A DNA stretch of 45,384 bases from Bordetella parapertussis (GTDB taxonomy: Bacteria; Pseudomonadota; Gammaproteobacteria; Burkholderiales; Burkholderiaceae_C), in the NCBI GenBank assembly GCA_945878355.1, contig CAMCTC010000035.1, positions 1 to 45,384 of the forward strand, in the 5' to 3' direction. Numbering within the stretch: position 1 is the first letter of the stretch; every line of letters starts with the position of its first letter. Of the stretch, positions 1-45,384 are shown piece by piece. The notes below the pieces were generated by a model. That model was not told the DNA's origin. It did not search any database and saw only the letters and a list, made by a program, of their open reading frames with translations. The position numbers were made by a program, and so were the translations under genes.

Positions 1-1416
1 CGCGTCGCCGCGGTAGCCCTGCACCATAGGCGCCACGTCGACCAAGGCCGGCGCCGGCGCGCGCTGCGGTTCATCGGTCGGCAGGTAGCTGCCCAGCGTG
101 CGGTTGTCGGCTTTCAGGTAAGCCTGCGCGACGCGCTGCACATCGGCCAACGTGAGCTTGCGCATCCGGTCGCGGCGCAGGAAGTACAGCCGCCAGTCGC
201 CGTTGCCGATCGCCTCGGACAGCGCCACGCCGACGGTCTCGGGGTTGGAGAACCCCTGGTCCCAGTCGTTGAGCCACTGGATCCGGACCCGTTCGAGCTC
301 CTCGGCCGTGATCGGCTCGCTGGTCAGTGCGTCGACTGTGGCCAACAACTCGCTGCGGGCCCGGACGACATCCTCGCCCGGCGCGAGGTGCGCCCCCAGC
401 ATCAGCGGCCCGGGCTCGGCCAGGCTCCAGGCAAAACCAAAGGTCGACGCCACGAGTTGCCGCTCGACCAGACGCTTGTGCAAGCGCCCAGAAGGCGCTG
501 GCCCCAGCACGCCTGCCAGCGCTTGGAAGGCCATGAAGTCGGGATGCCCGGCCGGCACGCCGTGCCAAGCCGCGAGCAGGAAAGGCGTACCGCCCTTGCG
601 CCGCACCGTGACGCTGCGCTCGCCGTCCTGCGCCGGGTCGACGGTGTAAGTGGGCGCGAGCTTGCGCTGCGGTCGGGGCAGAGGCCCGAAGGCCTTGGCC
701 ACCGTCGCGAGCACCTGGGTTGGGTCGAATTTGCCGGCGACCACCAGCGTCGCGTTGTCGGGCTGGTAGTACTGGCGGTAGAAAGCCTGCAGCCGGCCGA
801 TGTCGACGTTCTCGACGTCGGCCCGCGCGCCGATGATCGACTTGCCGTGGTTGTGCCACTGGTACATCGTCGCCATCGTCTGCTGCAAGGTGGCGCGCAC
901 CGGGTCGTTCTCGCCCGACTCCATCTCGTTGCGCACCACCGTCATCTCGGTGTCGAGGTCGCTGCGCGCGATCAGGCTGTTGAGCATCGCGTCGGCCTGC
1001 CAGCCCAGGTACCAGCGCAGCGTGTCGTCGTTGGCCGAGAAGCTGGCGAAGTAGTTGGTGCGGTCGTACGAGGTGCTGCCGTTGTAACGCAGCCCGCGCT
1101 TGCCCATCTCGGCCATCACGTTGCGGGTGGTCGGCGTGCCCTTGAAGATCAGGTGTTCGAGCAGGTGCGCCATGCCGGTCTCGCCATAGCTCTCGTGGCG
1201 CGATCCGACGTGGTAAGTCATGTTCACCGTGGTGCTGGGCTTGGTCGCATCGGGCACCAGCAGCAGTTGCAGGCCGTTGGCCAACCGGTACTCGGTGATG
1301 CCTTCGACCTGGGTGACTTCGGTCAGCCCTGGCGGGGGCGCCGCCTGTGCGCCAGGTCCGGCAAACAAGCCCAGAGAAGCCATCAACAGAATAGGTAGCC
1401 AGCGTTCAATGATCAT
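1..1416 (-). CDS. M16 family zinc metallopeptidase, C-terminus beyond window
   Basis: Insulinase/pitrilysin-type peptidase, probably exported: a hydrophobic N-terminus (residues 5-25) ends in an AQA-like cleavage site. The inverted zinc motif HLLEH is at residues 84-88 and the third ligand, Glu164, lies 76 residues downstream in NEMESGEND, the classical HxxEH(x)~75E spacing. About 472 residues are visible, covering the M16 N-terminal and inactive middle domains; the reading frame stays open to base 1, so the gene is truncated by the window, not by mutation. The ATG overlaps the last 11 nt of the Nudix gene, so it is translated as the last gene of the MFS-Nudix-M16 operon. Substrate unknown; bacterial members degrade peptides in the periplasm. 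Family assignment is firm. Confidence 0.93.
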   Translation of the reverse strand, partial: MIIERWLPILLMASLGLFAGPGAQAAPPPGLTEVTQVEGITEYRLANGLQLLLVPDATKPSTTVNMTYHVGSRHESYGETGMAHLLEHLIFKGTPTTRNVMAEMGKRGLRYNGSTSYDRTNYFASFSANDDTLRWYLGWQADAMLNSLIARSDLDTEMTVVRNEMESGENDPVRATLQQTMATMYQWHNHGKSIIGARADVENVDIGRLQAFYRQYYQPDNATLVVAGKFDPTQVLATVAKAFGPLPRPQRKLAPTYTVDPAQDGERSVTVRRKGGTPFLLAAWHGVPAGHPDFMAFQALAGVLGPAPSGRLHKRLVERQLVASTFGFAWSLAEPGPLMLGAHLAPGEDVVRARSELLATVDALTSEPITAEELERVRIQWLNDWDQGFSNPETVGVALSEAIGNGDWRLYFLRRDRMRKLTLADVQRVAQAYLKADNRTLGSYLPTDEPQRAPAPALVDVAPMVQGYRGDA

Positions 1417-1912
1417 GGTCAGTCTTGGGGGTCGGTGAAAAAACAGTGGGCAGCAGCTGGATCGCTGGGCCTGCGGCCCGCAATTTCACCAGCAGCGCCG
1501 GCAGGTTCAAGCTGCGGCTCAGCAACAGGCCCATGTGGCGAGCACAGCGGCGGTGAACGCGGTCGAACGGCGTCCATTCGAAACCGTCCATCTCGGGCCG
1601 GCTGCGGCCCCAGGTGTCGGTGTAGTGGCTGTCGCAATGGCAGGTCGCGGCGTCGAAGCGTTCGGTCAGCACCGCATAGAGCTGCAAGTCCTTGCGCGGC
1701 AGGTAGGCCATCCGGCCCAGGTCGAGCAGCGATTCGCCGGCGCAAACAATCCCGCACTCCTCCCGCGTCTCGCGCAGCGCGGCATGCAGCGGCGCCTCAC
1801 CCGGCTCGGCACTGCCTTTGGGGATGTCCCAGTGCCAGGCGCCCGTGACGCGGCACAGCAAGATCTCGGACTGCGGGTTGAGCAGCAGGATGCCGCAGGA
1901 CAGCGACTTCAT
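1406..1912 (-). CDS. Nudix hydrolase
   Basis: 168-residue single-domain Nudix hydrolase. The canonical box GX5EX7REUXEEXGU is complete: G-SAEPG-E, seven residues, then RETREECGI, with the EE pair that binds the divalent metal. Members hydrolyse nucleoside diphosphates linked to another moiety; the exact substrate cannot be read from the sequence. The start ATG (1912) overlaps the stop of the MFS gene by 4 nt (ATGA), which fixes the start and indicates translational coupling. The C-terminus ends TDHDH and overlaps the M16 start. The fairly late part of the protein, after residue 120, is not characteristic of MutT itself, so MutT function should not be assumed. Confidence 0.92.
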   Translation of the reverse strand: MKSLSCGILLLNPQSEILLCRVTGAWHWDIPKGSAEPGEAPLHAALRETREECGIVCAGESLLDLGRMAYLPRKDLQLYAVLTERFDAATCHCDSHYTDTWGRSRPEMDGFEWTPFDRVHRRCARHMGLLLSRSLNLPALLVKLRAAGPAIQLLPTVFSPTPKTDHDH

Positions 1913-3126
1913 CGCGGCGCAGGCCTGCCGAAACCGCTCGCCTTGCTGACGCGGCGAACCAATTTCCAGGTCGCGGCAGTGGCCAGCACCGACAGCCCCA
2001 GACAGCCCCAGATCACCAGCGCGTAGCTGTGCAGCGCATCGAACAACGCACCCGCGATCCAGGGCCCGAGCAGGTTGCCAAAGGCCGCGGCGGTGTAGAG
2101 CGTGCCGATGATGGAAGACACCGCGCGGGCACCGAACAAGTCCATGCACAGCGCAGGCAGCAGCGAGACGATGCCGCCATAGCTCAGACCGATCCACAGC
2201 GAGAACCAGACCATCGCGACGTAGCCGTCGGCACCGGCCCAAGCCAGGTAAGCCAGACCCATCGAAGCCTGGGACAAGGCCAGCGTCAGCGGCCGGCCCA
2301 GCCGGTCGGCCAGCGCGCCGATCGCAAATCGGCCGACCAGGCTGCCGATGCCGATCAGCCCGACCAGGCCGACCGCCTGCCCGTCAGAGACGCCGAGGTC
2401 GCGCGCGGCGGCAGAGACATGGGCGAACGGAATGAACATGCTGGGGCTGGCCAGCACCACCGCCAGGTACATCCATCGAAAATCGCTGCTGCGCAGCGCC
2501 TGGCGCAGCGTGTGACCGGACACTGCAGCACCAGGCGCAGCGGTGGCCGACGGCGCACGCTTGAGCAACAGCGTCGATCCCAGCCCGAACAACAACACGC
2601 CAGCGGCCAGCCACTGCATCGCACCGCGCCACTGCAGCGCGGCGATCAACAGGGTCGCGGCCAGCGGCACCACGACCGTGCCGGCGCCGATGCCGGCGCT
2701 GGCGATGCCTGCGGCCAGACCCCGGCGGCGCGTGAACCAGGGCTGGACGCAGGCGATCGCCGGCGTGTAGACCAGCGCGATCCCGACCCCGATGCCAACG
2801 CCGTATGCGGCGTAGATCGCCCACATCGACGTCGCCCAGCTGCTGGCGATCAAACCACAAGCGATGAACAACATGCCCAGGCTGCAGACCAGGCGCGGAC
2901 CGAAGCGGTCGGCCAGCATGCCGGCGCCGGCGCCGAACACGAAATACACCAGGCCCGACAGACCGAACACCAGCGAGACATCGGCGCGCCGTGCGTCGAA
3001 TGCCTCTGACAACGAGGTGAAGAAGGCAGCGAACGAGTACGAGACACCGAAGATCGTCGCGAGCGCGACGAAACAGGCCCAGACCGCGACCCAGGCGTAA
3101 CGGGGTTCTCGGGCTGTATCGGTCAT
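1909..3126 (-). CDS. MFS transporter, oxalate/formate- or monocarboxylate-type
   Basis: 405 residues with twelve hydrophobic segments, about the usual size of a major facilitator. The loop between segments 2 and 3 carries a DRFGPR signature (GMLADRFGPR) and the equivalent loop in the second half carries ADRLGRP, as in the MFS A-motif. The general look (RRGLAAGIASAGIGAG after segment 4) is that of the oxalate:formate antiporter/monocarboxylate porter group, so an organic anion is the likely substrate; this is inference. First gene of a tight leftward operon with the Nudix and M16 genes. The start follows the 3' end of the nicotinamidase-like gene by 31 nt, so it may belong to a longer transcript. 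Confidence 0.9.
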   Translation of the reverse strand: MTDTAREPRYAWVAVWACFVALATIFGVSYSFAAFFTSLSEAFDARRADVSLVFGLSGLVYFVFGAGAGMLADRFGPRLVCSLGMLFIACGLIASSWATSMWAIYAAYGVGIGVGIALVYTPAIACVQPWFTRRRGLAAGIASAGIGAGTVVVPLAATLLIAALQWRGAMQWLAAGVLLFGLGSTLLLKRAPSATAAPGAAVSGHTLRQALRSSDFRWMYLAVVLASPSMFIPFAHVSAAARDLGVSDGQAVGLVGLIGIGSLVGRFAIGALADRLGRPLTLALSQASMGLAYLAWAGADGYVAMVWFSLWIGLSYGGIVSLLPALCMDLFGARAVSSIIGTLYTAAAFGNLLGPWIAGALFDALHSYALVIWGCLGLSVLATAATWKLVRRVSKASGFGRPAPR

Positions 3127-3157
3127 CGCCTGCGAGTGTAGTGTTGCAAGCCCCGCG

Positions 3158-4006
3158 TCAGCGCAGCGCGAGTTCGGTGCTGCGTGCCAGGCGCACGCCG
3201 CGAGCGGCCATCGCGGCCAGAAACTCGGCCTGCTCGGCCTCGAAACCGGCCACCGGGCTGGTGCAGTCGGTCAGCAATACCAGCCGATCGGGCCGGCCCG
3301 ACGGCAGGTGCTCGACCAGATGTTCGACGCTGGCCCTGACGCAGTGGCTGCCGGCCTCGCCGGCGATCAGCAGCGTGTCGGCTCGGTCCAGCCTTGCCAG
3401 CAGCGACTGGTTCATCGCGGTACCGGGGTCCGCCGGGTCGGGCACCTCGGCCTGCAGCGCGCTGTAGTGCTCGGTCCAGGGGTTGTCGCCCTTGATGACG
3501 CAGGCCACCGCTTGCAGCTTGGCGTCCTCCCAGGCGTTGCAGGCTGCAGCCAGGTCGGCGTGCAAGCCATGGCCCCAGCTGCCGATCTGGCAATGCACCG
3601 GCCAGACCATCAGACGGTAGCGGGCGCTGGCTTCGAGCGCATCGAGGTAAGCCTGGGCGCGCGCCAGCTGGGCGCTGTCACGCGGCGCGTAAGTGCCCGC
3701 CCGAAGCTCGGCGGCGCTGATCGTCGTGAACGGCGCCACCGGCGCGCCCGTGCCGCTGCGCCAGAAAGGCGGGTGAGCGATGTCGACCCGGTGGTGCGAG
3801 TCCAGCGTGACGGTGATCGCCGCCAGCGCCGCAGCGTGGGCGCGCACAAAAGCCGCCAGCCGCAGCATGTCGGCATGCGCACCGGGCACAGCCAGGGCCG
3901 GCGCCAGGCGCTCAGCGCTCACCGGGTCGACCGGGCAGTAGCGCTCAGGCAGGTCGCAGAAATCGTTCTGCGCATCGATGATCAGCAGTTCGGTGCGGTG
4001 GGCCAT
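3158..4006 (-). CDS. Nicotinamidase/isochorismatase-like cysteine hydrolase
   Basis: 282-residue member of the isochorismatase superfamily, longer than a typical nicotinamidase (about 210). The catalytic triad is visible: Asp11 in IIDAQNDFCD, Lys172 in VIKGDNPW, and Cys222 in GEAGSHCVRAS. A metal-binding strip D69-x-H71 (TLDSHHR) and the WPVHC segment at 135-139 match nicotinamidases, so nicotinamide deamidation to nicotinate (NAD salvage) is the best guess; other amide substrates are possible. Start at the MAHRTELL methionine; GGACAAG upstream is a weak ribosome site. The first 18 codons and the 5' leader are duplicated perfectly at 5677-5778. Confidence 0.85.
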   Translation of the reverse strand: MAHRTELLIIDAQNDFCDLPERYCPVDPVSAERLAPALAVPGAHADMLRLAAFVRAHAAALAAITVTLDSHHRVDIAHPPFWRSGTGAPVAPFTTISAAELRAGTYAPRDSAQLARAQAYLDALEASARYRLMVWPVHCQIGSWGHGLHADLAAACNAWEDAKLQAVACVIKGDNPWTEHYSALQAEVPDPADPGTAMNQSLLARLDRADTLLIAGEAGSHCVRASVEHLVEHLPSGRPDRLVLLTDCTSPVAGFEAEQAEFLAAMAARGVRLARSTELALR

Positions 4007-4053
4007 GGGCTTGTCCTTCGGGCAGGCCTGCCAATGTAGCCCAGGCGAGGGGC
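3952..4053. repeat. 102-bp perfect direct repeat, copy A
   Basis: Bases 3952-4053 are identical to 5677-5778 (offset 1725). This copy comprises the first 18 codons of the nicotinamidase-like gene plus 47 bp of its leader. Outside the limits the sequences diverge at once on both sides. The two copies bracket the TTC38-like gene. Confidence 0.95.
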
Positions 4054-4107
4054 GGGCTGTGGCCGACGGCGCCGCAGCTCAGCCGCCTGCCCAAGCGCCT
4101 GGCTGGG

Positions 4108-5451
4108 TCATTCGGCCGCGACCCGCTGGCTGACGTCCGTCGCTGCCGCATAGCGCGCAAGACGGCCGGCCCAAGGGCTTTGCGGCTTGTGCGCAAGGCG
4201 TTCAGCGGCCAGCGCTTCGGCCGTCGCGCGCATCCCGCCTCTGACTGCCGCGTGCAAGGCCGTGAGAGGCAGCACGTCGCGCTGCGCATGGCTGCCGCCG
4301 AAGCGCTGGGCCTGACCCCGCACGCGCATGATTTTCTCCACCGCCTCGGCATGGCGACCGGCGCCAAAGGCAACAAAGCCCTCAGCCAGCGGCAGGCCGA
4401 TGGCCGATGTCATCAGCGCGTTGTCGCCCTGCCCCTGCGCTGTGCGGCGCATGGCCTGGAGGCTGCGCTCAGCCAACGCTTGCTCGTCAGCGCCGATGAA
4501 GGCCATGACAGCGTGAAGGTCGTTGAAGGCGAGCACGCCATCCTCGGCCTTGAGCTCCCACGCTCGCGCAAGGCGCGCAAAGCGGTCGCCGGTATCCACA
4601 CCCTCGAGATACAGCCGCCACAGCAGCGCTGAGGCGTCGAGCATTTCCAGCGCGATGTTGGCCTCGTCGCTCGGACGGATGCGCTCGTCGTACAGGGCGA
4701 GCGCTGCTTTCGGGTCCTGCGCGTCAAGGTGTAGCAGCGCGAGGTGCCACCAGTTGTGGTACCCAAAGCCGCAATCCTGCGACCAGCCCTGCGAGGTGCG
4801 ATCGAGCCAGTCGCGGCCCTGATCGATGTCGCCGCGCATCTCATGGACATGCGCCACCGCATGCACGGCCCAGGCATCCAGCGACTCGATCTCGATGGCC
4901 TCGCGGCCAAAAGCTTCGGCACGCGCATAGTCGCCGCATTCTTCAAAGCCGAAGGCGGCCATGCCAAGAATGGCGTGCCTGGCCTCATCGTCTGGACCAT
5001 GGGCGCGCAGCGCGGCGAGTGGAATATCGCGCAGTTCGAACTGCTGCCCCGTGAAAAAACAGCCCGCATGCGCGATCTGCACGGCAAGCGCATCGCGCGG
5101 ATTTTCCTGCGCGATGCGGGCGAAGGTCGCCGTGCTGGCGACCATCTGGCCTTCGGCCCAGCGGGTCGCGCCGGCAATGTGCGCACGCTCACGGTCGTCG
5201 AGTTCGCAGGCCCGCGCCGCGAGCAGCGAGCGCGTGACCTCGTCGGCAAACAGCCGGTCCGTCATCTGGGCGAGCACGGCAGCGCGCGTGATCCAGGCCA
5301 GGCCGAATTGGCCGTCGTCTTCGAGTGCGGCATCGAGCGTGGCGATGGGGTCGCCGTGATAGGTGCGGATCTGACGCAGGGCCTGGTCGAACTTTGCCGC
5401 CGCCGGGCGGGAGGCGGTCGAGAGGGCGCAGCCGTAGAGGTCGTGGAGCAT
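4108..5451 (-). CDS. TTC38-like tetratricopeptide repeat protein
   Basis: 447 residues, all-helical, no signal peptide. It resembles animal TTC38 and its bacterial relatives along its length: LFADEVTRSLLAARACELDDRERAH early, DAWAVHAVAHVHEM near residue 195, NWWHLALLHLD near 235, and GGSHAQRDV near the C-terminus are the recognisable family blocks. TTC38 proteins have no established biochemical activity. The start is placed at MLHDLYG with AAGGA eight bases upstream; an earlier in-frame start would add a basic, unconserved 33-residue leader. The gene sits alone between two 102-bp direct repeats and is probably an insertion separating the nicotinamidase-like gene from the ABM gene. Its own promoter should lie in 5452-5676. 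Confidence 0.85.
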   Translation of the reverse strand: MLHDLYGCALSTASRPAAAKFDQALRQIRTYHGDPIATLDAALEDDGQFGLAWITRAAVLAQMTDRLFADEVTRSLLAARACELDDRERAHIAGATRWAEGQMVASTATFARIAQENPRDALAVQIAHAGCFFTGQQFELRDIPLAALRAHGPDDEARHAILGMAAFGFEECGDYARAEAFGREAIEIESLDAWAVHAVAHVHEMRGDIDQGRDWLDRTSQGWSQDCGFGYHNWWHLALLHLDAQDPKAALALYDERIRPSDEANIALEMLDASALLWRLYLEGVDTGDRFARLARAWELKAEDGVLAFNDLHAVMAFIGADEQALAERSLQAMRRTAQGQGDNALMTSAIGLPLAEGFVAFGAGRHAEAVEKIMRVRGQAQRFGGSHAQRDVLPLTALHAAVRGGMRATAEALAAERLAHKPQSPWAGRLARYAAATDVSQRVAAE

Positions 5452-5676
5452 GGGACTTGTCCTTACAGGAGAGGCGCCATGGCGGCAGCGGTTCGATCGT
5501 CTGCGATCACGCAAGGCAGGACATGGCGAAGTCTGGTTATGGGTGGTCAATCCGCTGGGCCCGCCAGCTCATGCGGTGTTGTTTCGAGCAGACCGATGGT
5601 CGCTCACAAAACAGCTTGTTCAGCTGCGCAAAATGCCGATTTTTCGCAATAGTCATCAAGACCAAGGGTTCTGCTG

Positions 5677-5778
5677 GGTCGCAGAAATCGTTCTGCGCAT
5701 CGATGATCAGCAGTTCGGTGCGGTGGGCCATGGGCTTGTCCTTCGGGCAGGCCTGCCAATGTAGCCCAGGCGAGGGGC
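5677..5778 (-). pseudogene. Direct repeat copy B: orphan 5' end of the nicotinamidase-like gene
   Basis: Perfect copy of 3952-4053. It carries the leader, ATG and first 18 codons (MAHRTELLIIDAQNDFCD) of the hydrolase; beyond that the frame runs into unrelated sequence and ends near 5537. No catalytic Lys or Cys is present, so it cannot be functional. The remaining bases 5452-5676 between this repeat and the TTC38-like start hold no recognisable gene and probably the TTC38 promoter. The identity of the two copies implies a recent event or ongoing homogenisation. Confidence 0.9.
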
Positions 5779-5827
5779 TGACACTGGCGCGCATAAACTG
5801 CGACGACCCAGCCCTCACGGAGCGACC

Positions 5828-6130
5828 ATGATTCTCGAACTCGCCGACATCCGCATCCTCCCAGGCCAGCAGGCCGGTTTTGAGGAAGCCATCGCACGCG
5901 CACTGGCCACCGTCGCCAGCCAAGCCCAGGGGATGATGGGCTGGAAAGTCAACAAGAGCGTCGAGAGCCCGGACCGCTATGTGCTGCAGATCTTCTGGAA
6001 CCAGCTGGAAGACCACACCGTGGGCTTCCGCCAGGGCCCGCTGTTCGCCCAATGGCGCGCGATCATCGGTCCGTTCTTTGCCCAGCCGCCGATGGTCGAA
6101 CACTTCGAACTGGTCGGCAAGTCGGACTGA
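5828..6130 (+). CDS. Antibiotic biosynthesis monooxygenase (ABM) domain protein
   Basis: 100-residue single ABM/ferredoxin-like fold protein: ILELADIRILPGQQAGFEEA forms the first strand and helix, and MGWKVNKSVESPDRYVLQIFW the central strands. Such small proteins act as cofactor-independent oxygenases or as stress-related dimers of unknown substrate. Start ATG preceded by CGGAGCGACC, a fair Shine-Dalgarno sequence. It is followed after 6 nt by the M20 peptidase, so the two are likely cotranscribed. Its promoter lies directly right of repeat copy B, in the segment 5779-5827. Confidence 0.88.
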   Translation: MILELADIRILPGQQAGFEEAIARALATVASQAQGMMGWKVNKSVESPDRYVLQIFWNQLEDHTVGFRQGPLFAQWRAIIGPFFAQPPMVEHFELVGKSD

Positions 6131-6136
6131 CCCGCG

Positions 6137-7561
6137 ATGAACGCCACCACCCGCGACGCCGTCGCCCAAGCCGAGGCCTTGTTCGATTCGGGCGACTTCT
6201 TCCGCAGCCTGGCCCGACGCGTGGCCTGCCGCACCGAGAGCCAGAACCCGGCGCGTGCGCCCGAGCTGCTGGCCTACCTCAATGACGAGATCGCGCCCGC
6301 GCTCGCCACGCTGGGGTTCACCAGCGCCATCCATGCGAACCCGGTGACCGGCGCGCCGCCGCTGCTGGTGGCCGAGCGGCTGGAAGACCCCACGCTGCCG
6401 ACCGTGCTGTTCTATGGCCACGGCGACGTGATTCGCGGCCACGAGGGCCAATGGGCCGAGGGACGCGACCCCTGGACGCTGACGACGGTGACGCCGCAAG
6501 GCGCTGGGTCGCAGCGCTGGTACGGCCGCGGCAGCGCCGACAACAAGTCGCAGCACAGCATCAACCTGGCGGCGATCGGCGCGGTGCTGGCCGCTCGCGG
6601 CGGCCGGCTGGGATTCAACGCCAAATGGCTGCTTGAGATGGGCGAGGAGACCGGCTCGCCCGGTCTGGCCGAGTTCTGCACCCAACAGCGCAGTCTGCTG
6701 GCCGCTGACGTGCTGATCGCCAGCGACGGCCCCAGGCTGCGCGCCGACCGGCCGACGGTGTTTCTGGGCTCGCGCGGCGTCGCCAACTTCGAGCTGGTGC
6801 TCAACGCGCGCGAAGGCGGCCACCATTCGGGCAACTGGGGCGGGCTGTTGCGCAACCCGGGCACGGTGTTGGCCAACGCGATCGCCGGCCTGGTCGACAG
6901 CCGCGGCGTGATCCTGGTCCAGGGCCTGCGGCCGCCGCCTATCCCCGCCGCGGTGCGCACCGCGCTGGCCGACATCGTGGTCGGCGACGGACCCGGCGAC
7001 CCGGCGGTCGACCCCGGCTGGGGCGAACCCGGGCTGAGCCCGGCCGAGCGCGTGTTCGGCTGGAACACGCTCGAAGTGCTGGCGATGGGCTGCGGCAACC
7101 CGGCGCAACCGGTGAACGCGATCCCGCCGGCCGCGCGTGCGACGCTGCAACTGCGCTTTGTCGTCGGCACAGCCGCGAACCGGATCCGCGAGCATGTGCT
7201 GGCCCGGCTGGCCGAGCTGGGCCATGCCGACATCACGGTCAGCGAGCCGGTGGTGATGGCAGCGACCCGGCTCGACCCCGACAACGCCTGGGTTCGGCTG
7301 GCGCTGGCGAGCCTGGCGAAGTCGACCGGCGTGGCGCCCGCGCTGCTGCCCAACCTGGGCGGCAGCCTGCCCAACGACGTGTTCGCCGACATCCTGGGGC
7401 TGCCGACGGTCTGGGTACCGCACAGCTACCCGGCCTGCTCGCAACACGCACCCAATGAGCATGTGTTGGCGCCGCTGATGCGCGAAGGCTTGACGATGAG
7501 CGCGGCGCTGCTGTTCGAGGTCGGCGAGCAGGCGGCCGAGTTGCCGCGCCTTGTTCGCTGA
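6137..7561 (+). CDS. M20 family metallopeptidase/amidohydrolase
   Basis: 474-residue cytoplasmic zinc hydrolase of the M20 (ArgE/DapE/CPG2) clan. Metal ligands are recognisable: His95 and Asp97 in FYGHGDV, bridging Asp135 in GRGSADNK, and the catalytic/ligand Glu pair 169-170 in EMGEETGSPGL. A dimerisation domain is inserted in the middle (about residues 220-350, beginning LGSRGVANFEL). Annotated relatives hydrolyse dipeptides, N-acyl amino acids or carbamoyl compounds; the substrate is not evident. It lies between the ABM and cupin genes, and an amidohydrolase faces the set, suggesting a small catabolic cluster. Confidence 0.88.
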   Translation: MNATTRDAVAQAEALFDSGDFFRSLARRVACRTESQNPARAPELLAYLNDEIAPALATLGFTSAIHANPVTGAPPLLVAERLEDPTLPTVLFYGHGDVIRGHEGQWAEGRDPWTLTTVTPQGAGSQRWYGRGSADNKSQHSINLAAIGAVLAARGGRLGFNAKWLLEMGEETGSPGLAEFCTQQRSLLAADVLIASDGPRLRADRPTVFLGSRGVANFELVLNAREGGHHSGNWGGLLRNPGTVLANAIAGLVDSRGVILVQGLRPPPIPAAVRTALADIVVGDGPGDPAVDPGWGEPGLSPAERVFGWNTLEVLAMGCGNPAQPVNAIPPAARATLQLRFVVGTAANRIREHVLARLAELGHADITVSEPVVMAATRLDPDNAWVRLALASLAKSTGVAPALLPNLGGSLPNDVFADILGLPTVWVPHSYPACSQHAPNEHVLAPLMREGLTMSAALLFEVGEQAAELPRLVR

Positions 7562-7640
7562 TTCGCGCGTTGATTCGCTCGCTGATTCAGGCACTGCCGC
7601 AGGCCGCGCCAGGCAAGACAAACCCTTGGAGGAAGATCCG

Positions 7641-8030
7641 ATGTCAGACACCGAACAACGCTTCTCGGTCAGCCACCTGGACGAGGCCGATTTCAAGACC
7701 GGCGGCCTGCGCCCTTACTCGGCCTACCGCGACCTGGGCGTCGCGGCGGCCACGCAAGGCCTGGCCACCGCGCAGGTGATCCGGATGACCGCGCCCTATG
7801 CCGAGGCCTTCGGCGGGCGCCACCACCACGAGCTGCAGTTCCAGATGGCCTATGTGCTCAAGGGCTGGTTCAAGGCCGAGTTCGAAGGCCAGGGCCCACA
7901 GCTGATGAGCGCAGGCTCATGTTGGACCCAGCCGCCGGGCATACGCCACCGGGTGCTGGGCTGGTCGGACGACTGCGAGCTGCTCGAGATCATCCTGCCG
8001 GCCGAGCACCAAACGGTCAACGACGACTGA
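7641..8030 (+). CDS. Cupin-domain protein
   Basis: 129-residue single-domain cupin. The metal-binding region GGRHHHELQFQMAYVLKG and the second motif WTQPPGIRHRVLGWS resemble G(X)5HXH...G(X)5PXG...H cupin motifs. The start ATG at 7641 has a strong ribosome site, GGAGGA, seven bases upstream; the longer frame beginning at 7551 would overlap the M20 gene and lacks conservation. Role unknown; small cupins of this type are isomerases, dioxygenases or ligand-binding proteins. It ends at a pair of hairpin-containing dispersed repeats that probably terminate transcription. Confidence 0.85.
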   Translation: MSDTEQRFSVSHLDEADFKTGGLRPYSAYRDLGVAAATQGLATAQVIRMTAPYAEAFGGRHHHELQFQMAYVLKGWFKAEFEGQGPQLMSAGSCWTQPPGIRHRVLGWSDDCELLEIILPAEHQTVNDD

Positions 8031-8105
8031 GCGCCCCGAGGCCGGCCGAAGCCGGCCGCCCCCGTGGAGATCAAGCAAAGTGGCAAAGCCACATTTGCTT
8101 GAGAG
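8031..8105. repeat. Dispersed two-hairpin repeat, copy 1
   Basis: 75-bp element: a GGCCGGCC-GAA-GCCGGCC palindrome followed by a 30-bp hairpin (8072-8101) with arms CAAGCAAA(T)/ATTTGCTTG and GTGGC/GCCAC. Five copies occur in the window, mainly in tail-to-tail or 3'-flanking positions. Here it is the first of two tandem copies between convergent genes; a REP-like element and bidirectional terminator is likely. Confidence 0.85.
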
Positions 8106-8179
8106 TGCCCCGAGGCCGGCCGAAGCCGGCCGCCCCCCATGGGGATCAAGCAAAGTGGCAAAGCCACATTTGCTTGAGA
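8106..8179. repeat. Dispersed two-hairpin repeat, copy 2
   Basis: Second tandem copy, differing from copy 1 by a few bases (CCCATGGGG for CCGTGGAG). Its hairpin spans 8147-8176 and ends four bases from the stop of the leftward amidohydrolase. Confidence 0.85.
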
Positions 8180-8183
8180 CGCG

Positions 8184-9227
8184 TCAGAGCCGGTAGACCC
8201 GGCTCGCGGTGCCGCTGAACAGCGCGGTCTTCGCGTCGGCCGATGCGCCCGCGGCGATGCGCTTGAAGGCGTTCCACAGCACCGCATAGCCTGACGTGAT
8301 CTTGTCGACCGGGAAGTTGCTCTCGAACATGCAGCGGTCGGCACCGAAGGCCTCGATGCAGGTCTCCATCCAGGGCTGCCAGGCCTGGGCGATCTGCTGC
8401 GAGCTCGGCGGCTGGTCGCGCAGATGCAGGTCGAACATGCCGATGCGCATGCCCAGCCCGCCAAGCTTGACCGTCACGTTGGGGCAGCGCGCGAGCTCGA
8501 CCATGCCCTGCTTCCAGTGCGCGAAAACCGATTCGGTCTGCCCGGCGTAAGGACCGACGCCCAGCGGCCCGCCAACATGGTTGAGGATGATCGATGTCTG
8601 CGGGAAAGCCCGTGCCAGCGCAATCACGTCGGGCAGCTGCGGGTGGTACTGCCAGGCCTCGAACGACAGCCCCAAGGGCGCGAGCTGCGCGAAGCCTTCG
8701 CGGAAAGCGGCCTGGCCGTAAAGGCCTTCGGGCGGATGGGTGTGGCTGTTGCGGATCTCGGGGCTGGCGTCCCAACCGCCGGCGTGGCGTATGCCGCGAA
8801 AGCGCCCGTTGCCGGCCCGGATCTGGGCTTCGAGCACCTCGCGCACCGCTGCTCCCCTTGTCAGATCGGCGTGGCTGACGATGGCCGCGCAGGCCAGCGT
8901 GTCGCCATAGACGCCGCTGGCGGCCATCGCCGCGACGCCGTTGGCGAACTCGGTCTCGCCCAGTGGCTTGAGCTCGGCCGGCCCATCTTTGCGGTAGAAG
9001 GCCACGCAGTCGACGAACACCGTGGCGATCACTTTGTGGCCGCTGCCGGTGTCGGCGAGCAACTCATCGAGCAGGTAGCGGTGGCCAGCGCGGTCCCAGA
9101 GGTGGTGGTGTGGGTCGACGATCGGCAGCAAAGGCTCGAGGATTTCTTCCGTCGCCTGGCGCGCCAGCCAGTCCGTCGGCGGTACGCCGCCTGTGCCTAT
9201 TGCCGTCTTCGACTTTTCGCTTGCCAT
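8184..9227 (-). CDS. Amidohydrolase family 2 (COG3618-type metal-dependent hydrolase)
   Basis: 347 residues, TIM-barrel metal-dependent hydrolase. The N-terminal strand carries PIVDPHHHLWD (residues 35-45), the typical HxH of this family; ILNHVGGPLG (about 215) and the acidic ESNFPVDK near residue 300 supply further active-site residues. Relatives act on lactones or aromatic carboxylates (2-pyrone-4,6-dicarboxylate lactonase-like); substrate not determined. ATG at 9227 has CCGGGAGATCCAGC upstream, a good ribosome site. It converges on the cupin gene across the tandem repeats. The upstream stretch 9228-9405 holds nothing I can recognise. Confidence 0.87.
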   Translation of the reverse strand: MASEKSKTAIGTGGVPPTDWLARQATEEILEPLLPIVDPHHHLWDRAGHRYLLDELLADTGSGHKVIATVFVDCVAFYRKDGPAELKPLGETEFANGVAAMAASGVYGDTLACAAIVSHADLTRGAAVREVLEAQIRAGNGRFRGIRHAGGWDASPEIRNSHTHPPEGLYGQAAFREGFAQLAPLGLSFEAWQYHPQLPDVIALARAFPQTSIILNHVGGPLGVGPYAGQTESVFAHWKQGMVELARCPNVTVKLGGLGMRIGMFDLHLRDQPPSSQQIAQAWQPWMETCIEAFGADRCMFESNFPVDKITSGYAVLWNAFKRIAAGASADAKTALFSGTASRVYRL

Positions 9228-9405
9228 GCTGGATCTCCCGGAAAAGCCTGCAGTGTGGGGGATCGGCGCAGCGCTGGCAATCTAGGTCTTGTACCCGGTT
9301 CGGCGGGCTGGCTTGCGCGCTGAGGATGATCGGCCGAGCGAGCCAACACGGCAGGCCTCGCACGGCGGGTGTCACGCCGCAGCCACGACACGCCCTTGGG
9401 TCAGG

Positions 9406-9522
9406 TCAGGGCTTGGCCTCATGGCCGCCGGCGCGAATGTGGACATGCAACGGCTCGCGAGGCTTGCCCTCGTTGGAGTAAAAGAAGAATCGGAAACCCG
9501 TGTCGCGGAACACCACCGGCAT
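9406..9522 (-). pseudogene. Truncated DUF4160 protein
   Basis: A 38-residue frame beginning MPVVFRDTGFRFFFYSNEG and ending HIRAGGHEAKP matches the N-terminal half of DUF4160 proteins, small proteins commonly paired with a DUF2442 partner in what look like toxin-antitoxin operons. The frame stops just where family members continue with a KFW-type strand, and no partner gene follows. Residues upstream of this methionine (to 9609) look like noise. I read it as a decayed module, although a very short functional peptide cannot be excluded. Confidence 0.6.
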
Positions 9523-9566
9523 CGCCACATTCCAGGCAAGTGCTTGCGGGCGTGCGGCGGCGTCGC

Positions 9567-9587
9567 CTTGGCGATCAGCGGCATGAG
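9567..9587. repeat. Short direct repeat bracketing the VapBC/ATPase segment, left copy
   Basis: 21 bp, CTTGGCGATCA followed by two variable bases then GGCATGAG, matching 12091-12111 at 19 of 21 positions. The segment between contains vapBC and the ATPase. Confidence 0.5.
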
Positions 9588-9675
9588 AACGCCGCCGAAC
9601 CAAGAACAACCCTGACGTACTCCGCGATCAGATCAACGACTTGGCGCCGCCCTGATCGGTGGGCGCGACTGCAGC

Positions 9676-9728
9676 TTGACATCTGATGCCCAGCGAGTAG
9701 CATGTATATACATAAAAGGATATACATT
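9676..9728 (+). promoter_or_regulatory. vapBC promoter and operator
   Basis: TTGACA (9676-9681) with TAGCAT 16 bp downstream makes a plausible sigma-70 promoter. It is followed by a perfect 12-bp palindrome ATGTATATACAT (9702-9713) and a second TATACAT half-site at 9721-9727, fourteen bases on. The AT-rich block stands out in GC-rich surroundings and fits autoregulation by the antitoxin. Confidence 0.6.
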
Positions 9729-9974
9729 ATGGATCTACAGATTGCGAAATGGGGCAACAGTCTTGCCCTGCGCATCCCCTCCGAAGTCGTCCATCGGCTC
9801 GGGTTGCGCGAAGGGGCTACTGTCGAGGCCCTGCTCACCGTCGACGGCAGTCTGTCCATTCGGCCGGCGCAGTGGAATCGCAAGGCATTCGCGCTCAAAC
9901 TGGCCGAGTCCCGCAGCGCCATGCCCATGAGCGAGCCCGTGATGGAGGAACTGCGCAGCGGGGCGAGGTACTGA
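9729..9974 (+). CDS. VapB/MazE-type antitoxin (AbrB fold)
   Basis: 81 residues. The N-terminus MDLQIAKWGNSLALRIP is the swapped-hairpin AbrB/MazE DNA-binding fold; the C-terminal part (RSAMPMSEPVMEELRSGARY) would be the disordered toxin-binding tail. It should neutralise the following PIN toxin and repress the operon through the palindromes upstream. Start ATG 9729 follows AAAAGGA; the earlier ATG at 9702 lies inside the palindrome and is less likely. The toxin start follows one base after the stop. Confidence 0.88.
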   Translation: MDLQIAKWGNSLALRIPSEVVHRLGLREGATVEALLTVDGSLSIRPAQWNRKAFALKLAESRSAMPMSEPVMEELRSGARY

Positions 9975-9975
9975 C

Positions 9976-10410
9976 ATGGTCTATGTCGACACGAGCGTGC
10001 TCGTGGCTTTGTTCCTGAACGAACCGCACAGCGTCGCAGTCGCGGACTGGTACGCGCGGGAGAAGAGCGAACTCGTCGCCGCGGCTTGGTGCATCACGGA
10101 GTTCGCCAGCGCCCTCGGCATCAAGCAGCGCACCGGCGCCATCGATGCGCAGCAGGCCCGGGGCGCCTGGGCGCACTTCGAACGCATGGTGGCTGCCGAC
10201 CTTAGATTGCTTCCGGTCGCGCCCACCAACTTTCAGCGCGCCGCCGAGTTGGTGCTCGATACCGCGAGTGGATTGCGCGCTGGCGATGCCCTGCATCTGG
10301 CGTGTGCCGAGGCTGCCGGCACGAAGCGCATGGCAAGCCTGGACGAGGTCCTGAGCCGCAATGCACAGCGCCTGAAGATCAAGCCGATTGTGCTGCGCAA
10401 CACGCCCTGA
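9976..10410 (+). CDS. VapC-type PIN-domain ribonuclease toxin
   Basis: 144 residues, a full PIN domain. Acidic residues expected to hold Mg2+ are Asp5 (VYVDTSVLV), Glu42 (CITEFASAL), Asp104 (RAGDALHLA) and Asp123 (ASLDEVL). VapC toxins cleave tRNA or rRNA; the target of this one is unknown. Directly coupled to the antitoxin gene. No start alternatives matter: the ATG is one nucleotide beyond the vapB stop. Confidence 0.9.
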   Translation: MVYVDTSVLVALFLNEPHSVAVADWYAREKSELVAAAWCITEFASALGIKQRTGAIDAQQARGAWAHFERMVAADLRLLPVAPTNFQRAAELVLDTASGLRAGDALHLACAEAAGTKRMASLDEVLSRNAQRLKIKPIVLRNTP

Positions 10411-10739
10411 CAGCCAAGCTGGGCTCGAATGGCATTCACCAACAACTGGCAAGGCGCACTTTGCGGCCCTGGGCGTTGGCGAGAACCCGGCACGCTACAT
10501 GGTCGCCAAGTCGCTGTGCAACGTGCTGAAGGCGGTTGACTGGGTCGTTTGGCCGGCCCCAACTATCCTGGTCAGCGCGTTGCCTCGAGTCGGTAGCGCA
10601 TCAGGTCGACAGGCCCTTCCTGGACGATCAGCGCCGTGAGTGGGGCGGCGCGAGCTGAAGTTGCACCACGCGAAAATATAGGAGAGTTAGGAAGTTTATG
10701 CTAATTGCATAACTTCACTAAGATCCCTACACTCGGCGC
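10411..10739. other. Intergenic stretch without a recognised gene
   Basis: A rightward frame at 10430-10560 reads like decayed coding sequence (KAHFAALGVGENPARYMVAK then LKAVDW) but has no start or family I can name. The last 60 bases are AT-rich and hold the palindrome upstream of the ATPase. Confidence 0.5.
10691..10716. promoter_or_regulatory. Inverted repeat upstream of the ATPase gene
   Basis: Core 10696-10712 is TTATGC-TAATT-GCATAA, a perfect inverted repeat; the flanks GAAGTT/AACTTC extend the symmetry to 10691-10716 with one extra T in the left arm. It lies 24 bp before the ATPase start, in a place suited to an operator. No run of T follows, so a terminator is less likely. Confidence 0.5.
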
Positions 10740-11930
10740 ATGGATGCGGTCAAAAACCCTTTTGCCCCTGGCGCCGGTTCGCCGCCGCCGGAACTCGCTG
10801 GTCGCGATGAACTGCGAGAAACGGTTCGCATCGCTGTAGAGCGCACTCGAGCTGGGAAGTCCGCGCGTAGCGTGCTGATGGTCGGCTTGCGCGGCATCGG
10901 CAAGACGGTGCTGTTAGACCGAATGCGCGACGACGCAGAAGCCTCGGGCGTGCACACCATCCGCATCGAAGCCCCCGAGGATCGCTCGCTGCCCGCCATG
11001 CTGGCGCCGCAGTTGCGCGTGGCGTTGCTGCGCCTGAGCAAGCTGGAGCATGCCAAGGACTTGGCCGTGCGTAGCCTGCGCGCGCTGGCCGGTTTCGCCA
11101 AGGCCCTGAAGGTCATCTACCGTGACATCGAAGTCGGCTTGGACTACGAAGGCGAGCCCGGCCTTGCCGACAACGGCGACCTGGAGCACGACCTGCAGCA
11201 ATTGCTGCAGAGCGCCGGCGCGGCGGCCAAGGCGGCCGGCACGGCATTGGTGATCTTCGTCGACGAACTCCAGTACCTGCCCGAGCCTCAGCTTGCCGCC
11301 CTCATCACCGCGATGCACCGCTGCGCCCAGCGCCAGGTGCCGGTGCTGCTCGTGGGTGCGGGTCTGCCTCAGTTGCGCGGGCGCATGGGCGACGCGAAAT
11401 CCTATGCTGAGCGCCTGTTCGAATTTCCCGAGATCGGCCCGCTCAGCGCCGACGCGGCGGTGCGCGCCATCATCAAGCCCATAGAGGCCGAGGGCGCTGC
11501 GATCACCATCGACGCCGTCGAACGCATCTTGGCTGATACGCGCTGCTACCCGTACTTCCTCCAGGAATGGGGCCAACGGAGCTGGGAAGCGGCTGTCGAG
11601 TCTCCGATCAAGGCCGACGACGTCGAGCGCGCGGCCACCACGGCCGTGGCCGCGCTCGACGAGAGCTTCTTCCGAGTTCGATTCGATCGGCTCACGCCAC
11701 AGGAGAAGCGCTACCTGCGCGCTATGGCCGAGCTCGGGGCCGGCCCCCACCGATCCGGGGCGATCGCCGACTGCCTCAAGCGCGAGGTCAGCTCGCTGGG
11801 CCCGCTGCGCAGCTCCTTGATTGCCAAGGGCATGATCTGGAGCCCTAGCCACGGCGACACCGCATTCACAGCGCCGCTGTTCGATGGGTTCATGCGACGG
11901 ATCATGCGCGGTGAAGACTGGCGCGCGTAA
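10740..11930 (+). CDS. AAA/STAND-like ATPase
   Basis: 396 residues. Walker A is GLRGIGKT (49-56) and Walker B is VIFVDELQYL (171-180), the AAA_16/ORC-like pattern; VLLVGAGLPQL (about 202-212) supplies a sensor-1 region. The C-terminal 90 residues (LTPQEKRYLRAMAEL onward, ending in SSLIAKGMIWSP) look like a winged helix. Relatives are reported as stand-alone ATPases in prokaryotic accessory regions; several STAND ATPases act in phage defence, but nothing here proves that. No effector domain is fused. It is separated from vapBC by 329 bp and has its own palindromic upstream element. Confidence 0.75.
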   Translation: MDAVKNPFAPGAGSPPPELAGRDELRETVRIAVERTRAGKSARSVLMVGLRGIGKTVLLDRMRDDAEASGVHTIRIEAPEDRSLPAMLAPQLRVALLRLSKLEHAKDLAVRSLRALAGFAKALKVIYRDIEVGLDYEGEPGLADNGDLEHDLQQLLQSAGAAAKAAGTALVIFVDELQYLPEPQLAALITAMHRCAQRQVPVLLVGAGLPQLRGRMGDAKSYAERLFEFPEIGPLSADAAVRAIIKPIEAEGAAITIDAVERILADTRCYPYFLQEWGQRSWEAAVESPIKADDVERAATTAVAALDESFFRVRFDRLTPQEKRYLRAMAELGAGPHRSGAIADCLKREVSSLGPLRSSLIAKGMIWSPSHGDTAFTAPLFDGFMRRIMRGEDWRA

Positions 11931-12090
11931 GCCGGCCCGGCACTTCGGCTGCCTGTGTACCGGCCCGACCAGCCGCTATGGGCGACAAAATCAGAGCAGC
12001 GAATGACGCCGATGCGTCGATAGTCCCACTTCAAGACTTTCGGATGCAGTCATTCGGCCGCCACCCTCATCGCGACACGCGCGCACTCGA

Positions 12091-12111
12091 CTTGGCGATC
12101 AAGGGCATGAG
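12091..12111. repeat. Short direct repeat, right copy
   Basis: Partner of 9567-9587 (19 of 21 identical). The 250 bp between the ATPase stop and 12182 hold no other recognisable feature. Confidence 0.5.
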
Positions 12112-12181
12112 GCTAGCTCCGACAGTGCCCGCTCACCGGGCACGGTGAACAGCTGCCGACCTCGCCGCCCAGCCGCAGCGT

Positions 12182-13354
12182 TCAGCCCACGGCCTGGTAC
12201 AGCCGCGACTTGTACTGAAACCAGAACGGATGCCAGAAACCCCAGTGCCGCTGCGCCATCACCACCCCGGCCAGGCCGGTGGCGGGCGAGACAAACCAAT
12301 GCGTGCCGGCCAGCCCGCCCCATTGCAGCTCGCCTTGGCCCAGCGCGCCTTGCAACGCCGACGGGCCGCGGGTGACGGCGCCGCCAAGGCCGAAGCCCAG
12401 GCTGGGAAACTTGCCCAGGTGGGCGAAATGAACGTGGCGATCGGCGCTCAGCTGATCGGTGAACAGCGCGGCCAGCGTCTCGGGCTTGAGCACGCTGGGC
12501 CGACCCGGCATCAGCTGGCGCAGCAGCGCGAGCATGTCGGCCTGGGTCGTGAACAAGCCGCCCGCGCCCGACTGGCGCGGCACCGGCTGGCGGTAGGCCT
12601 GCGGCCAGGGCGTGTCGTCGAGCCGCGTCAGGCCGGGCTTCATCGCGTCGGCCAGGTCGCCGCGGTAGAGCGCGGTCAGCCGCGGCAACTGGTCGGGGCG
12701 CAGCACAAAACCGGTGTCGGGCATGCCCAGCGGGCTGAACAGCCGAGACTGCAACGCGTCGCTGAACCGCTGGCCGGTGACGATCTCGACCAGCCGAGCC
12801 AGCACGTCGCAGCCCAGTGCGTAATCCCAGCCCTCGCCAGGCTGGTAGTGCAGCGGCAGCCTGGCGAGCAAGTCCATCTCCTCGGCCAGCGTGGTGTCGA
12901 CGCTGCGAACCCCGGAGGCATGGTAGGCCTGGTAGATCACCGTGTCGGGGTCGAAAACACCGTGGCTCAAGCCAGACTGGTGGCTGAGCAGCTGGCGGAT
13001 CGTGATGTCGCTGTGCAGCGGCTCGGTGTCGTCGATCGACGCTGCGCCCGGGCGCAGCACGCGCAACCCGCCCAGCGCCGGGATCCACTGCTTGATCGGG
13101 TCGTCGATCGCGAACCGACCTTCGTCGGCCAACAGCAGCACCAGCACCGAGGTGACGAGCTTGGTGTTGGAGAAAGCGCGGTGGATGTGGTCGGGGCGCA
13201 GCGGCTCGCCGCGCTCGACATCGGCCAGGCCGGTGCAAAAGCTGTCGATCAGCTCGCCATCTCGCATCAGCGCAGCCGACACGCCGGCCAGCCGCTGCTG
13301 GTCGACCTCGGCCTGCAGCACGGCATGGGCCGCGCTGAAGTCGAGGCCGATCAC
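12182..13354 (-). CDS. Serine hydrolase, beta-lactamase/esterase EstB family
   Basis: 390 residues of the class C beta-lactamase/penicillin-binding fold. The SxxK motif is SNTK (in HRAFSNTKLVTSVLVLL, around residue 70) and the second-motif tyrosine is in GEGWDYALGCDVLARL. QLLSHQSGLSHG is typical of the family. Such proteins are usually esterases or peptidases, not antibiotic-hydrolysing enzymes. No signal peptide is seen. A GTG start at 13354 overlaps the upstream stop (GTGA), which fixes the start and implies coupling; longer frames would run inside the preceding gene. Last gene of the leftward operon. Confidence 0.85.
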   Translation of the reverse strand: MIGLDFSAAHAVLQAEVDQQRLAGVSAALMRDGELIDSFCTGLADVERGEPLRPDHIHRAFSNTKLVTSVLVLLLADEGRFAIDDPIKQWIPALGGLRVLRPGAASIDDTEPLHSDITIRQLLSHQSGLSHGVFDPDTVIYQAYHASGVRSVDTTLAEEMDLLARLPLHYQPGEGWDYALGCDVLARLVEIVTGQRFSDALQSRLFSPLGMPDTGFVLRPDQLPRLTALYRGDLADAMKPGLTRLDDTPWPQAYRQPVPRQSGAGGLFTTQADMLALLRQLMPGRPSVLKPETLAALFTDQLSADRHVHFAHLGKFPSLGFGLGGAVTRGPSALQGALGQGELQWGGLAGTHWFVSPATGLAGVVMAQRHWGFWHPFWFQYKSRLYQAVG

Positions 13355-15051
13355 GCCCGCCAGTCGCCGCTGGGGTCGCAGCTGGCGCGGCCGTCGGTTC
13401 GCAGCTTGAGCAGGTGGGCCCGCAGCGATCGCAAGGCCATCGCGTGCAGCGCCTTGGGCGTGTCGGCGTAGACCGCTGCGACCAGTGCGGCTTCGCTGGT
13501 CGGGCCGGCCTGAGCTTGCAGCGCGGCCAGCACCTTGGCTTCGCGGCCCAGCCGGTGGGCGATGGTCTTGTTGACCACCGCGTGCGGCTGGTCGATCAAG
13601 AAGCCGTGGCCTGGCGCCAGCCATTCCAGGTCTTCATCGAGCAGACGGCGCAGCGACGCGATGTAGACCGCCATGTCGCCGTCAGGCGGGTTGATCACCA
13701 CGGTGCTGCCTTGCATCAGGTGGTCGCCGGTGAACAGCAGCTTCTCCTCCTCGAGCAGGTAGCACAGGTGGTTGCTAGCATGGCCTGGGGTGTGGATCAC
13801 GCGCAAGGTCACGCCCTCGCCCAGTTGCAGCCGGTCGCCGTCGGCCAGCACCTGCTGCGGCTGGAAATCGGTGTCCTGCCACTCAGGATAGTCAGCGACA
13901 CGGCCCATCGTCGGCGCGCCAGTGGCCTCGCGCATCGCCACAGCCGCCGGCGAATGGTCTTTGTGGGTGTGGGTGACCAGGATGCGGGTGATGCGGCCAG
14001 GCGCAGCCGCGAGCAAGGCTTGCACATGGGCGGCGTCGCCCGGGCCCGGGTCGAGCAAGGCCCAATCGTCGCTGCCCGGCGCGCCGATGAAGTAAGCGTT
14101 GGTGCCCGGGCCGGTCATCATGCTGCCGTTGTCGGCCGTCACGCGCAGCACCCGCGGCGACAACCACACCGGCTTGCCCGGCGTCAGCTCGACACTGGCC
14201 TGGCCGCGGCCTTCGGGGTCGATACGGCCCAACTCGGCATAGGCCCAGTCGCCCAGGTTGACCGGCGTGCGGCCCTTGGCCGACTGGCCAACGCGCGGCC
14301 GGTTCAGCGGGATGGTGGCTTGCGCGCGAGCCCAGGCCACCACATCGGCGGCGCGCTGGAAGGTGCTCAGGTGCTTGAGCTCGCGCTCGGTGACGTTCAT
14401 CAGCCTGAGGTCGCGCGCTCGCGAGACGGCCTCGGCGGGGGTCAACCACAGCTGTTCGACCGTCTCCTTGGCGTCGTGCACTGCGGTCTGGCCGGCGGGC
14501 GCCTCGGTGACGAAGAAGCGGGTGTCGAAGATCTTGGGCATGCCCAGCGGCGTGATCCAGTGGGCGTAGTAGGCCAAGCGGTCGACGGCCAGCCGCACGT
14601 TGAAGCGCTCGCAAACTTCGGCCATGCCGATCTCGTTGGTGTGCAGCGCGTGACGCATCGCCACCACCTCATCGGCTGGCAGCGCGTGCAGATCGACCAC
14701 TGCGCCATTGGCGTCGGTGGCGAACAGCAGGCCGGCTTCCTCGAAGCATTCGCGCACCGCAGCGACCCAGTAGTGCAGGCCGTCGCTGGGCAAGCCCAGC
14801 CTCGCACTGGCCGCGGCATCGTCCAGACCGCTGCAGCGCTCGTAGTGGCCGCGGTCGCTCTTGTCGAGCAGACCGCCGGGAAAGACCGTGGCACCGCTGT
14901 TCTGGTCGCCGGGCCGGTCGGCGCGGCGCAGCATCAGCACCTCCATGCCGCGCGGCGCGTCGCGCAGCACGATCAGCGAGGCGGCTGCACGGGGCACCGC
15001 AGGCACTGCCGTGGCCGGCGGGAGAACCATCTTGTCGGATTGCTCGCTCAT
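13351..15051 (-). CDS. Fused Nudix (NUDT19-like) and metallo-beta-lactamase (LACTB2-like) hydrolase
   Basis: 566 residues with two catalytic domains. Residues 20-260 are a NUDT19/RNLS-type Nudix domain in which the Nudix box is split by an insertion: GGLLD at 59-63, then RECFEEAG at 100-107. Residues 290-566 are a metallo-beta-lactamase fold: THTHKDH 360-366, TPGHASNH 421-428, TGDH 441-444, APGHG near 480, and a C-terminal winged-helix-like tail as in LACTB2. NUDT19 cleaves acyl-CoA to phosphopantetheine derivatives, and the next gene is a CoA-transferase/racemase, so an acyl-CoA substrate is a reasonable inference. Start at MSEQSDK, one base after the preceding stop. Confidence 0.82.
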   Translation of the reverse strand: MSEQSDKMVLPPATAVPAVPRAAASLIVLRDAPRGMEVLMLRRADRPGDQNSGATVFPGGLLDKSDRGHYERCSGLDDAAASARLGLPSDGLHYWVAAVRECFEEAGLLFATDANGAVVDLHALPADEVVAMRHALHTNEIGMAEVCERFNVRLAVDRLAYYAHWITPLGMPKIFDTRFFVTEAPAGQTAVHDAKETVEQLWLTPAEAVSRARDLRLMNVTERELKHLSTFQRAADVVAWARAQATIPLNRPRVGQSAKGRTPVNLGDWAYAELGRIDPEGRGQASVELTPGKPVWLSPRVLRVTADNGSMMTGPGTNAYFIGAPGSDDWALLDPGPGDAAHVQALLAAAPGRITRILVTHTHKDHSPAAVAMREATGAPTMGRVADYPEWQDTDFQPQQVLADGDRLQLGEGVTLRVIHTPGHASNHLCYLLEEEKLLFTGDHLMQGSTVVINPPDGDMAVYIASLRRLLDEDLEWLAPGHGFLIDQPHAVVNKTIAHRLGREAKVLAALQAQAGPTSEAALVAAVYADTPKALHAMALRSLRAHLLKLRTDGRASCDPSGDWRA

Positions 15052-15052
15052 C

Positions 15053-16201
15053 TCAGGCTCCCGAAGCCGCGCCGGCTGCGCGCAGCGCAGCGATCTCGGC
15101 AGCGCTGAAACCGGCATCGGCCAGGATCGCGTCGGTGTGGGTCCCTGGCCTGACCGCCGGGGTCGGCAACGCAGGCTGGCTGCGCGAGAAGCGCGGCGCG
15201 GGTGCGGCCTGGGTCACGCCGTCGATCTGGATAAAGCCACCGCGGTCGAGCGCGTGGCGGTGGTGCGGGGCTTCAGCCAGCGTGAGCACCGGCGCGAAGC
15301 AGGCGTCGGTCGCTTCGAGCAGCGTGCACCACTCGTCGCGGGTCTTGCCGGCAAACGCTGCGACCATCGCCTCACGCAGTTCGGGCCAGCTGCGGCGGTC
15401 GTTCTGCGACGCGATGAACTTTGGGTCGAGCCCGGTGCGCTGCACCATCTCGGCAAAGAACTTGGGTTCGATCGCGCCGATCGACACCCATTTGCCATCA
15501 GAGGTCGCATAGGTGTCGTAGTACGGCGCGCCGCCGTCGAGCACGTTGGCATTGCGCTTTTCGACGTCCCAACGGCCCGACGCCGCCATGCCGTGGAAAA
15601 TCGTCATCAGCGACGAGACGCCGTCGACCATCGCCGCGTCCACCACCTGGCCCTGGCCAGAACGGTTGCGCTCGAAGATCGCCGCCAGCAGGCCGAAGGC
15701 GAGGTAGAGCGCGCCGCCGCCGTAGTCGCCGATCAGGTTGAGCGGCGGCACCGGCTTGTCCTTGCCACCGATCGCGTGCAGCGCGCCGGTCAGCGCGATG
15801 TAGTTCAGGTCGTGGCCGGCGGCCTGCGACAGCGGCCCGCTCTGGCCGAAACCGGTCATCCGGCCGAACACCAGGCCGGGGTTGCGCGCCATGCAAACAT
15901 CGGGGCCCATGCCCAGGCGCTCGGCCACGCCAGGGCGCCAGCCCTCGATCATCACGTCGGCGCGGTCGATCAGCCGCAGCGCGGCATCGCGGCCCGCAGG
16001 CTGCTTGATGTCGAGCGCGATCGAGCGGCGGTTACGCCCCGAGACATCGAAGCGGGTGGAGGTCGGAATACCCAGGTCAGAAGGCTCGGTGCGGTCGATC
16101 CGCAACACCTCGGCGCCCAGGTCGGCCAGCAACATGGCGCACAGCGGCCCGGGGCCGATGCTGGCCAATTCGACAACGCGCAATCCGGTCAGGGGTCCCA
16201 T
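15053..16201 (-). CDS. CoA-transferase family III (alpha-methylacyl-CoA racemase-like)
   Basis: 382 residues. The start of the fold, GLRVVELASIGPGPLCAMLLADLGAEV, and FDVSGRNRRSIALDIK are diagnostic of family III. Residues expected for racemase chemistry are seen: His in AAGHDLNYIALTG and Asp in LIGDYGGGALYLAFGLL, which favours alpha-methylacyl-CoA racemase over formyl-CoA transferase. The enzyme would epimerise 2-methyl branched acyl-CoAs, for example from isoprenoid or steroid side chains. GGAG nine bases before ATG 16201 supports this start over an upstream TTG. Divergent from the Baeyer-Villiger monooxygenase with 186 bp between. Confidence 0.9.
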   Translation of the reverse strand: MGPLTGLRVVELASIGPGPLCAMLLADLGAEVLRIDRTEPSDLGIPTSTRFDVSGRNRRSIALDIKQPAGRDAALRLIDRADVMIEGWRPGVAERLGMGPDVCMARNPGLVFGRMTGFGQSGPLSQAAGHDLNYIALTGALHAIGGKDKPVPPLNLIGDYGGGALYLAFGLLAAIFERNRSGQGQVVDAAMVDGVSSLMTIFHGMAASGRWDVEKRNANVLDGGAPYYDTYATSDGKWVSIGAIEPKFFAEMVQRTGLDPKFIASQNDRRSWPELREAMVAAFAGKTRDEWCTLLEATDACFAPVLTLAEAPHHRHALDRGGFIQIDGVTQAAPAPRFSRSQPALPTPAVRPGTHTDAILADAGFSAAEIAALRAAGAASGA

Positions 16202-16387
16202 GGGGCAAGTCTCCAAAAGTCTGTTGAGGGGGTGCAGTCCAATTGCAAAGTGTGCACCAGCGCCGGCCGGCGCTTTGTCATGCCGGGGACGGCTGCGGTG
16301 CTGGCAGCTTGGCGAGCAGCCCCGCCGGCGCTGCCGATTGCCGGCCGATGTAGGCTATGAACATGTGAACCCCTGGAGTTTCCCCGC

Positions 16388-18292
16388 ATGACCGACCCCC
16401 AACGCGAGGCAGCACTGAACGAGGCCTCGGTGCCGACGCTGCTGATGTGCCTGGCGCAGATCACGCAAGACCCGAAGTGGCTGCAGGACCCGTTCCGCCC
16501 CAAGCGCGACGTCTCGATCTTTGCGGAGTCCTCAGGCGGGCTGTCGCCCGAGGCTCAGCAGACGGTGCGCGAAGCGGTCTCGACGCTGCTCGATGAACTC
16601 GCCAGCGGCGCGCGCGAATTGCCGCCGCTGCCCTCGGATGAGGCAATGGCAGCGATGATGAGCTGGTGCCTCGGTGAGCCGCTGCCACCCGAGTACGTGC
16701 CGATGGCGATGGAGGAGATGGGCTTGCGCGACCGGCGGCTGGGCTGGCGCACCGATCCCAAGCCGGCGCGACTGGACAGCTTCAAGGTGCTGGTGATCGG
16801 CGCGGGCTTTTCGGGTTTGTGCGCAGCCTTCAGGTTGCAGCAGATGGGCATCGCGTTCGAGGTGGTCGAGAAGAACGCCGATGTCGGCGGCACCTGGCTC
16901 GAGAACGATTACCCCGAGGCCGGCGTCGACACGCCGAACCACTTCTACTCCTACTCCTTCGCGCCCAACCTGGGCTGGACCAGCAACTACGCCAAGCGCG
17001 GCGAGGTCTGGGACTACCAGCGCCAGGTCGTGTCGGACCTCGACCTGCGCCGCCACATCGAGTTCGGCGTCGAGGCCGACGCGATGACCTGGCACGAGGA
17101 CCGCCAGCAGTGGGAGGTCAGCACGCGACAGTCCGACGGCAGCCTGCGCAAGCGCTGGGTCGATGCGGTGATCACCGCGGTCGGCCAACTCAACCGGCCC
17201 AAGCTGGCGTCGATCCCGGGGCTGGAGAGCTTCACGGGCCAGAGCTGGCACTCAGCGCAGTGGCGCCACGACGTGCCGTTGGCCGGCAAGAAAGTGGCGA
17301 TCATCGGCACCGGTGCCAGCGCGATGCAGTTCCTGCGAAGCGTCGCGTCGCAGGCCGAGCAGGTCACCGTGTTCCAGCGCTCGCCGCAGTGGGCGCGGCC
17401 GCCGCAGGACTACCACGGCAGCGTCAGCGTGCAAGCACGCTGGCTGCTGGAAAACGTGCCGCATTACTACGCCTGGTACCGCTTCGGCCTGATGTGGCGT
17501 TTCGGCGACGGGCTGCTGCCCACGGTGCGGCGCGACCCGAACTGGCCGCACCCCGAACGCGCGATGAACCACCGCAACGACAGCCAGCGTCGGCAGCTCA
17601 GCGCCCACCTGCAAGAGCAGCTCGCCGACCGGCCGGACCTGGTGGCCAAATGCCTGCCCAGCTACCCGCCCTACGGCAAGCGAATCCTGATCGACAACGG
17701 CTGGTACCAGACCTTGAAACAGCCCCATGTCGAGCTGGTGACCGAGGCAGTAGCCCATGTCGACGGGTCCGAGATCGTCGACGCCAAGGGCGGGCGTCAC
17801 AGCGTCGACGTGATCCTGCTGGCCACCGGCTTCGAGCCCGGCAAGATGCTGTGGCCCATCGACATACGCGGACGATCAGGCACACCGCTCAAACAGGTCT
17901 GGGGCGCCGACAACCCGAAGGCCCACCTCGGCATCACCGTGCCCGACTACCCCAACCTGTTCGTGCTGACCGGGCCCAACACCGGGCTGGCGCACGGCGG
18001 CAGCCTGATCTTCGTCACCGAGTGCCAGGTCCGCTATGTCACCGCGATGCTCAGGGAAATGCTGGAACAAGGCCTGGGCTCGGTCGAGGTCAAACAACCC
18101 GTGCACGACGACTACAACCATCGCGTCGACGCCGAGCACGCCGACCTGGTCTGGACCCACCCGGGCATGCGCAACTGGTACCGCAACGACCAGGGCCGGG
18201 TGTTCTCGCCGATGCCCTGGCGGCTGGTCGACTACTGGCGCATGACCGAGCGGCCCGACCTGGCGGAGTTCGACACCGAACAGGCGGTCTGA
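16388..18292 (+). CDS. Baeyer-Villiger flavin monooxygenase (HAPMO-like)
   Basis: 634 residues. FAD-binding GAGFSG at 138-143, the Baeyer-Villiger fingerprint FTGQSWHSAQW at 282-292, and the NADPH-binding GTGASA at 307-312 are all intact. An N-terminal extension of about 130 residues before the first Rossmann motif, and the overall length, resemble 4-hydroxyacetophenone monooxygenase (about 640 residues) more than cyclohexanone monooxygenase. The enzyme inserts oxygen next to a ketone to form an ester; the neighbouring serine hydrolase/esterase could open the product and the racemase-type enzyme handle the acyl-CoA. That pathway is inference. ATG preceded by CCTGGAGTTTCCCCGC. Confidence 0.88.
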   Translation: MTDPQREAALNEASVPTLLMCLAQITQDPKWLQDPFRPKRDVSIFAESSGGLSPEAQQTVREAVSTLLDELASGARELPPLPSDEAMAAMMSWCLGEPLPPEYVPMAMEEMGLRDRRLGWRTDPKPARLDSFKVLVIGAGFSGLCAAFRLQQMGIAFEVVEKNADVGGTWLENDYPEAGVDTPNHFYSYSFAPNLGWTSNYAKRGEVWDYQRQVVSDLDLRRHIEFGVEADAMTWHEDRQQWEVSTRQSDGSLRKRWVDAVITAVGQLNRPKLASIPGLESFTGQSWHSAQWRHDVPLAGKKVAIIGTGASAMQFLRSVASQAEQVTVFQRSPQWARPPQDYHGSVSVQARWLLENVPHYYAWYRFGLMWRFGDGLLPTVRRDPNWPHPERAMNHRNDSQRRQLSAHLQEQLADRPDLVAKCLPSYPPYGKRILIDNGWYQTLKQPHVELVTEAVAHVDGSEIVDAKGGRHSVDVILLATGFEPGKMLWPIDIRGRSGTPLKQVWGADNPKAHLGITVPDYPNLFVLTGPNTGLAHGGSLIFVTECQVRYVTAMLREMLEQGLGSVEVKQPVHDDYNHRVDAEHADLVWTHPGMRNWYRNDQGRVFSPMPWRLVDYWRMTERPDLAEFDTEQAV

Positions 18293-18330
18293 GCGTTTGC
18301 GCGCGGTCGACGGGCCCGATGCGTAGCGCT

Positions 18331-18401
18331 CTCAAGCAAATGTGGCTTGGCGACTTGACCCCGATGGGGGGCGGCCAGCTTCGGCCGGCCTTGGGGCGCT
18401 C
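18331..18401. repeat. Dispersed two-hairpin repeat, copy 3 (inverted, degenerate)
   Basis: Same element as 8031-8105 in the opposite orientation. The CAAGCAAATGTGGC arm is kept but its partner is altered (TTGGCGACTTG), so the long hairpin is weakened. It lies between the convergent monooxygenase and TonB-receptor remnant. Confidence 0.75.
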
Positions 18402-19020
18402 AGAAGTCCACCGTCGCCGTCATCGTCAGGCTGCCACGGGTGACGCTGGCATAGGCGCTGAAACCCTTGCCGAACGCTAGGTTGGTTTCGGCCTCGACGT
18501 CTTGCGTGACCTGGGTGCCGCTGAGTACATAAGCGACATTGCCATTGGTGTCAGGCGACAAGGGCGTGTAAGCGCCGTCGAGTTTGGTGTGGTGGACATC
18601 GGCGGCCAACGACATCTGCGCAGACTGCCAGACCGTGCCGACCTGCAGCGTCTTGGACTTGGTGGCTTTGGGTGCCGGTGAGACCTTGGCGTCCTTGACG
18701 TCGAACACGCTGGTGCTGGGGATCTGGTCTCCGGTGGCGAATTGAGCGTATGCCGCCCAGTTCGGCGCGAGCTTGCGATGCACATCGAGCGAAGGCAGCA
18801 CATCGATGTTCGTGCCCGAATTGGCCAGGCTGGCAGCGCCGCCGGTGATCACGTCAGTGGTCTTGTTGCAGACGCCGCCCAGTGCGCCGACCGCACCGCC
18901 GTTGTCTTGCAGATGGACGAAGTCCTGTTGCTAAGACGCGTACTTCAGCCCCGGCGTGACCTTGAGCGAGTCGCCGAACTTGAACCCGTATTCGGCGTCA
19001 GCCCGCACCCAAGGCCGTGA
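18400..19020 (-). pseudogene. 3' remnant of a TonB-dependent receptor
   Basis: Leftward frame reading PWVRADAEYGFKFGDSLKV ... GLKYAS, then an in-frame TAG near 18933, then QQDFVHLQDNGG ... and on to LTMTATVDF. Alternating strands such as WAAYAQFATGDQIP and the terminal aromatic residue are those of an outer-membrane beta barrel. Only about 200 residues of a normally 700-residue receptor remain and the plug domain is missing. A short methionine-initiated frame (18400-18852) exists but would give a useless fragment. Confidence 0.7.
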
Positions 19021-19032
19021 CCTTGCATTGAC

Positions 19033-19740
19033 GTGACAATTTGCCGCAGCAGCGGGCCGGCAGACGCACTAGGTCACCAAGATGTCACGAAGCGCCGCTG
19101 GCTTGCGCGGTCCGATCACGACATCGCACCGGAAGCCCGGCGCGCCAAGACCATGCGCCCAAGCCTGCTCCTGCCCGATCACCCGGTTGCGCCATTCGCC
19201 GCGATCGCGCCGAGCGGCGCGCCGCTGTCGCGCTGTTCTCAAGCCGACAGATCGCAATGGCATAGGGCGTACCGAGGCTGCACTGCGTTGCTGCTCGTCG
19301 CCGCTGCGCTTGGCTGCACGTCGGTCGCGCAAGAGCCCGAGGCGGCCCAGGCCTGGGTACAGGCCGCGTCTGACGGCCAATGGGTCGCGCGGGCGCTGAC
19401 CGATGCCGCCAGCTGCCCCAGCTTGCAATGGCGCGGCGGTTCGGTGGCGATGAGCCCGCGATCGCAGCCCGCCGTCATCGCGGCCAGGATGGGCGGCGCC
19501 CAAGCCGATGTCAAGCCCGCCGAGTTTGCCCAGCGCAGCTGCGAGGTCGCCGAGGCCGCAGCGCTGCGCGCGCAGCCCGCGCCCGGCGCCGTCGTGCAGT
19601 CCTTCGCAACCCACCCGGGCTTTGGCTTTGCCAGCCTGGACCGCCGCCCGACCGGCTGGTCCTTGACCGCCTGGAGCGTGGACGGTCAGGCGCTGAAACG
19701 CTGCGATATCGAGGGCCAGCGCTTGCACTGCGGGCCCTGA
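19033..19740 (+). pseudogene. Metallophosphoesterase-like lipoprotein lacking its catalytic core
   Basis: Open frame of 235 codons. A lipoprotein signal is plausible (CTALLLVAAALGCTS, around residue 95 of the frame). The following block, WVQAASDGQWVARALTDA then CPSLQWRGG, resembles the N-terminal domain of a family of exported metallophosphoesterases, and the end, HPGFGFASLDR ... ALKRCDIEG, resembles their C-terminal strands. The calcineurin-like motifs (DxH, GDxxD, GNH, GHxH) expected between are absent, so I infer an in-frame internal deletion. The start is uncertain (19033 or 19153). Family identification is from memory of sequence pattern only. Confidence 0.45.
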
Positions 19741-19779
19741 ACGGTGCGAGGCACCTCGAACTGCGGCCGGGCTCAAACC

Positions 19780-19809
19780 TTGACCGTGAGGGGATTGGTC
19801 AATTATCAT
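19780..19809 (+). promoter_or_regulatory. Promoter of the 19846 toxin-antitoxin pair
   Basis: TTGACC (19780-19785), 18 bp spacer, TATCAT (19804-19809): five of six matches in each sigma-70 hexamer. It lies 36 bp before the GTG start of the antitoxin gene. Confidence 0.5.
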
Positions 19810-19845
19810 GCCGCATGAACGAATCCATGACACCAGGAGCTTGAG

Positions 19846-20148
19846 GTGGACTCTCCTCGGGTTGACACGCAAACCGTCAAGTCAGTCGGTGCCAGCGGAC
19901 AAATCTCGCTGGGAAAAGAGTTTGCCGGCCGGCAGGTTCTGATCGAGAGTCCCGCCAAAGGGGTCTGGATCATCCGTACAGCCACGATCATTCCAGACAA
20001 TGAAGCCTGGCTACACACCGCGCAAGCCCAAGACAGTCTCAAGAGGGCAATGACCTGGGCAGCAAAACACCCGGCACAGGCATCAGACCCCGACAAGCTT
20101 CCAGCCGGCAAGCGAGATGCCATCAAGCGCAAAATTCGTTCAGCTTGA
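19846..20148 (+). CDS. Antitoxin-like protein (AbrB-like N-terminus)
   Basis: 100 residues from a GTG start; AGGAG lies six to ten bases upstream, which decides this start. The N-terminal half, VKSVGASGQISLGKEFAGRQV followed by two beta strands, has the look of an AbrB/SpoVT swapped-hairpin domain. The C-terminal half is helical and charged (AWLHTAQAQDSLKRAMTWAA) and would contact the toxin. The last 32 bases overlap the next gene, in a different frame. The pairing with a RelE-sized protein supports a toxin-antitoxin role; the family is not one I can name exactly. Confidence 0.65.
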   Translation: MDSPRVDTQTVKSVGASGQISLGKEFAGRQVLIESPAKGVWIIRTATIIPDNEAWLHTAQAQDSLKRAMTWAAKHPAQASDPDKLPAGKRDAIKRKIRSA

Positions 20149-20437
20149 CCTGAACAATCCGGAGTTTCAGCGCACTTGGGTTGAACTTCAAACCGATGAG
20201 GCCGAGCGCGCAAGGTCAGCGTTCAAGAAGATCTTGAAGCTGAGCTGGGCCGATCTCTACAAGGACAAAGGGCTGCACTGGGAGAAGGTCCAGAGCCTGC
20301 CAGCCCCTCCTGGTGTTGACGCGCTCTACACGTTTCGCCTGAGCCGATCAGCCAGAGGTGTTGGCTACCGGGACGGAGACTTTCTGCGCGTCCTGCTCGT
20401 GAACGCTGATCACGAAGCTAGCTACGGAAAGAAGTGA
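20117..20437 (+). CDS. RelE/ParE-like toxin candidate
   Basis: 106 residues. SFKKILKLSWADLYKDKGLHWE-type helix followed by beta strands (DALYTFRLSRSARGVGYRDG, then FLRVLLVNADHEASYGKK) fits the compact RelE/ParE fold, whose C-terminal strands carry a YRDGDFL-like and DHE/Y element. It overlaps the 3' end of the antitoxin gene by 32 bp, typical of such pairs. Ribonuclease or gyrase activity cannot be decided from the sequence. Confidence 0.65.
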   Translation: MPSSAKFVQLDLNNPEFQRTWVELQTDEAERARSAFKKILKLSWADLYKDKGLHWEKVQSLPAPPGVDALYTFRLSRSARGVGYRDGDFLRVLLVNADHEASYGKK

Positions 20438-20467
20438 CAGCCAGACCGCGCGCGCCACCTCGCACAG

Positions 20468-20655
20468 GTCAGTGACAAGCAGGACTCCAATGGTGTGCAC
20501 GTGGACCGGGTTGCGGGCCTCACCGCAGCACGCAAGAACCCATACGCCGCGCTTTGAAAGAGCTGGTGGCCAGCCGCCTGGACCAAGGCGCGGTGACCTA
20601 CTTCAAGTCTTTCGCGGACGAGACAGGCATCCCCTATAAAAGCCTGATCAATCTC
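20468..20655 (+). pseudogene. Frameshifted CopG/BrnA-like antitoxin fragment
   Basis: The frame VAGLTAARKNPYAAL ends in a TGA, but in the next frame LKELVASRLDQGAVTYFKSF continues with ADETGIPYKSLINL, the typical ribbon-helix-helix end of CopG/BrnA-like antitoxins. One frameshift therefore splits the gene, and the expected YLRDCA-like C-terminus is missing. No toxin partner is seen next to it. Confidence 0.55.
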
Positions 20656-20677
20656 TCCTGGACATGGGGCCAAGGGT

Positions 20678-20695
20678 TCTTCACACGCGTGTCAC
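20678..20695 (+). promoter_or_regulatory. Candidate PhoB box upstream of phoD
   Basis: TCTTCAC-ACGC-GTGTCAC: two heptamers spaced 11 bp, 43 bp before the phoD start. Its halves differ from those of the plcP box by one base each. Confidence 0.5.
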
Positions 20696-20738
20696 ATCAC
20701 CGCCGTGAAATCCGCTCATCCAAGGGAGTAGTCAAGAC

Positions 20739-22472
20739 ATGTCGACATCAATCAATCGCCGCAATTTCATGGTCACCGCGTCCACCGGCGCGGCGGTTCT
20801 GGGCAGCACGCTCGCCGGCTGCAGCGACGCCAGCGCTCGGCCAGCTGAATTCAAGTACGGCGTGGCGAGCGGGGACCCGCTGGCCAACCGGGTGATTCTC
20901 TGGACCCACGCCAAGATCGCCGACAGCATCGAACCGGTGGGCATAACCTGGCAGGTCGCAGGCGACAACGCGTTTGCAAGCATCGTCGGTTCGGGCCGGG
21001 TCGGTGCGACCGAGGCCACCGGTTTCACGGCCAAGGTCGATGCGTCCGGCTTGAGCGCGGGCACGACGTATTTCTACCGCTTCATCGACGACGCCGGCGT
21101 GGTCTCGCCCGTCGGCACCACCCGCACGTTGCCGGCGGCCAACACCGCATCGGTGAGCTTTGCGGTGTTCTCCTGCAGCCTGTACTCGGAAGGATTTTTC
21201 AACACCTACGACGCGGCATCGAAGTCCGATGCGCAGTTCGCCGTCCACCTGGGCGACTACCTCTACGAATACGGCGCCGATCCCAAGCAGTTCGGCAACA
21301 CCGACGCGGTCAAGCTGGGACGTGTCATCGCGCCAGCCCATGACATGGTCAGCCTGAGCGACTACCGCACGCGCTACGCGCTCTACCGGTCGGACACCAG
21401 CCTGCAGGCGCTGCACGCCAAGATGCCCTGGATCACGGTCTGGGACGACCATGAATTCGCCAACAACGCCTATGTCGGCGGCGCCGAGAACCACAACCCG
21501 GCGACCCAAGGTGACTGGATCACGCGCAAGAACATCGCTGCCCGGGTCTACCACGAGTGGATGCCGATCCGCACGCCCGACGCGGCCAACCTGCTCAAAA
21601 TCTACCGCAGCTTCGACTTCGGCAGCCTGTTCAGTCTGCACATGCTCGACACCCGGATCGAGGGGCGCGACCGCCAGTACGACAGCTATGGCGACGCCGA
21701 TGGGGGCCTGGCGCGCTACGGCACCGCGCTGGCCTCGGGCACCGACGCGAGCCACCGGATCATCAGCAGCGCCCAGCAGACCTGGCTGACCGACGGCCTG
21801 TCGAAGTCTGGCGCTGTCTGGCAGTTCCTGGGCAACCAGGACATCATGGCCAAGATGTGGTTCCCGGCCTCGGTGCTGCAAGTCGCGGCCACCGGTGGCG
21901 ATCCAACCCAGGTCGTCACCGACTACCTGACAGCCAAAGCCACCCGGGCTGCGGCAGGCGCGGGCGCGCTGACGCCCACCCAGACGGCGCTGCTGAACCC
22001 GGCGGTCAACCCCAGACTGCCTTACAACCTGGATTCCTGGGACGGTTACCCCAGCAGCCGCGAAGCCGTGCTGCAAACCGTCAAGGCCCAGGGCAAGAAA
22101 CTGGTCGCGTTGTCGGGCGATTCGCACAACGCCTGGTTCGCCAACCTGACCACGCTGGCCGGCGAGAAAGTCGGCGTTGAATTCGCCGGCTCATCGGTCA
22201 CCGCGCCGGGCTTCGAGAGCGCCGGCCTGGGCGGCCTGGCCAGCTCGATGGACGGCAGCGCGGTCGCCAAGGTGTCGGGCTCGGGCCTGGGCCTGGTCGA
22301 CGACCTGAACTACAGCGACAGCATCCGCCGCGGCTACCTGTTGATGACGGTCACTGCCGCCGCCGTCAAGGGCGACTTTGTCTTCGTCAGCACGGTCAAG
22401 TCGACCCAATACACCGCGGCCGTGGGCAAGTCGGTCACCGTCACGGCTTCGGGCGCGGTCAGCTACGCCTGA
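20739..22472 (+). CDS. phoD: Alkaline phosphatase PhoD
   Basis: 577-residue exported phosphatase/phosphodiesterase. The N-terminus NRRNFMVTA is a twin-arginine signal (Arg7-Arg8), ending in a possible lipobox (STLAGC, Cys28). Metal ligands of PhoD are visible: HLGDYLYEY (Asp173), WDDHEF (236-240), and GDSHNAWF (460-467); the C-terminal aspartate-rich end is complete. It releases phosphate from mono- and diesters in the periplasm. A candidate PhoB box and AAGGGAG ribosome site precede it. Its last 190 bp and 3' flank are duplicated at 23789-24153. Confidence 0.94.
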   Translation: MSTSINRRNFMVTASTGAAVLGSTLAGCSDASARPAEFKYGVASGDPLANRVILWTHAKIADSIEPVGITWQVAGDNAFASIVGSGRVGATEATGFTAKVDASGLSAGTTYFYRFIDDAGVVSPVGTTRTLPAANTASVSFAVFSCSLYSEGFFNTYDAASKSDAQFAVHLGDYLYEYGADPKQFGNTDAVKLGRVIAPAHDMVSLSDYRTRYALYRSDTSLQALHAKMPWITVWDDHEFANNAYVGGAENHNPATQGDWITRKNIAARVYHEWMPIRTPDAANLLKIYRSFDFGSLFSLHMLDTRIEGRDRQYDSYGDADGGLARYGTALASGTDASHRIISSAQQTWLTDGLSKSGAVWQFLGNQDIMAKMWFPASVLQVAATGGDPTQVVTDYLTAKATRAAAGAGALTPTQTALLNPAVNPRLPYNLDSWDGYPSSREAVLQTVKAQGKKLVALSGDSHNAWFANLTTLAGEKVGVEFAGSSVTAPGFESAGLGGLASSMDGSAVAKVSGSGLGLVDDLNYSDSIRRGYLLMTVTAAAVKGDFVFVSTVKSTQYTAAVGKSVTVTASGAVSYA

Positions 22473-22644
22473 GCGCCCCAAGGCCGGCCGAAGCCGGCCG
22501 CCCCCCGTGGGGATCAAGCAAAGTGGCAAAGCCACATTTGCTTGAGAGCCTGGCCGGTGCGGGTGGGTGCAGGTTGCCCTTGGAAGGCTTGCGTCACGCG
22601 GCTGCCATGGAACGGCCTCAGCATCGCGACTCCTGACTTCCAAG
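22282..22644. repeat. Direct repeat: phoD 3' end plus flank, copy 1
   Basis: 363 bp: the last 190 bp of phoD, the dispersed hairpin repeat and about 96 bp beyond. Matches 23789-24153 with roughly one difference in 20 and a small indel in a GCGGGT tract. This copy is fused to the intact phoD; its PhoB-like box (22591-22608) has CTGCCAT where the other copy has CTGTCAT. Confidence 0.92.
22473..22548. repeat. Dispersed two-hairpin repeat, copy 4
   Basis: Directly follows the phoD stop codon; both hairpins intact. Likely the phoD terminator. Confidence 0.85.
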
Positions 22645-22701
22645 GCCAGCCTATCCATCACCAGCCGGAGAATCACTCATCGGTTGAATGCGCTACGTCC
22701 T

Positions 22702-22926
22702 TCAATTTTCCGGCCTTTCGAGCACAAACTGGTGCCGTTTTGTTCGCGTCGCGGCAACGTGAATTGGCGAACGTTCCGCTGTCTCAGTTTCGTCTGACAC
22801 ACCCGCGTCTTCATCGCGACCAAGTAGCTCAGCATACTTAGCGGCACCCTTGTATGCCGCAATGATCACCACCCCAAACTCGAAGCCCTTTGATACGGTG
22901 CATCTTCCCCAAACGAACGCTCGACG
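22702..22926 (-). pseudogene. Unrecognised coding remnant of lower GC content
   Basis: A leftward frame reads FEFGVVIIAAYKGAAKYAEL, then DEDAGVSDETETAERSP, and stops at 22702. It reads like real protein, but no good start exists (only tandem GTG at 22867-22872) and an in-frame stop lies just upstream near 22930. The base composition is more AT-rich than the flanks. I do not recognise the family. The bases 22645-22701 include a short match to the leader of the 24845 phosphatase gene (CTATCCATC-CCAGCCGGAGA). Confidence 0.35.
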
Positions 22927-22977
22927 TTATCGGGTCATCAGCGATCAGCAGCTGCATGCGCCTTGCATCACATCAGC

Positions 22978-23400
22978 TCATGTCTCGGCCACGGCCCACG
23001 GGTCCAGCAGTTGCACCGGCAGACCCGCGAAGTCGCGCAAATTGCGCGTCACCAGCACCAGACCATGCTGTGCGGCCGTGGCGGCCAGCAGGCTGTCGAT
23101 GGCCGGCAGCGGCCGGCCGGCTGCCGCCACCATGCGGCCCCAGCGGTCGGCCACGGCCATGTCGATGCCCAGGATGCGGCCGGTGAAGAAGGCCGGCAGG
23201 TCGGCTTCAAGCCAGTCGTTCAGCCGCATTCGCCGCTGCGCGTCGGCCACGGCTTCGATGCCTTTGCGGATTTCGCCCAAGGTGAGCACGCTGAGATAGA
23301 GGGTGCTCACCGGTCGCGTAGCAAACCAGCCCTGCACCGCCTTATTCGGCGCCTTGCGCCGAAGCTCCGACAGCACGTTGGTGTCGACCAGATAGCTCAC
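22978..23400 (-). CDS. PIN-domain toxin (VapC/FitB type)
   Basis: 140 residues, complete PIN domain. Predicted metal-binding acids: Asp6 (YLVDTNVLSEL), Glu43 (LTLGEIRKGIE), Asp102 (PAIDSLLAATA) and Asp123 (TRNLRDF). The YLVDTNVLSELR opening and the length are those of the FitB-like subgroup. The ATG overlaps the antitoxin stop by four bases. The module lies between the two copies of the phoD 3' end, so it is a probable insertion. Confidence 0.9.
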   Translation of the reverse strand: MSYLVDTNVLSELRRKAPNKAVQGWFATRPVSTLYLSVLTLGEIRKGIEAVADAQRRMRLNDWLEADLPAFFTGRILGIDMAVADRWGRMVAAAGRPLPAIDSLLAATAAQHGLVLVTRNLRDFAGLPVQLLDPWAVAET

Positions 23401-23648
23401 AGCCTAGGCACCCGGCGCGTGCGGCTGCGCTCGCGCTCGAAGGCCGGCTCATCGCTGCCCGCCAGTGGCGATACCTGCATGAAGTCCAACAACGAGCCCT
23501 TGGCCTGCGACAGCGTGTCGAAGGTGGCTTGCGACACCAGCACCGCCACCGGCTTGCCGTGCAAGGTGATGCCCTGCGGCGCCGCTTGCGCGCGCTTGAC
23601 GAGCTCGGACATGCGGGCCTTGGCTTCCTGCAGTTGCCAGTATTCCAT
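23397..23648 (-). CDS. Phd/YefM-family antitoxin
   Basis: 83 residues. MEYWQLQEAKARMSELVKRA is the DNA-binding Phd/YefM N-terminus, followed by GITLHGKPVAVLVS, the conserved strand pair; the basic tail (FERERSRTRRVPRL) would bind the toxin. It is the first gene of the leftward pair and overlaps the toxin gene (ATGA). A 13-bp palindrome lies 19 bp upstream of the start. Confidence 0.9.
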   Translation of the reverse strand: MEYWQLQEAKARMSELVKRAQAAPQGITLHGKPVAVLVSQATFDTLSQAKGSLLDFMQVSPLAGSDEPAFERERSRTRRVPRL

Positions 23649-23666
23649 GGGGGATCTTCCAAATCT

Positions 23667-23679
23667 GACCAGACTGGTC
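23667..23679. promoter_or_regulatory. Candidate operator of the PIN/Phd module
   Basis: GACCAG-A-CTGGTC, a perfect inverted repeat just upstream of the antitoxin start; suited to antitoxin autoregulation. Confidence 0.55.
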
Positions 23680-23979
23680 CGATTGTAGGCAGCGCGGCCC
23701 GGCTGGGGAAGTGCGCCCAGGCAGTGCGGTAGTCTTCCTCGCGCTCAGCCAGGCTGAACGGCGCGACGTATTGAATCGTTCTGCGGACCGGGCCTGGGCC
23801 TGGTCGACGACCTGAACTACAGCGACAGCATCCGCCGCGGCTATCTGCTGATGACGGTCACTGCCGCCGCCGTCAAGGGCGACTTTGTCTTCGTCAGCAC
23901 GGTCAAGTCGACCCACTACACCGCGGCCGTTGGCAAGTCGGTCACCGTCACCGCTTCGGGCGCGGTCAGCTACGCCTGA

Positions 23980-24055
23980 GCGCCCCAAGGCCGGCCGAAG
24001 CCGGCCACCCCCCGTGGGGATCAAGCAAAGTGGCAAAGCCACAGTTGCTTGAGAG
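23980..24055. repeat. Dispersed two-hairpin repeat, copy 5
   Basis: Part of the duplicated segment. The long hairpin has one mismatch (CACAGTTGCTTG). Confidence 0.85.
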
Positions 24056-24099
24056 CCTGGCCGGTGCGGGTGCGGGTGCGGGCTGCCCTTGGCAGGCTT

Positions 24100-24117
24100 G
24101 CGTCACGCGGCTGTCAT
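24100..24117 (+). promoter_or_regulatory. Candidate PhoB box upstream of the DUF3299-like/alkaline phosphatase operon
   Basis: GCGTCAC-GCGG-CTGTCAT. The second heptamer is the consensus; the first matches four of seven. It lies 50 bp before the start at 24168. Confidence 0.55.
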
Positions 24118-24167
24118 GGACCGGCCTCAGCATCGCAACTCGTGACTTCCAAGCCCAGACTGCCGAA

Positions 24168-24788
24168 ATGACCGCAACGTGGTACGACCCGAAGCCCCCA
24201 AAACCTGCCGAGGGGCGGTTCGGCCGGCTGACCACGATGGCCACGCTGGCCGCGATGGCCATGTCAGCGCTGCTGGCCTGTCCACTGGTGCTGGCGCATG
24301 GCGGGCAGGCCACGCTGGGTGCACCGCCCGCGCTGGCCGTGTCGGGCGTGCTGCCAGCACCGCCGGCAGGCGTGGCCGAACTGCGCTTCAGCGAGATGTT
24401 CCAGCGCCCGGTCGGCCCCAAGGGGCTGGAGCCCAGCGCGCGCTTGCTCGCGCTCGATGGCCTGACGGTGCGCCTGGTCGGTTACATGGCCAGCGCCGAA
24501 TTGCCAATGGCCGGACGGCTGGTCCTGTCGCCGCTGCCCATCGCCTTGAGCGACGAGGATGAGCCGCTGGCCGACGACCTGCCCGCGCAAGCCATCTTTG
24601 TCCACCTCAGTGGCCCGGCCGCAGCGCACACCCTGCCCAATTACAGCGGACTGATCCAGTTGCAAGGGCGGCTGTCGGTCGGCGCCCGCGACGAGCCCGA
24701 CGGCCACCTGTCGTCGGTGCGCTTGCTGCTCGACGAACAGGCTTCGCAGCAGTTGCTGCCGCCAGCGGCACCGCGTCGCCTGCGCTGA
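24168..24788 (+). CDS. Exported protein, DUF3299-like
   Basis: 206 residues. A hydrophobic stretch after a charged start (MATLAAMAMSALLACPLVLAHG, residues 24-45, shown as a signal) indicates export. The mature part has LLALDGLTVRLVGYMASAEL, which resembles the GKxVRIxGYMVPL core of DUF3299 proteins; function unknown. It is followed after 56 bp by the alkaline phosphatase and preceded by a candidate PhoB box, so the two are probably cotranscribed. The start methionine lies just beyond the duplicated segment; upstream in-frame codons run through the repeat and are unlikely to be translated. Confidence 0.55.
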   Translation: MTATWYDPKPPKPAEGRFGRLTTMATLAAMAMSALLACPLVLAHGGQATLGAPPALAVSGVLPAPPAGVAELRFSEMFQRPVGPKGLEPSARLLALDGLTVRLVGYMASAELPMAGRLVLSPLPIALSDEDEPLADDLPAQAIFVHLSGPAAAHTLPNYSGLIQLQGRLSVGARDEPDGHLSSVRLLLDEQASQQLLPPAAPRRLR

Positions 24789-24844
24789 GCCTGAGCAGTC
24801 CGACCCGGCAAGCCCCGCCTATCCATCCCCAGCCGGAGAGTGCT

Positions 24845-26875
24845 ATGTCACCGCTATCTGAATACCTTCACCATCGGTCAGCCCTGGCCGCCAAATCGCT
24901 GCTGCTCGCGTTGACGCTGGGCGCCACCATGGCAGCCCAGGCCGCACCCACGATCTCGCGCCTGACGCCGCCGTCCAACCCGCGACTGGCCACCGCCACG
25001 ACGCTGGCGCGCTTCCTGCCGGGTCAGAAGTTCGACCTGCAGGCTACCGTGCAGCCGAGCGCGGGCACCCGCATCACGCGCGTGCGCTTCGCGGTCGACG
25101 ACCAACCGGTGGCCGATCTGCAGCACGATGGCGGCGGCGCCGACCAGTTCGGCGGCGAGACCAGCCTGGTCAAGAACGGCCTGGTCAAGAACCTGGCCGA
25201 GGGCACGGTCGTGGCCTCGCTGCGGGCCTATGCCAACAGCCAGCCGGGGCTGCACTGGCTCAGCGTCACAGCCACCGACAGCCGTGGCGACACCAGCACC
25301 CGCCAGGGCAGTTTCGAGGTGGTGCCGATTCTGACCGGCCAGGGTCAGGTCGCCAAGAACATCATCATCCTGCTGGGCGATGGCATGGGCGCATCGCACC
25401 GCACCGCCGCGCGCATCATGGCCAAGGGCTATCTGCAAGGCATGGCGCAGGACCGGTTGGCGATGGACAAGTTCCCGGTCACCGGCATGGTGATGACCTC
25501 CTCGCTGGACTCGATCGTCACGGATTCGGCCCCCGGCATGGCCAACTATGTCAACGGCAACAAGGCCGCCAACAACCAGGAAGGCGTGTTCCCGGACGAC
25601 ACCGTCTCGGCCTTCGACAACCCGCGCATCGAGTACCTGTCCGAGTACCTGCACCGGCTGCGCGGCAGCGCGCTGGGCCTGGTGACCACATCCGACGTGT
25701 TTGACGCCACGCCGGCGGCCAACGCGGTGCACACCGCGTCGCGCGGCATGGGCACCGGCATCGTCGACCAGTACCTGGACGATCGCCACCTGACCGGGCT
25801 GAAGGTGTTGATGGGCGGCGGGCGCAAGTGGTTTCTGCCCAACCCAGGCAGCGCCGACAAGCGCCAGGCGGTCAATGGTTCGCAGCGGCGCGACGCCAGC
25901 GACTACATCCTGCCGCCCGATTTGGTGGCGGGCTGGAAGGCCAGCCCCGGCAAGCTCGACAGCGGTCGCGACCTGATCGCGGACTTTCAGTCTGCCGGTT
26001 TCGCCTACGCCAGCGACCGCGGCGTGCTCGATCGCATCGGCACACCCGACAAACTGCTGGGCTTGTTTGCCTACTCCAACATGAACGTGGCATTCGACAA
26101 GATCAACGGCCGGCGCGGCACCTCCAGCGTGGTGGCCGACTACGGTTTCCCCGACCAGCCCATGCTCGACGAGATGACCGCGTCAGCGCTGAAGGTGCTG
26201 GCCAAGGACAACGCCAAGGGCTTCGTGCTGATGGTCGAAGGCGCGTCGATCGACAAGCAGTCGCACCTGATGGACACCGACCGCTGGCTGCTCGAAACGC
26301 TGGAATTCGACCGCGCGGTGGAACTGGCCAGAGACTTCGCGACAACCCATCCCGACACGCTGGTGATCGTCACCGCCGACCATGAATGCGCGGGTGCTGC
26401 GATCATCGGCGCGGCCACGGTGTCCGAGGCGGTGCTGCGCAGCCGCACCGCCACCACCGCCGAGATGCGCGACAAGGTGGTCGGCGTCTACGGAGCCGCG
26501 CGCTTTCCCGAGTACTCGATCCTGGCCGACGGTTACCCCGCCAGCACCGACATCGACCGCAAGATGCTGATCGGCTATGGCGCCAATGCCGACCGCTACG
26601 AGGCCTGGGTGTCCAATCCTTTACCCACCCGCGATGAGCAGCAGCCCTTCGCCAACCAGGCGCCGCTCAACAGCTACCCGGCCAGCCCGGCCCAGCGCAA
26701 CAACACCACCGGCTACCTGGTCACCGGCCAGGTGCCCGGCTCGCAAGCAGCGCACACGGCCACCGATGTGCCGCTGTCGGCCTTCGGCCGCGGCGCGATG
26801 CTGTTCACCGGCCTCTACGACAACACCGACGTGTTCTTCAAGCTCGGGCAGGTGCTGTTGGGCGGCGTGAAGTAA
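24845..26875 (+). CDS. Alkaline phosphatase, PhoA superfamily, with N-terminal Ig-like domain
   Basis: 676 residues with a signal peptide (residues 12-34, cut after AQAA). Residues 36-160 form an Ig-like domain (RFAVDDQPVADLQHDGGG, HWLSVTATDSRGDT). The phosphatase domain starts at KNIIILLGDGMG (Asp179); the nucleophile is Ser228 in TDSAPGMANY. Zinc ligands are in EGASIDKQSH, TADHE and HTATDVPLSAFG. It hydrolyses phosphomonoesters in the periplasm or at the cell surface. The length exceeds E. coli PhoA (471) because of the Ig domain. AGCCGGAGAG is a good ribosome site. Second gene after a candidate PhoB box. Confidence 0.93.
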   Translation: MSPLSEYLHHRSALAAKSLLLALTLGATMAAQAAPTISRLTPPSNPRLATATTLARFLPGQKFDLQATVQPSAGTRITRVRFAVDDQPVADLQHDGGGADQFGGETSLVKNGLVKNLAEGTVVASLRAYANSQPGLHWLSVTATDSRGDTSTRQGSFEVVPILTGQGQVAKNIIILLGDGMGASHRTAARIMAKGYLQGMAQDRLAMDKFPVTGMVMTSSLDSIVTDSAPGMANYVNGNKAANNQEGVFPDDTVSAFDNPRIEYLSEYLHRLRGSALGLVTTSDVFDATPAANAVHTASRGMGTGIVDQYLDDRHLTGLKVLMGGGRKWFLPNPGSADKRQAVNGSQRRDASDYILPPDLVAGWKASPGKLDSGRDLIADFQSAGFAYASDRGVLDRIGTPDKLLGLFAYSNMNVAFDKINGRRGTSSVVADYGFPDQPMLDEMTASALKVLAKDNAKGFVLMVEGASIDKQSHLMDTDRWLLETLEFDRAVELARDFATTHPDTLVIVTADHECAGAAIIGAATVSEAVLRSRTATTAEMRDKVVGVYGAARFPEYSILADGYPASTDIDRKMLIGYGANADRYEAWVSNPLPTRDEQQPFANQAPLNSYPASPAQRNNTTGYLVTGQVPGSQAAHTATDVPLSAFGRGAMLFTGLYDNTDVFFKLGQVLLGGVK

Positions 26876-26899
26876 CTCGCCGGCGACGCGCCCAGCGGG

Positions 26900-27793
26900 T
26901 CAGCGCGCTTCGGGCAGCGTCATCAAGGCCTGCCCCATGCGGATCGCCACCCCCGGGGCGATGCCGGCAGCCAGGCTGAAGCCGCGCGGCGCGAACACCA
27001 GGATGGTCGAGCCATGCTGGAACCAGCCCATCTCCTGGCCCTTGGCGAAGCGGGCGCCGCCAGGCAACTCGTTCGGCCCGCGGTAACGCAGGTGCAGCAA
27101 GGTGTCTAGCCAGTGCAGCCGGATGCAGGCCACCAGGATCGCCGCCACCGGCACCAGCGCAACGGGGTGGCCACCGCGCTCCAGCGTGGTGTGGATCACC
27201 GCGCGCTCGTTCTTGCAGAACAGCCGTTCGACGCGGGCCAGCGCGATCGGGTTGACGTTCCAGGTGTCGCCCGAGTGGTACGTGACATGCTGCACGCTGC
27301 AGTCCTGCGGCGCGTGGAAGCGGTGGTACATGCTCGAGGTCAGCCGCAGCGTGGCGTAGCAGCCGTCGCGGTAGACCTCGGCGGCCTCGGCCGCCCCCGC
27401 ACCGAACAGGTCGGTCAGCGTGTATGGGAAGCCCTTGGCCTGGAACACCTGGTCACCATCGACCGCGCCGCAGGCACCGACGATCGCATCGCAGGGGCTG
27501 GTCAAGCGCGTCGGGTCGGCATCGATCGGCCGGGCGCCAGGCTTCAACTCGCGGATGAAGCAGTCGTGCAGGCTGTCGAACTGTTGCTTCTTGGCGTCTG
27601 ACAGGTCGAGGTCGGCGAACAGCTTCCAGGCCGCGATCGAAGCCCGGCGCACCAGCGGTTGGCGGATCTGGCTGAACCAACCCATGAAGCGGGTGACGGC
27701 TGTGCGCGGCAGGCGGTTGGTCAGCAGAAAGTTCAGGTCCTCCTGCTGCAGCAGCAGGTCCCGAAATTGGCGCAAGGCGTGCTTGATTTTCAT
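26900..27793 (-). CDS. psd: Phosphatidylserine decarboxylase
   Basis: 297 residues. Psd makes phosphatidylethanolamine from phosphatidylserine at the inner membrane, and cleaves itself to create a pyruvoyl group. The cleavage motif is present as HGST (QEMGWFQHGSTILVFAP) in place of the common LGST; the catalytic histidines are in YHRFHAPQDC. The start is at MKIKHALRQF (27793), with no strong ribosome site. The first codons (ATGAAAA) coincide with half of a PhoB-like box pointing the other way. Divergent from the class III PLP enzyme with 65 bp between. Confidence 0.92.
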   Translation of the reverse strand: MKIKHALRQFRDLLLQQEDLNFLLTNRLPRTAVTRFMGWFSQIRQPLVRRASIAAWKLFADLDLSDAKKQQFDSLHDCFIRELKPGARPIDADPTRLTSPCDAIVGACGAVDGDQVFQAKGFPYTLTDLFGAGAAEAAEVYRDGCYATLRLTSSMYHRFHAPQDCSVQHVTYHSGDTWNVNPIALARVERLFCKNERAVIHTTLERGGHPVALVPVAAILVACIRLHWLDTLLHLRYRGPNELPGGARFAKGQEMGWFQHGSTILVFAPRGFSLAAGIAPGVAIRMGQALMTLPEAR

Positions 27794-27804
27794 GGTGTTG
27801 TCAA
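27787..27804 (+). promoter_or_regulatory. Candidate PhoB box between psd and the PLP enzyme
   Basis: TTTTCAT-GGTG-TTGTCAA, 54 bp before the rightward start at 27859 and overlapping the psd start codon. Five of seven matches in each half; part of the match is coding sequence of psd, so chance is possible. Confidence 0.35.
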
Positions 27805-27858
27805 AGTGCTCTGATAAACCTACGGCATCGAAACTTGAGACGCGCAGCGCGCGACGCG

Positions 27859-29508
27859 ATGAACCCCACATTTGCCCTGTCTGCCCTGGCGCTGGCCGCG
27901 TTGGCCGTGGTCTTGCCGGCCGCAAGGCGCCGGCTGCAACTCTCTGCTGCCAAGCACCCTTCGCTGACCGGCCATTCGCGGATGGCCAAGCGCGTGGCCG
28001 CGCAGGTGCCGGGCTACAGCTACGACGAGACCCGTTTCTTCAACTCGGACGGCGCGCCGGCCGATGTCGTGGCGCAGCGCCGCGTCGGCTTGCAGCAGCT
28101 GGCTGAACTGTTCCGCGAGCGCTTCCCGCGCTCGACCGCGCTCACCGCTGAGACCGCCGACGGCCTGTCGGACCTGCAGTTCACCGCCAGCTACCGCGTG
28201 CCCTTCCAGTACAGCCGCTACCTGCGCGAGCAGATCCGGATGCCGGCCTTCGTCGCCGGTTCCAGCGGCGTGCAAATGACCGACCTCGACGGCAACGACT
28301 TCCTCGACCTCACCGGCTCGTACGGCGTCAACGTGTTCGGCGTCGACTTCTACAAGCAGTGCATCGCCGAGGGCAGCGCGCGCGCCGCCGCGCTCGGCCC
28401 GGTGCTGGGCGCTTACCTGCCCTGCGTGGCCGACAACGTGAAGCGCTTGCGCGCGATCTCCGGGCTGGACGAGGTGTCTTTCCACATGAGCGGCACCGAG
28501 GCCGTGATGCAGGCGGTGCGGCTGTCGCGATACCACACCCGACGCAGCCACCTGGTGCGCTTCTGCGGCGCTTACCACGGCTGGTGGGACGACGTTCAGC
28601 CCGGCCCGGGCAATCCGGCCCGACCCGAGGCCACCTACACGCTCAAAGAGATGGATGAGGCCACGCTGCGCGTGCTGCGCAGCCGCAAGGACATCGCCTG
28701 CGTGCTGGTCAACCCGCTGCAGTCGCTGCACCCCAACCAGGGCGCGCCTGGCGATTCGTCGCTGATGACCAGCCGCCAGGGCGCGGGCTTCGACCGCGCC
28801 GCCTACACCGCCTGGCTGCAGCAACTGCGCCAGGTCTGCACCGAGCGCGGCATCGTGCTGATCTTCGACGAGGTGTTCATGGGTTTCCGCCTGGCGCCCG
28901 GCGGCGCGCAGGAATTCTTCGGCGTCAAGGCCGACCTGGTGACCTATGGCAAGACACTGGGCGGCGGCCTGCCGGTCGGCGTGGTCTGCGGCCGCAAGGA
29001 CTTGATGAAGCGCTTCCGCGAAGACCGCCCGGCCGACCTCTGCTTTGCCCGCGGCACCTTCAACGCCCACCCCTATGTGATGGCGGCGATGCAGGTCTTT
29101 CTCGAGCGCCTGGACAGCGCCGAGGTGCGCGCGATCTACGACGGCCAGGATGCGCGCTGGGACGCCCGCGCCGCGCGCTTCAACCAGCGCCTGGCCGACG
29201 CCGGCCTGCCGGTGCGGGTGGCGCACCTGCAATCGGTGTGGACGGTCTGCTACACCCAGCCCGGGCGCTACCACTGGCTGCTGCAGTACTACCTGCGGGC
29301 CCAAGGCCTGGCGCTGAGCTGGATAGGCACAGGCCGGCTGATCTTCAGCCTGAACTACAGCGACGCCGATTTCGAGACCGCGCTGCAGCGCTTCGTAGCC
29401 GCCGGCTGCGCGATGAAGGCCGACGGCTGGTGGTGGCAGGACGCCACGCTGACCGACAAATCGATCAAGCGCGGCATCCTGCGCGAGTTGCTGGCGCACC
29501 GGTTCTGA
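27859..29508 (+). CDS. Membrane-anchored class III aminotransferase/aminomutase-like PLP enzyme
   Basis: 549 residues. Residues 3-22 are a hydrophobic segment followed by RRR, a probable membrane anchor. The rest is a fold-type I class III enzyme: SGTEAVMQAVR (211-221), GAYHGWWDD (237-245), IFDEVFMGFR (335-344, Asp337) and the PLP lysine Lys365 in TYGKTLGGGLPVG. It resembles glutamate-1-semialdehyde aminomutases but is 120 residues longer and is not hemL. Start at MNPTFA; the upstream MRRAARDA codons are unlikely. It sits next to psd among lipid genes and may act on an amino headgroup or fatty-acid-derived amine; that is speculation. Confidence 0.85.
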   Translation: MNPTFALSALALAALAVVLPAARRRLQLSAAKHPSLTGHSRMAKRVAAQVPGYSYDETRFFNSDGAPADVVAQRRVGLQQLAELFRERFPRSTALTAETADGLSDLQFTASYRVPFQYSRYLREQIRMPAFVAGSSGVQMTDLDGNDFLDLTGSYGVNVFGVDFYKQCIAEGSARAAALGPVLGAYLPCVADNVKRLRAISGLDEVSFHMSGTEAVMQAVRLSRYHTRRSHLVRFCGAYHGWWDDVQPGPGNPARPEATYTLKEMDEATLRVLRSRKDIACVLVNPLQSLHPNQGAPGDSSLMTSRQGAGFDRAAYTAWLQQLRQVCTERGIVLIFDEVFMGFRLAPGGAQEFFGVKADLVTYGKTLGGGLPVGVVCGRKDLMKRFREDRPADLCFARGTFNAHPYVMAAMQVFLERLDSAEVRAIYDGQDARWDARAARFNQRLADAGLPVRVAHLQSVWTVCYTQPGRYHWLLQYYLRAQGLALSWIGTGRLIFSLNYSDADFETALQRFVAAGCAMKADGWWWQDATLTDKSIKRGILRELLAHRF

Positions 29509-29550
29509 CGCCGCGTGCGGCGCCGCGGCCATCGCGCCGGGGCGTCGCAC

Positions 29551-30171
29551 TCAGGCTTGAGGCGCTTCGTGCGCCACATGCCCCATCGGGTCGATCAGCT
29601 CGCCGCGCAGCAAGGCGCCCGGCGCCTTGTGGTAGAGCCAGACATCGTGGAAAGGGTCGGTCAGGATCTTGGTCGCCCAGACCAGGCCGGTTTGAACGTT
29701 GTACAGAAAGAACAGGTGCACGGTGCGGAACAACAAGCCGCCCGCGCCGATCAGCAGCCACAGCCAACCGACCTGGTGCGCATAGCCCGAGAACGAGCTG
29801 TGCGGCGCGACCAGGCCCCAAAGCCCAGGCTGCAGCGCGACCAGCACCGGTGACGCGGCCCAGATCGCGATCAACACGATCTTGCGGCGCAGGTTGTAGC
29901 CGACCTTGATGGCTTCCTTGTGTTCGTGGCTGGCTCGGTTGACATGGTCGTAACCGTCGGGCTCAAAAAAGAAATGACCGATCTGGCGGCTGCTCATCGA
30001 CACCAGCCAGGCCAGCAGACCGGCCACGGCCGGGTCGATGAACAGCATCGCATAGGCGACGATGAAGCTCAGCGCCGACAGCAGGTGCAGTGCCTGGTTG
30101 ATGCGGCTGTGGTGGTAGTAGCGGTGGTCGTCCCAGCGCTGGACCGCGAGGGCCCGCAGAAATTCATTCAT
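29551..30171 (-). CDS. Integral membrane protein, Mpo1/DUF962-like
   Basis: 206 residues with about four membrane segments (roughly 30-48, 49-65, 98-115, 130-155). HHSRINQALHLLSALSF and RQIGHFFFEPDGY match the histidine pattern of the Mpo1/DUF962 family; further histidines lie in NRASHEHKEA. Yeast Mpo1 is an iron dioxygenase in alpha-oxidation of 2-hydroxy fatty acids. If the assignment holds, this protein could shorten hydroxylated acyl chains in a lipid-remodelling setting. Divergent from the GT4 gene; a PhoB-like box points toward it. Confidence 0.55.
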   Translation of the reverse strand: MNEFLRALAVQRWDDHRYYHHSRINQALHLLSALSFIVAYAMLFIDPAVAGLLAWLVSMSSRQIGHFFFEPDGYDHVNRASHEHKEAIKVGYNLRRKIVLIAIWAASPVLVALQPGLWGLVAPHSSFSGYAHQVGWLWLLIGAGGLLFRTVHLFFLYNVQTGLVWATKILTDPFHDVWLYHKAPGALLRGELIDPMGHVAHEAPQA

Positions 30172-30258
30172 ATTCGCTTCCTTGGTCTGAAAGAGCGGGG
30201 CTCGTACGCGGACCCGTCGTCAAGACCGCGCTGCCGGCCGCCATGGTGATGGCAAGCC

Positions 30259-30276
30259 GTGACGATGGGGTGACGG
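30259..30276 (-). promoter_or_regulatory. Candidate PhoB box facing the Mpo1-like gene
   Basis: On the minus strand CCGTCAC-CCCA-TCGTCAC, 87 bp before the start at 30171. Both halves keep GTCAC. Confidence 0.4.
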
Positions 30277-30303
30277 ATTCGTGTCTTTGCCGAGACAGTC
30301 GGT

Positions 30304-30321
30304 CCGTCATCAAGTTGTTGC
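30304..30321 (+). promoter_or_regulatory. Candidate PhoB box facing the GT4 gene
   Basis: CCGTCAT-CAAG-TTGTTGC. It matches the known E. coli phoA box (CTGTCATAAAGTTGTCAC) at 14 of 18 positions; the second half is weak. 28 bp before the start at 30350. Confidence 0.4.
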
Positions 30322-30349
30322 AGTCGCGAACGACGATGTGCGATTCCCA

Positions 30350-31615
30350 ATGGACGCAGATGCCATGTCGAATATCGCTTCCGATGTCGTGGTCGACGAA
30401 TTGCAAGCTGCGCAACGCGCGCTCCGCATCGCCGTCGTCACCGAGACCTACCCACCCGAAGTCAACGGCGTGTCGCTGACGATCGCTCGCGTCGTCGAAG
30501 GCTTGCGCGACCGGGGCCACGACTTGCAGCTGATCCGCCCGCGCCAGCAAGCCGATGACCAAGCCGACAGCGGCGAGCGCTTCCACGAAATGCTGCTGCG
30601 CGGCCTGCCGATCCCGCGTTACCCGCACCTGAAGATGGGCTTGCCGGCCAAACCGACGCTGACCAGGCTGTGGTCGCTGCGCCGACCCGACGTCGTGCAC
30701 ATCGCCACCGAGGGTCCGCTGGGCTGGTCGGCGCTGCAGGCCGCGCACAAGCTGAAGCTGCCGGTGACCTCGGACTTTCGCACCAACTTCGATGCCTACA
30801 GCCGGCACTACGGCGTGGGCTGGCTGCGCAAGCCGATCATGGCCTACCTGCGCAAGTTCCACAACCGCACCCTCGCGACCATGGTGCCCACCGAAGACCT
30901 GTGCGCCAAGCTCGTCGCCAGCGGTTTTCGTCACGTGCAGGTGGTCGGGCGCGGCGTCGACACCGACCGCTTTTCGCCGATCCACCGCAGCCAGGCCTTG
31001 CGCGAGAGCTGGGGGGCCGGGCCGCAAACCCTGGTCGTCGCCTGCGTGGGCCGGCTCGCGCCAGAGAAGAACCTGGGCTGCCTGCTACAGGCTTTCGCGG
31101 CGATCCGGGCCCGCCGACCGGACAGCCTGCTGCTGCTGGTCGGTGACGGCCCGTCGCGGCGCGAGCTGCAGGCAGCCTGCCCGGACGCCTCATTCGCCGG
31201 CCTGCGCAGCGGCCTGGACCTGTCAGCGCACTACGCCTCGGCCGACATGCTGCTGTTTCCCAGCACCACCGAAACCTTCGGCAATGTCACCCCCGAAGCC
31301 ATGGCCAGCGCCCTGCCGGTGCTGGCCTACGACTACGCGGCGGCAGCACAGCTGATCCGTTCGGGCGACAACGGGATGCTGGCATCGTTCGATCAGACCG
31401 AGTCGTTCATCGCCCGCGCCGCAACAATGGCCTGCGACCCGGCGGGCCTGGCCGCCATGGGTCAGCGGGCGCGCGAATCCATGCATGCCCAGGGTTGGGA
31501 CCGCATCATCGGGCAGGTTGAGGCCTTGCTGCGTCAGGCTCTGGCGCAGCCGCTGGCACCGGCCTTGGCATCAACCGTTGTCGCAGCACCAGCAACAACA
31601 CCAGCGTGGCCGTGA
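30350..31615 (+). CDS. GT4-family glycosyltransferase (Agt/MgtA-like)
   Basis: 421 residues from ATG 30350 (30365 also possible). GT-B fold of family GT4: RIAVVTETYPPEVNGVS at the start, GLPIPRYPHLKMGLP, VGRLAPEKNLGCLLQAF, and the donor-binding E-x7-E in STTETFGNVTPEAMA. Close relatives glycosylate diacylglycerol or other lipids (the Agt partner of PlcP, and MgtA-like mannosyltransferases). With PlcP two genes away, diacylglycerol is the likely acceptor; the sugar cannot be told. Its last 110 bp overlap the 3' end of the convergent LplT-like gene. Confidence 0.82.
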   Translation: MDADAMSNIASDVVVDELQAAQRALRIAVVTETYPPEVNGVSLTIARVVEGLRDRGHDLQLIRPRQQADDQADSGERFHEMLLRGLPIPRYPHLKMGLPAKPTLTRLWSLRRPDVVHIATEGPLGWSALQAAHKLKLPVTSDFRTNFDAYSRHYGVGWLRKPIMAYLRKFHNRTLATMVPTEDLCAKLVASGFRHVQVVGRGVDTDRFSPIHRSQALRESWGAGPQTLVVACVGRLAPEKNLGCLLQAFAAIRARRPDSLLLLVGDGPSRRELQAACPDASFAGLRSGLDLSAHYASADMLLFPSTTETFGNVTPEAMASALPVLAYDYAAAAQLIRSGDNGMLASFDQTESFIARAATMACDPAGLAAMGQRARESMHAQGWDRIIGQVEALLRQALAQPLAPALASTVVAAPATTPAWP

Positions 31616-32813
31616 CCCAACCCAGCAAGCGCATCAGCGGCACGATCGGCAAATCTAGCGCCAGCAGCAAGGCATAGCCCGCCAGCATCAGCAGGATGCT
31701 GAGGTTCTCGTTGAAGTTTTGCACCGCGATCGAACGCCCAGCGCTCAGCAGCAGCTGACCGCGGTGCTGCAACAACGCGTTCATCGGCACCACCAGCAAG
31801 CCACCGACCGCGCCGATCAGCGCGAGCATCGGCAAGGCGGCGGCTCGGCTGGGCAGGCTCGCCGCCAGCGCGATGCCCAGACCCAGCACGATACCCGCCG
31901 GCAAGACCCGGCGCGCCTGGGCCAACGCGATGAAGCGCCCTGCCGTGGCAGCGCCGAACACCACGCCCACCGCCACGGCCGCCTGCAGCGTGGCCGCTTG
32001 CGACAGCGACAGCCCGAGCGCATCGACCGCCCAACGCAGCACCGCAAACTGCAACGTCGCGCCCACGCCCCAAAACAAGGTTGTCACCGCCAGCGACAAC
32101 CCGCCCAGCGGGTCGCGCCACAACAAGCGGTTCGCAGCGCCAAACTCCTTGAGCAACTGGGTCGGACGCCGGCTGGCGGCCGGGTAGCGTGCGCCGCTGT
32201 CGGGCAGACCGAGGTTGAGCAGTCCCGACAGCGCGTACACCGTCAACAGCAAGGCCAGCGCCGGCCACAGCGCGTGCGGCGGTGCGAGCCAAGCCATCGC
32301 CGAGGCCGCGAACAACTGCGCCGCGTCGCTGACCAGCAAGCCGCCCAGCACCGTGCCCAGCAGCACCGCGCCAACCACCGAGACCTCGATCCAGCCGTTG
32401 GCCGCGACCAGGCGCTGCGCAGGCACCAGTTCGGTGACCAGGCCGTACTTCGCCGGCGCATAGGCCGCAGCACCGCAGCCCAACAGGCCGAAGCACAGCA
32501 AGGGATTCAGCCCGGCCATCAGCCCCAGCAGCGCGATCGCTTTCAAGCCATTGGTCCAGGCCATCAGCCTGGCCTTGGGCACCGCGTCGGCCAGCGGCCC
32601 GACCCAGGGCGCGAGCAGCACATAGGACAGCGTCGACGAGAACTTGAGCATCGGCGCGAGCCAGCCTGGCAAGCCACGGGCCTGCAGCAGCGCGATGGTC
32701 ACGATCAGCAAGGCGTTGTCGGCCAATGCCGAGCAGAACTGCGCGGCGATCAAGCGGTAAAAACCGCGCGGCATCGGCCCGACGGTGGCGGTGGGAGCGG
32801 GCGCTTTGGACAT
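31506..32813 (-). CDS. lplT: LplT-like lysophospholipid transporter (MFS)
   Basis: 435 residues, twelve membrane segments. FYRLIAAQFCSALADNALLI and YAPAKYGLVTELVPAQRLVAANGW are signature blocks of LplT, which flips lysophospholipids into the cytoplasm for re-acylation. The acyltransferase Aas, often next to or fused with LplT, is not in the window. The C-terminal tail (PVPAAAPEPDAARPQPAR) is encoded in the overlap with the GT4 gene. Start at MSKAPAP (32813); the longer frame is a basic, unconserved leader. Divergent from plcP, so both may respond to the same regulatory site. Confidence 0.88.
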   Translation of the reverse strand: MSKAPAPTATVGPMPRGFYRLIAAQFCSALADNALLIVTIALLQARGLPGWLAPMLKFSSTLSYVLLAPWVGPLADAVPKARLMAWTNGLKAIALLGLMAGLNPLLCFGLLGCGAAAYAPAKYGLVTELVPAQRLVAANGWIEVSVVGAVLLGTVLGGLLVSDAAQLFAASAMAWLAPPHALWPALALLLTVYALSGLLNLGLPDSGARYPAASRRPTQLLKEFGAANRLLWRDPLGGLSLAVTTLFWGVGATLQFAVLRWAVDALGLSLSQAATLQAAVAVGVVFGAATAGRFIALAQARRVLPAGIVLGLGIALAASLPSRAAALPMLALIGAVGGLLVVPMNALLQHRGQLLLSAGRSIAVQNFNENLSILLMLAGYALLLALDLPIVPLMRLLGWVTATLVLLLVLRQRLMPRPVPAAAPEPDAARPQPAR

Positions 32814-32872
32814 TGCCAGCGATGCTCGCAGGCTTGTGCAACGGTTTGGTGACGGCACGTCGCAAATAGCAG

Positions 32873-32890
32873 TTTTCACGCTGCTGTCAC
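32873..32890 (+). promoter_or_regulatory. Candidate PhoB box upstream of plcP
   Basis: TTTTCAC-GCTG-CTGTCAC. The first half resembles the TTTTCAT half of the E. coli phoB box, the second matches consensus at six of seven. 24 bp before the plcP start, 60 bp from the divergent lplT start. Confidence 0.55.
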
Positions 32891-32914
32891 AGCCCCAGGC
32901 GACGATCAACGCCC

Positions 32915-33814
32915 ATGCCGAACGACGACATGAGCGATGACCAGGCCGAACTGGACGACACGATGCGATTTCGCACCGTCTGGATCTCCGACCTTCACCT
33001 GGGCACACCGGGCTGCCAGGCAAGAGCGTTGCTCGACTTTCTCAAACGAGTCGAGTGCGACACGCTGTACCTGGTCGGCGACATCATCGACGGCTGGCAA
33101 CTGCGCCGTACCTGGTACTGGCCGCAGGCCCACAACGACGTGCTGCAGAAAATTCTGCGCAAAGCCCGCAAAGGCACCCGCGTGGTGTTCGTGCCCGGCA
33201 ACCACGACGAGTTCGCACGCCGCTATGTCGAGCATGTTTTCGGCGGGGTCGAGGTCGTCGAAGACGCGGTGCATGTCACCGCCGACGGCCGCAAGCTGTG
33301 GATCACCCACGGCGACTTGTTCGACGGCGTGATCCAGTGCGCCAAATGGCTGGCCTACCTCGGCGACTCGGCCTACGGCGTGACGCTCAAGCTCAACCAG
33401 TGGTTCAACAGCGCGCGGGCGCGACTCGGCCTGCCGTACTGGAGCTTGTCGAGCTACCTCAAGCTCAAGGTCAAACGCGCGGTGAGTTATGTCAGCGACT
33501 TCGAGGTCGCCGTCGCCCGCGAAGCGCGCAAGCGCGGCATGCAAGGCGTTGTTTGCGGCCACATCCATCACGCCGAGATGCGCGAGATCGACGGTGTGCT
33601 GTACTGCAACGACGGCGACTGGGTCGAGAGCCTGACCGCGCTGGTCGAACACGCCGACGGCAGGCTGGAGATCGCGGACTGGTCGGCACACCGCTCGCTG
33701 GCAGCCTTGGGCGCTCGCGCGCCGGCCAAAGGCCTGCGGCCAGCAGCCACCCCAGAGCTGGGCGCTGCGATGCGGGGAAACAGCGCGATCGAGCGCCCGG
33801 CCAGCCTGGTTTGA
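32915..33814 (+). CDS. plcP: Metallophosphoesterase, PlcP-like phospholipase C (LpxH/COG2908 family)
   Basis: 299-residue calcineurin-like phosphoesterase. Metal motifs: SDLHLG (about 25-30), VGDIIDGW (54-61), PGNHDEF (94-100), THGDLFD (about 130) and GHIHHAEM (about 213). Automatic annotation would call it UDP-2,3-diacylglucosamine hydrolase, but the WYWPQAHNDVLQKILRKARK block and the length match PlcP of Sinorhizobium, the phosphate-starvation phospholipase that removes phosphate headgroups and yields diacylglycerol. The nearby lipid glycosyltransferase supports this. First gene of an operon with the TatT/TatP/TRAP genes (13 bp, 25 bp and 3 bp gaps). Confidence 0.78.
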   Translation: MPNDDMSDDQAELDDTMRFRTVWISDLHLGTPGCQARALLDFLKRVECDTLYLVGDIIDGWQLRRTWYWPQAHNDVLQKILRKARKGTRVVFVPGNHDEFARRYVEHVFGGVEVVEDAVHVTADGRKLWITHGDLFDGVIQCAKWLAYLGDSAYGVTLKLNQWFNSARARLGLPYWSLSSYLKLKVKRAVSYVSDFEVAVAREARKRGMQGVVCGHIHHAEMREIDGVLYCNDGDWVESLTALVEHADGRLEIADWSAHRSLAALGARAPAKGLRPAATPELGAAMRGNSAIERPASLV

Positions 33815-33827
33815 CGCCGCGAACCCC

Positions 33828-34763
33828 ATGATGAGACTCGGGCTTGGCAACCGCGCCCGCAGATCCTGGTCATCGGCATGGTCATCGATCTGGCCATCGA
33901 TTTGGCGGACGGCCGCAGTGACCGCAATCACCGGGCTGTGCGCTTGTTCGCCGCAGTCGCTGCTGTTGCGCGCAGCAGCCGACCAGTTGGCCGGCCAGGG
34001 CCAGGCCGACGAAGAAGACCTCTTACTGGCGCGTGACGCCAGTGCTTTCTACCTCAAGCTGTCCGAATCGGTGCTGCGCCAGACACCGGGCCACCTGCCG
34101 CTGGCCGAGGCCGTTGCCGGTGGCTTCACGCAGTACGCCTACGCTTTCATAGCGTTAGAAGCTGATCGCATTGAATCGACCGATGCCAAGGCGGCCCGGC
34201 GCATGCGCGAGCGTGCGGCCCGTCTGTATGCGCGCGCAAAGCGCCATGCGATGGCCGCGCTCGAGCAGCACCGGCCGGGATTCGCCGAGGCCTTGGCTGG
34301 CAAGGCCACGGCGCTGCAATTGCCAGCCGACCAGGTGGCGGTGGCTTATTGGGCGGCGGCGGCCTGGGGCGCTCACATCTCGCTGTCCAAGGACCAGCCC
34401 GACGCCGTGGCCGATCTGCCGCAGGCGATCGCGCTCGCGCGGCTGGCTTGGGCGCGCGACCCCGACCATGGCGACGGCGCGCTGGCCAGCTTGATGGGCA
34501 GCTTCGAGGCGGCGCGACCGGGCGGATCGATGCGCCAAGCCGAGACCTACTTCAACCGCGCGATCGCTGCCGGCGCAGGCCGCAGCGCTGGGCCCTGGGT
34601 CGCCAAGGCCGAGACGCTGGCCTTGGCTGCGGGCGACCGCGTCGGCTTCGAAGCGATGTTGCGTCAAGCGATCAGCATCGCCACCGGCCACCCAAGCTTG
34701 GCCAACGCGCTGATGCGCGAGCGCGCGCAATGGCTGCTGGACAGCGCCGACGACCGGTTCTGA
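33828..34763 (+). CDS. TatT-type TRAP-associated lipoprotein
   Basis: 311 residues. A signal with lipobox-like ITGLCAC (about residues 34-41) indicates a periplasmic lipoprotein. The helical remainder, with LAEAVAGGFTQYAYAF, RLYARAKRHAMAAL and GSMRQAETYFNRAIAAG, matches the TatT (TPR-like) family. In Treponema, TatT forms a trimer that binds the substrate-binding protein TatP in tetratricopeptide repeat-protein-associated TRAP transporters (TPATs), thought to carry hydrophobic ligands. The next two genes supply TatP and the permease. Start ATG-ATG at 33828; no clear ribosome site. Confidence 0.82.
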   Translation: MMRLGLGNRARRSWSSAWSSIWPSIWRTAAVTAITGLCACSPQSLLLRAAADQLAGQGQADEEDLLLARDASAFYLKLSESVLRQTPGHLPLAEAVAGGFTQYAYAFIALEADRIESTDAKAARRMRERAARLYARAKRHAMAALEQHRPGFAEALAGKATALQLPADQVAVAYWAAAAWGAHISLSKDQPDAVADLPQAIALARLAWARDPDHGDGALASLMGSFEAARPGGSMRQAETYFNRAIAAGAGRSAGPWVAKAETLALAAGDRVGFEAMLRQAISIATGHPSLANALMRERAQWLLDSADDRF

Positions 34764-34788
34764 ATTCCAACGACTTGACCCTGCCCCC

Positions 34789-35802
34789 ATGAACCGCTTG
34801 AGACTATTTGCCACCTTGCTCTGCCTCGCGCTCGCGCTGCCGCTGGCCAGCCATGCCGCCACCGGCGCCCTCAGGATCGCCAGCCTGGTGCCCAAGAACT
34901 CGCTCTACCACCAGCAACTGCTGGAACTGGGCGAGGCCTGGCGCACCGCCCAGGGCGGGGGCGCCAAGTTCGTCGTCTTCACCGATGGCAGCCAGGGCGG
35001 CGAGGCGGAACTGGCGCGCCGAATGCGCATCGGCCAGTTGCAGGGCGCGCTGTTGTCAGTGGTCGGGCTGCGCGAGATCGAGCCGTCGATCAGCGCGCTG
35101 CAAAGCCTGCCGTTGCTGTTCAAGAGCTGGGACGAAGTGGACTATGTGCGCGAGAAGATGCGCCCGGCGATGGAGAAGAAGTTTCTCGACAAGGGCTTCG
35201 TCGTGCTCGGCTGGGGCGACGCCGGCTGGGTGCGCTTCTTCTCGAAGACGGCCGCCTTCAGGCCCGACGACTTCAAGGGCAAGAAGTTCTTCGCCTGGGG
35301 CTCGGAGCCGGAGCAGCAAGCCATCATGAAGAGCCTGGGCTACACCCCAGTGCCGCTGGAGACAGCCGACATCCTGCCGGCGATCCAGACCGGCATGATC
35401 AGCGTGGTGCCGTCGACGCCTTACTTCGCGCTGGCCAGCCAGATCTACGAGACCGCGCCCCACATGCTGGAGATCAACTGGGCGCCCATCGTCGGCGCGC
35501 TGGTCGTCACCCGCAAGGCCTGGGACGAGATGGCGCCGGCGGCACAGACCACGCTGCGCGCGGCCGGCGAGAAGGCCGGCACCGCGATGCGCGGCCAGGC
35601 CCGCAAGGAAGTGGACGAAGCGGTGGCGGCGATGAAAAAGCGCGGCCTGGTCGTCAACCGCCCCACGCCCGAGCAGCTGCGCGAGTGGCAAGACCTGGCC
35701 GACAAGCTCTACCCGCGCATCCGCGGCACGATGGTGCCGGCCGAGACCTTCGACGAGGTGTTCAGCCACCTCAAGGCCTACCGCGCCAGCAAGGGCTTGT
35801 AG
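34789..35802 (+). CDS. TRAP transporter substrate-binding protein (TatP/DctP)
   Basis: 337 residues with a Sec signal (residues 1-23, cut after SHA). DctP-fold blocks: LRIASLVPKNSLYHQQLLEL, EAELARRMRIGQLQGALLS, and WGDAGWVRFFSK followed by FKGKKFFAW. The arginine that salt-bridges carboxylates in DctP proteins usually sits near the last block; here WVRFFSKT has one. Part of the plcP operon; ligand unknown. The pairing with TatT suggests a hydrophobic or amphipathic anion. Confidence 0.88.
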   Translation: MNRLRLFATLLCLALALPLASHAATGALRIASLVPKNSLYHQQLLELGEAWRTAQGGGAKFVVFTDGSQGGEAELARRMRIGQLQGALLSVVGLREIEPSISALQSLPLLFKSWDEVDYVREKMRPAMEKKFLDKGFVVLGWGDAGWVRFFSKTAAFRPDDFKGKKFFAWGSEPEQQAIMKSLGYTPVPLETADILPAIQTGMISVVPSTPYFALASQIYETAPHMLEINWAPIVGALVVTRKAWDEMAPAAQTTLRAAGEKAGTAMRGQARKEVDEAVAAMKKRGLVVNRPTPEQLREWQDLADKLYPRIRGTMVPAETFDEVFSHLKAYRASKGL

Positions 35803-35805
35803 GCG

Positions 35806-37653
35806 ATGGCGATGCGCCTGACCACGAGGCTGAAAACCCTGGGCCAGCTGGACTCGGGGCTGGGCGGCCTGGCGCTGGCGCTGATGGTGCTGATCCCGCT
35901 GCTCGAGGTGGCGCTGCGACCGCTGCTGGGCCGGGGCGTGGACAACGCGTCGGTGCTGGTGCAACACCTCGGCCTGGTGTTGGCGATGGCCGGCGCGCTG
36001 GCGGCCGAGCGCAGCGGCGAGCTCTCGACGCTGGGCAGCAGCCTGGGGCGGTTGGGTGGTGCGCGCGTCCAGGCCGCTGTGCAGGCTTTCGCCAAGGGCA
36101 GCGCCGCGCTGGTCTGCGGCCTGCTCGCGCTGGCCAGCTGGCGTTTCGTGGCCAGCGAGATCAGCGCCGCGCAACCGCTGGCCTACGGCGTGCCGGTCTG
36201 GTGGGTGCAGGCGGTGATGCCGCTGGGTTTCGGGCTGCTGGGCGTCAAGCTGGGCGCGCGCTGCGCCGCCCAGCCCTGGGCGCGGGCGGCTTGCGCCATC
36301 GCGCTGCCGCTGGCCGGCTGGATGCTGGGGTCGGTCTTCGACGGCCAGGCCGTGCCGCTGGGGCTGCTGCTGCCGGTGCTGCTGGCCGCGCTGCTGGCTG
36401 GTTCACCGGTCTTTGCCGTGCTGGGCGGGCTGGCGCTGGCGCTGTTCTGGCAGGACGCGCTGCCGCTGGCGTCGGTGGCGCTGTCGCACTACTCGATCAC
36501 CGTCAACCCGTCGCTGCCGGCCTTGCCGCTGTTCACGCTGGCCGGCCTGGTCTTCGCCCGCACCGGCGCCGCGCAACGGCTGAGCCTGCTCTTGCTGGCC
36601 TTGTTCGGCGGCGCGGTGCGCGGCACGGTGCTGGCCACCGCGCTGCTGTGCTCGGCCTTCACGGCGCTGACCGGCGGCAGTGGCGTGACCATCCTGGCGC
36701 TGGGCGGCCTGCTGCTGCCGATGCTGGGCCGGGCGGGTTACCCCGAGCAGCGCGGCATCGGCCTGGTGACCAGCGCCAGCGCGCTGGGCGTGCTGCTGGC
36801 GCCATCGGTGCCGCTGATCATGGTCGCGGTGATCGCCCGCGTGCCCATCCAGGACATGTTGCTGGCCGGCTTGCTGCCGGCCGGCGTGATGGTGGTCTGC
36901 CTGCTGGTCTTCGGCGGCTTTCTGAAGCGCGCCGACATCGTTCCGGCCAACGCCGCGCCAGCCACACCGCAGGCCGGGCGCGCGCTGGCCGGGGTGGGCG
37001 CGGCGGCATGGCGGGCCAAGTGGGAAATCCTGGCGCCCGTGCTGGCCGTGGGCGCGCTGGTCAGCGGCCTGGCCACGCCCACCGAGAGCGCGGCGCTGAC
37101 CGCTGCCTATGCGGTGGCCACCCAGGCCGGGGCCCACCGCGAGCTGGGCTGGCGCCTGCTGGGCAAATGCCTGGGCGACTGCGCGCGGCTGATAGGCGGC
37201 GTGATGCTGATCCTGGGCATGGCGCTGGCACTGACCAACTTTCTGGTCGACGCCGGCATTCCGGATGCCGCGATCGATGCGGTGCGCTCGGCCGTGCCGA
37301 ACAAGTTCGTCTTCCTGCTTGGGCTGTGCCTGTTCCTGTGCGCGGCGGCCGCGCTGATGGAGATCTTCGCGGCCATCGTCGTGCTGGTGCCGCTGCTGCT
37401 GCCGCTGGCCCGCAGCTACGGCATGGACCCGCTGCATTTCGGCATCGTCTTCCTGGCCGCGATGGAGCTGGGCTTCCTCTGCCCGCCGGCCGGCATGAAC
37501 CTGTACTTCGCGTCGGCGATGTTCGGCAAGTCGATAGGCTATGTCGCCCGGTCGGTGCTGCCGGCGCTGCTGGCCATCTTCATCGGCACGCTGCTGATCG
37601 CCGCGCTGCCGCTGTTGGCCACCGGCTTGCCGGCGCTGTTGTTGCGGCGATAA
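35806..37653 (+). CDS. Fused DctQM TRAP permease
   Basis: 615 residues. Residues 1-170 form the four-helix small subunit (DctQ-like), the rest the large DctM subunit with about twelve segments; GGSGVTILALGGLLLPML and TPTESAALTAAYAV are family blocks, and the end LGFLCPPAGMNLYFASAMF is strongly conserved. A Q-M fusion is common in TRAP systems. It imports the TatP ligand with sodium or protons. The start is three bases after the tatP stop. Last gene of the plcP operon; the convergent OlsB-like gene ends 14 bp away. Confidence 0.9.
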   Translation: MAMRLTTRLKTLGQLDSGLGGLALALMVLIPLLEVALRPLLGRGVDNASVLVQHLGLVLAMAGALAAERSGELSTLGSSLGRLGGARVQAAVQAFAKGSAALVCGLLALASWRFVASEISAAQPLAYGVPVWWVQAVMPLGFGLLGVKLGARCAAQPWARAACAIALPLAGWMLGSVFDGQAVPLGLLLPVLLAALLAGSPVFAVLGGLALALFWQDALPLASVALSHYSITVNPSLPALPLFTLAGLVFARTGAAQRLSLLLLALFGGAVRGTVLATALLCSAFTALTGGSGVTILALGGLLLPMLGRAGYPEQRGIGLVTSASALGVLLAPSVPLIMVAVIARVPIQDMLLAGLLPAGVMVVCLLVFGGFLKRADIVPANAAPATPQAGRALAGVGAAAWRAKWEILAPVLAVGALVSGLATPTESAALTAAYAVATQAGAHRELGWRLLGKCLGDCARLIGGVMLILGMALALTNFLVDAGIPDAAIDAVRSAVPNKFVFLLGLCLFLCAAAALMEIFAAIVVLVPLLLPLARSYGMDPLHFGIVFLAAMELGFLCPPAGMNLYFASAMFGKSIGYVARSVLPALLAIFIGTLLIAALPLLATGLPALLLRR

Positions 37654-37667
37654 CCGGCGGGCTGGTC

Positions 37668-38489
37668 TCAGGCGCGGATGAAGCGCCGACGGTAAGACGC
37701 GGGCAGGTCGGCCAGGTCCAGCATCATCGGCAGGTCGGCGGTGCCGAAGTCGGGGTCCCAGGCCGGGGCGCCAAGCAATTTGCCGCCGCATTTCAGATAA
37801 CCCTTGATCAGCGCAGGGGGTTCAGCCTGCAGATCGCCGCCCAAGTCGTCCACCGGCAAAGCCAGACGCGGCTGCACCTGCAACTCGGGCGCGACCAGAT
37901 AGCTCTGGCGCAGGCCGTGCCAGACACTGGCGGCATGGTGTCCGCCGTCGCGCATCGGCACACTGGCGCAGCCCAGCGTGATGTCGAGCCGGTTGCGCAG
38001 CATGAACTCGGCCAGCGCCGACCACAGCATCAACACCAGACCACCGGAACGCCAGTCAGCGGCGATGCAGGTGCGGCCCATCTCGACCATCCGAGGCCGC
38101 AGCGCGTCCAGCCGCGACAGGTCGAACTCGCTGTCGATGTACAGGCCGCCGATCCGGCGTGCCGACGCCGGCGTCAGAACGCGGTAGGTGGCCACAACCT
38201 GTGCCGGCGCATCGGCTGTCTCGACAGTGCGCACCAGCAGATGTTCGCAACAGGCGTCGAAGGCGTCGACATCAAGACCGGCGGCAGTGCCCGCGGGCGG
38301 CGTCAGGCGCGCACCCATCTCGTCGGCGAAGACCCGGAAGCGCAGTCGCTGGGCTTCGCGGACCTCGTCCTCGTGCACGGCCCAGACGGCCTCCAGCCGC
38401 GGCACGGGTGCGGTATGGACAAGACCTTGCGAGAAGGATCCGCCAGCGCCGAAATCCCCGGCCTGACGCAGATTTTGCGAAGGGTTCAT
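37668..38489 (-). CDS. olsB: OlsB-like L-ornithine N-acyltransferase
   Basis: 273 residues from ATG 38489 (38513 also possible). GNAT-type fold of the OlsB/hemolysin family: EVREAQRLRFRVFADEMGARL, DVDAFDACCEHLLV, VATYRVLTP, and GLYIDSEFDLSRL then VEMGRTCIAADWRSGGLV. OlsB transfers a 3-hydroxyacyl group from ACP to ornithine, the first step of ornithine lipid synthesis. OlsA, the second acyltransferase, is not in the window. I prefer the inner start because a PhoB-like box overlaps the outer one. Confidence 0.82.
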   Translation of the reverse strand: MNPSQNLRQAGDFGAGGSFSQGLVHTAPVPRLEAVWAVHEDEVREAQRLRFRVFADEMGARLTPPAGTAAGLDVDAFDACCEHLLVRTVETADAPAQVVATYRVLTPASARRIGGLYIDSEFDLSRLDALRPRMVEMGRTCIAADWRSGGLVLMLWSALAEFMLRNRLDITLGCASVPMRDGGHHAASVWHGLRQSYLVAPELQVQPRLALPVDDLGGDLQAEPPALIKGYLKCGGKLLGAPAWDPDFGTADLPMMLDLADLPASYRRRFIRA

Positions 38490-38511
38490 GCCGCTATCGT
38501 CGCGTCCGTTC

Positions 38512-38529
38512 ATGACGCTTGGATGAAGT
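38512..38529 (-). promoter_or_regulatory. Candidate PhoB box upstream of olsB
   Basis: Minus strand ACTTCAT-CCAA-GCGTCAT, 22 bp before the start at 38489. Four and five of seven matches; weak on its own. Confidence 0.35.
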
Positions 38530-38731
38530 CGGCGTGTCAAAAACATGACGTCGGCAGCGGAACCCATCGACGCCGACAGCAGCGTCGTGGTGTTCTCATC
38601 TTTGAGCCAACGCAAGCAGCTGCGACAAGGATGCCGGATGCAAGGCTGCTGCGATGCGTTGATCGATTCCGGAACGGAGAATTGATGTATATTGTATAAA
38701 CCATTTACCTCGTTCTTGAAAGGATCCTGCC

Positions 38732-39337
38732 ATGCCCTCGTCAACCCTCCCGAGCGAATTGCCGACCAGCCCGTCTGCGGCACCTTCGCCAGCCCCCGCC
38801 CCTTCTACAGCCCAAGTCACAGCCCCGGTCAAAGCCGCTGCGGCCAAGCGCCCACGCAGCACCGCCAAGCCCGCAGCGCCGCGACAGGCTGCCGCCGCAA
38901 AGCAAGCCATCCCGGCGAAGCCAGCGCGCAAGACCGCTGCCGCGAAGGTGGTTGCCGCACCTGCAGCCAAGCCTGCGGCCAAGTCCGTCAAGGTCGCCAG
39001 CAAGCCCGCCGCCAAAGCTGTCGTCAAACCTGTAGGCAAACCCAAGGCCGCGCCAAAAGCCGCCAAGGCCGGCGCCGCGACAGCGGCTGCGCCCACTGCC
39101 AAGCCGCAGCGCATCAAGGAAAAACTGGTTCGCGACAGCTTCACGATGCCGCGAGCCGATTTCGCGTTGATCCACCAACTCAAGGAACGCGCCCTCGGCT
39201 TCAGGCGCGCAATCAAGAAAAGCGAGTTGCTGCGCGCCGGACTGCAAGCCCTCTCGTCACTAGAGGACCGGGCGCTCCAAGCCATGCTCGACAAGCTGAC
39301 GGCCATCAAGGCCGGTCGTCCGAAGAAAAGCGACTGA
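38732..39337 (+). CDS. Alanine/lysine-rich histone H1-like protein
   Basis: 201 residues. Residues 20-125 are a low-complexity Ala-Lys-Pro tract with KPAAK/AKPA repeats like bacterial H1-type proteins; no fold expected. The C-terminal 70 residues (KLVRDSFTMPRADFALIHQL, then IKKSELLRAGLQAL) form a conserved ribbon-helix-helix-like domain. It probably binds DNA without strong sequence preference. GAAAGGATCC upstream of the ATG is a good ribosome site, and an AT-rich patch (TGTATATTGTATAAA, 38687-38700) marks the promoter. Not evidently linked to the lipid genes. Confidence 0.75.
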   Translation: MPSSTLPSELPTSPSAAPSPAPAPSTAQVTAPVKAAAAKRPRSTAKPAAPRQAAAAKQAIPAKPARKTAAAKVVAAPAAKPAAKSVKVASKPAAKAVVKPVGKPKAAPKAAKAGAATAAAPTAKPQRIKEKLVRDSFTMPRADFALIHQLKERALGFRRAIKKSELLRAGLQALSSLEDRALQAMLDKLTAIKAGRPKKSD

Positions 39338-39368
39338 ATCTGCCGCCTCCGCGCTGGCCGCGAAGCGC

Positions 39369-40514
39369 CTAAACAGCGGCGGCATCAGCACGGCGGTCGA
39401 GGATGCCAGCCAGGATGTCGGGCACCTCGAAAACAGCCCGGTTCTCGATCTGGGCAACACGCTGCTTGAACTCGTCCAGCCGGCGCAGCATCTCGAGCAC
39501 GGCCGGGCGAAGCTTGCGCATCGAGCGCACCACCAGGCCCAGGCCGTTGTGCTGCACCCAGTCGGTGTTGTAGCGCTCCTGAGGCATGGTCCAGGTGTTG
39601 CGAACCGTCAGCACCGGTAGTCCTTGTTGCACGGCCTCGCTCAAGCTGCCCGGGCCGGGTTTGCCGATCAGGAAGTCACCCAAGGCCAAGTGACGCCGCA
39701 CCTCTGGTGTGAACTCCACCACCAAATGCGCTGCGGTCGGCCGCAGCGCGCGCAACCGGCGCGCCAACTCGCGGTGGTGTCCGCACATCAGCACGAGTTG
39801 CACGTCGGCAAGGTCACGCGCAATCGCCAGCATCGCCATCGAGCCCTGGCCGCCGAACATCACCACACCGGTGGGCCGGTCGGGGTCCAGACCGAGCCGG
39901 ACCCGATCGGCCCGACGGTCCAACGCCAAGGGCTGGTAGAAATCAGGCCGAATGACCATGCCCGAACTGCGGTGCACTCGCGACGCATCGTGGCCTAGCG
40001 CCAAGGCCTGCGCCTCGGCCTTGGCACTGCCGCAGATGAAGTGCTGGGCCTGGCCCGGCTCGATCCAGAAGTTGGGCGGATGGTCGGCCAGGTCGGTGAG
40101 CAGGGTCACGAAGGGCGCACCCGGCCTGGCGGCGGCCAGCGCGCTGAACATCGCGCGGTTGAAGTTGGGGATCAGTGAGACGACCAGATCGGGCGCGCTG
40201 CGCGACCAATGGCGCTGCAGCCGCCGTACCAACGTGGCGTGGCCGAGCGCGATCATGGCTTGCAACAGCTTGAGCTCTTGCGCCAGCCCCAGCGTCCAGC
40301 CGCGCGCCAGCCGCAGGTTGTAGAGGTCTTCGGGTGCGATGCCGGTGAGGCGACGAAACCTCGCTTGCGGGTCCAGCAGGTCGACCAGGTTGATGCAGCG
40401 AAGTTGCCAGGGACGCTGCTGCTGCACGATCACCGCCTGCAAGGCGGTCGCTGCGGCCCGGTGGCCGCCGCCAGCGTTGAAGTAGATCAGGTCTAGGGTG
40501 GTGAGTGGCTGCAC
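39369..40514 (-). CDS. MGDG-synthase/MurG-like lipid glycosyltransferase (GT28)
   Basis: 381 residues from a GTG start at 40514; ATG 40616 would add 34 residues without conservation and leave only 27 bp to the divergent gene. DLIYFNAGGGHRAAATALQ is the N-terminal glycine-histidine loop of diacylglycerol galactosyltransferases; VSLIPNFNRAMFSAL and LLTDLADHPPNFW follow; GKPGPGSLSEAVQQGLPVL and NTDWVQHNGLG are the donor-binding C-domain blocks. It should transfer a sugar to diacylglycerol or a similar lipid. A PhoB-like box lies 22 bp upstream of the GTG. Confidence 0.8.
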   Translation of the reverse strand: MQPLTTLDLIYFNAGGGHRAAATALQAVIVQQQRPWQLRCINLVDLLDPQARFRRLTGIAPEDLYNLRLARGWTLGLAQELKLLQAMIALGHATLVRRLQRHWSRSAPDLVVSLIPNFNRAMFSALAAARPGAPFVTLLTDLADHPPNFWIEPGQAQHFICGSAKAEAQALALGHDASRVHRSSGMVIRPDFYQPLALDRRADRVRLGLDPDRPTGVVMFGGQGSMAMLAIARDLADVQLVLMCGHHRELARRLRALRPTAAHLVVEFTPEVRRHLALGDFLIGKPGPGSLSEAVQQGLPVLTVRNTWTMPQERYNTDWVQHNGLGLVVRSMRKLRPAVLEMLRRLDEFKQRVAQIENRAVFEVPDILAGILDRRADAAAV

Positions 40515-40536
40515 CTGCCCATGGTCGCTGCAGCGC

Positions 40537-40554
40537 GTGACGCTCCTGTGACCC
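40537..40554 (-). promoter_or_regulatory. Candidate PhoB box upstream of the GT28 gene
   Basis: Minus strand GGGTCAC-AGGA-GCGTCAC: a GTCAC direct repeat with the 11-bp period. It supports the GTG start at 40514. Confidence 0.45.
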
Positions 40555-40643
40555 GCGCGTCCAAGCGGCTTGCCAAACCGGACCGCGGTCGCCGAAAAGA
40601 GATCAGGGCGTATCATCTGTCTAGTACTCAATAGGGGATTTCC

Positions 40644-40871
40644 ATGGTTTCCTGTGACATGCCAGCCAATCTGGTGCGCGCAGTCGTGACTGAAGTGCTG
40701 CCAAAGTTCGGTCTGGCCTACCTGGAGGACAACCAGGGTCGGAGCTGGGCGGTGACCCGATGCACCAAGGGTGCAGGGCTGGACTTGATGGCGCTGGGCC
40801 AGACTTTCGAATTGACGCTGGAGCAGCACACCGCGTATTCGGTGGTTGGCAGCTACCGACAACTGTCCTGA
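40644..40871 (+). CDS. Small protein, possible OB-fold
   Basis: 75 residues. VRAVVTEVLPKFGLAYLEDN, then a strand WAVTRCTKGAGL and a closing strand FELTLEQHTAYSVV suggest a five-stranded OB/cold-shock-like barrel, but RNP motifs are absent, so nucleic-acid binding is uncertain. GGGGATTTCC lies before the ATG. I do not know a named family. Confidence 0.6.
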   Translation: MVSCDMPANLVRAVVTEVLPKFGLAYLEDNQGRSWAVTRCTKGAGLDLMALGQTFELTLEQHTAYSVVGSYRQLS

Positions 40872-40970
40872 GCAAGACGGCGGCGGGCGGCGAAAACACG
40901 ACTCAGGCCCGGACAATCCCAGGCTCGCTGCGGCCTGAGTTGGGCTGAAAGCGATTCGAAACAGCGCCGT

Positions 40971-41379
40971 TCAGTGCGCGCCGATCGAGATCTGCACGTC
41001 GACCGCGCCTGCCTTCTCGAAGACCACCCGCATGCCGTCGCTGCGGCCCCACTGCAAGGGCGTGACCAGTCCACGCAGCAACAGGTGCGGATGACCGGGC
41101 TCAAACAGCAGCCGCTCGGCCGGCACGATCTCGATGACAGCGAGCGCTGGCGCTTTGGCACCGGCGCGATCCACTTGCCGGCGTTGAAGGCGCCGGGCCA
41201 ACGCGGCCAGCGCCGGGTCACGGGTCGATGATCTGGCTGTGCGCCAGCGCGCTGTCGCGGTGCTTGGGCAGTGAGGCCTCGCGGATGAAACGCTCGCGCA
41301 GGCTCTGGGCTTGCGCGGCGTCGACCCGCTTGGGGCATTCCGTCAGCGGCGTCGGGAAGAGTTCGAAGACCTGGGCCAT
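40971..41379 (-). pseudogene. Broken gene ending in a PCuAC copper-chaperone-like segment
   Basis: The frame from ATG 41379 (MAQVFELFPTPLTECPKRVD ... ALAHSQIIDP) stops at 41218. In the next frame RDPALAALARRLQ continues and runs to 40971 through VIEIVPAERLLFEPGHPHLL and MRVVFEKAGAVDVQI, the C-terminal strands of a PCuAC copper chaperone. One frameshift joins the two; the PCuAC N-terminal half with its methionine/histidine ligands is absent. The opening resembles the start of a 2-oxoglutarate oxygenase-like family, so this may be a deletion chimera. It follows HupE by 21 bp. Confidence 0.5.
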
Positions 41380-41400
41380 GGGCGTGCTGCCATCCCTTCG

Positions 41401-42372
41401 TCAAGCGGCAATCGCCACCACACGGGTGATCGACCAGAAAGCCGCCACCGTGCCGATCACGTACAGCGCCACAGCCCGCCACGGCAGGCGCGAGGCATGG
41501 CGTGCCAGCACCGCGCTCAAGCCCCAGGCCGCGGCCACCACGCCCAGCTGACCGGCTTCGACGCCGAGGTTGAAGCTCAGCAGTGCGATCGAGACATGCT
41601 GCTCGGGCAGGCCGATGTCCTTGAGCGCACCGGCAAATCCCAGCCCATGCACCAGCCCGAACAAAAACGCCACCAGCGCCGGCCAGCGCCGGGTCAGGGT
41701 GTCGCGGTCATGCAGCGCTTCGGCAGCCACCAGCACGATGGACAAGGCAATGCAAGCCTCCACCGGCGGCGATCGCAACACCAGCCAGCCCAGCGCGCTG
41801 GACGCCAGCGTCAGGCTGTGGGCCAGCGTGAACGCGGTGATCGTGCCGACCAGTCGGCGCCTGAAACCCACCAGCAGCAACAGGCTGATCACGAACAACA
41901 GATGGTCGACGCCGGACAGGATGTGCTCAACGCCGAGCAAGCCATAGGCGCGCGCCACTTCGCCAGCGCCACGGCCGTCGCTCGCGGCGCCGAACAACTG
42001 CACCCGAGGCTGGCCGCTGGTCAGCGTGTAGACGCTGTTCGCACCATCGCGCCAGTGGATGCGCACGATGACTGCCGAACAGGCCTGGCCCACGCCTTGC
42101 ACGGACAAGTTGCCGACCAGACCCTGGCTGCAACGCAAGGCTTGGGCATCGCCGACGCATCCCTCGGGCCAAATCGGTGTCAGGTCCTCGGCCACCGGCT
42201 TGTTCTTGCCCGACACGCCCCAGCCCCAGACGAACTCTCCGGCTGCTGTCTCGCGCAGCGTCAGGTCGGCCAGGCTCATCTCATGCGCTGAAGCCTGCAG
42301 CGAAACACCCGTCAGCAATGCCAGCATGACCCAGCACAGGCGGCGCAACGTGCGCCCGACACACCCGCTCAC
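41401..42372 (-). CDS. HupE/UreJ family membrane protein
   Basis: 323 residues: signal peptide (cut near QASAHE), a 130-residue periplasmic domain, then six or seven membrane segments. Histidine motifs GVEHILSGVDHLLFV, FTLAHSLTLA and LVHGLGFAG are typical of HupE/UreJ_2, linked to nickel, cobalt or copper handling. The pairing with a PpiC-like isomerase and, downstream, a PCuAC-like remnant favours metal delivery across the envelope. Start overlaps the isomerase stop by four bases (ATGA). Confidence 0.87.
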   Translation of the reverse strand: MSGCVGRTLRRLCWVMLALLTGVSLQASAHEMSLADLTLRETAAGEFVWGWGVSGKNKPVAEDLTPIWPEGCVGDAQALRCSQGLVGNLSVQGVGQACSAVIVRIHWRDGANSVYTLTSGQPRVQLFGAASDGRGAGEVARAYGLLGVEHILSGVDHLLFVISLLLLVGFRRRLVGTITAFTLAHSLTLASSALGWLVLRSPPVEACIALSIVLVAAEALHDRDTLTRRWPALVAFLFGLVHGLGFAGALKDIGLPEQHVSIALLSFNLGVEAGQLGVVAAAWGLSAVLARHASRLPWRAVALYVIGTVAAFWSITRVVAIAA

Positions 42373-43250
42373 TTGGCGACCTCGGCTTCGCGAACCCGGT
42401 ATTTCTTGCCCATCTCGCGCACCGCGTGGGTCGTCAGCTCGGCCATCGTGCCGTCTTTCCAGTCACGGTAGACGGCTTCTTCGATCGCCTCGAACTGGGC
42501 CGGCACGCCAGGAACCACCTGCTCCAGCCGCACCACACGCAGACCGTCTGCGCTGGGAAGCGCCTGCCATCGGCCAGGAACGGCTTTTTCCAACGCGGCA
42601 GCGAAGCCCTCGCCATAGCCCTGCACCAGCTTGCTGCGCGGCCTGTCCTTGAACACCCGAAGGCTGCTGTCGACATCGCTCTTGCCGCGGCTATTGAGCG
42701 CTTCGACAAAAGGTTTCAGGGCCTCTGGCGTGCGGTCGATGCTGACGACCGCTTCCAGGAAGTCGACCCGCGACGGCGCGTCATAGCGCGCATGGCGGGC
42801 TTCGAACCACTGGCGCAGGCCTTCCCGGTCGATCTTGGGCAGACTCAGTCCGGACTGGGTCAGGCTCAAGGCCTTGAAGATCACCCGCTCGCGGATGCTG
42901 CTGTCGCCCCGGTCCAGACCCAGCGCCAGGCCTTCGCGGTACAGCACTTCGTTGTCAACCCAACGCTCGAGCAAGATCTTCAGGTCGGCTGCGCTGGGAT
43001 CGCGCTTCATGCCGGTCTTGAAAATCTCGGTCGATTCCTTCTTGACATCAGCGCTGATGACGATGGTCTGCGGGTCACCGTGTTGCGCGGTGATGACCTG
43101 GTCGGCACCGAACACCAGCGCGCCCAGCAGCAGGAAATGCAGCAAGGGTTCGCGCGCCAAGCGGCGCGAGGGCAGGTCTGCTGCGGCCAACCCTGAATTC
43201 GTCGAATTTTCGGAGGACATGGCGATCTTGTGGTCGATGGAACTGCTCAT
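42369..43250 (-). CDS. PpiC/SurA-like peptidyl-prolyl isomerase
   Basis: 293 residues with one N-terminal membrane anchor (LLHFLLLGALVFGADQV, about 36-52). The helical part (LLERWVDNEVLYREGLALGLDR) is a SurA N-like region; a parvulin-like C-terminal domain ends before KKYRVREAEVAK and is divergent, so catalysis is doubtful. Such proteins regularly precede HupE genes. Start could also be at MSSENST (eleven codons later). Confidence 0.78.
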   Translation of the reverse strand: MSSSIDHKIAMSSENSTNSGLAAADLPSRRLAREPLLHFLLLGALVFGADQVITAQHGDPQTIVISADVKKESTEIFKTGMKRDPSAADLKILLERWVDNEVLYREGLALGLDRGDSSIRERVIFKALSLTQSGLSLPKIDREGLRQWFEARHARYDAPSRVDFLEAVVSIDRTPEALKPFVEALNSRGKSDVDSSLRVFKDRPRSKLVQGYGEGFAAALEKAVPGRWQALPSADGLRVVRLEQVVPGVPAQFEAIEEAVYRDWKDGTMAELTTHAVREMGKKYRVREAEVAK

Positions 43251-43355
43251 GATGCTTGAAGGGTGGCGTGACGGATCAAGGCCGCTGTGCGGCCTGAGGC
43301 AGTGAATGCTTTGCGCCGGGCAGGCGAGCTTGCAACTCGCCGATCAACTCGCCGA

Positions 43356-43536
43356 TCAGCACACTTGGTGGCCTTCTGGCACGGCCTCAAGGTCGTTCAG
43401 GTTCTTGGCCGCGGTGAATCCCAGTGCCATCGCCTTCGTGACGGCGGGGGTTTCAGCGATATCACTGCCACCGCAAGCGGTCAGACCCACTCCGCCCAGC
43501 AAGACACCGCCGTGACGCTGGCGCCACCCATTTCAT
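43356..43536 (-). pseudogene. Frameshifted small Tat-type lipoprotein
   Basis: ATG 43536 begins MKWVAPASRR; removing one base near 43506 joins it to VLLGGVGLTACGGSDIAETP and continues to a stop at 43356 (ending EGHQVC). The joined product, about 58 residues, would have a twin-arginine signal and lipobox (LTAC). As sequenced the frame is broken. The 43251-43355 stretch has only a GGCCGC/GCGGCC hairpin (43280-43294) and a tandem CTCGCCGATCA repeat. Confidence 0.4.
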
Positions 43537-43591
43537 CAATTCGTCACATGCCAAAGGCGTAATGAGTCCTTTTCAAAAACCTGGACTCAAA

Positions 43592-45384
43592 ATGAAGATG
43601 AATGCACGTGCGATTGTGCTTGCTTTGAACCCTGTAATGGCCGGTTTGCTGTTGGCAGCTTGCGGTGGCGGTAGCGATGAGCCGACCGCGCAAGGACGAT
43701 TTGTTGATGGACCGGTCGCCGGGCTTGGTTACAGCACATCTGCTGGCATCACTGGCACCACCGATGCGAATGGAACCTTCAGCTACGGGGGCGGCACGCC
43801 TGCAGACAAGGTGAGCTTCAAGCTTGGCGGGCTCGCTTTGGGAACTGCCGCTGGGGCCAGTGTGATCACACCGTTGGACCTCGTGGCCGGTGCCACGGTG
43901 AGCGATGCACGCGTGCTCAACCGCCTGCAGTTGTTGCAGTCCTTGGACAGCGACAAAGACGTGGACAACGGCATCGTGATAGACACCGCTCTGGCCGCCA
44001 AACTCAACGACACGGTCAAACCCGACGAGACCGATGGCACCAAGTTCGAAGCCGCTTTGAAAGCCGCGCTGGGCACCACACCCGTGGCGCGCGGTCTGGC
44101 ACGCGAGAGCTTTGAGAGCAGCCTGGCCGCCATGGGCCGCAGCGTCACGACCGCGAAAGAAGCGATCAGTGGCGGCGATGTGGTGGTGAGCAAGCACCGC
44201 GTCAACGTGCCCACCAGCATGTATGTGCCCTACGAGGGAAACAATACCGAATTGAAGGCCGCGTTCCCCAAGGGATTCCCTCTGGCTGTGGGCTCGGCGA
44301 TGACGCTCAAGTCGGTCAACAGCGATGGCAGCATCGACTTTTACGTGCTGACAGACCGCGGCTCCAATGCCGACGGCCCCAATATCGTGGTGGGTACCAG
44401 CACGTACGGCACCAAGGTGTTTCCAGCCCCGGGTTTCACCCCCACTTTTGGTGTGCTGCGTCTGGCCAATGGCGTGGCCACAGTGACCAGCATCACGCCC
44501 ATGCTCAACGAAAAAGGTGGCAAGCTAACCGGCCTGCCACTGCCTGTTGGAACCCCGGGTTCGTCGGCTGAAGTGGCTTTGAACGAAGCGCTTCAGGCAT
44601 TGACCGGCGACCCCATGGGCCTGGACCCTGAAGGCATTGTGTTCGACAAGGCCAGCGGCAAGCTCTACATCTCCGACGAATATGGTCCGTTCATCGTCAA
44701 GGTGGACGTGGCCACGGGCAAGATAGAGGACCGTTTTGCCCCGGCCATCGCCGGCAGCACCGCCAGCAAGCCGGTGTTGCCCGCAGTATTGAACCTGCGC
44801 CGCGCCAACCGTGGCATGGAAGGCTTGGCCATGGACGCTGCAGGCGAACTGCACGGCCTGGTTCAAAGCCCGCTGGACGCCAAGGTGACGGCGGACGACG
44901 GCACATCGGTTTCGGTCAGCAAGACCGCGCTGTTCCTGCGCTGGCTGGTGTTGAATCCGGCCACCGGCGCGACCAAGACTTATGCCTTTCCGTTGAGCAA
45001 GACCGACTGGTCCAAGTCCGACACCGGACAGACCAAGATGGGCGACATAGCCTATGTTGCGCCTGGCAAGTTTCTGGCTATTGAGCAGGGCCTGAACGCA
45101 GCGGGCGTGCTGGTCAACAAGATCATGCTGGTGGAAATCCCTGTCGATGCGACAGACATCAATGCCATGGGTGCCGAGCTGGAAGCCAGCAGCGCCACCG
45201 CCAAGCCGGTCAAGGGTGTTGACTGGACCAAGGTCGTGCCGCTCAAGCGCACGCTGCTGCTGCAGCTCAACGATGCGGGTTGGCTTGCCGAGAAGGCTGA
45301 AGGCCTCACGGTGGTGAATGGCGACACGATTGCGTTGATCAACGACAACGACTTCGGCGTCACGCCCGCGTTGTTTGACGCCCA
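43592..45384 (+). CDS. Lipoprotein with phytase-like esterase domain, C-terminus beyond window
   Basis: 597 residues visible. Lipoprotein signal ending GLLLAACGGG. Residues 30-190 form a carboxypeptidase-like/beta-rich segment (GRFVDGPVAGLGYSTSAG, TDANGTFSYGGG) found in several exported proteins. From about residue 205 the phytase-like esterase domain (PF13449 type) begins: FYVLTDRGSNADGPN, GLDPEGIVFD, KLYISDEYGPFIVKVD, NRGMEGLAMD, AEGLTVVNGDTIALINDNDFG. The substrate is likely a phosphate ester or ester outside the cytoplasm; despite the position near phosphatase genes, no PhoB-like box was seen. The frame is open at the window end. Confidence 0.85.
   Translation, partial: MKMNARAIVLALNPVMAGLLLAACGGGSDEPTAQGRFVDGPVAGLGYSTSAGITGTTDANGTFSYGGGTPADKVSFKLGGLALGTAAGASVITPLDLVAGATVSDARVLNRLQLLQSLDSDKDVDNGIVIDTALAAKLNDTVKPDETDGTKFEAALKAALGTTPVARGLARESFESSLAAMGRSVTTAKEAISGGDVVVSKHRVNVPTSMYVPYEGNNTELKAAFPKGFPLAVGSAMTLKSVNSDGSIDFYVLTDRGSNADGPNIVVGTSTYGTKVFPAPGFTPTFGVLRLANGVATVTSITPMLNEKGGKLTGLPLPVGTPGSSAEVALNEALQALTGDPMGLDPEGIVFDKASGKLYISDEYGPFIVKVDVATGKIEDRFAPAIAGSTASKPVLPAVLNLRRANRGMEGLAMDAAGELHGLVQSPLDAKVTADDGTSVSVSKTALFLRWLVLNPATGATKTYAFPLSKTDWSKSDTGQTKMGDIAYVAPGKFLAIEQGLNAAGVLVNKIMLVEIPVDATDINAMGAELEASSATAKPVKGVDWTKVVPLKRTLLLQLNDAGWLAEKAEGLTVVNGDTIALINDNDFGVTPALFDA

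What the first reader, a model, noticed from the sequence alone, without database searches (positions are those of the whole stretch)
20678..40554. A candidate Pho-regulated membrane-lipid remodelling island
Within 20 kb the window encodes two unrelated alkaline phosphatases (PhoD, PhoA superfamily), Psd, a PlcP-like phospholipase C, two different lipid glycosyltransferases (GT4 and GT28), an OlsB-like acyltransferase, an LplT-like lysolipid transporter and a TPAT transporter. Established: PlcP plus Agt-type glycosyltransferases and ornithine lipids replace phospholipids in phosphate-starved bacteria. Seen: seven sites with two CTGTCAT-like heptamers at 11-bp period in front of these transcription units. 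Inference: one regulon that swaps phospholipids for glycolipids and ornithine lipids. I know of no description of all these parts in one locus.
Basis: partly seen in the sequence, partly recalled or inferred. Interest (0 to 1): 0.85.

Follow-up and report, generated by a model that had tools for sequence, protein, structure and literature searches.

The report
Phosphate-starvation lipid island, uncharacterised enzyme trio
This stretch of DNA from a Burkholderiales bacterium gathers genes that probably rebuild the cell membrane when phosphate runs out, and at its heart sits a widely conserved three-gene unit of unknown chemistry that may add or process a nitrogen group on membrane lipids.

Summary
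A motif learned from relatives alone ranks the OlsB, Mpo1/GT4, PhoA and PhoD sites 1, 2, 4 and 7 of 45,356 positions; the AT3, PlcP and GT28 sites are weak in this window (ranks 32, 33, 20), and a plain E. coli-type consensus shows no excess. Psd-AT3-Mpo1 keep order and orientation in 57 of 69 AT3 loci. AT3 co-occurs with PlcP (31 of 34 AT3 genomes against 117 of 266 without), often nearby. Elsewhere it lies beside betaine-lipid, OlsF-like, PmtA-like or ceramide genes. Nine genomes carry a GT4 with an extra N-terminal domain; the eight of them searched lack PlcP. PhoD, PhoA and the TRAP transporter are local extras. Best reading: a PhoB-controlled switch to glyco- and aminolipids, a new variant of a known kind, with an uncharacterised AT3-Psd-Mpo1 arm. 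Boldest reading not excluded: a phosphorus-free amine headgroup made by transamination and decarboxylation. There are no expression or lipid data.

The parts
20678..20706 (+). Pho-box-like tandem (11-bp period) before PhoD
   Evidence: learned matrix 13.6 bits; rank 7 of 45,356
20739..22472 (+). PhoD alkaline phosphatase
   Evidence: PF09423 3.6e-93; local addition, 3 of 80 PlcP loci
24089..24117 (+). Pho-box-like tandem before hyp24-PhoA
   Evidence: 16.6 bits; rank 4; lies in a duplicated stretch
24030..24788 (+). hyp24, hypothetical protein before PhoA; true start uncertain
   Evidence: no Pfam match; a 44% relative next to PhoA also in L159
24845..26875 (+). PhoA-superfamily alkaline phosphatase
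   Evidence: PF00245 2e-70
26900..27793 (-). Psd, long-form phosphatidylserine decarboxylase
   Evidence: PF02666 1.7e-52; TIGR00163 155 bits, cut-off 111.75; solved Psd 4e-31; invariant G261-S262-T263 in 77 relatives
27787..27815 (+). Pho-box-like tandem shared by Psd and AT3
   Evidence: 15.5 bits, but rank 32 when AT3 upstreams are left out of training; tandem conserved upstream of AT3 in 20 relatives
27859..29508 (+). AT3, class-III aminotransferase with a hydrophobic N-terminal segment
   Evidence: PF00202 8.4e-30; MycA aminotransferase domain 2.6e-47 against GSAM 2.5e-37, profile 4.7e-58 against 6.7e-44; K365 conserved in at least 97% of 83 relatives
29551..30171 (-). Mpo1-like (DUF962) membrane protein, putative Fe-dependent dioxygenase
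   Evidence: PF06127 20.7 bits, cut-off 24; relative in L168 26.2, above the cut-off; H16, H20, H29, H66, E70 conserved
30259..30287 (-). Pho-box-like tandem shared by Mpo1 and GT4
   Evidence: 19.4 bits; rank 2
30281..31615 (+). GT4 lipid-type glycosyltransferase; true start uncertain
   Evidence: PF13439 and PF13692; NCBIfam best GlcN-PG synthase 134.7 bits (cut-off 480), then monoglucosyl-DAG synthase 103.2 (cut-off 400)
31506..32813 (-). LplT lysophospholipid transporter
   Evidence: NF008397 470.6 bits, cut-off 297
32862..32890 (+). Pho-box-like tandem before PlcP
   Evidence: 12.3 bits; rank 33 with PlcP upstreams left out; enriched upstream of 79 PlcP relatives
32915..33814 (+). PlcP-like metallophosphoesterase
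   Evidence: PF00149 1.7e-13; closest curated family LpxH, far below cut-off; metal-ligand motifs conserved in 79 relatives
33828..37653 (+). TPAT-TRAP transporter (TAtT, DctP, DctQM); local addition
   Evidence: PF16811, PF03480, PF04290 and PF06808; DctP and TAtT in 1 of 80 PlcP loci
37668..38486 (-). OlsB-like N-acyltransferase
   Evidence: PF13444 3.7e-30; within 2.5 kb of PlcP in 23 of 80 loci
38512..38540 (-). Pho-box-like tandem before OlsB
   Evidence: 22.5 bits, best in the window; rank 1 with OlsB upstreams left out
39369..40499 (-). GT28-like diacylglycerol glycosyltransferase; true start uncertain
   Evidence: MGD1 2.2e-20 and processive DAG glucosyltransferase 2.1e-10; PF04101 below cut-off; within 2.5 kb of PlcP in 15 of 80 loci
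40537..40565 (-). weak Pho-box-like tandem before GT28
   Evidence: 9.9 bits, rank 20
43501..43529 (-). possible further Pho-box-like site before the phytase-like gene at 43562+
   Evidence: 12.7 bits, rank 9

Best explanation
A PhoB-controlled membrane-remodelling island. Under phosphate starvation PlcP would strip the phosphate headgroup from phospholipids, GT4 and GT28 would glycosylate the diacylglycerol left behind (to glucosyl- or glucuronosyl-lipids), and the OlsB-like enzyme would start an aminolipid. The evolutionarily constant core is a three-gene unit, a second Psd, the membrane-anchored aminotransferase AT3 and the Mpo1-like membrane protein, which belongs to the same response and acts on a lipid or lipid precursor; I think it most likely that it makes or processes an amine-bearing lipid component. 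Shown by computation: gene content, synteny, conservation of the tandem sites, co-occurrence with PlcP. Inferred: PhoB binding, induction, the substrates and the products.
For: Tandem sites upstream of relatives' AT3 (n=20), Mpo1 (18), PlcP (79), OlsB (23): p 2.9e-11, 7.6e-13, 4.0e-19, 8.1e-9 against mononucleotide shuffles. Spacing 11 is the highest of 7-16 in all four sets (AT3 9.07 against 7.07 shuffled). The same spacing stands out in 31 AT3 loci of the later samples, AT3 identity 48-67% (9.26 against 7.53; other spacings 7.76-8.27). Held-out matrix ranks. Psd upstream and divergent, Mpo1 downstream and convergent in 57 of 69 AT3 loci. AT3 and PlcP in 300 genomes of the order: both 31, AT3 only 3, PlcP only 117, neither 149, Fisher p 7e-8; on one contig within 15 kb in 21 of the 31. 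Psd copies: two in 13 of 13 AT3-bearing genomes from the PlcP loci, against one in 9 and two in 3 of 12 without AT3. Neighbours elsewhere: BtaA (DUF3419) with a methyltransferase and PlcP in L159, OlsF-like in L164, PmtA-like methyltransferase in 9 of 20 extended loci, serine palmitoyltransferase above its cut-off in Sphingomonas, UDP-glucose dehydrogenase relatives in 8 of 80 PlcP loci.
Against: A plain E. coli-type consensus shows no excess in the window. The AT3/Psd and PlcP sites rank only 32 and 33 when their own orthologues are left out. 114 of the 148 PlcP-bearing genomes... see counts: 117 PlcP genomes lack AT3, so AT3 is dispensable for PlcP remodelling, and 3 AT3 genomes lack PlcP. 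The co-occurrence test is not corrected for kinship, and the shuffles keep neither dinucleotides nor kinship. Spacing 13 is also raised for Mpo1 (8.58) and OlsB (8.13). Seven or so of the 31 loci score near the shuffled mean. No expression, binding or lipid data; no whole genome of the window is held.
Confidence: 0.7

Rival explanations
1. Acyl-chain amination: AT3 transaminates a 3-keto (or aldehyde) fatty acyl intermediate, as the MycA aminotransferase domain does, giving an amino fatty acid built into a membrane lipid; Mpo1 trims or oxidises the chain.
For: The closest solved relative by sequence and by profile is the MycA aminotransferase domain; beta-transaminases also match; Mpo1-family enzymes are fatty-acid alpha-oxidases (Pfam description; mechanism recalled).
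Against: Does not explain the dedicated Psd; identity to MycA is remote; class-III families change substrates easily.
Confidence: 0.2
2. Phospholipid turnover: the second Psd turns phosphatidylserine into PE, a better substrate for PlcP, and AT3 and Mpo1 process released headgroup or acyl fragments, so the unit recycles rather than builds.
For: Psd has the family's conserved self-processing motif and matches solved Psd; LplT and a lysophospholipase L2-like protein in L161 are turnover genes.
Against: AT3, Psd and Mpo1 persist in genomes without PlcP; the closest AT3 relatives are not phosphoethanolamine lyases (none among the 60 and 32 chains listed).
Confidence: 0.22
3. AT3 is an ordinary glutamate-1-semialdehyde aminomutase (HemL) or amino-acid transaminase that lies here by chance.
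For: Databases name its relatives glutamate-1-semialdehyde 2,1-aminomutase.
Against: 174.9 bits against a HemL cut-off of 527.3; 57 of 69 loci with the same neighbours; hydrophobic N-terminus and a conserved segment after it.
Confidence: 0.04
4. The sites are chance matches and the genes are simply neighbours without common control.
For: No excess with the plain consensus; weak ranks for AT3, PlcP and GT28.
Against: Spacing-specific enrichment in relatives and ranks 1, 2, 4 and 7 for four promoters.
Confidence: 0.06

Closest known systems
PlcP-Agt lipid remodelling (marine heterotrophs, Pseudomonas aeruginosa, Methylosinus; PMC4796936 section 13 and passages, PMC8528852 and PMC9239053 passages)
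   Same: PlcP-like phosphoesterase with GT4-type lipid glycosyltransferase and Pho boxes; PlcP with a second type of DAG glycosyltransferase is also described in some methanotrophs.
   Different: Here a Psd-AT3-Mpo1 unit, LplT, GT28 and OlsB lie in the same locus; 'aminotransferase' and 'decarboxylase' do not occur in the main text of PMC9239053, nor 'aminotransferase' or 'decarboxylase' in PMC4796936.
Mycosubtilin synthase MycA aminotransferase domain / GSAM-type class-III aminotransferases
   Same: Closest solved relatives of AT3, PLP lysine region conserved.
   Different: Stand-alone, with a hydrophobic N-terminal segment and about 110 extra N-terminal residues, in a membrane-lipid locus rather than in an NRPS.
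Ornithine-lipid synthesis (OlsBA, OlsF)
   Same: OlsB-like Acetyltransf_5 protein with the strongest Pho-box-like site of the window; OlsF-like protein near AT3 in L164.
   Different: NCBIfam OlsB score below cut-off; no OlsA found among the ORFs scanned.
Glycosphingolipid response of Caulobacter (PMC6445935, passages only)
   Same: Phosphate-starved switch to glyco- and nitrogen-bearing lipids; in Sphingomonas the AT3 unit lies next to a serine palmitoyltransferase.
   Different: No AT3, Psd or DUF962 is mentioned in its main text (search terms).

Membership tests
PlcP-type phospholipase C | calcineurin-like metal-binding motifs | tested here: met
   D26, H28, D56, N96, H97, H132, H216, H218 conserved in at least 97% of 79 relatives; PF00149
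PlcP-type phospholipase C | not LpxH | tested here: inconclusive
   best NCBIfam match LpxH 46.2 bits, cut-off 134; no PlcP model or solved PlcP to score against
PlcP-type phospholipase C | hydrolyses phospholipids to DAG | not testable with these tools
   needs an assay
Agt-type GT4 lipid glycosyltransferase | GT4 domains and closeness to lipid GTs | tested here: inconclusive
   GT4 domains met; best NCBIfam matches are lipid GTs but far below cut-off; no solved chain at E 1e-15
LplT | curated NCBIfam cut-off | tested here: met
   470.6 against 297 bits
OlsB | curated NCBIfam cut-off | tested here: not met
   142.8 against 350 and 132.8 against 320 bits; called OlsB-like only
Phosphatidylserine decarboxylase | family score and GST self-processing motif | tested here: met
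   TIGR00163 155.2 against 111.75; G261 S262 T263 conserved; motif meaning recalled
HemL / glutamate-1-semialdehyde aminomutase | curated cut-off | tested here: not met
   174.9 against 527.3
Class-III aminotransferase | PF00202 and PLP lysine | tested here: met
   8.4e-30; K365 in the DEV..GFR...TYGKTLGGG context shared with MycA and GSAM
Mpo1 (DUF962) dioxygenase | Pfam PF06127 cut-off | tested here: inconclusive
   window 20.7 against 24 (not met), L185 20.6, L168 26.2 (met)
Mpo1 (DUF962) dioxygenase | alpha-oxidation of 2-hydroxy fatty acids | not testable with these tools
Pho regulon | tandem half-sites at 11-bp period upstream | tested here: met
   strong for four window promoters, weak for three
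Pho regulon | PhoB-dependent induction | not testable with these tools
   no expression data

The most novel reading that the evidence does not exclude
The unit builds a phosphorus-free amine headgroup, a stand-in for phosphatidylethanolamine (and, where a PmtA-like methyltransferase joins, for phosphatidylcholine): AT3 turns a lipid-linked keto acid into an amino acid, the second Psd decarboxylates it to an amine, the methyltransferase methylates it. The keto-acid lipid and the part of Mpo1 are unknown. A side reading: in the lineage whose GT4 carries an extra N-terminal domain with PHP-like motifs (seen by eye, no Pfam match), that domain replaces PlcP.
Probability: 0.15. Interest if true: 0.9.

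Novelty: new variant of a known kind. Interest (0 to 1): 0.6.

Why it matters
Replacement of phospholipids under phosphate stress shapes how bacteria live in poor waters and soils. The known parts explain glycolipids, ornithine lipids and betaine lipids. A Pho-box-bearing Psd-AT3-Mpo1 unit found in 25 of 398 sampled genomes of the phylum (AT3 count) points to a lipid step that the annotation 'glutamate-1-semialdehyde aminomutase' has hidden, and a single deletion with lipidomics would test it.

Tried and rejected
Rejected: plain E. coli Pho-box scan as the test (no excess). AT3 as HemL (score far below cut-off). TRAP transporter, PhoD and PhoA as core members. PHP identity of the extra N-terminal domain of the GT4 fusion as an established fact: no Pfam match at E 10 apart from two weak YhiY matches and no meaningful solved relative (best E 0.31). 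Led nowhere: Rfam and tRNA scans (nothing); PADLOC on the PIN protein (nothing) and on the ATPase at 10740 (weak mads_8); PDB search with the Mpo1 profile (one chain at E 0.82) and with GT4 (none at 1e-15). Ten literature searches listed no paper that by title or abstract describes the Psd-AT3-Mpo1 unit; the library holds open-licence PubMed Central papers only, and only the listed rows were seen.
Full report
What is there. The window (67% GC) comes from a Burkholderiales bacterium, judged by PlcP relatives at 77-83% identity in Aquincola, Ideonella, Pelomonas and Rubrivivax records; no whole genome of it is held. Two more lie between Psd and GT4: AT3, a class-III aminotransferase with a hydrophobic N-terminal segment, and an Mpo1-like membrane protein.

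Pho boxes. A plain consensus scan of the window gives no excess. In relatives the 130 bp before AT3 (n=20), Mpo1 (18), PlcP (79) and OlsB (23) hold tandem half-sites well above mononucleotide shuffles (p 2.9e-11, 7.6e-13, 4.0e-19, 8.1e-9); GT28 (n=16, p 1.9e-4), GT4 (17, 1.2e-3), Psd (20, 3.9e-3) and LplT (12, 3.9e-3) less so, and the Ala-rich protein (1) not. Of spacings 7 to 16, 11 scores highest in all four sets; 13 is somewhat raised for Mpo1 and OlsB. In 31 AT3 loci from the class, phylum and order samples (five of them from the order sample), spacing 11 again stands out (9.26 against 7.53 shuffled; other spacings 7.76 to 8.27), though several loci score at the shuffled level and some loci are close kin.

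The conserved unit. In the 80 PlcP loci (the 80 best of 589 matches; only 49 have 9.5 kb on both sides) 19 hold AT3, and 18 of these hold Psd, AT3 and Mpo1 together. GT28 lies within 2.5 kb of PlcP in 15 and OlsB in 23 of 80; DctP and TAtT in 1, PhoD in 3, PhoA in 0. AT3 was found in 13 of 35 genomes behind PlcP loci (35 of the 80 loci given), 9 of 274 of the class, 25 of 398 of the phylum and 34 of 300 of the order. In the 69 loci L081-L149, Psd is upstream and divergent and Mpo1 downstream and convergent in 57; in 9 neither lies within the 1.5 kb held; in 2 only Mpo1; in 1 (L100) a 28% Mpo1 match on the same strand.

The nine exceptions carry, right after AT3, a GT4 with an extra N-terminal domain. 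Four were read further (L158, L160, L163, L165): AT3, this GT, Psd and Mpo1 on one strand. Eight of the nine genomes were searched for PlcP and none had it at E 1e-25; in all, 14 of 24 AT3 genomes of that call had PlcP, and the other two without it are G820 and G940. The N-terminal domain shows HxH, PHP and GSDDH stretches like a PHP phosphoesterase (by eye, recalled), but Pfam does not recognise it.

Links. In 300 genomes of the order AT3 and PlcP occur together in 31, AT3 alone in 3 (G808, G820, G940), PlcP alone in 117, neither in 149 (Fisher p 7e-8, kinship not corrected); in 21 of the 31 they lie within 15 kb on one contig. Thus most PlcP genomes do without AT3. All 13 AT3 genomes have two Psd genes; of 12 of the 22 AT3-free genomes of that call, 9 have one and 3 have two; of 17 other AT3 genomes 16 have two or more matches (some weak) and G126 one. 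Elsewhere AT3 lies beside a PlcP, a methyltransferase and BtaA-family DUF3419 (L159), an OlsF-like protein (386.6 bits, cut-off 620; L164), a methyltransferase whose best match is PmtA, far below its cut-off (cluster in 9 of 20 extended loci), and in Sphingomonas parapaucimobilis a serine palmitoyltransferase above its cut-off with an acyl carrier protein. UDP-glucose dehydrogenase relatives (Pfam-checked in L008) occur in 8 of 80 PlcP loci.

AT3, Psd, Mpo1. AT3's closest solved relative is the MycA aminotransferase domain, by sequence and by profile, ahead of GSAM; it is far below the HemL cut-off. K365 and many active-site positions are conserved in 83 relatives; Psd keeps G261-S262-T263 in 77; Mpo1 keeps H16, H20, H29, H66 and E70 in 73. 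The Mpo1 model is all-helical (pLDDT 86.5); no fold search could be run, and AT3 could not be modelled. The Mpo1 Pfam score is below cut-off in the window and above it in L168.

Mechanism. I take the island to be a PhoB-controlled switch from phospholipids to glycolipids and aminolipids, with the Psd-AT3-Mpo1 unit as an uncharacterised lipid arm. Which reaction it performs is open: acyl-chain amination, turnover, or a phosphorus-free amine headgroup. The order AT3, Psd and, in some lineages, a PmtA-like methyltransferase fits keto acid, amino acid, amine, methylated amine; this is inference.

Literature. Read: PMC4796936 section 13 and passages; passages only of PMC9239053, PMC12226003, PMC6445935 and PMC8528852. 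Everything else was seen as search listings.

Noticed in passing
22282-22652 and 23789-24161: A direct duplication (284 nt at 98% plus 88 nt at 90%) flanks a Phd/PIN toxin-antitoxin pair (22978-23648-): the 3' end of PhoD and the Pho-box stretch before hyp24 are doubled, as if the pair had been inserted between PhoD and PhoA.
   Followed up: partly
   Followed up: partly
L158:10344-13049: GT4 fused to an N-terminal domain with PHP-like motifs that Pfam does not recognise, in 9 AT3 genomes; the 8 searched lack PlcP.
   Followed up: partly
L185:11024-25581: On a Sphingomonas parapaucimobilis plasmid the AT3 unit and a PmtA-like methyltransferase lie next to a serine palmitoyltransferase, an acyl carrier protein, LptF and LptG.
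   Followed up: partly
L159:5463-15309: PlcP, methyltransferase, BtaA-family DUF3419, divergent AT3, GT4, PhoA and hyp24 in one locus without a nearby Psd.
   Followed up: no
9976-10410: A second PIN-domain protein in the window.
   Followed up: no
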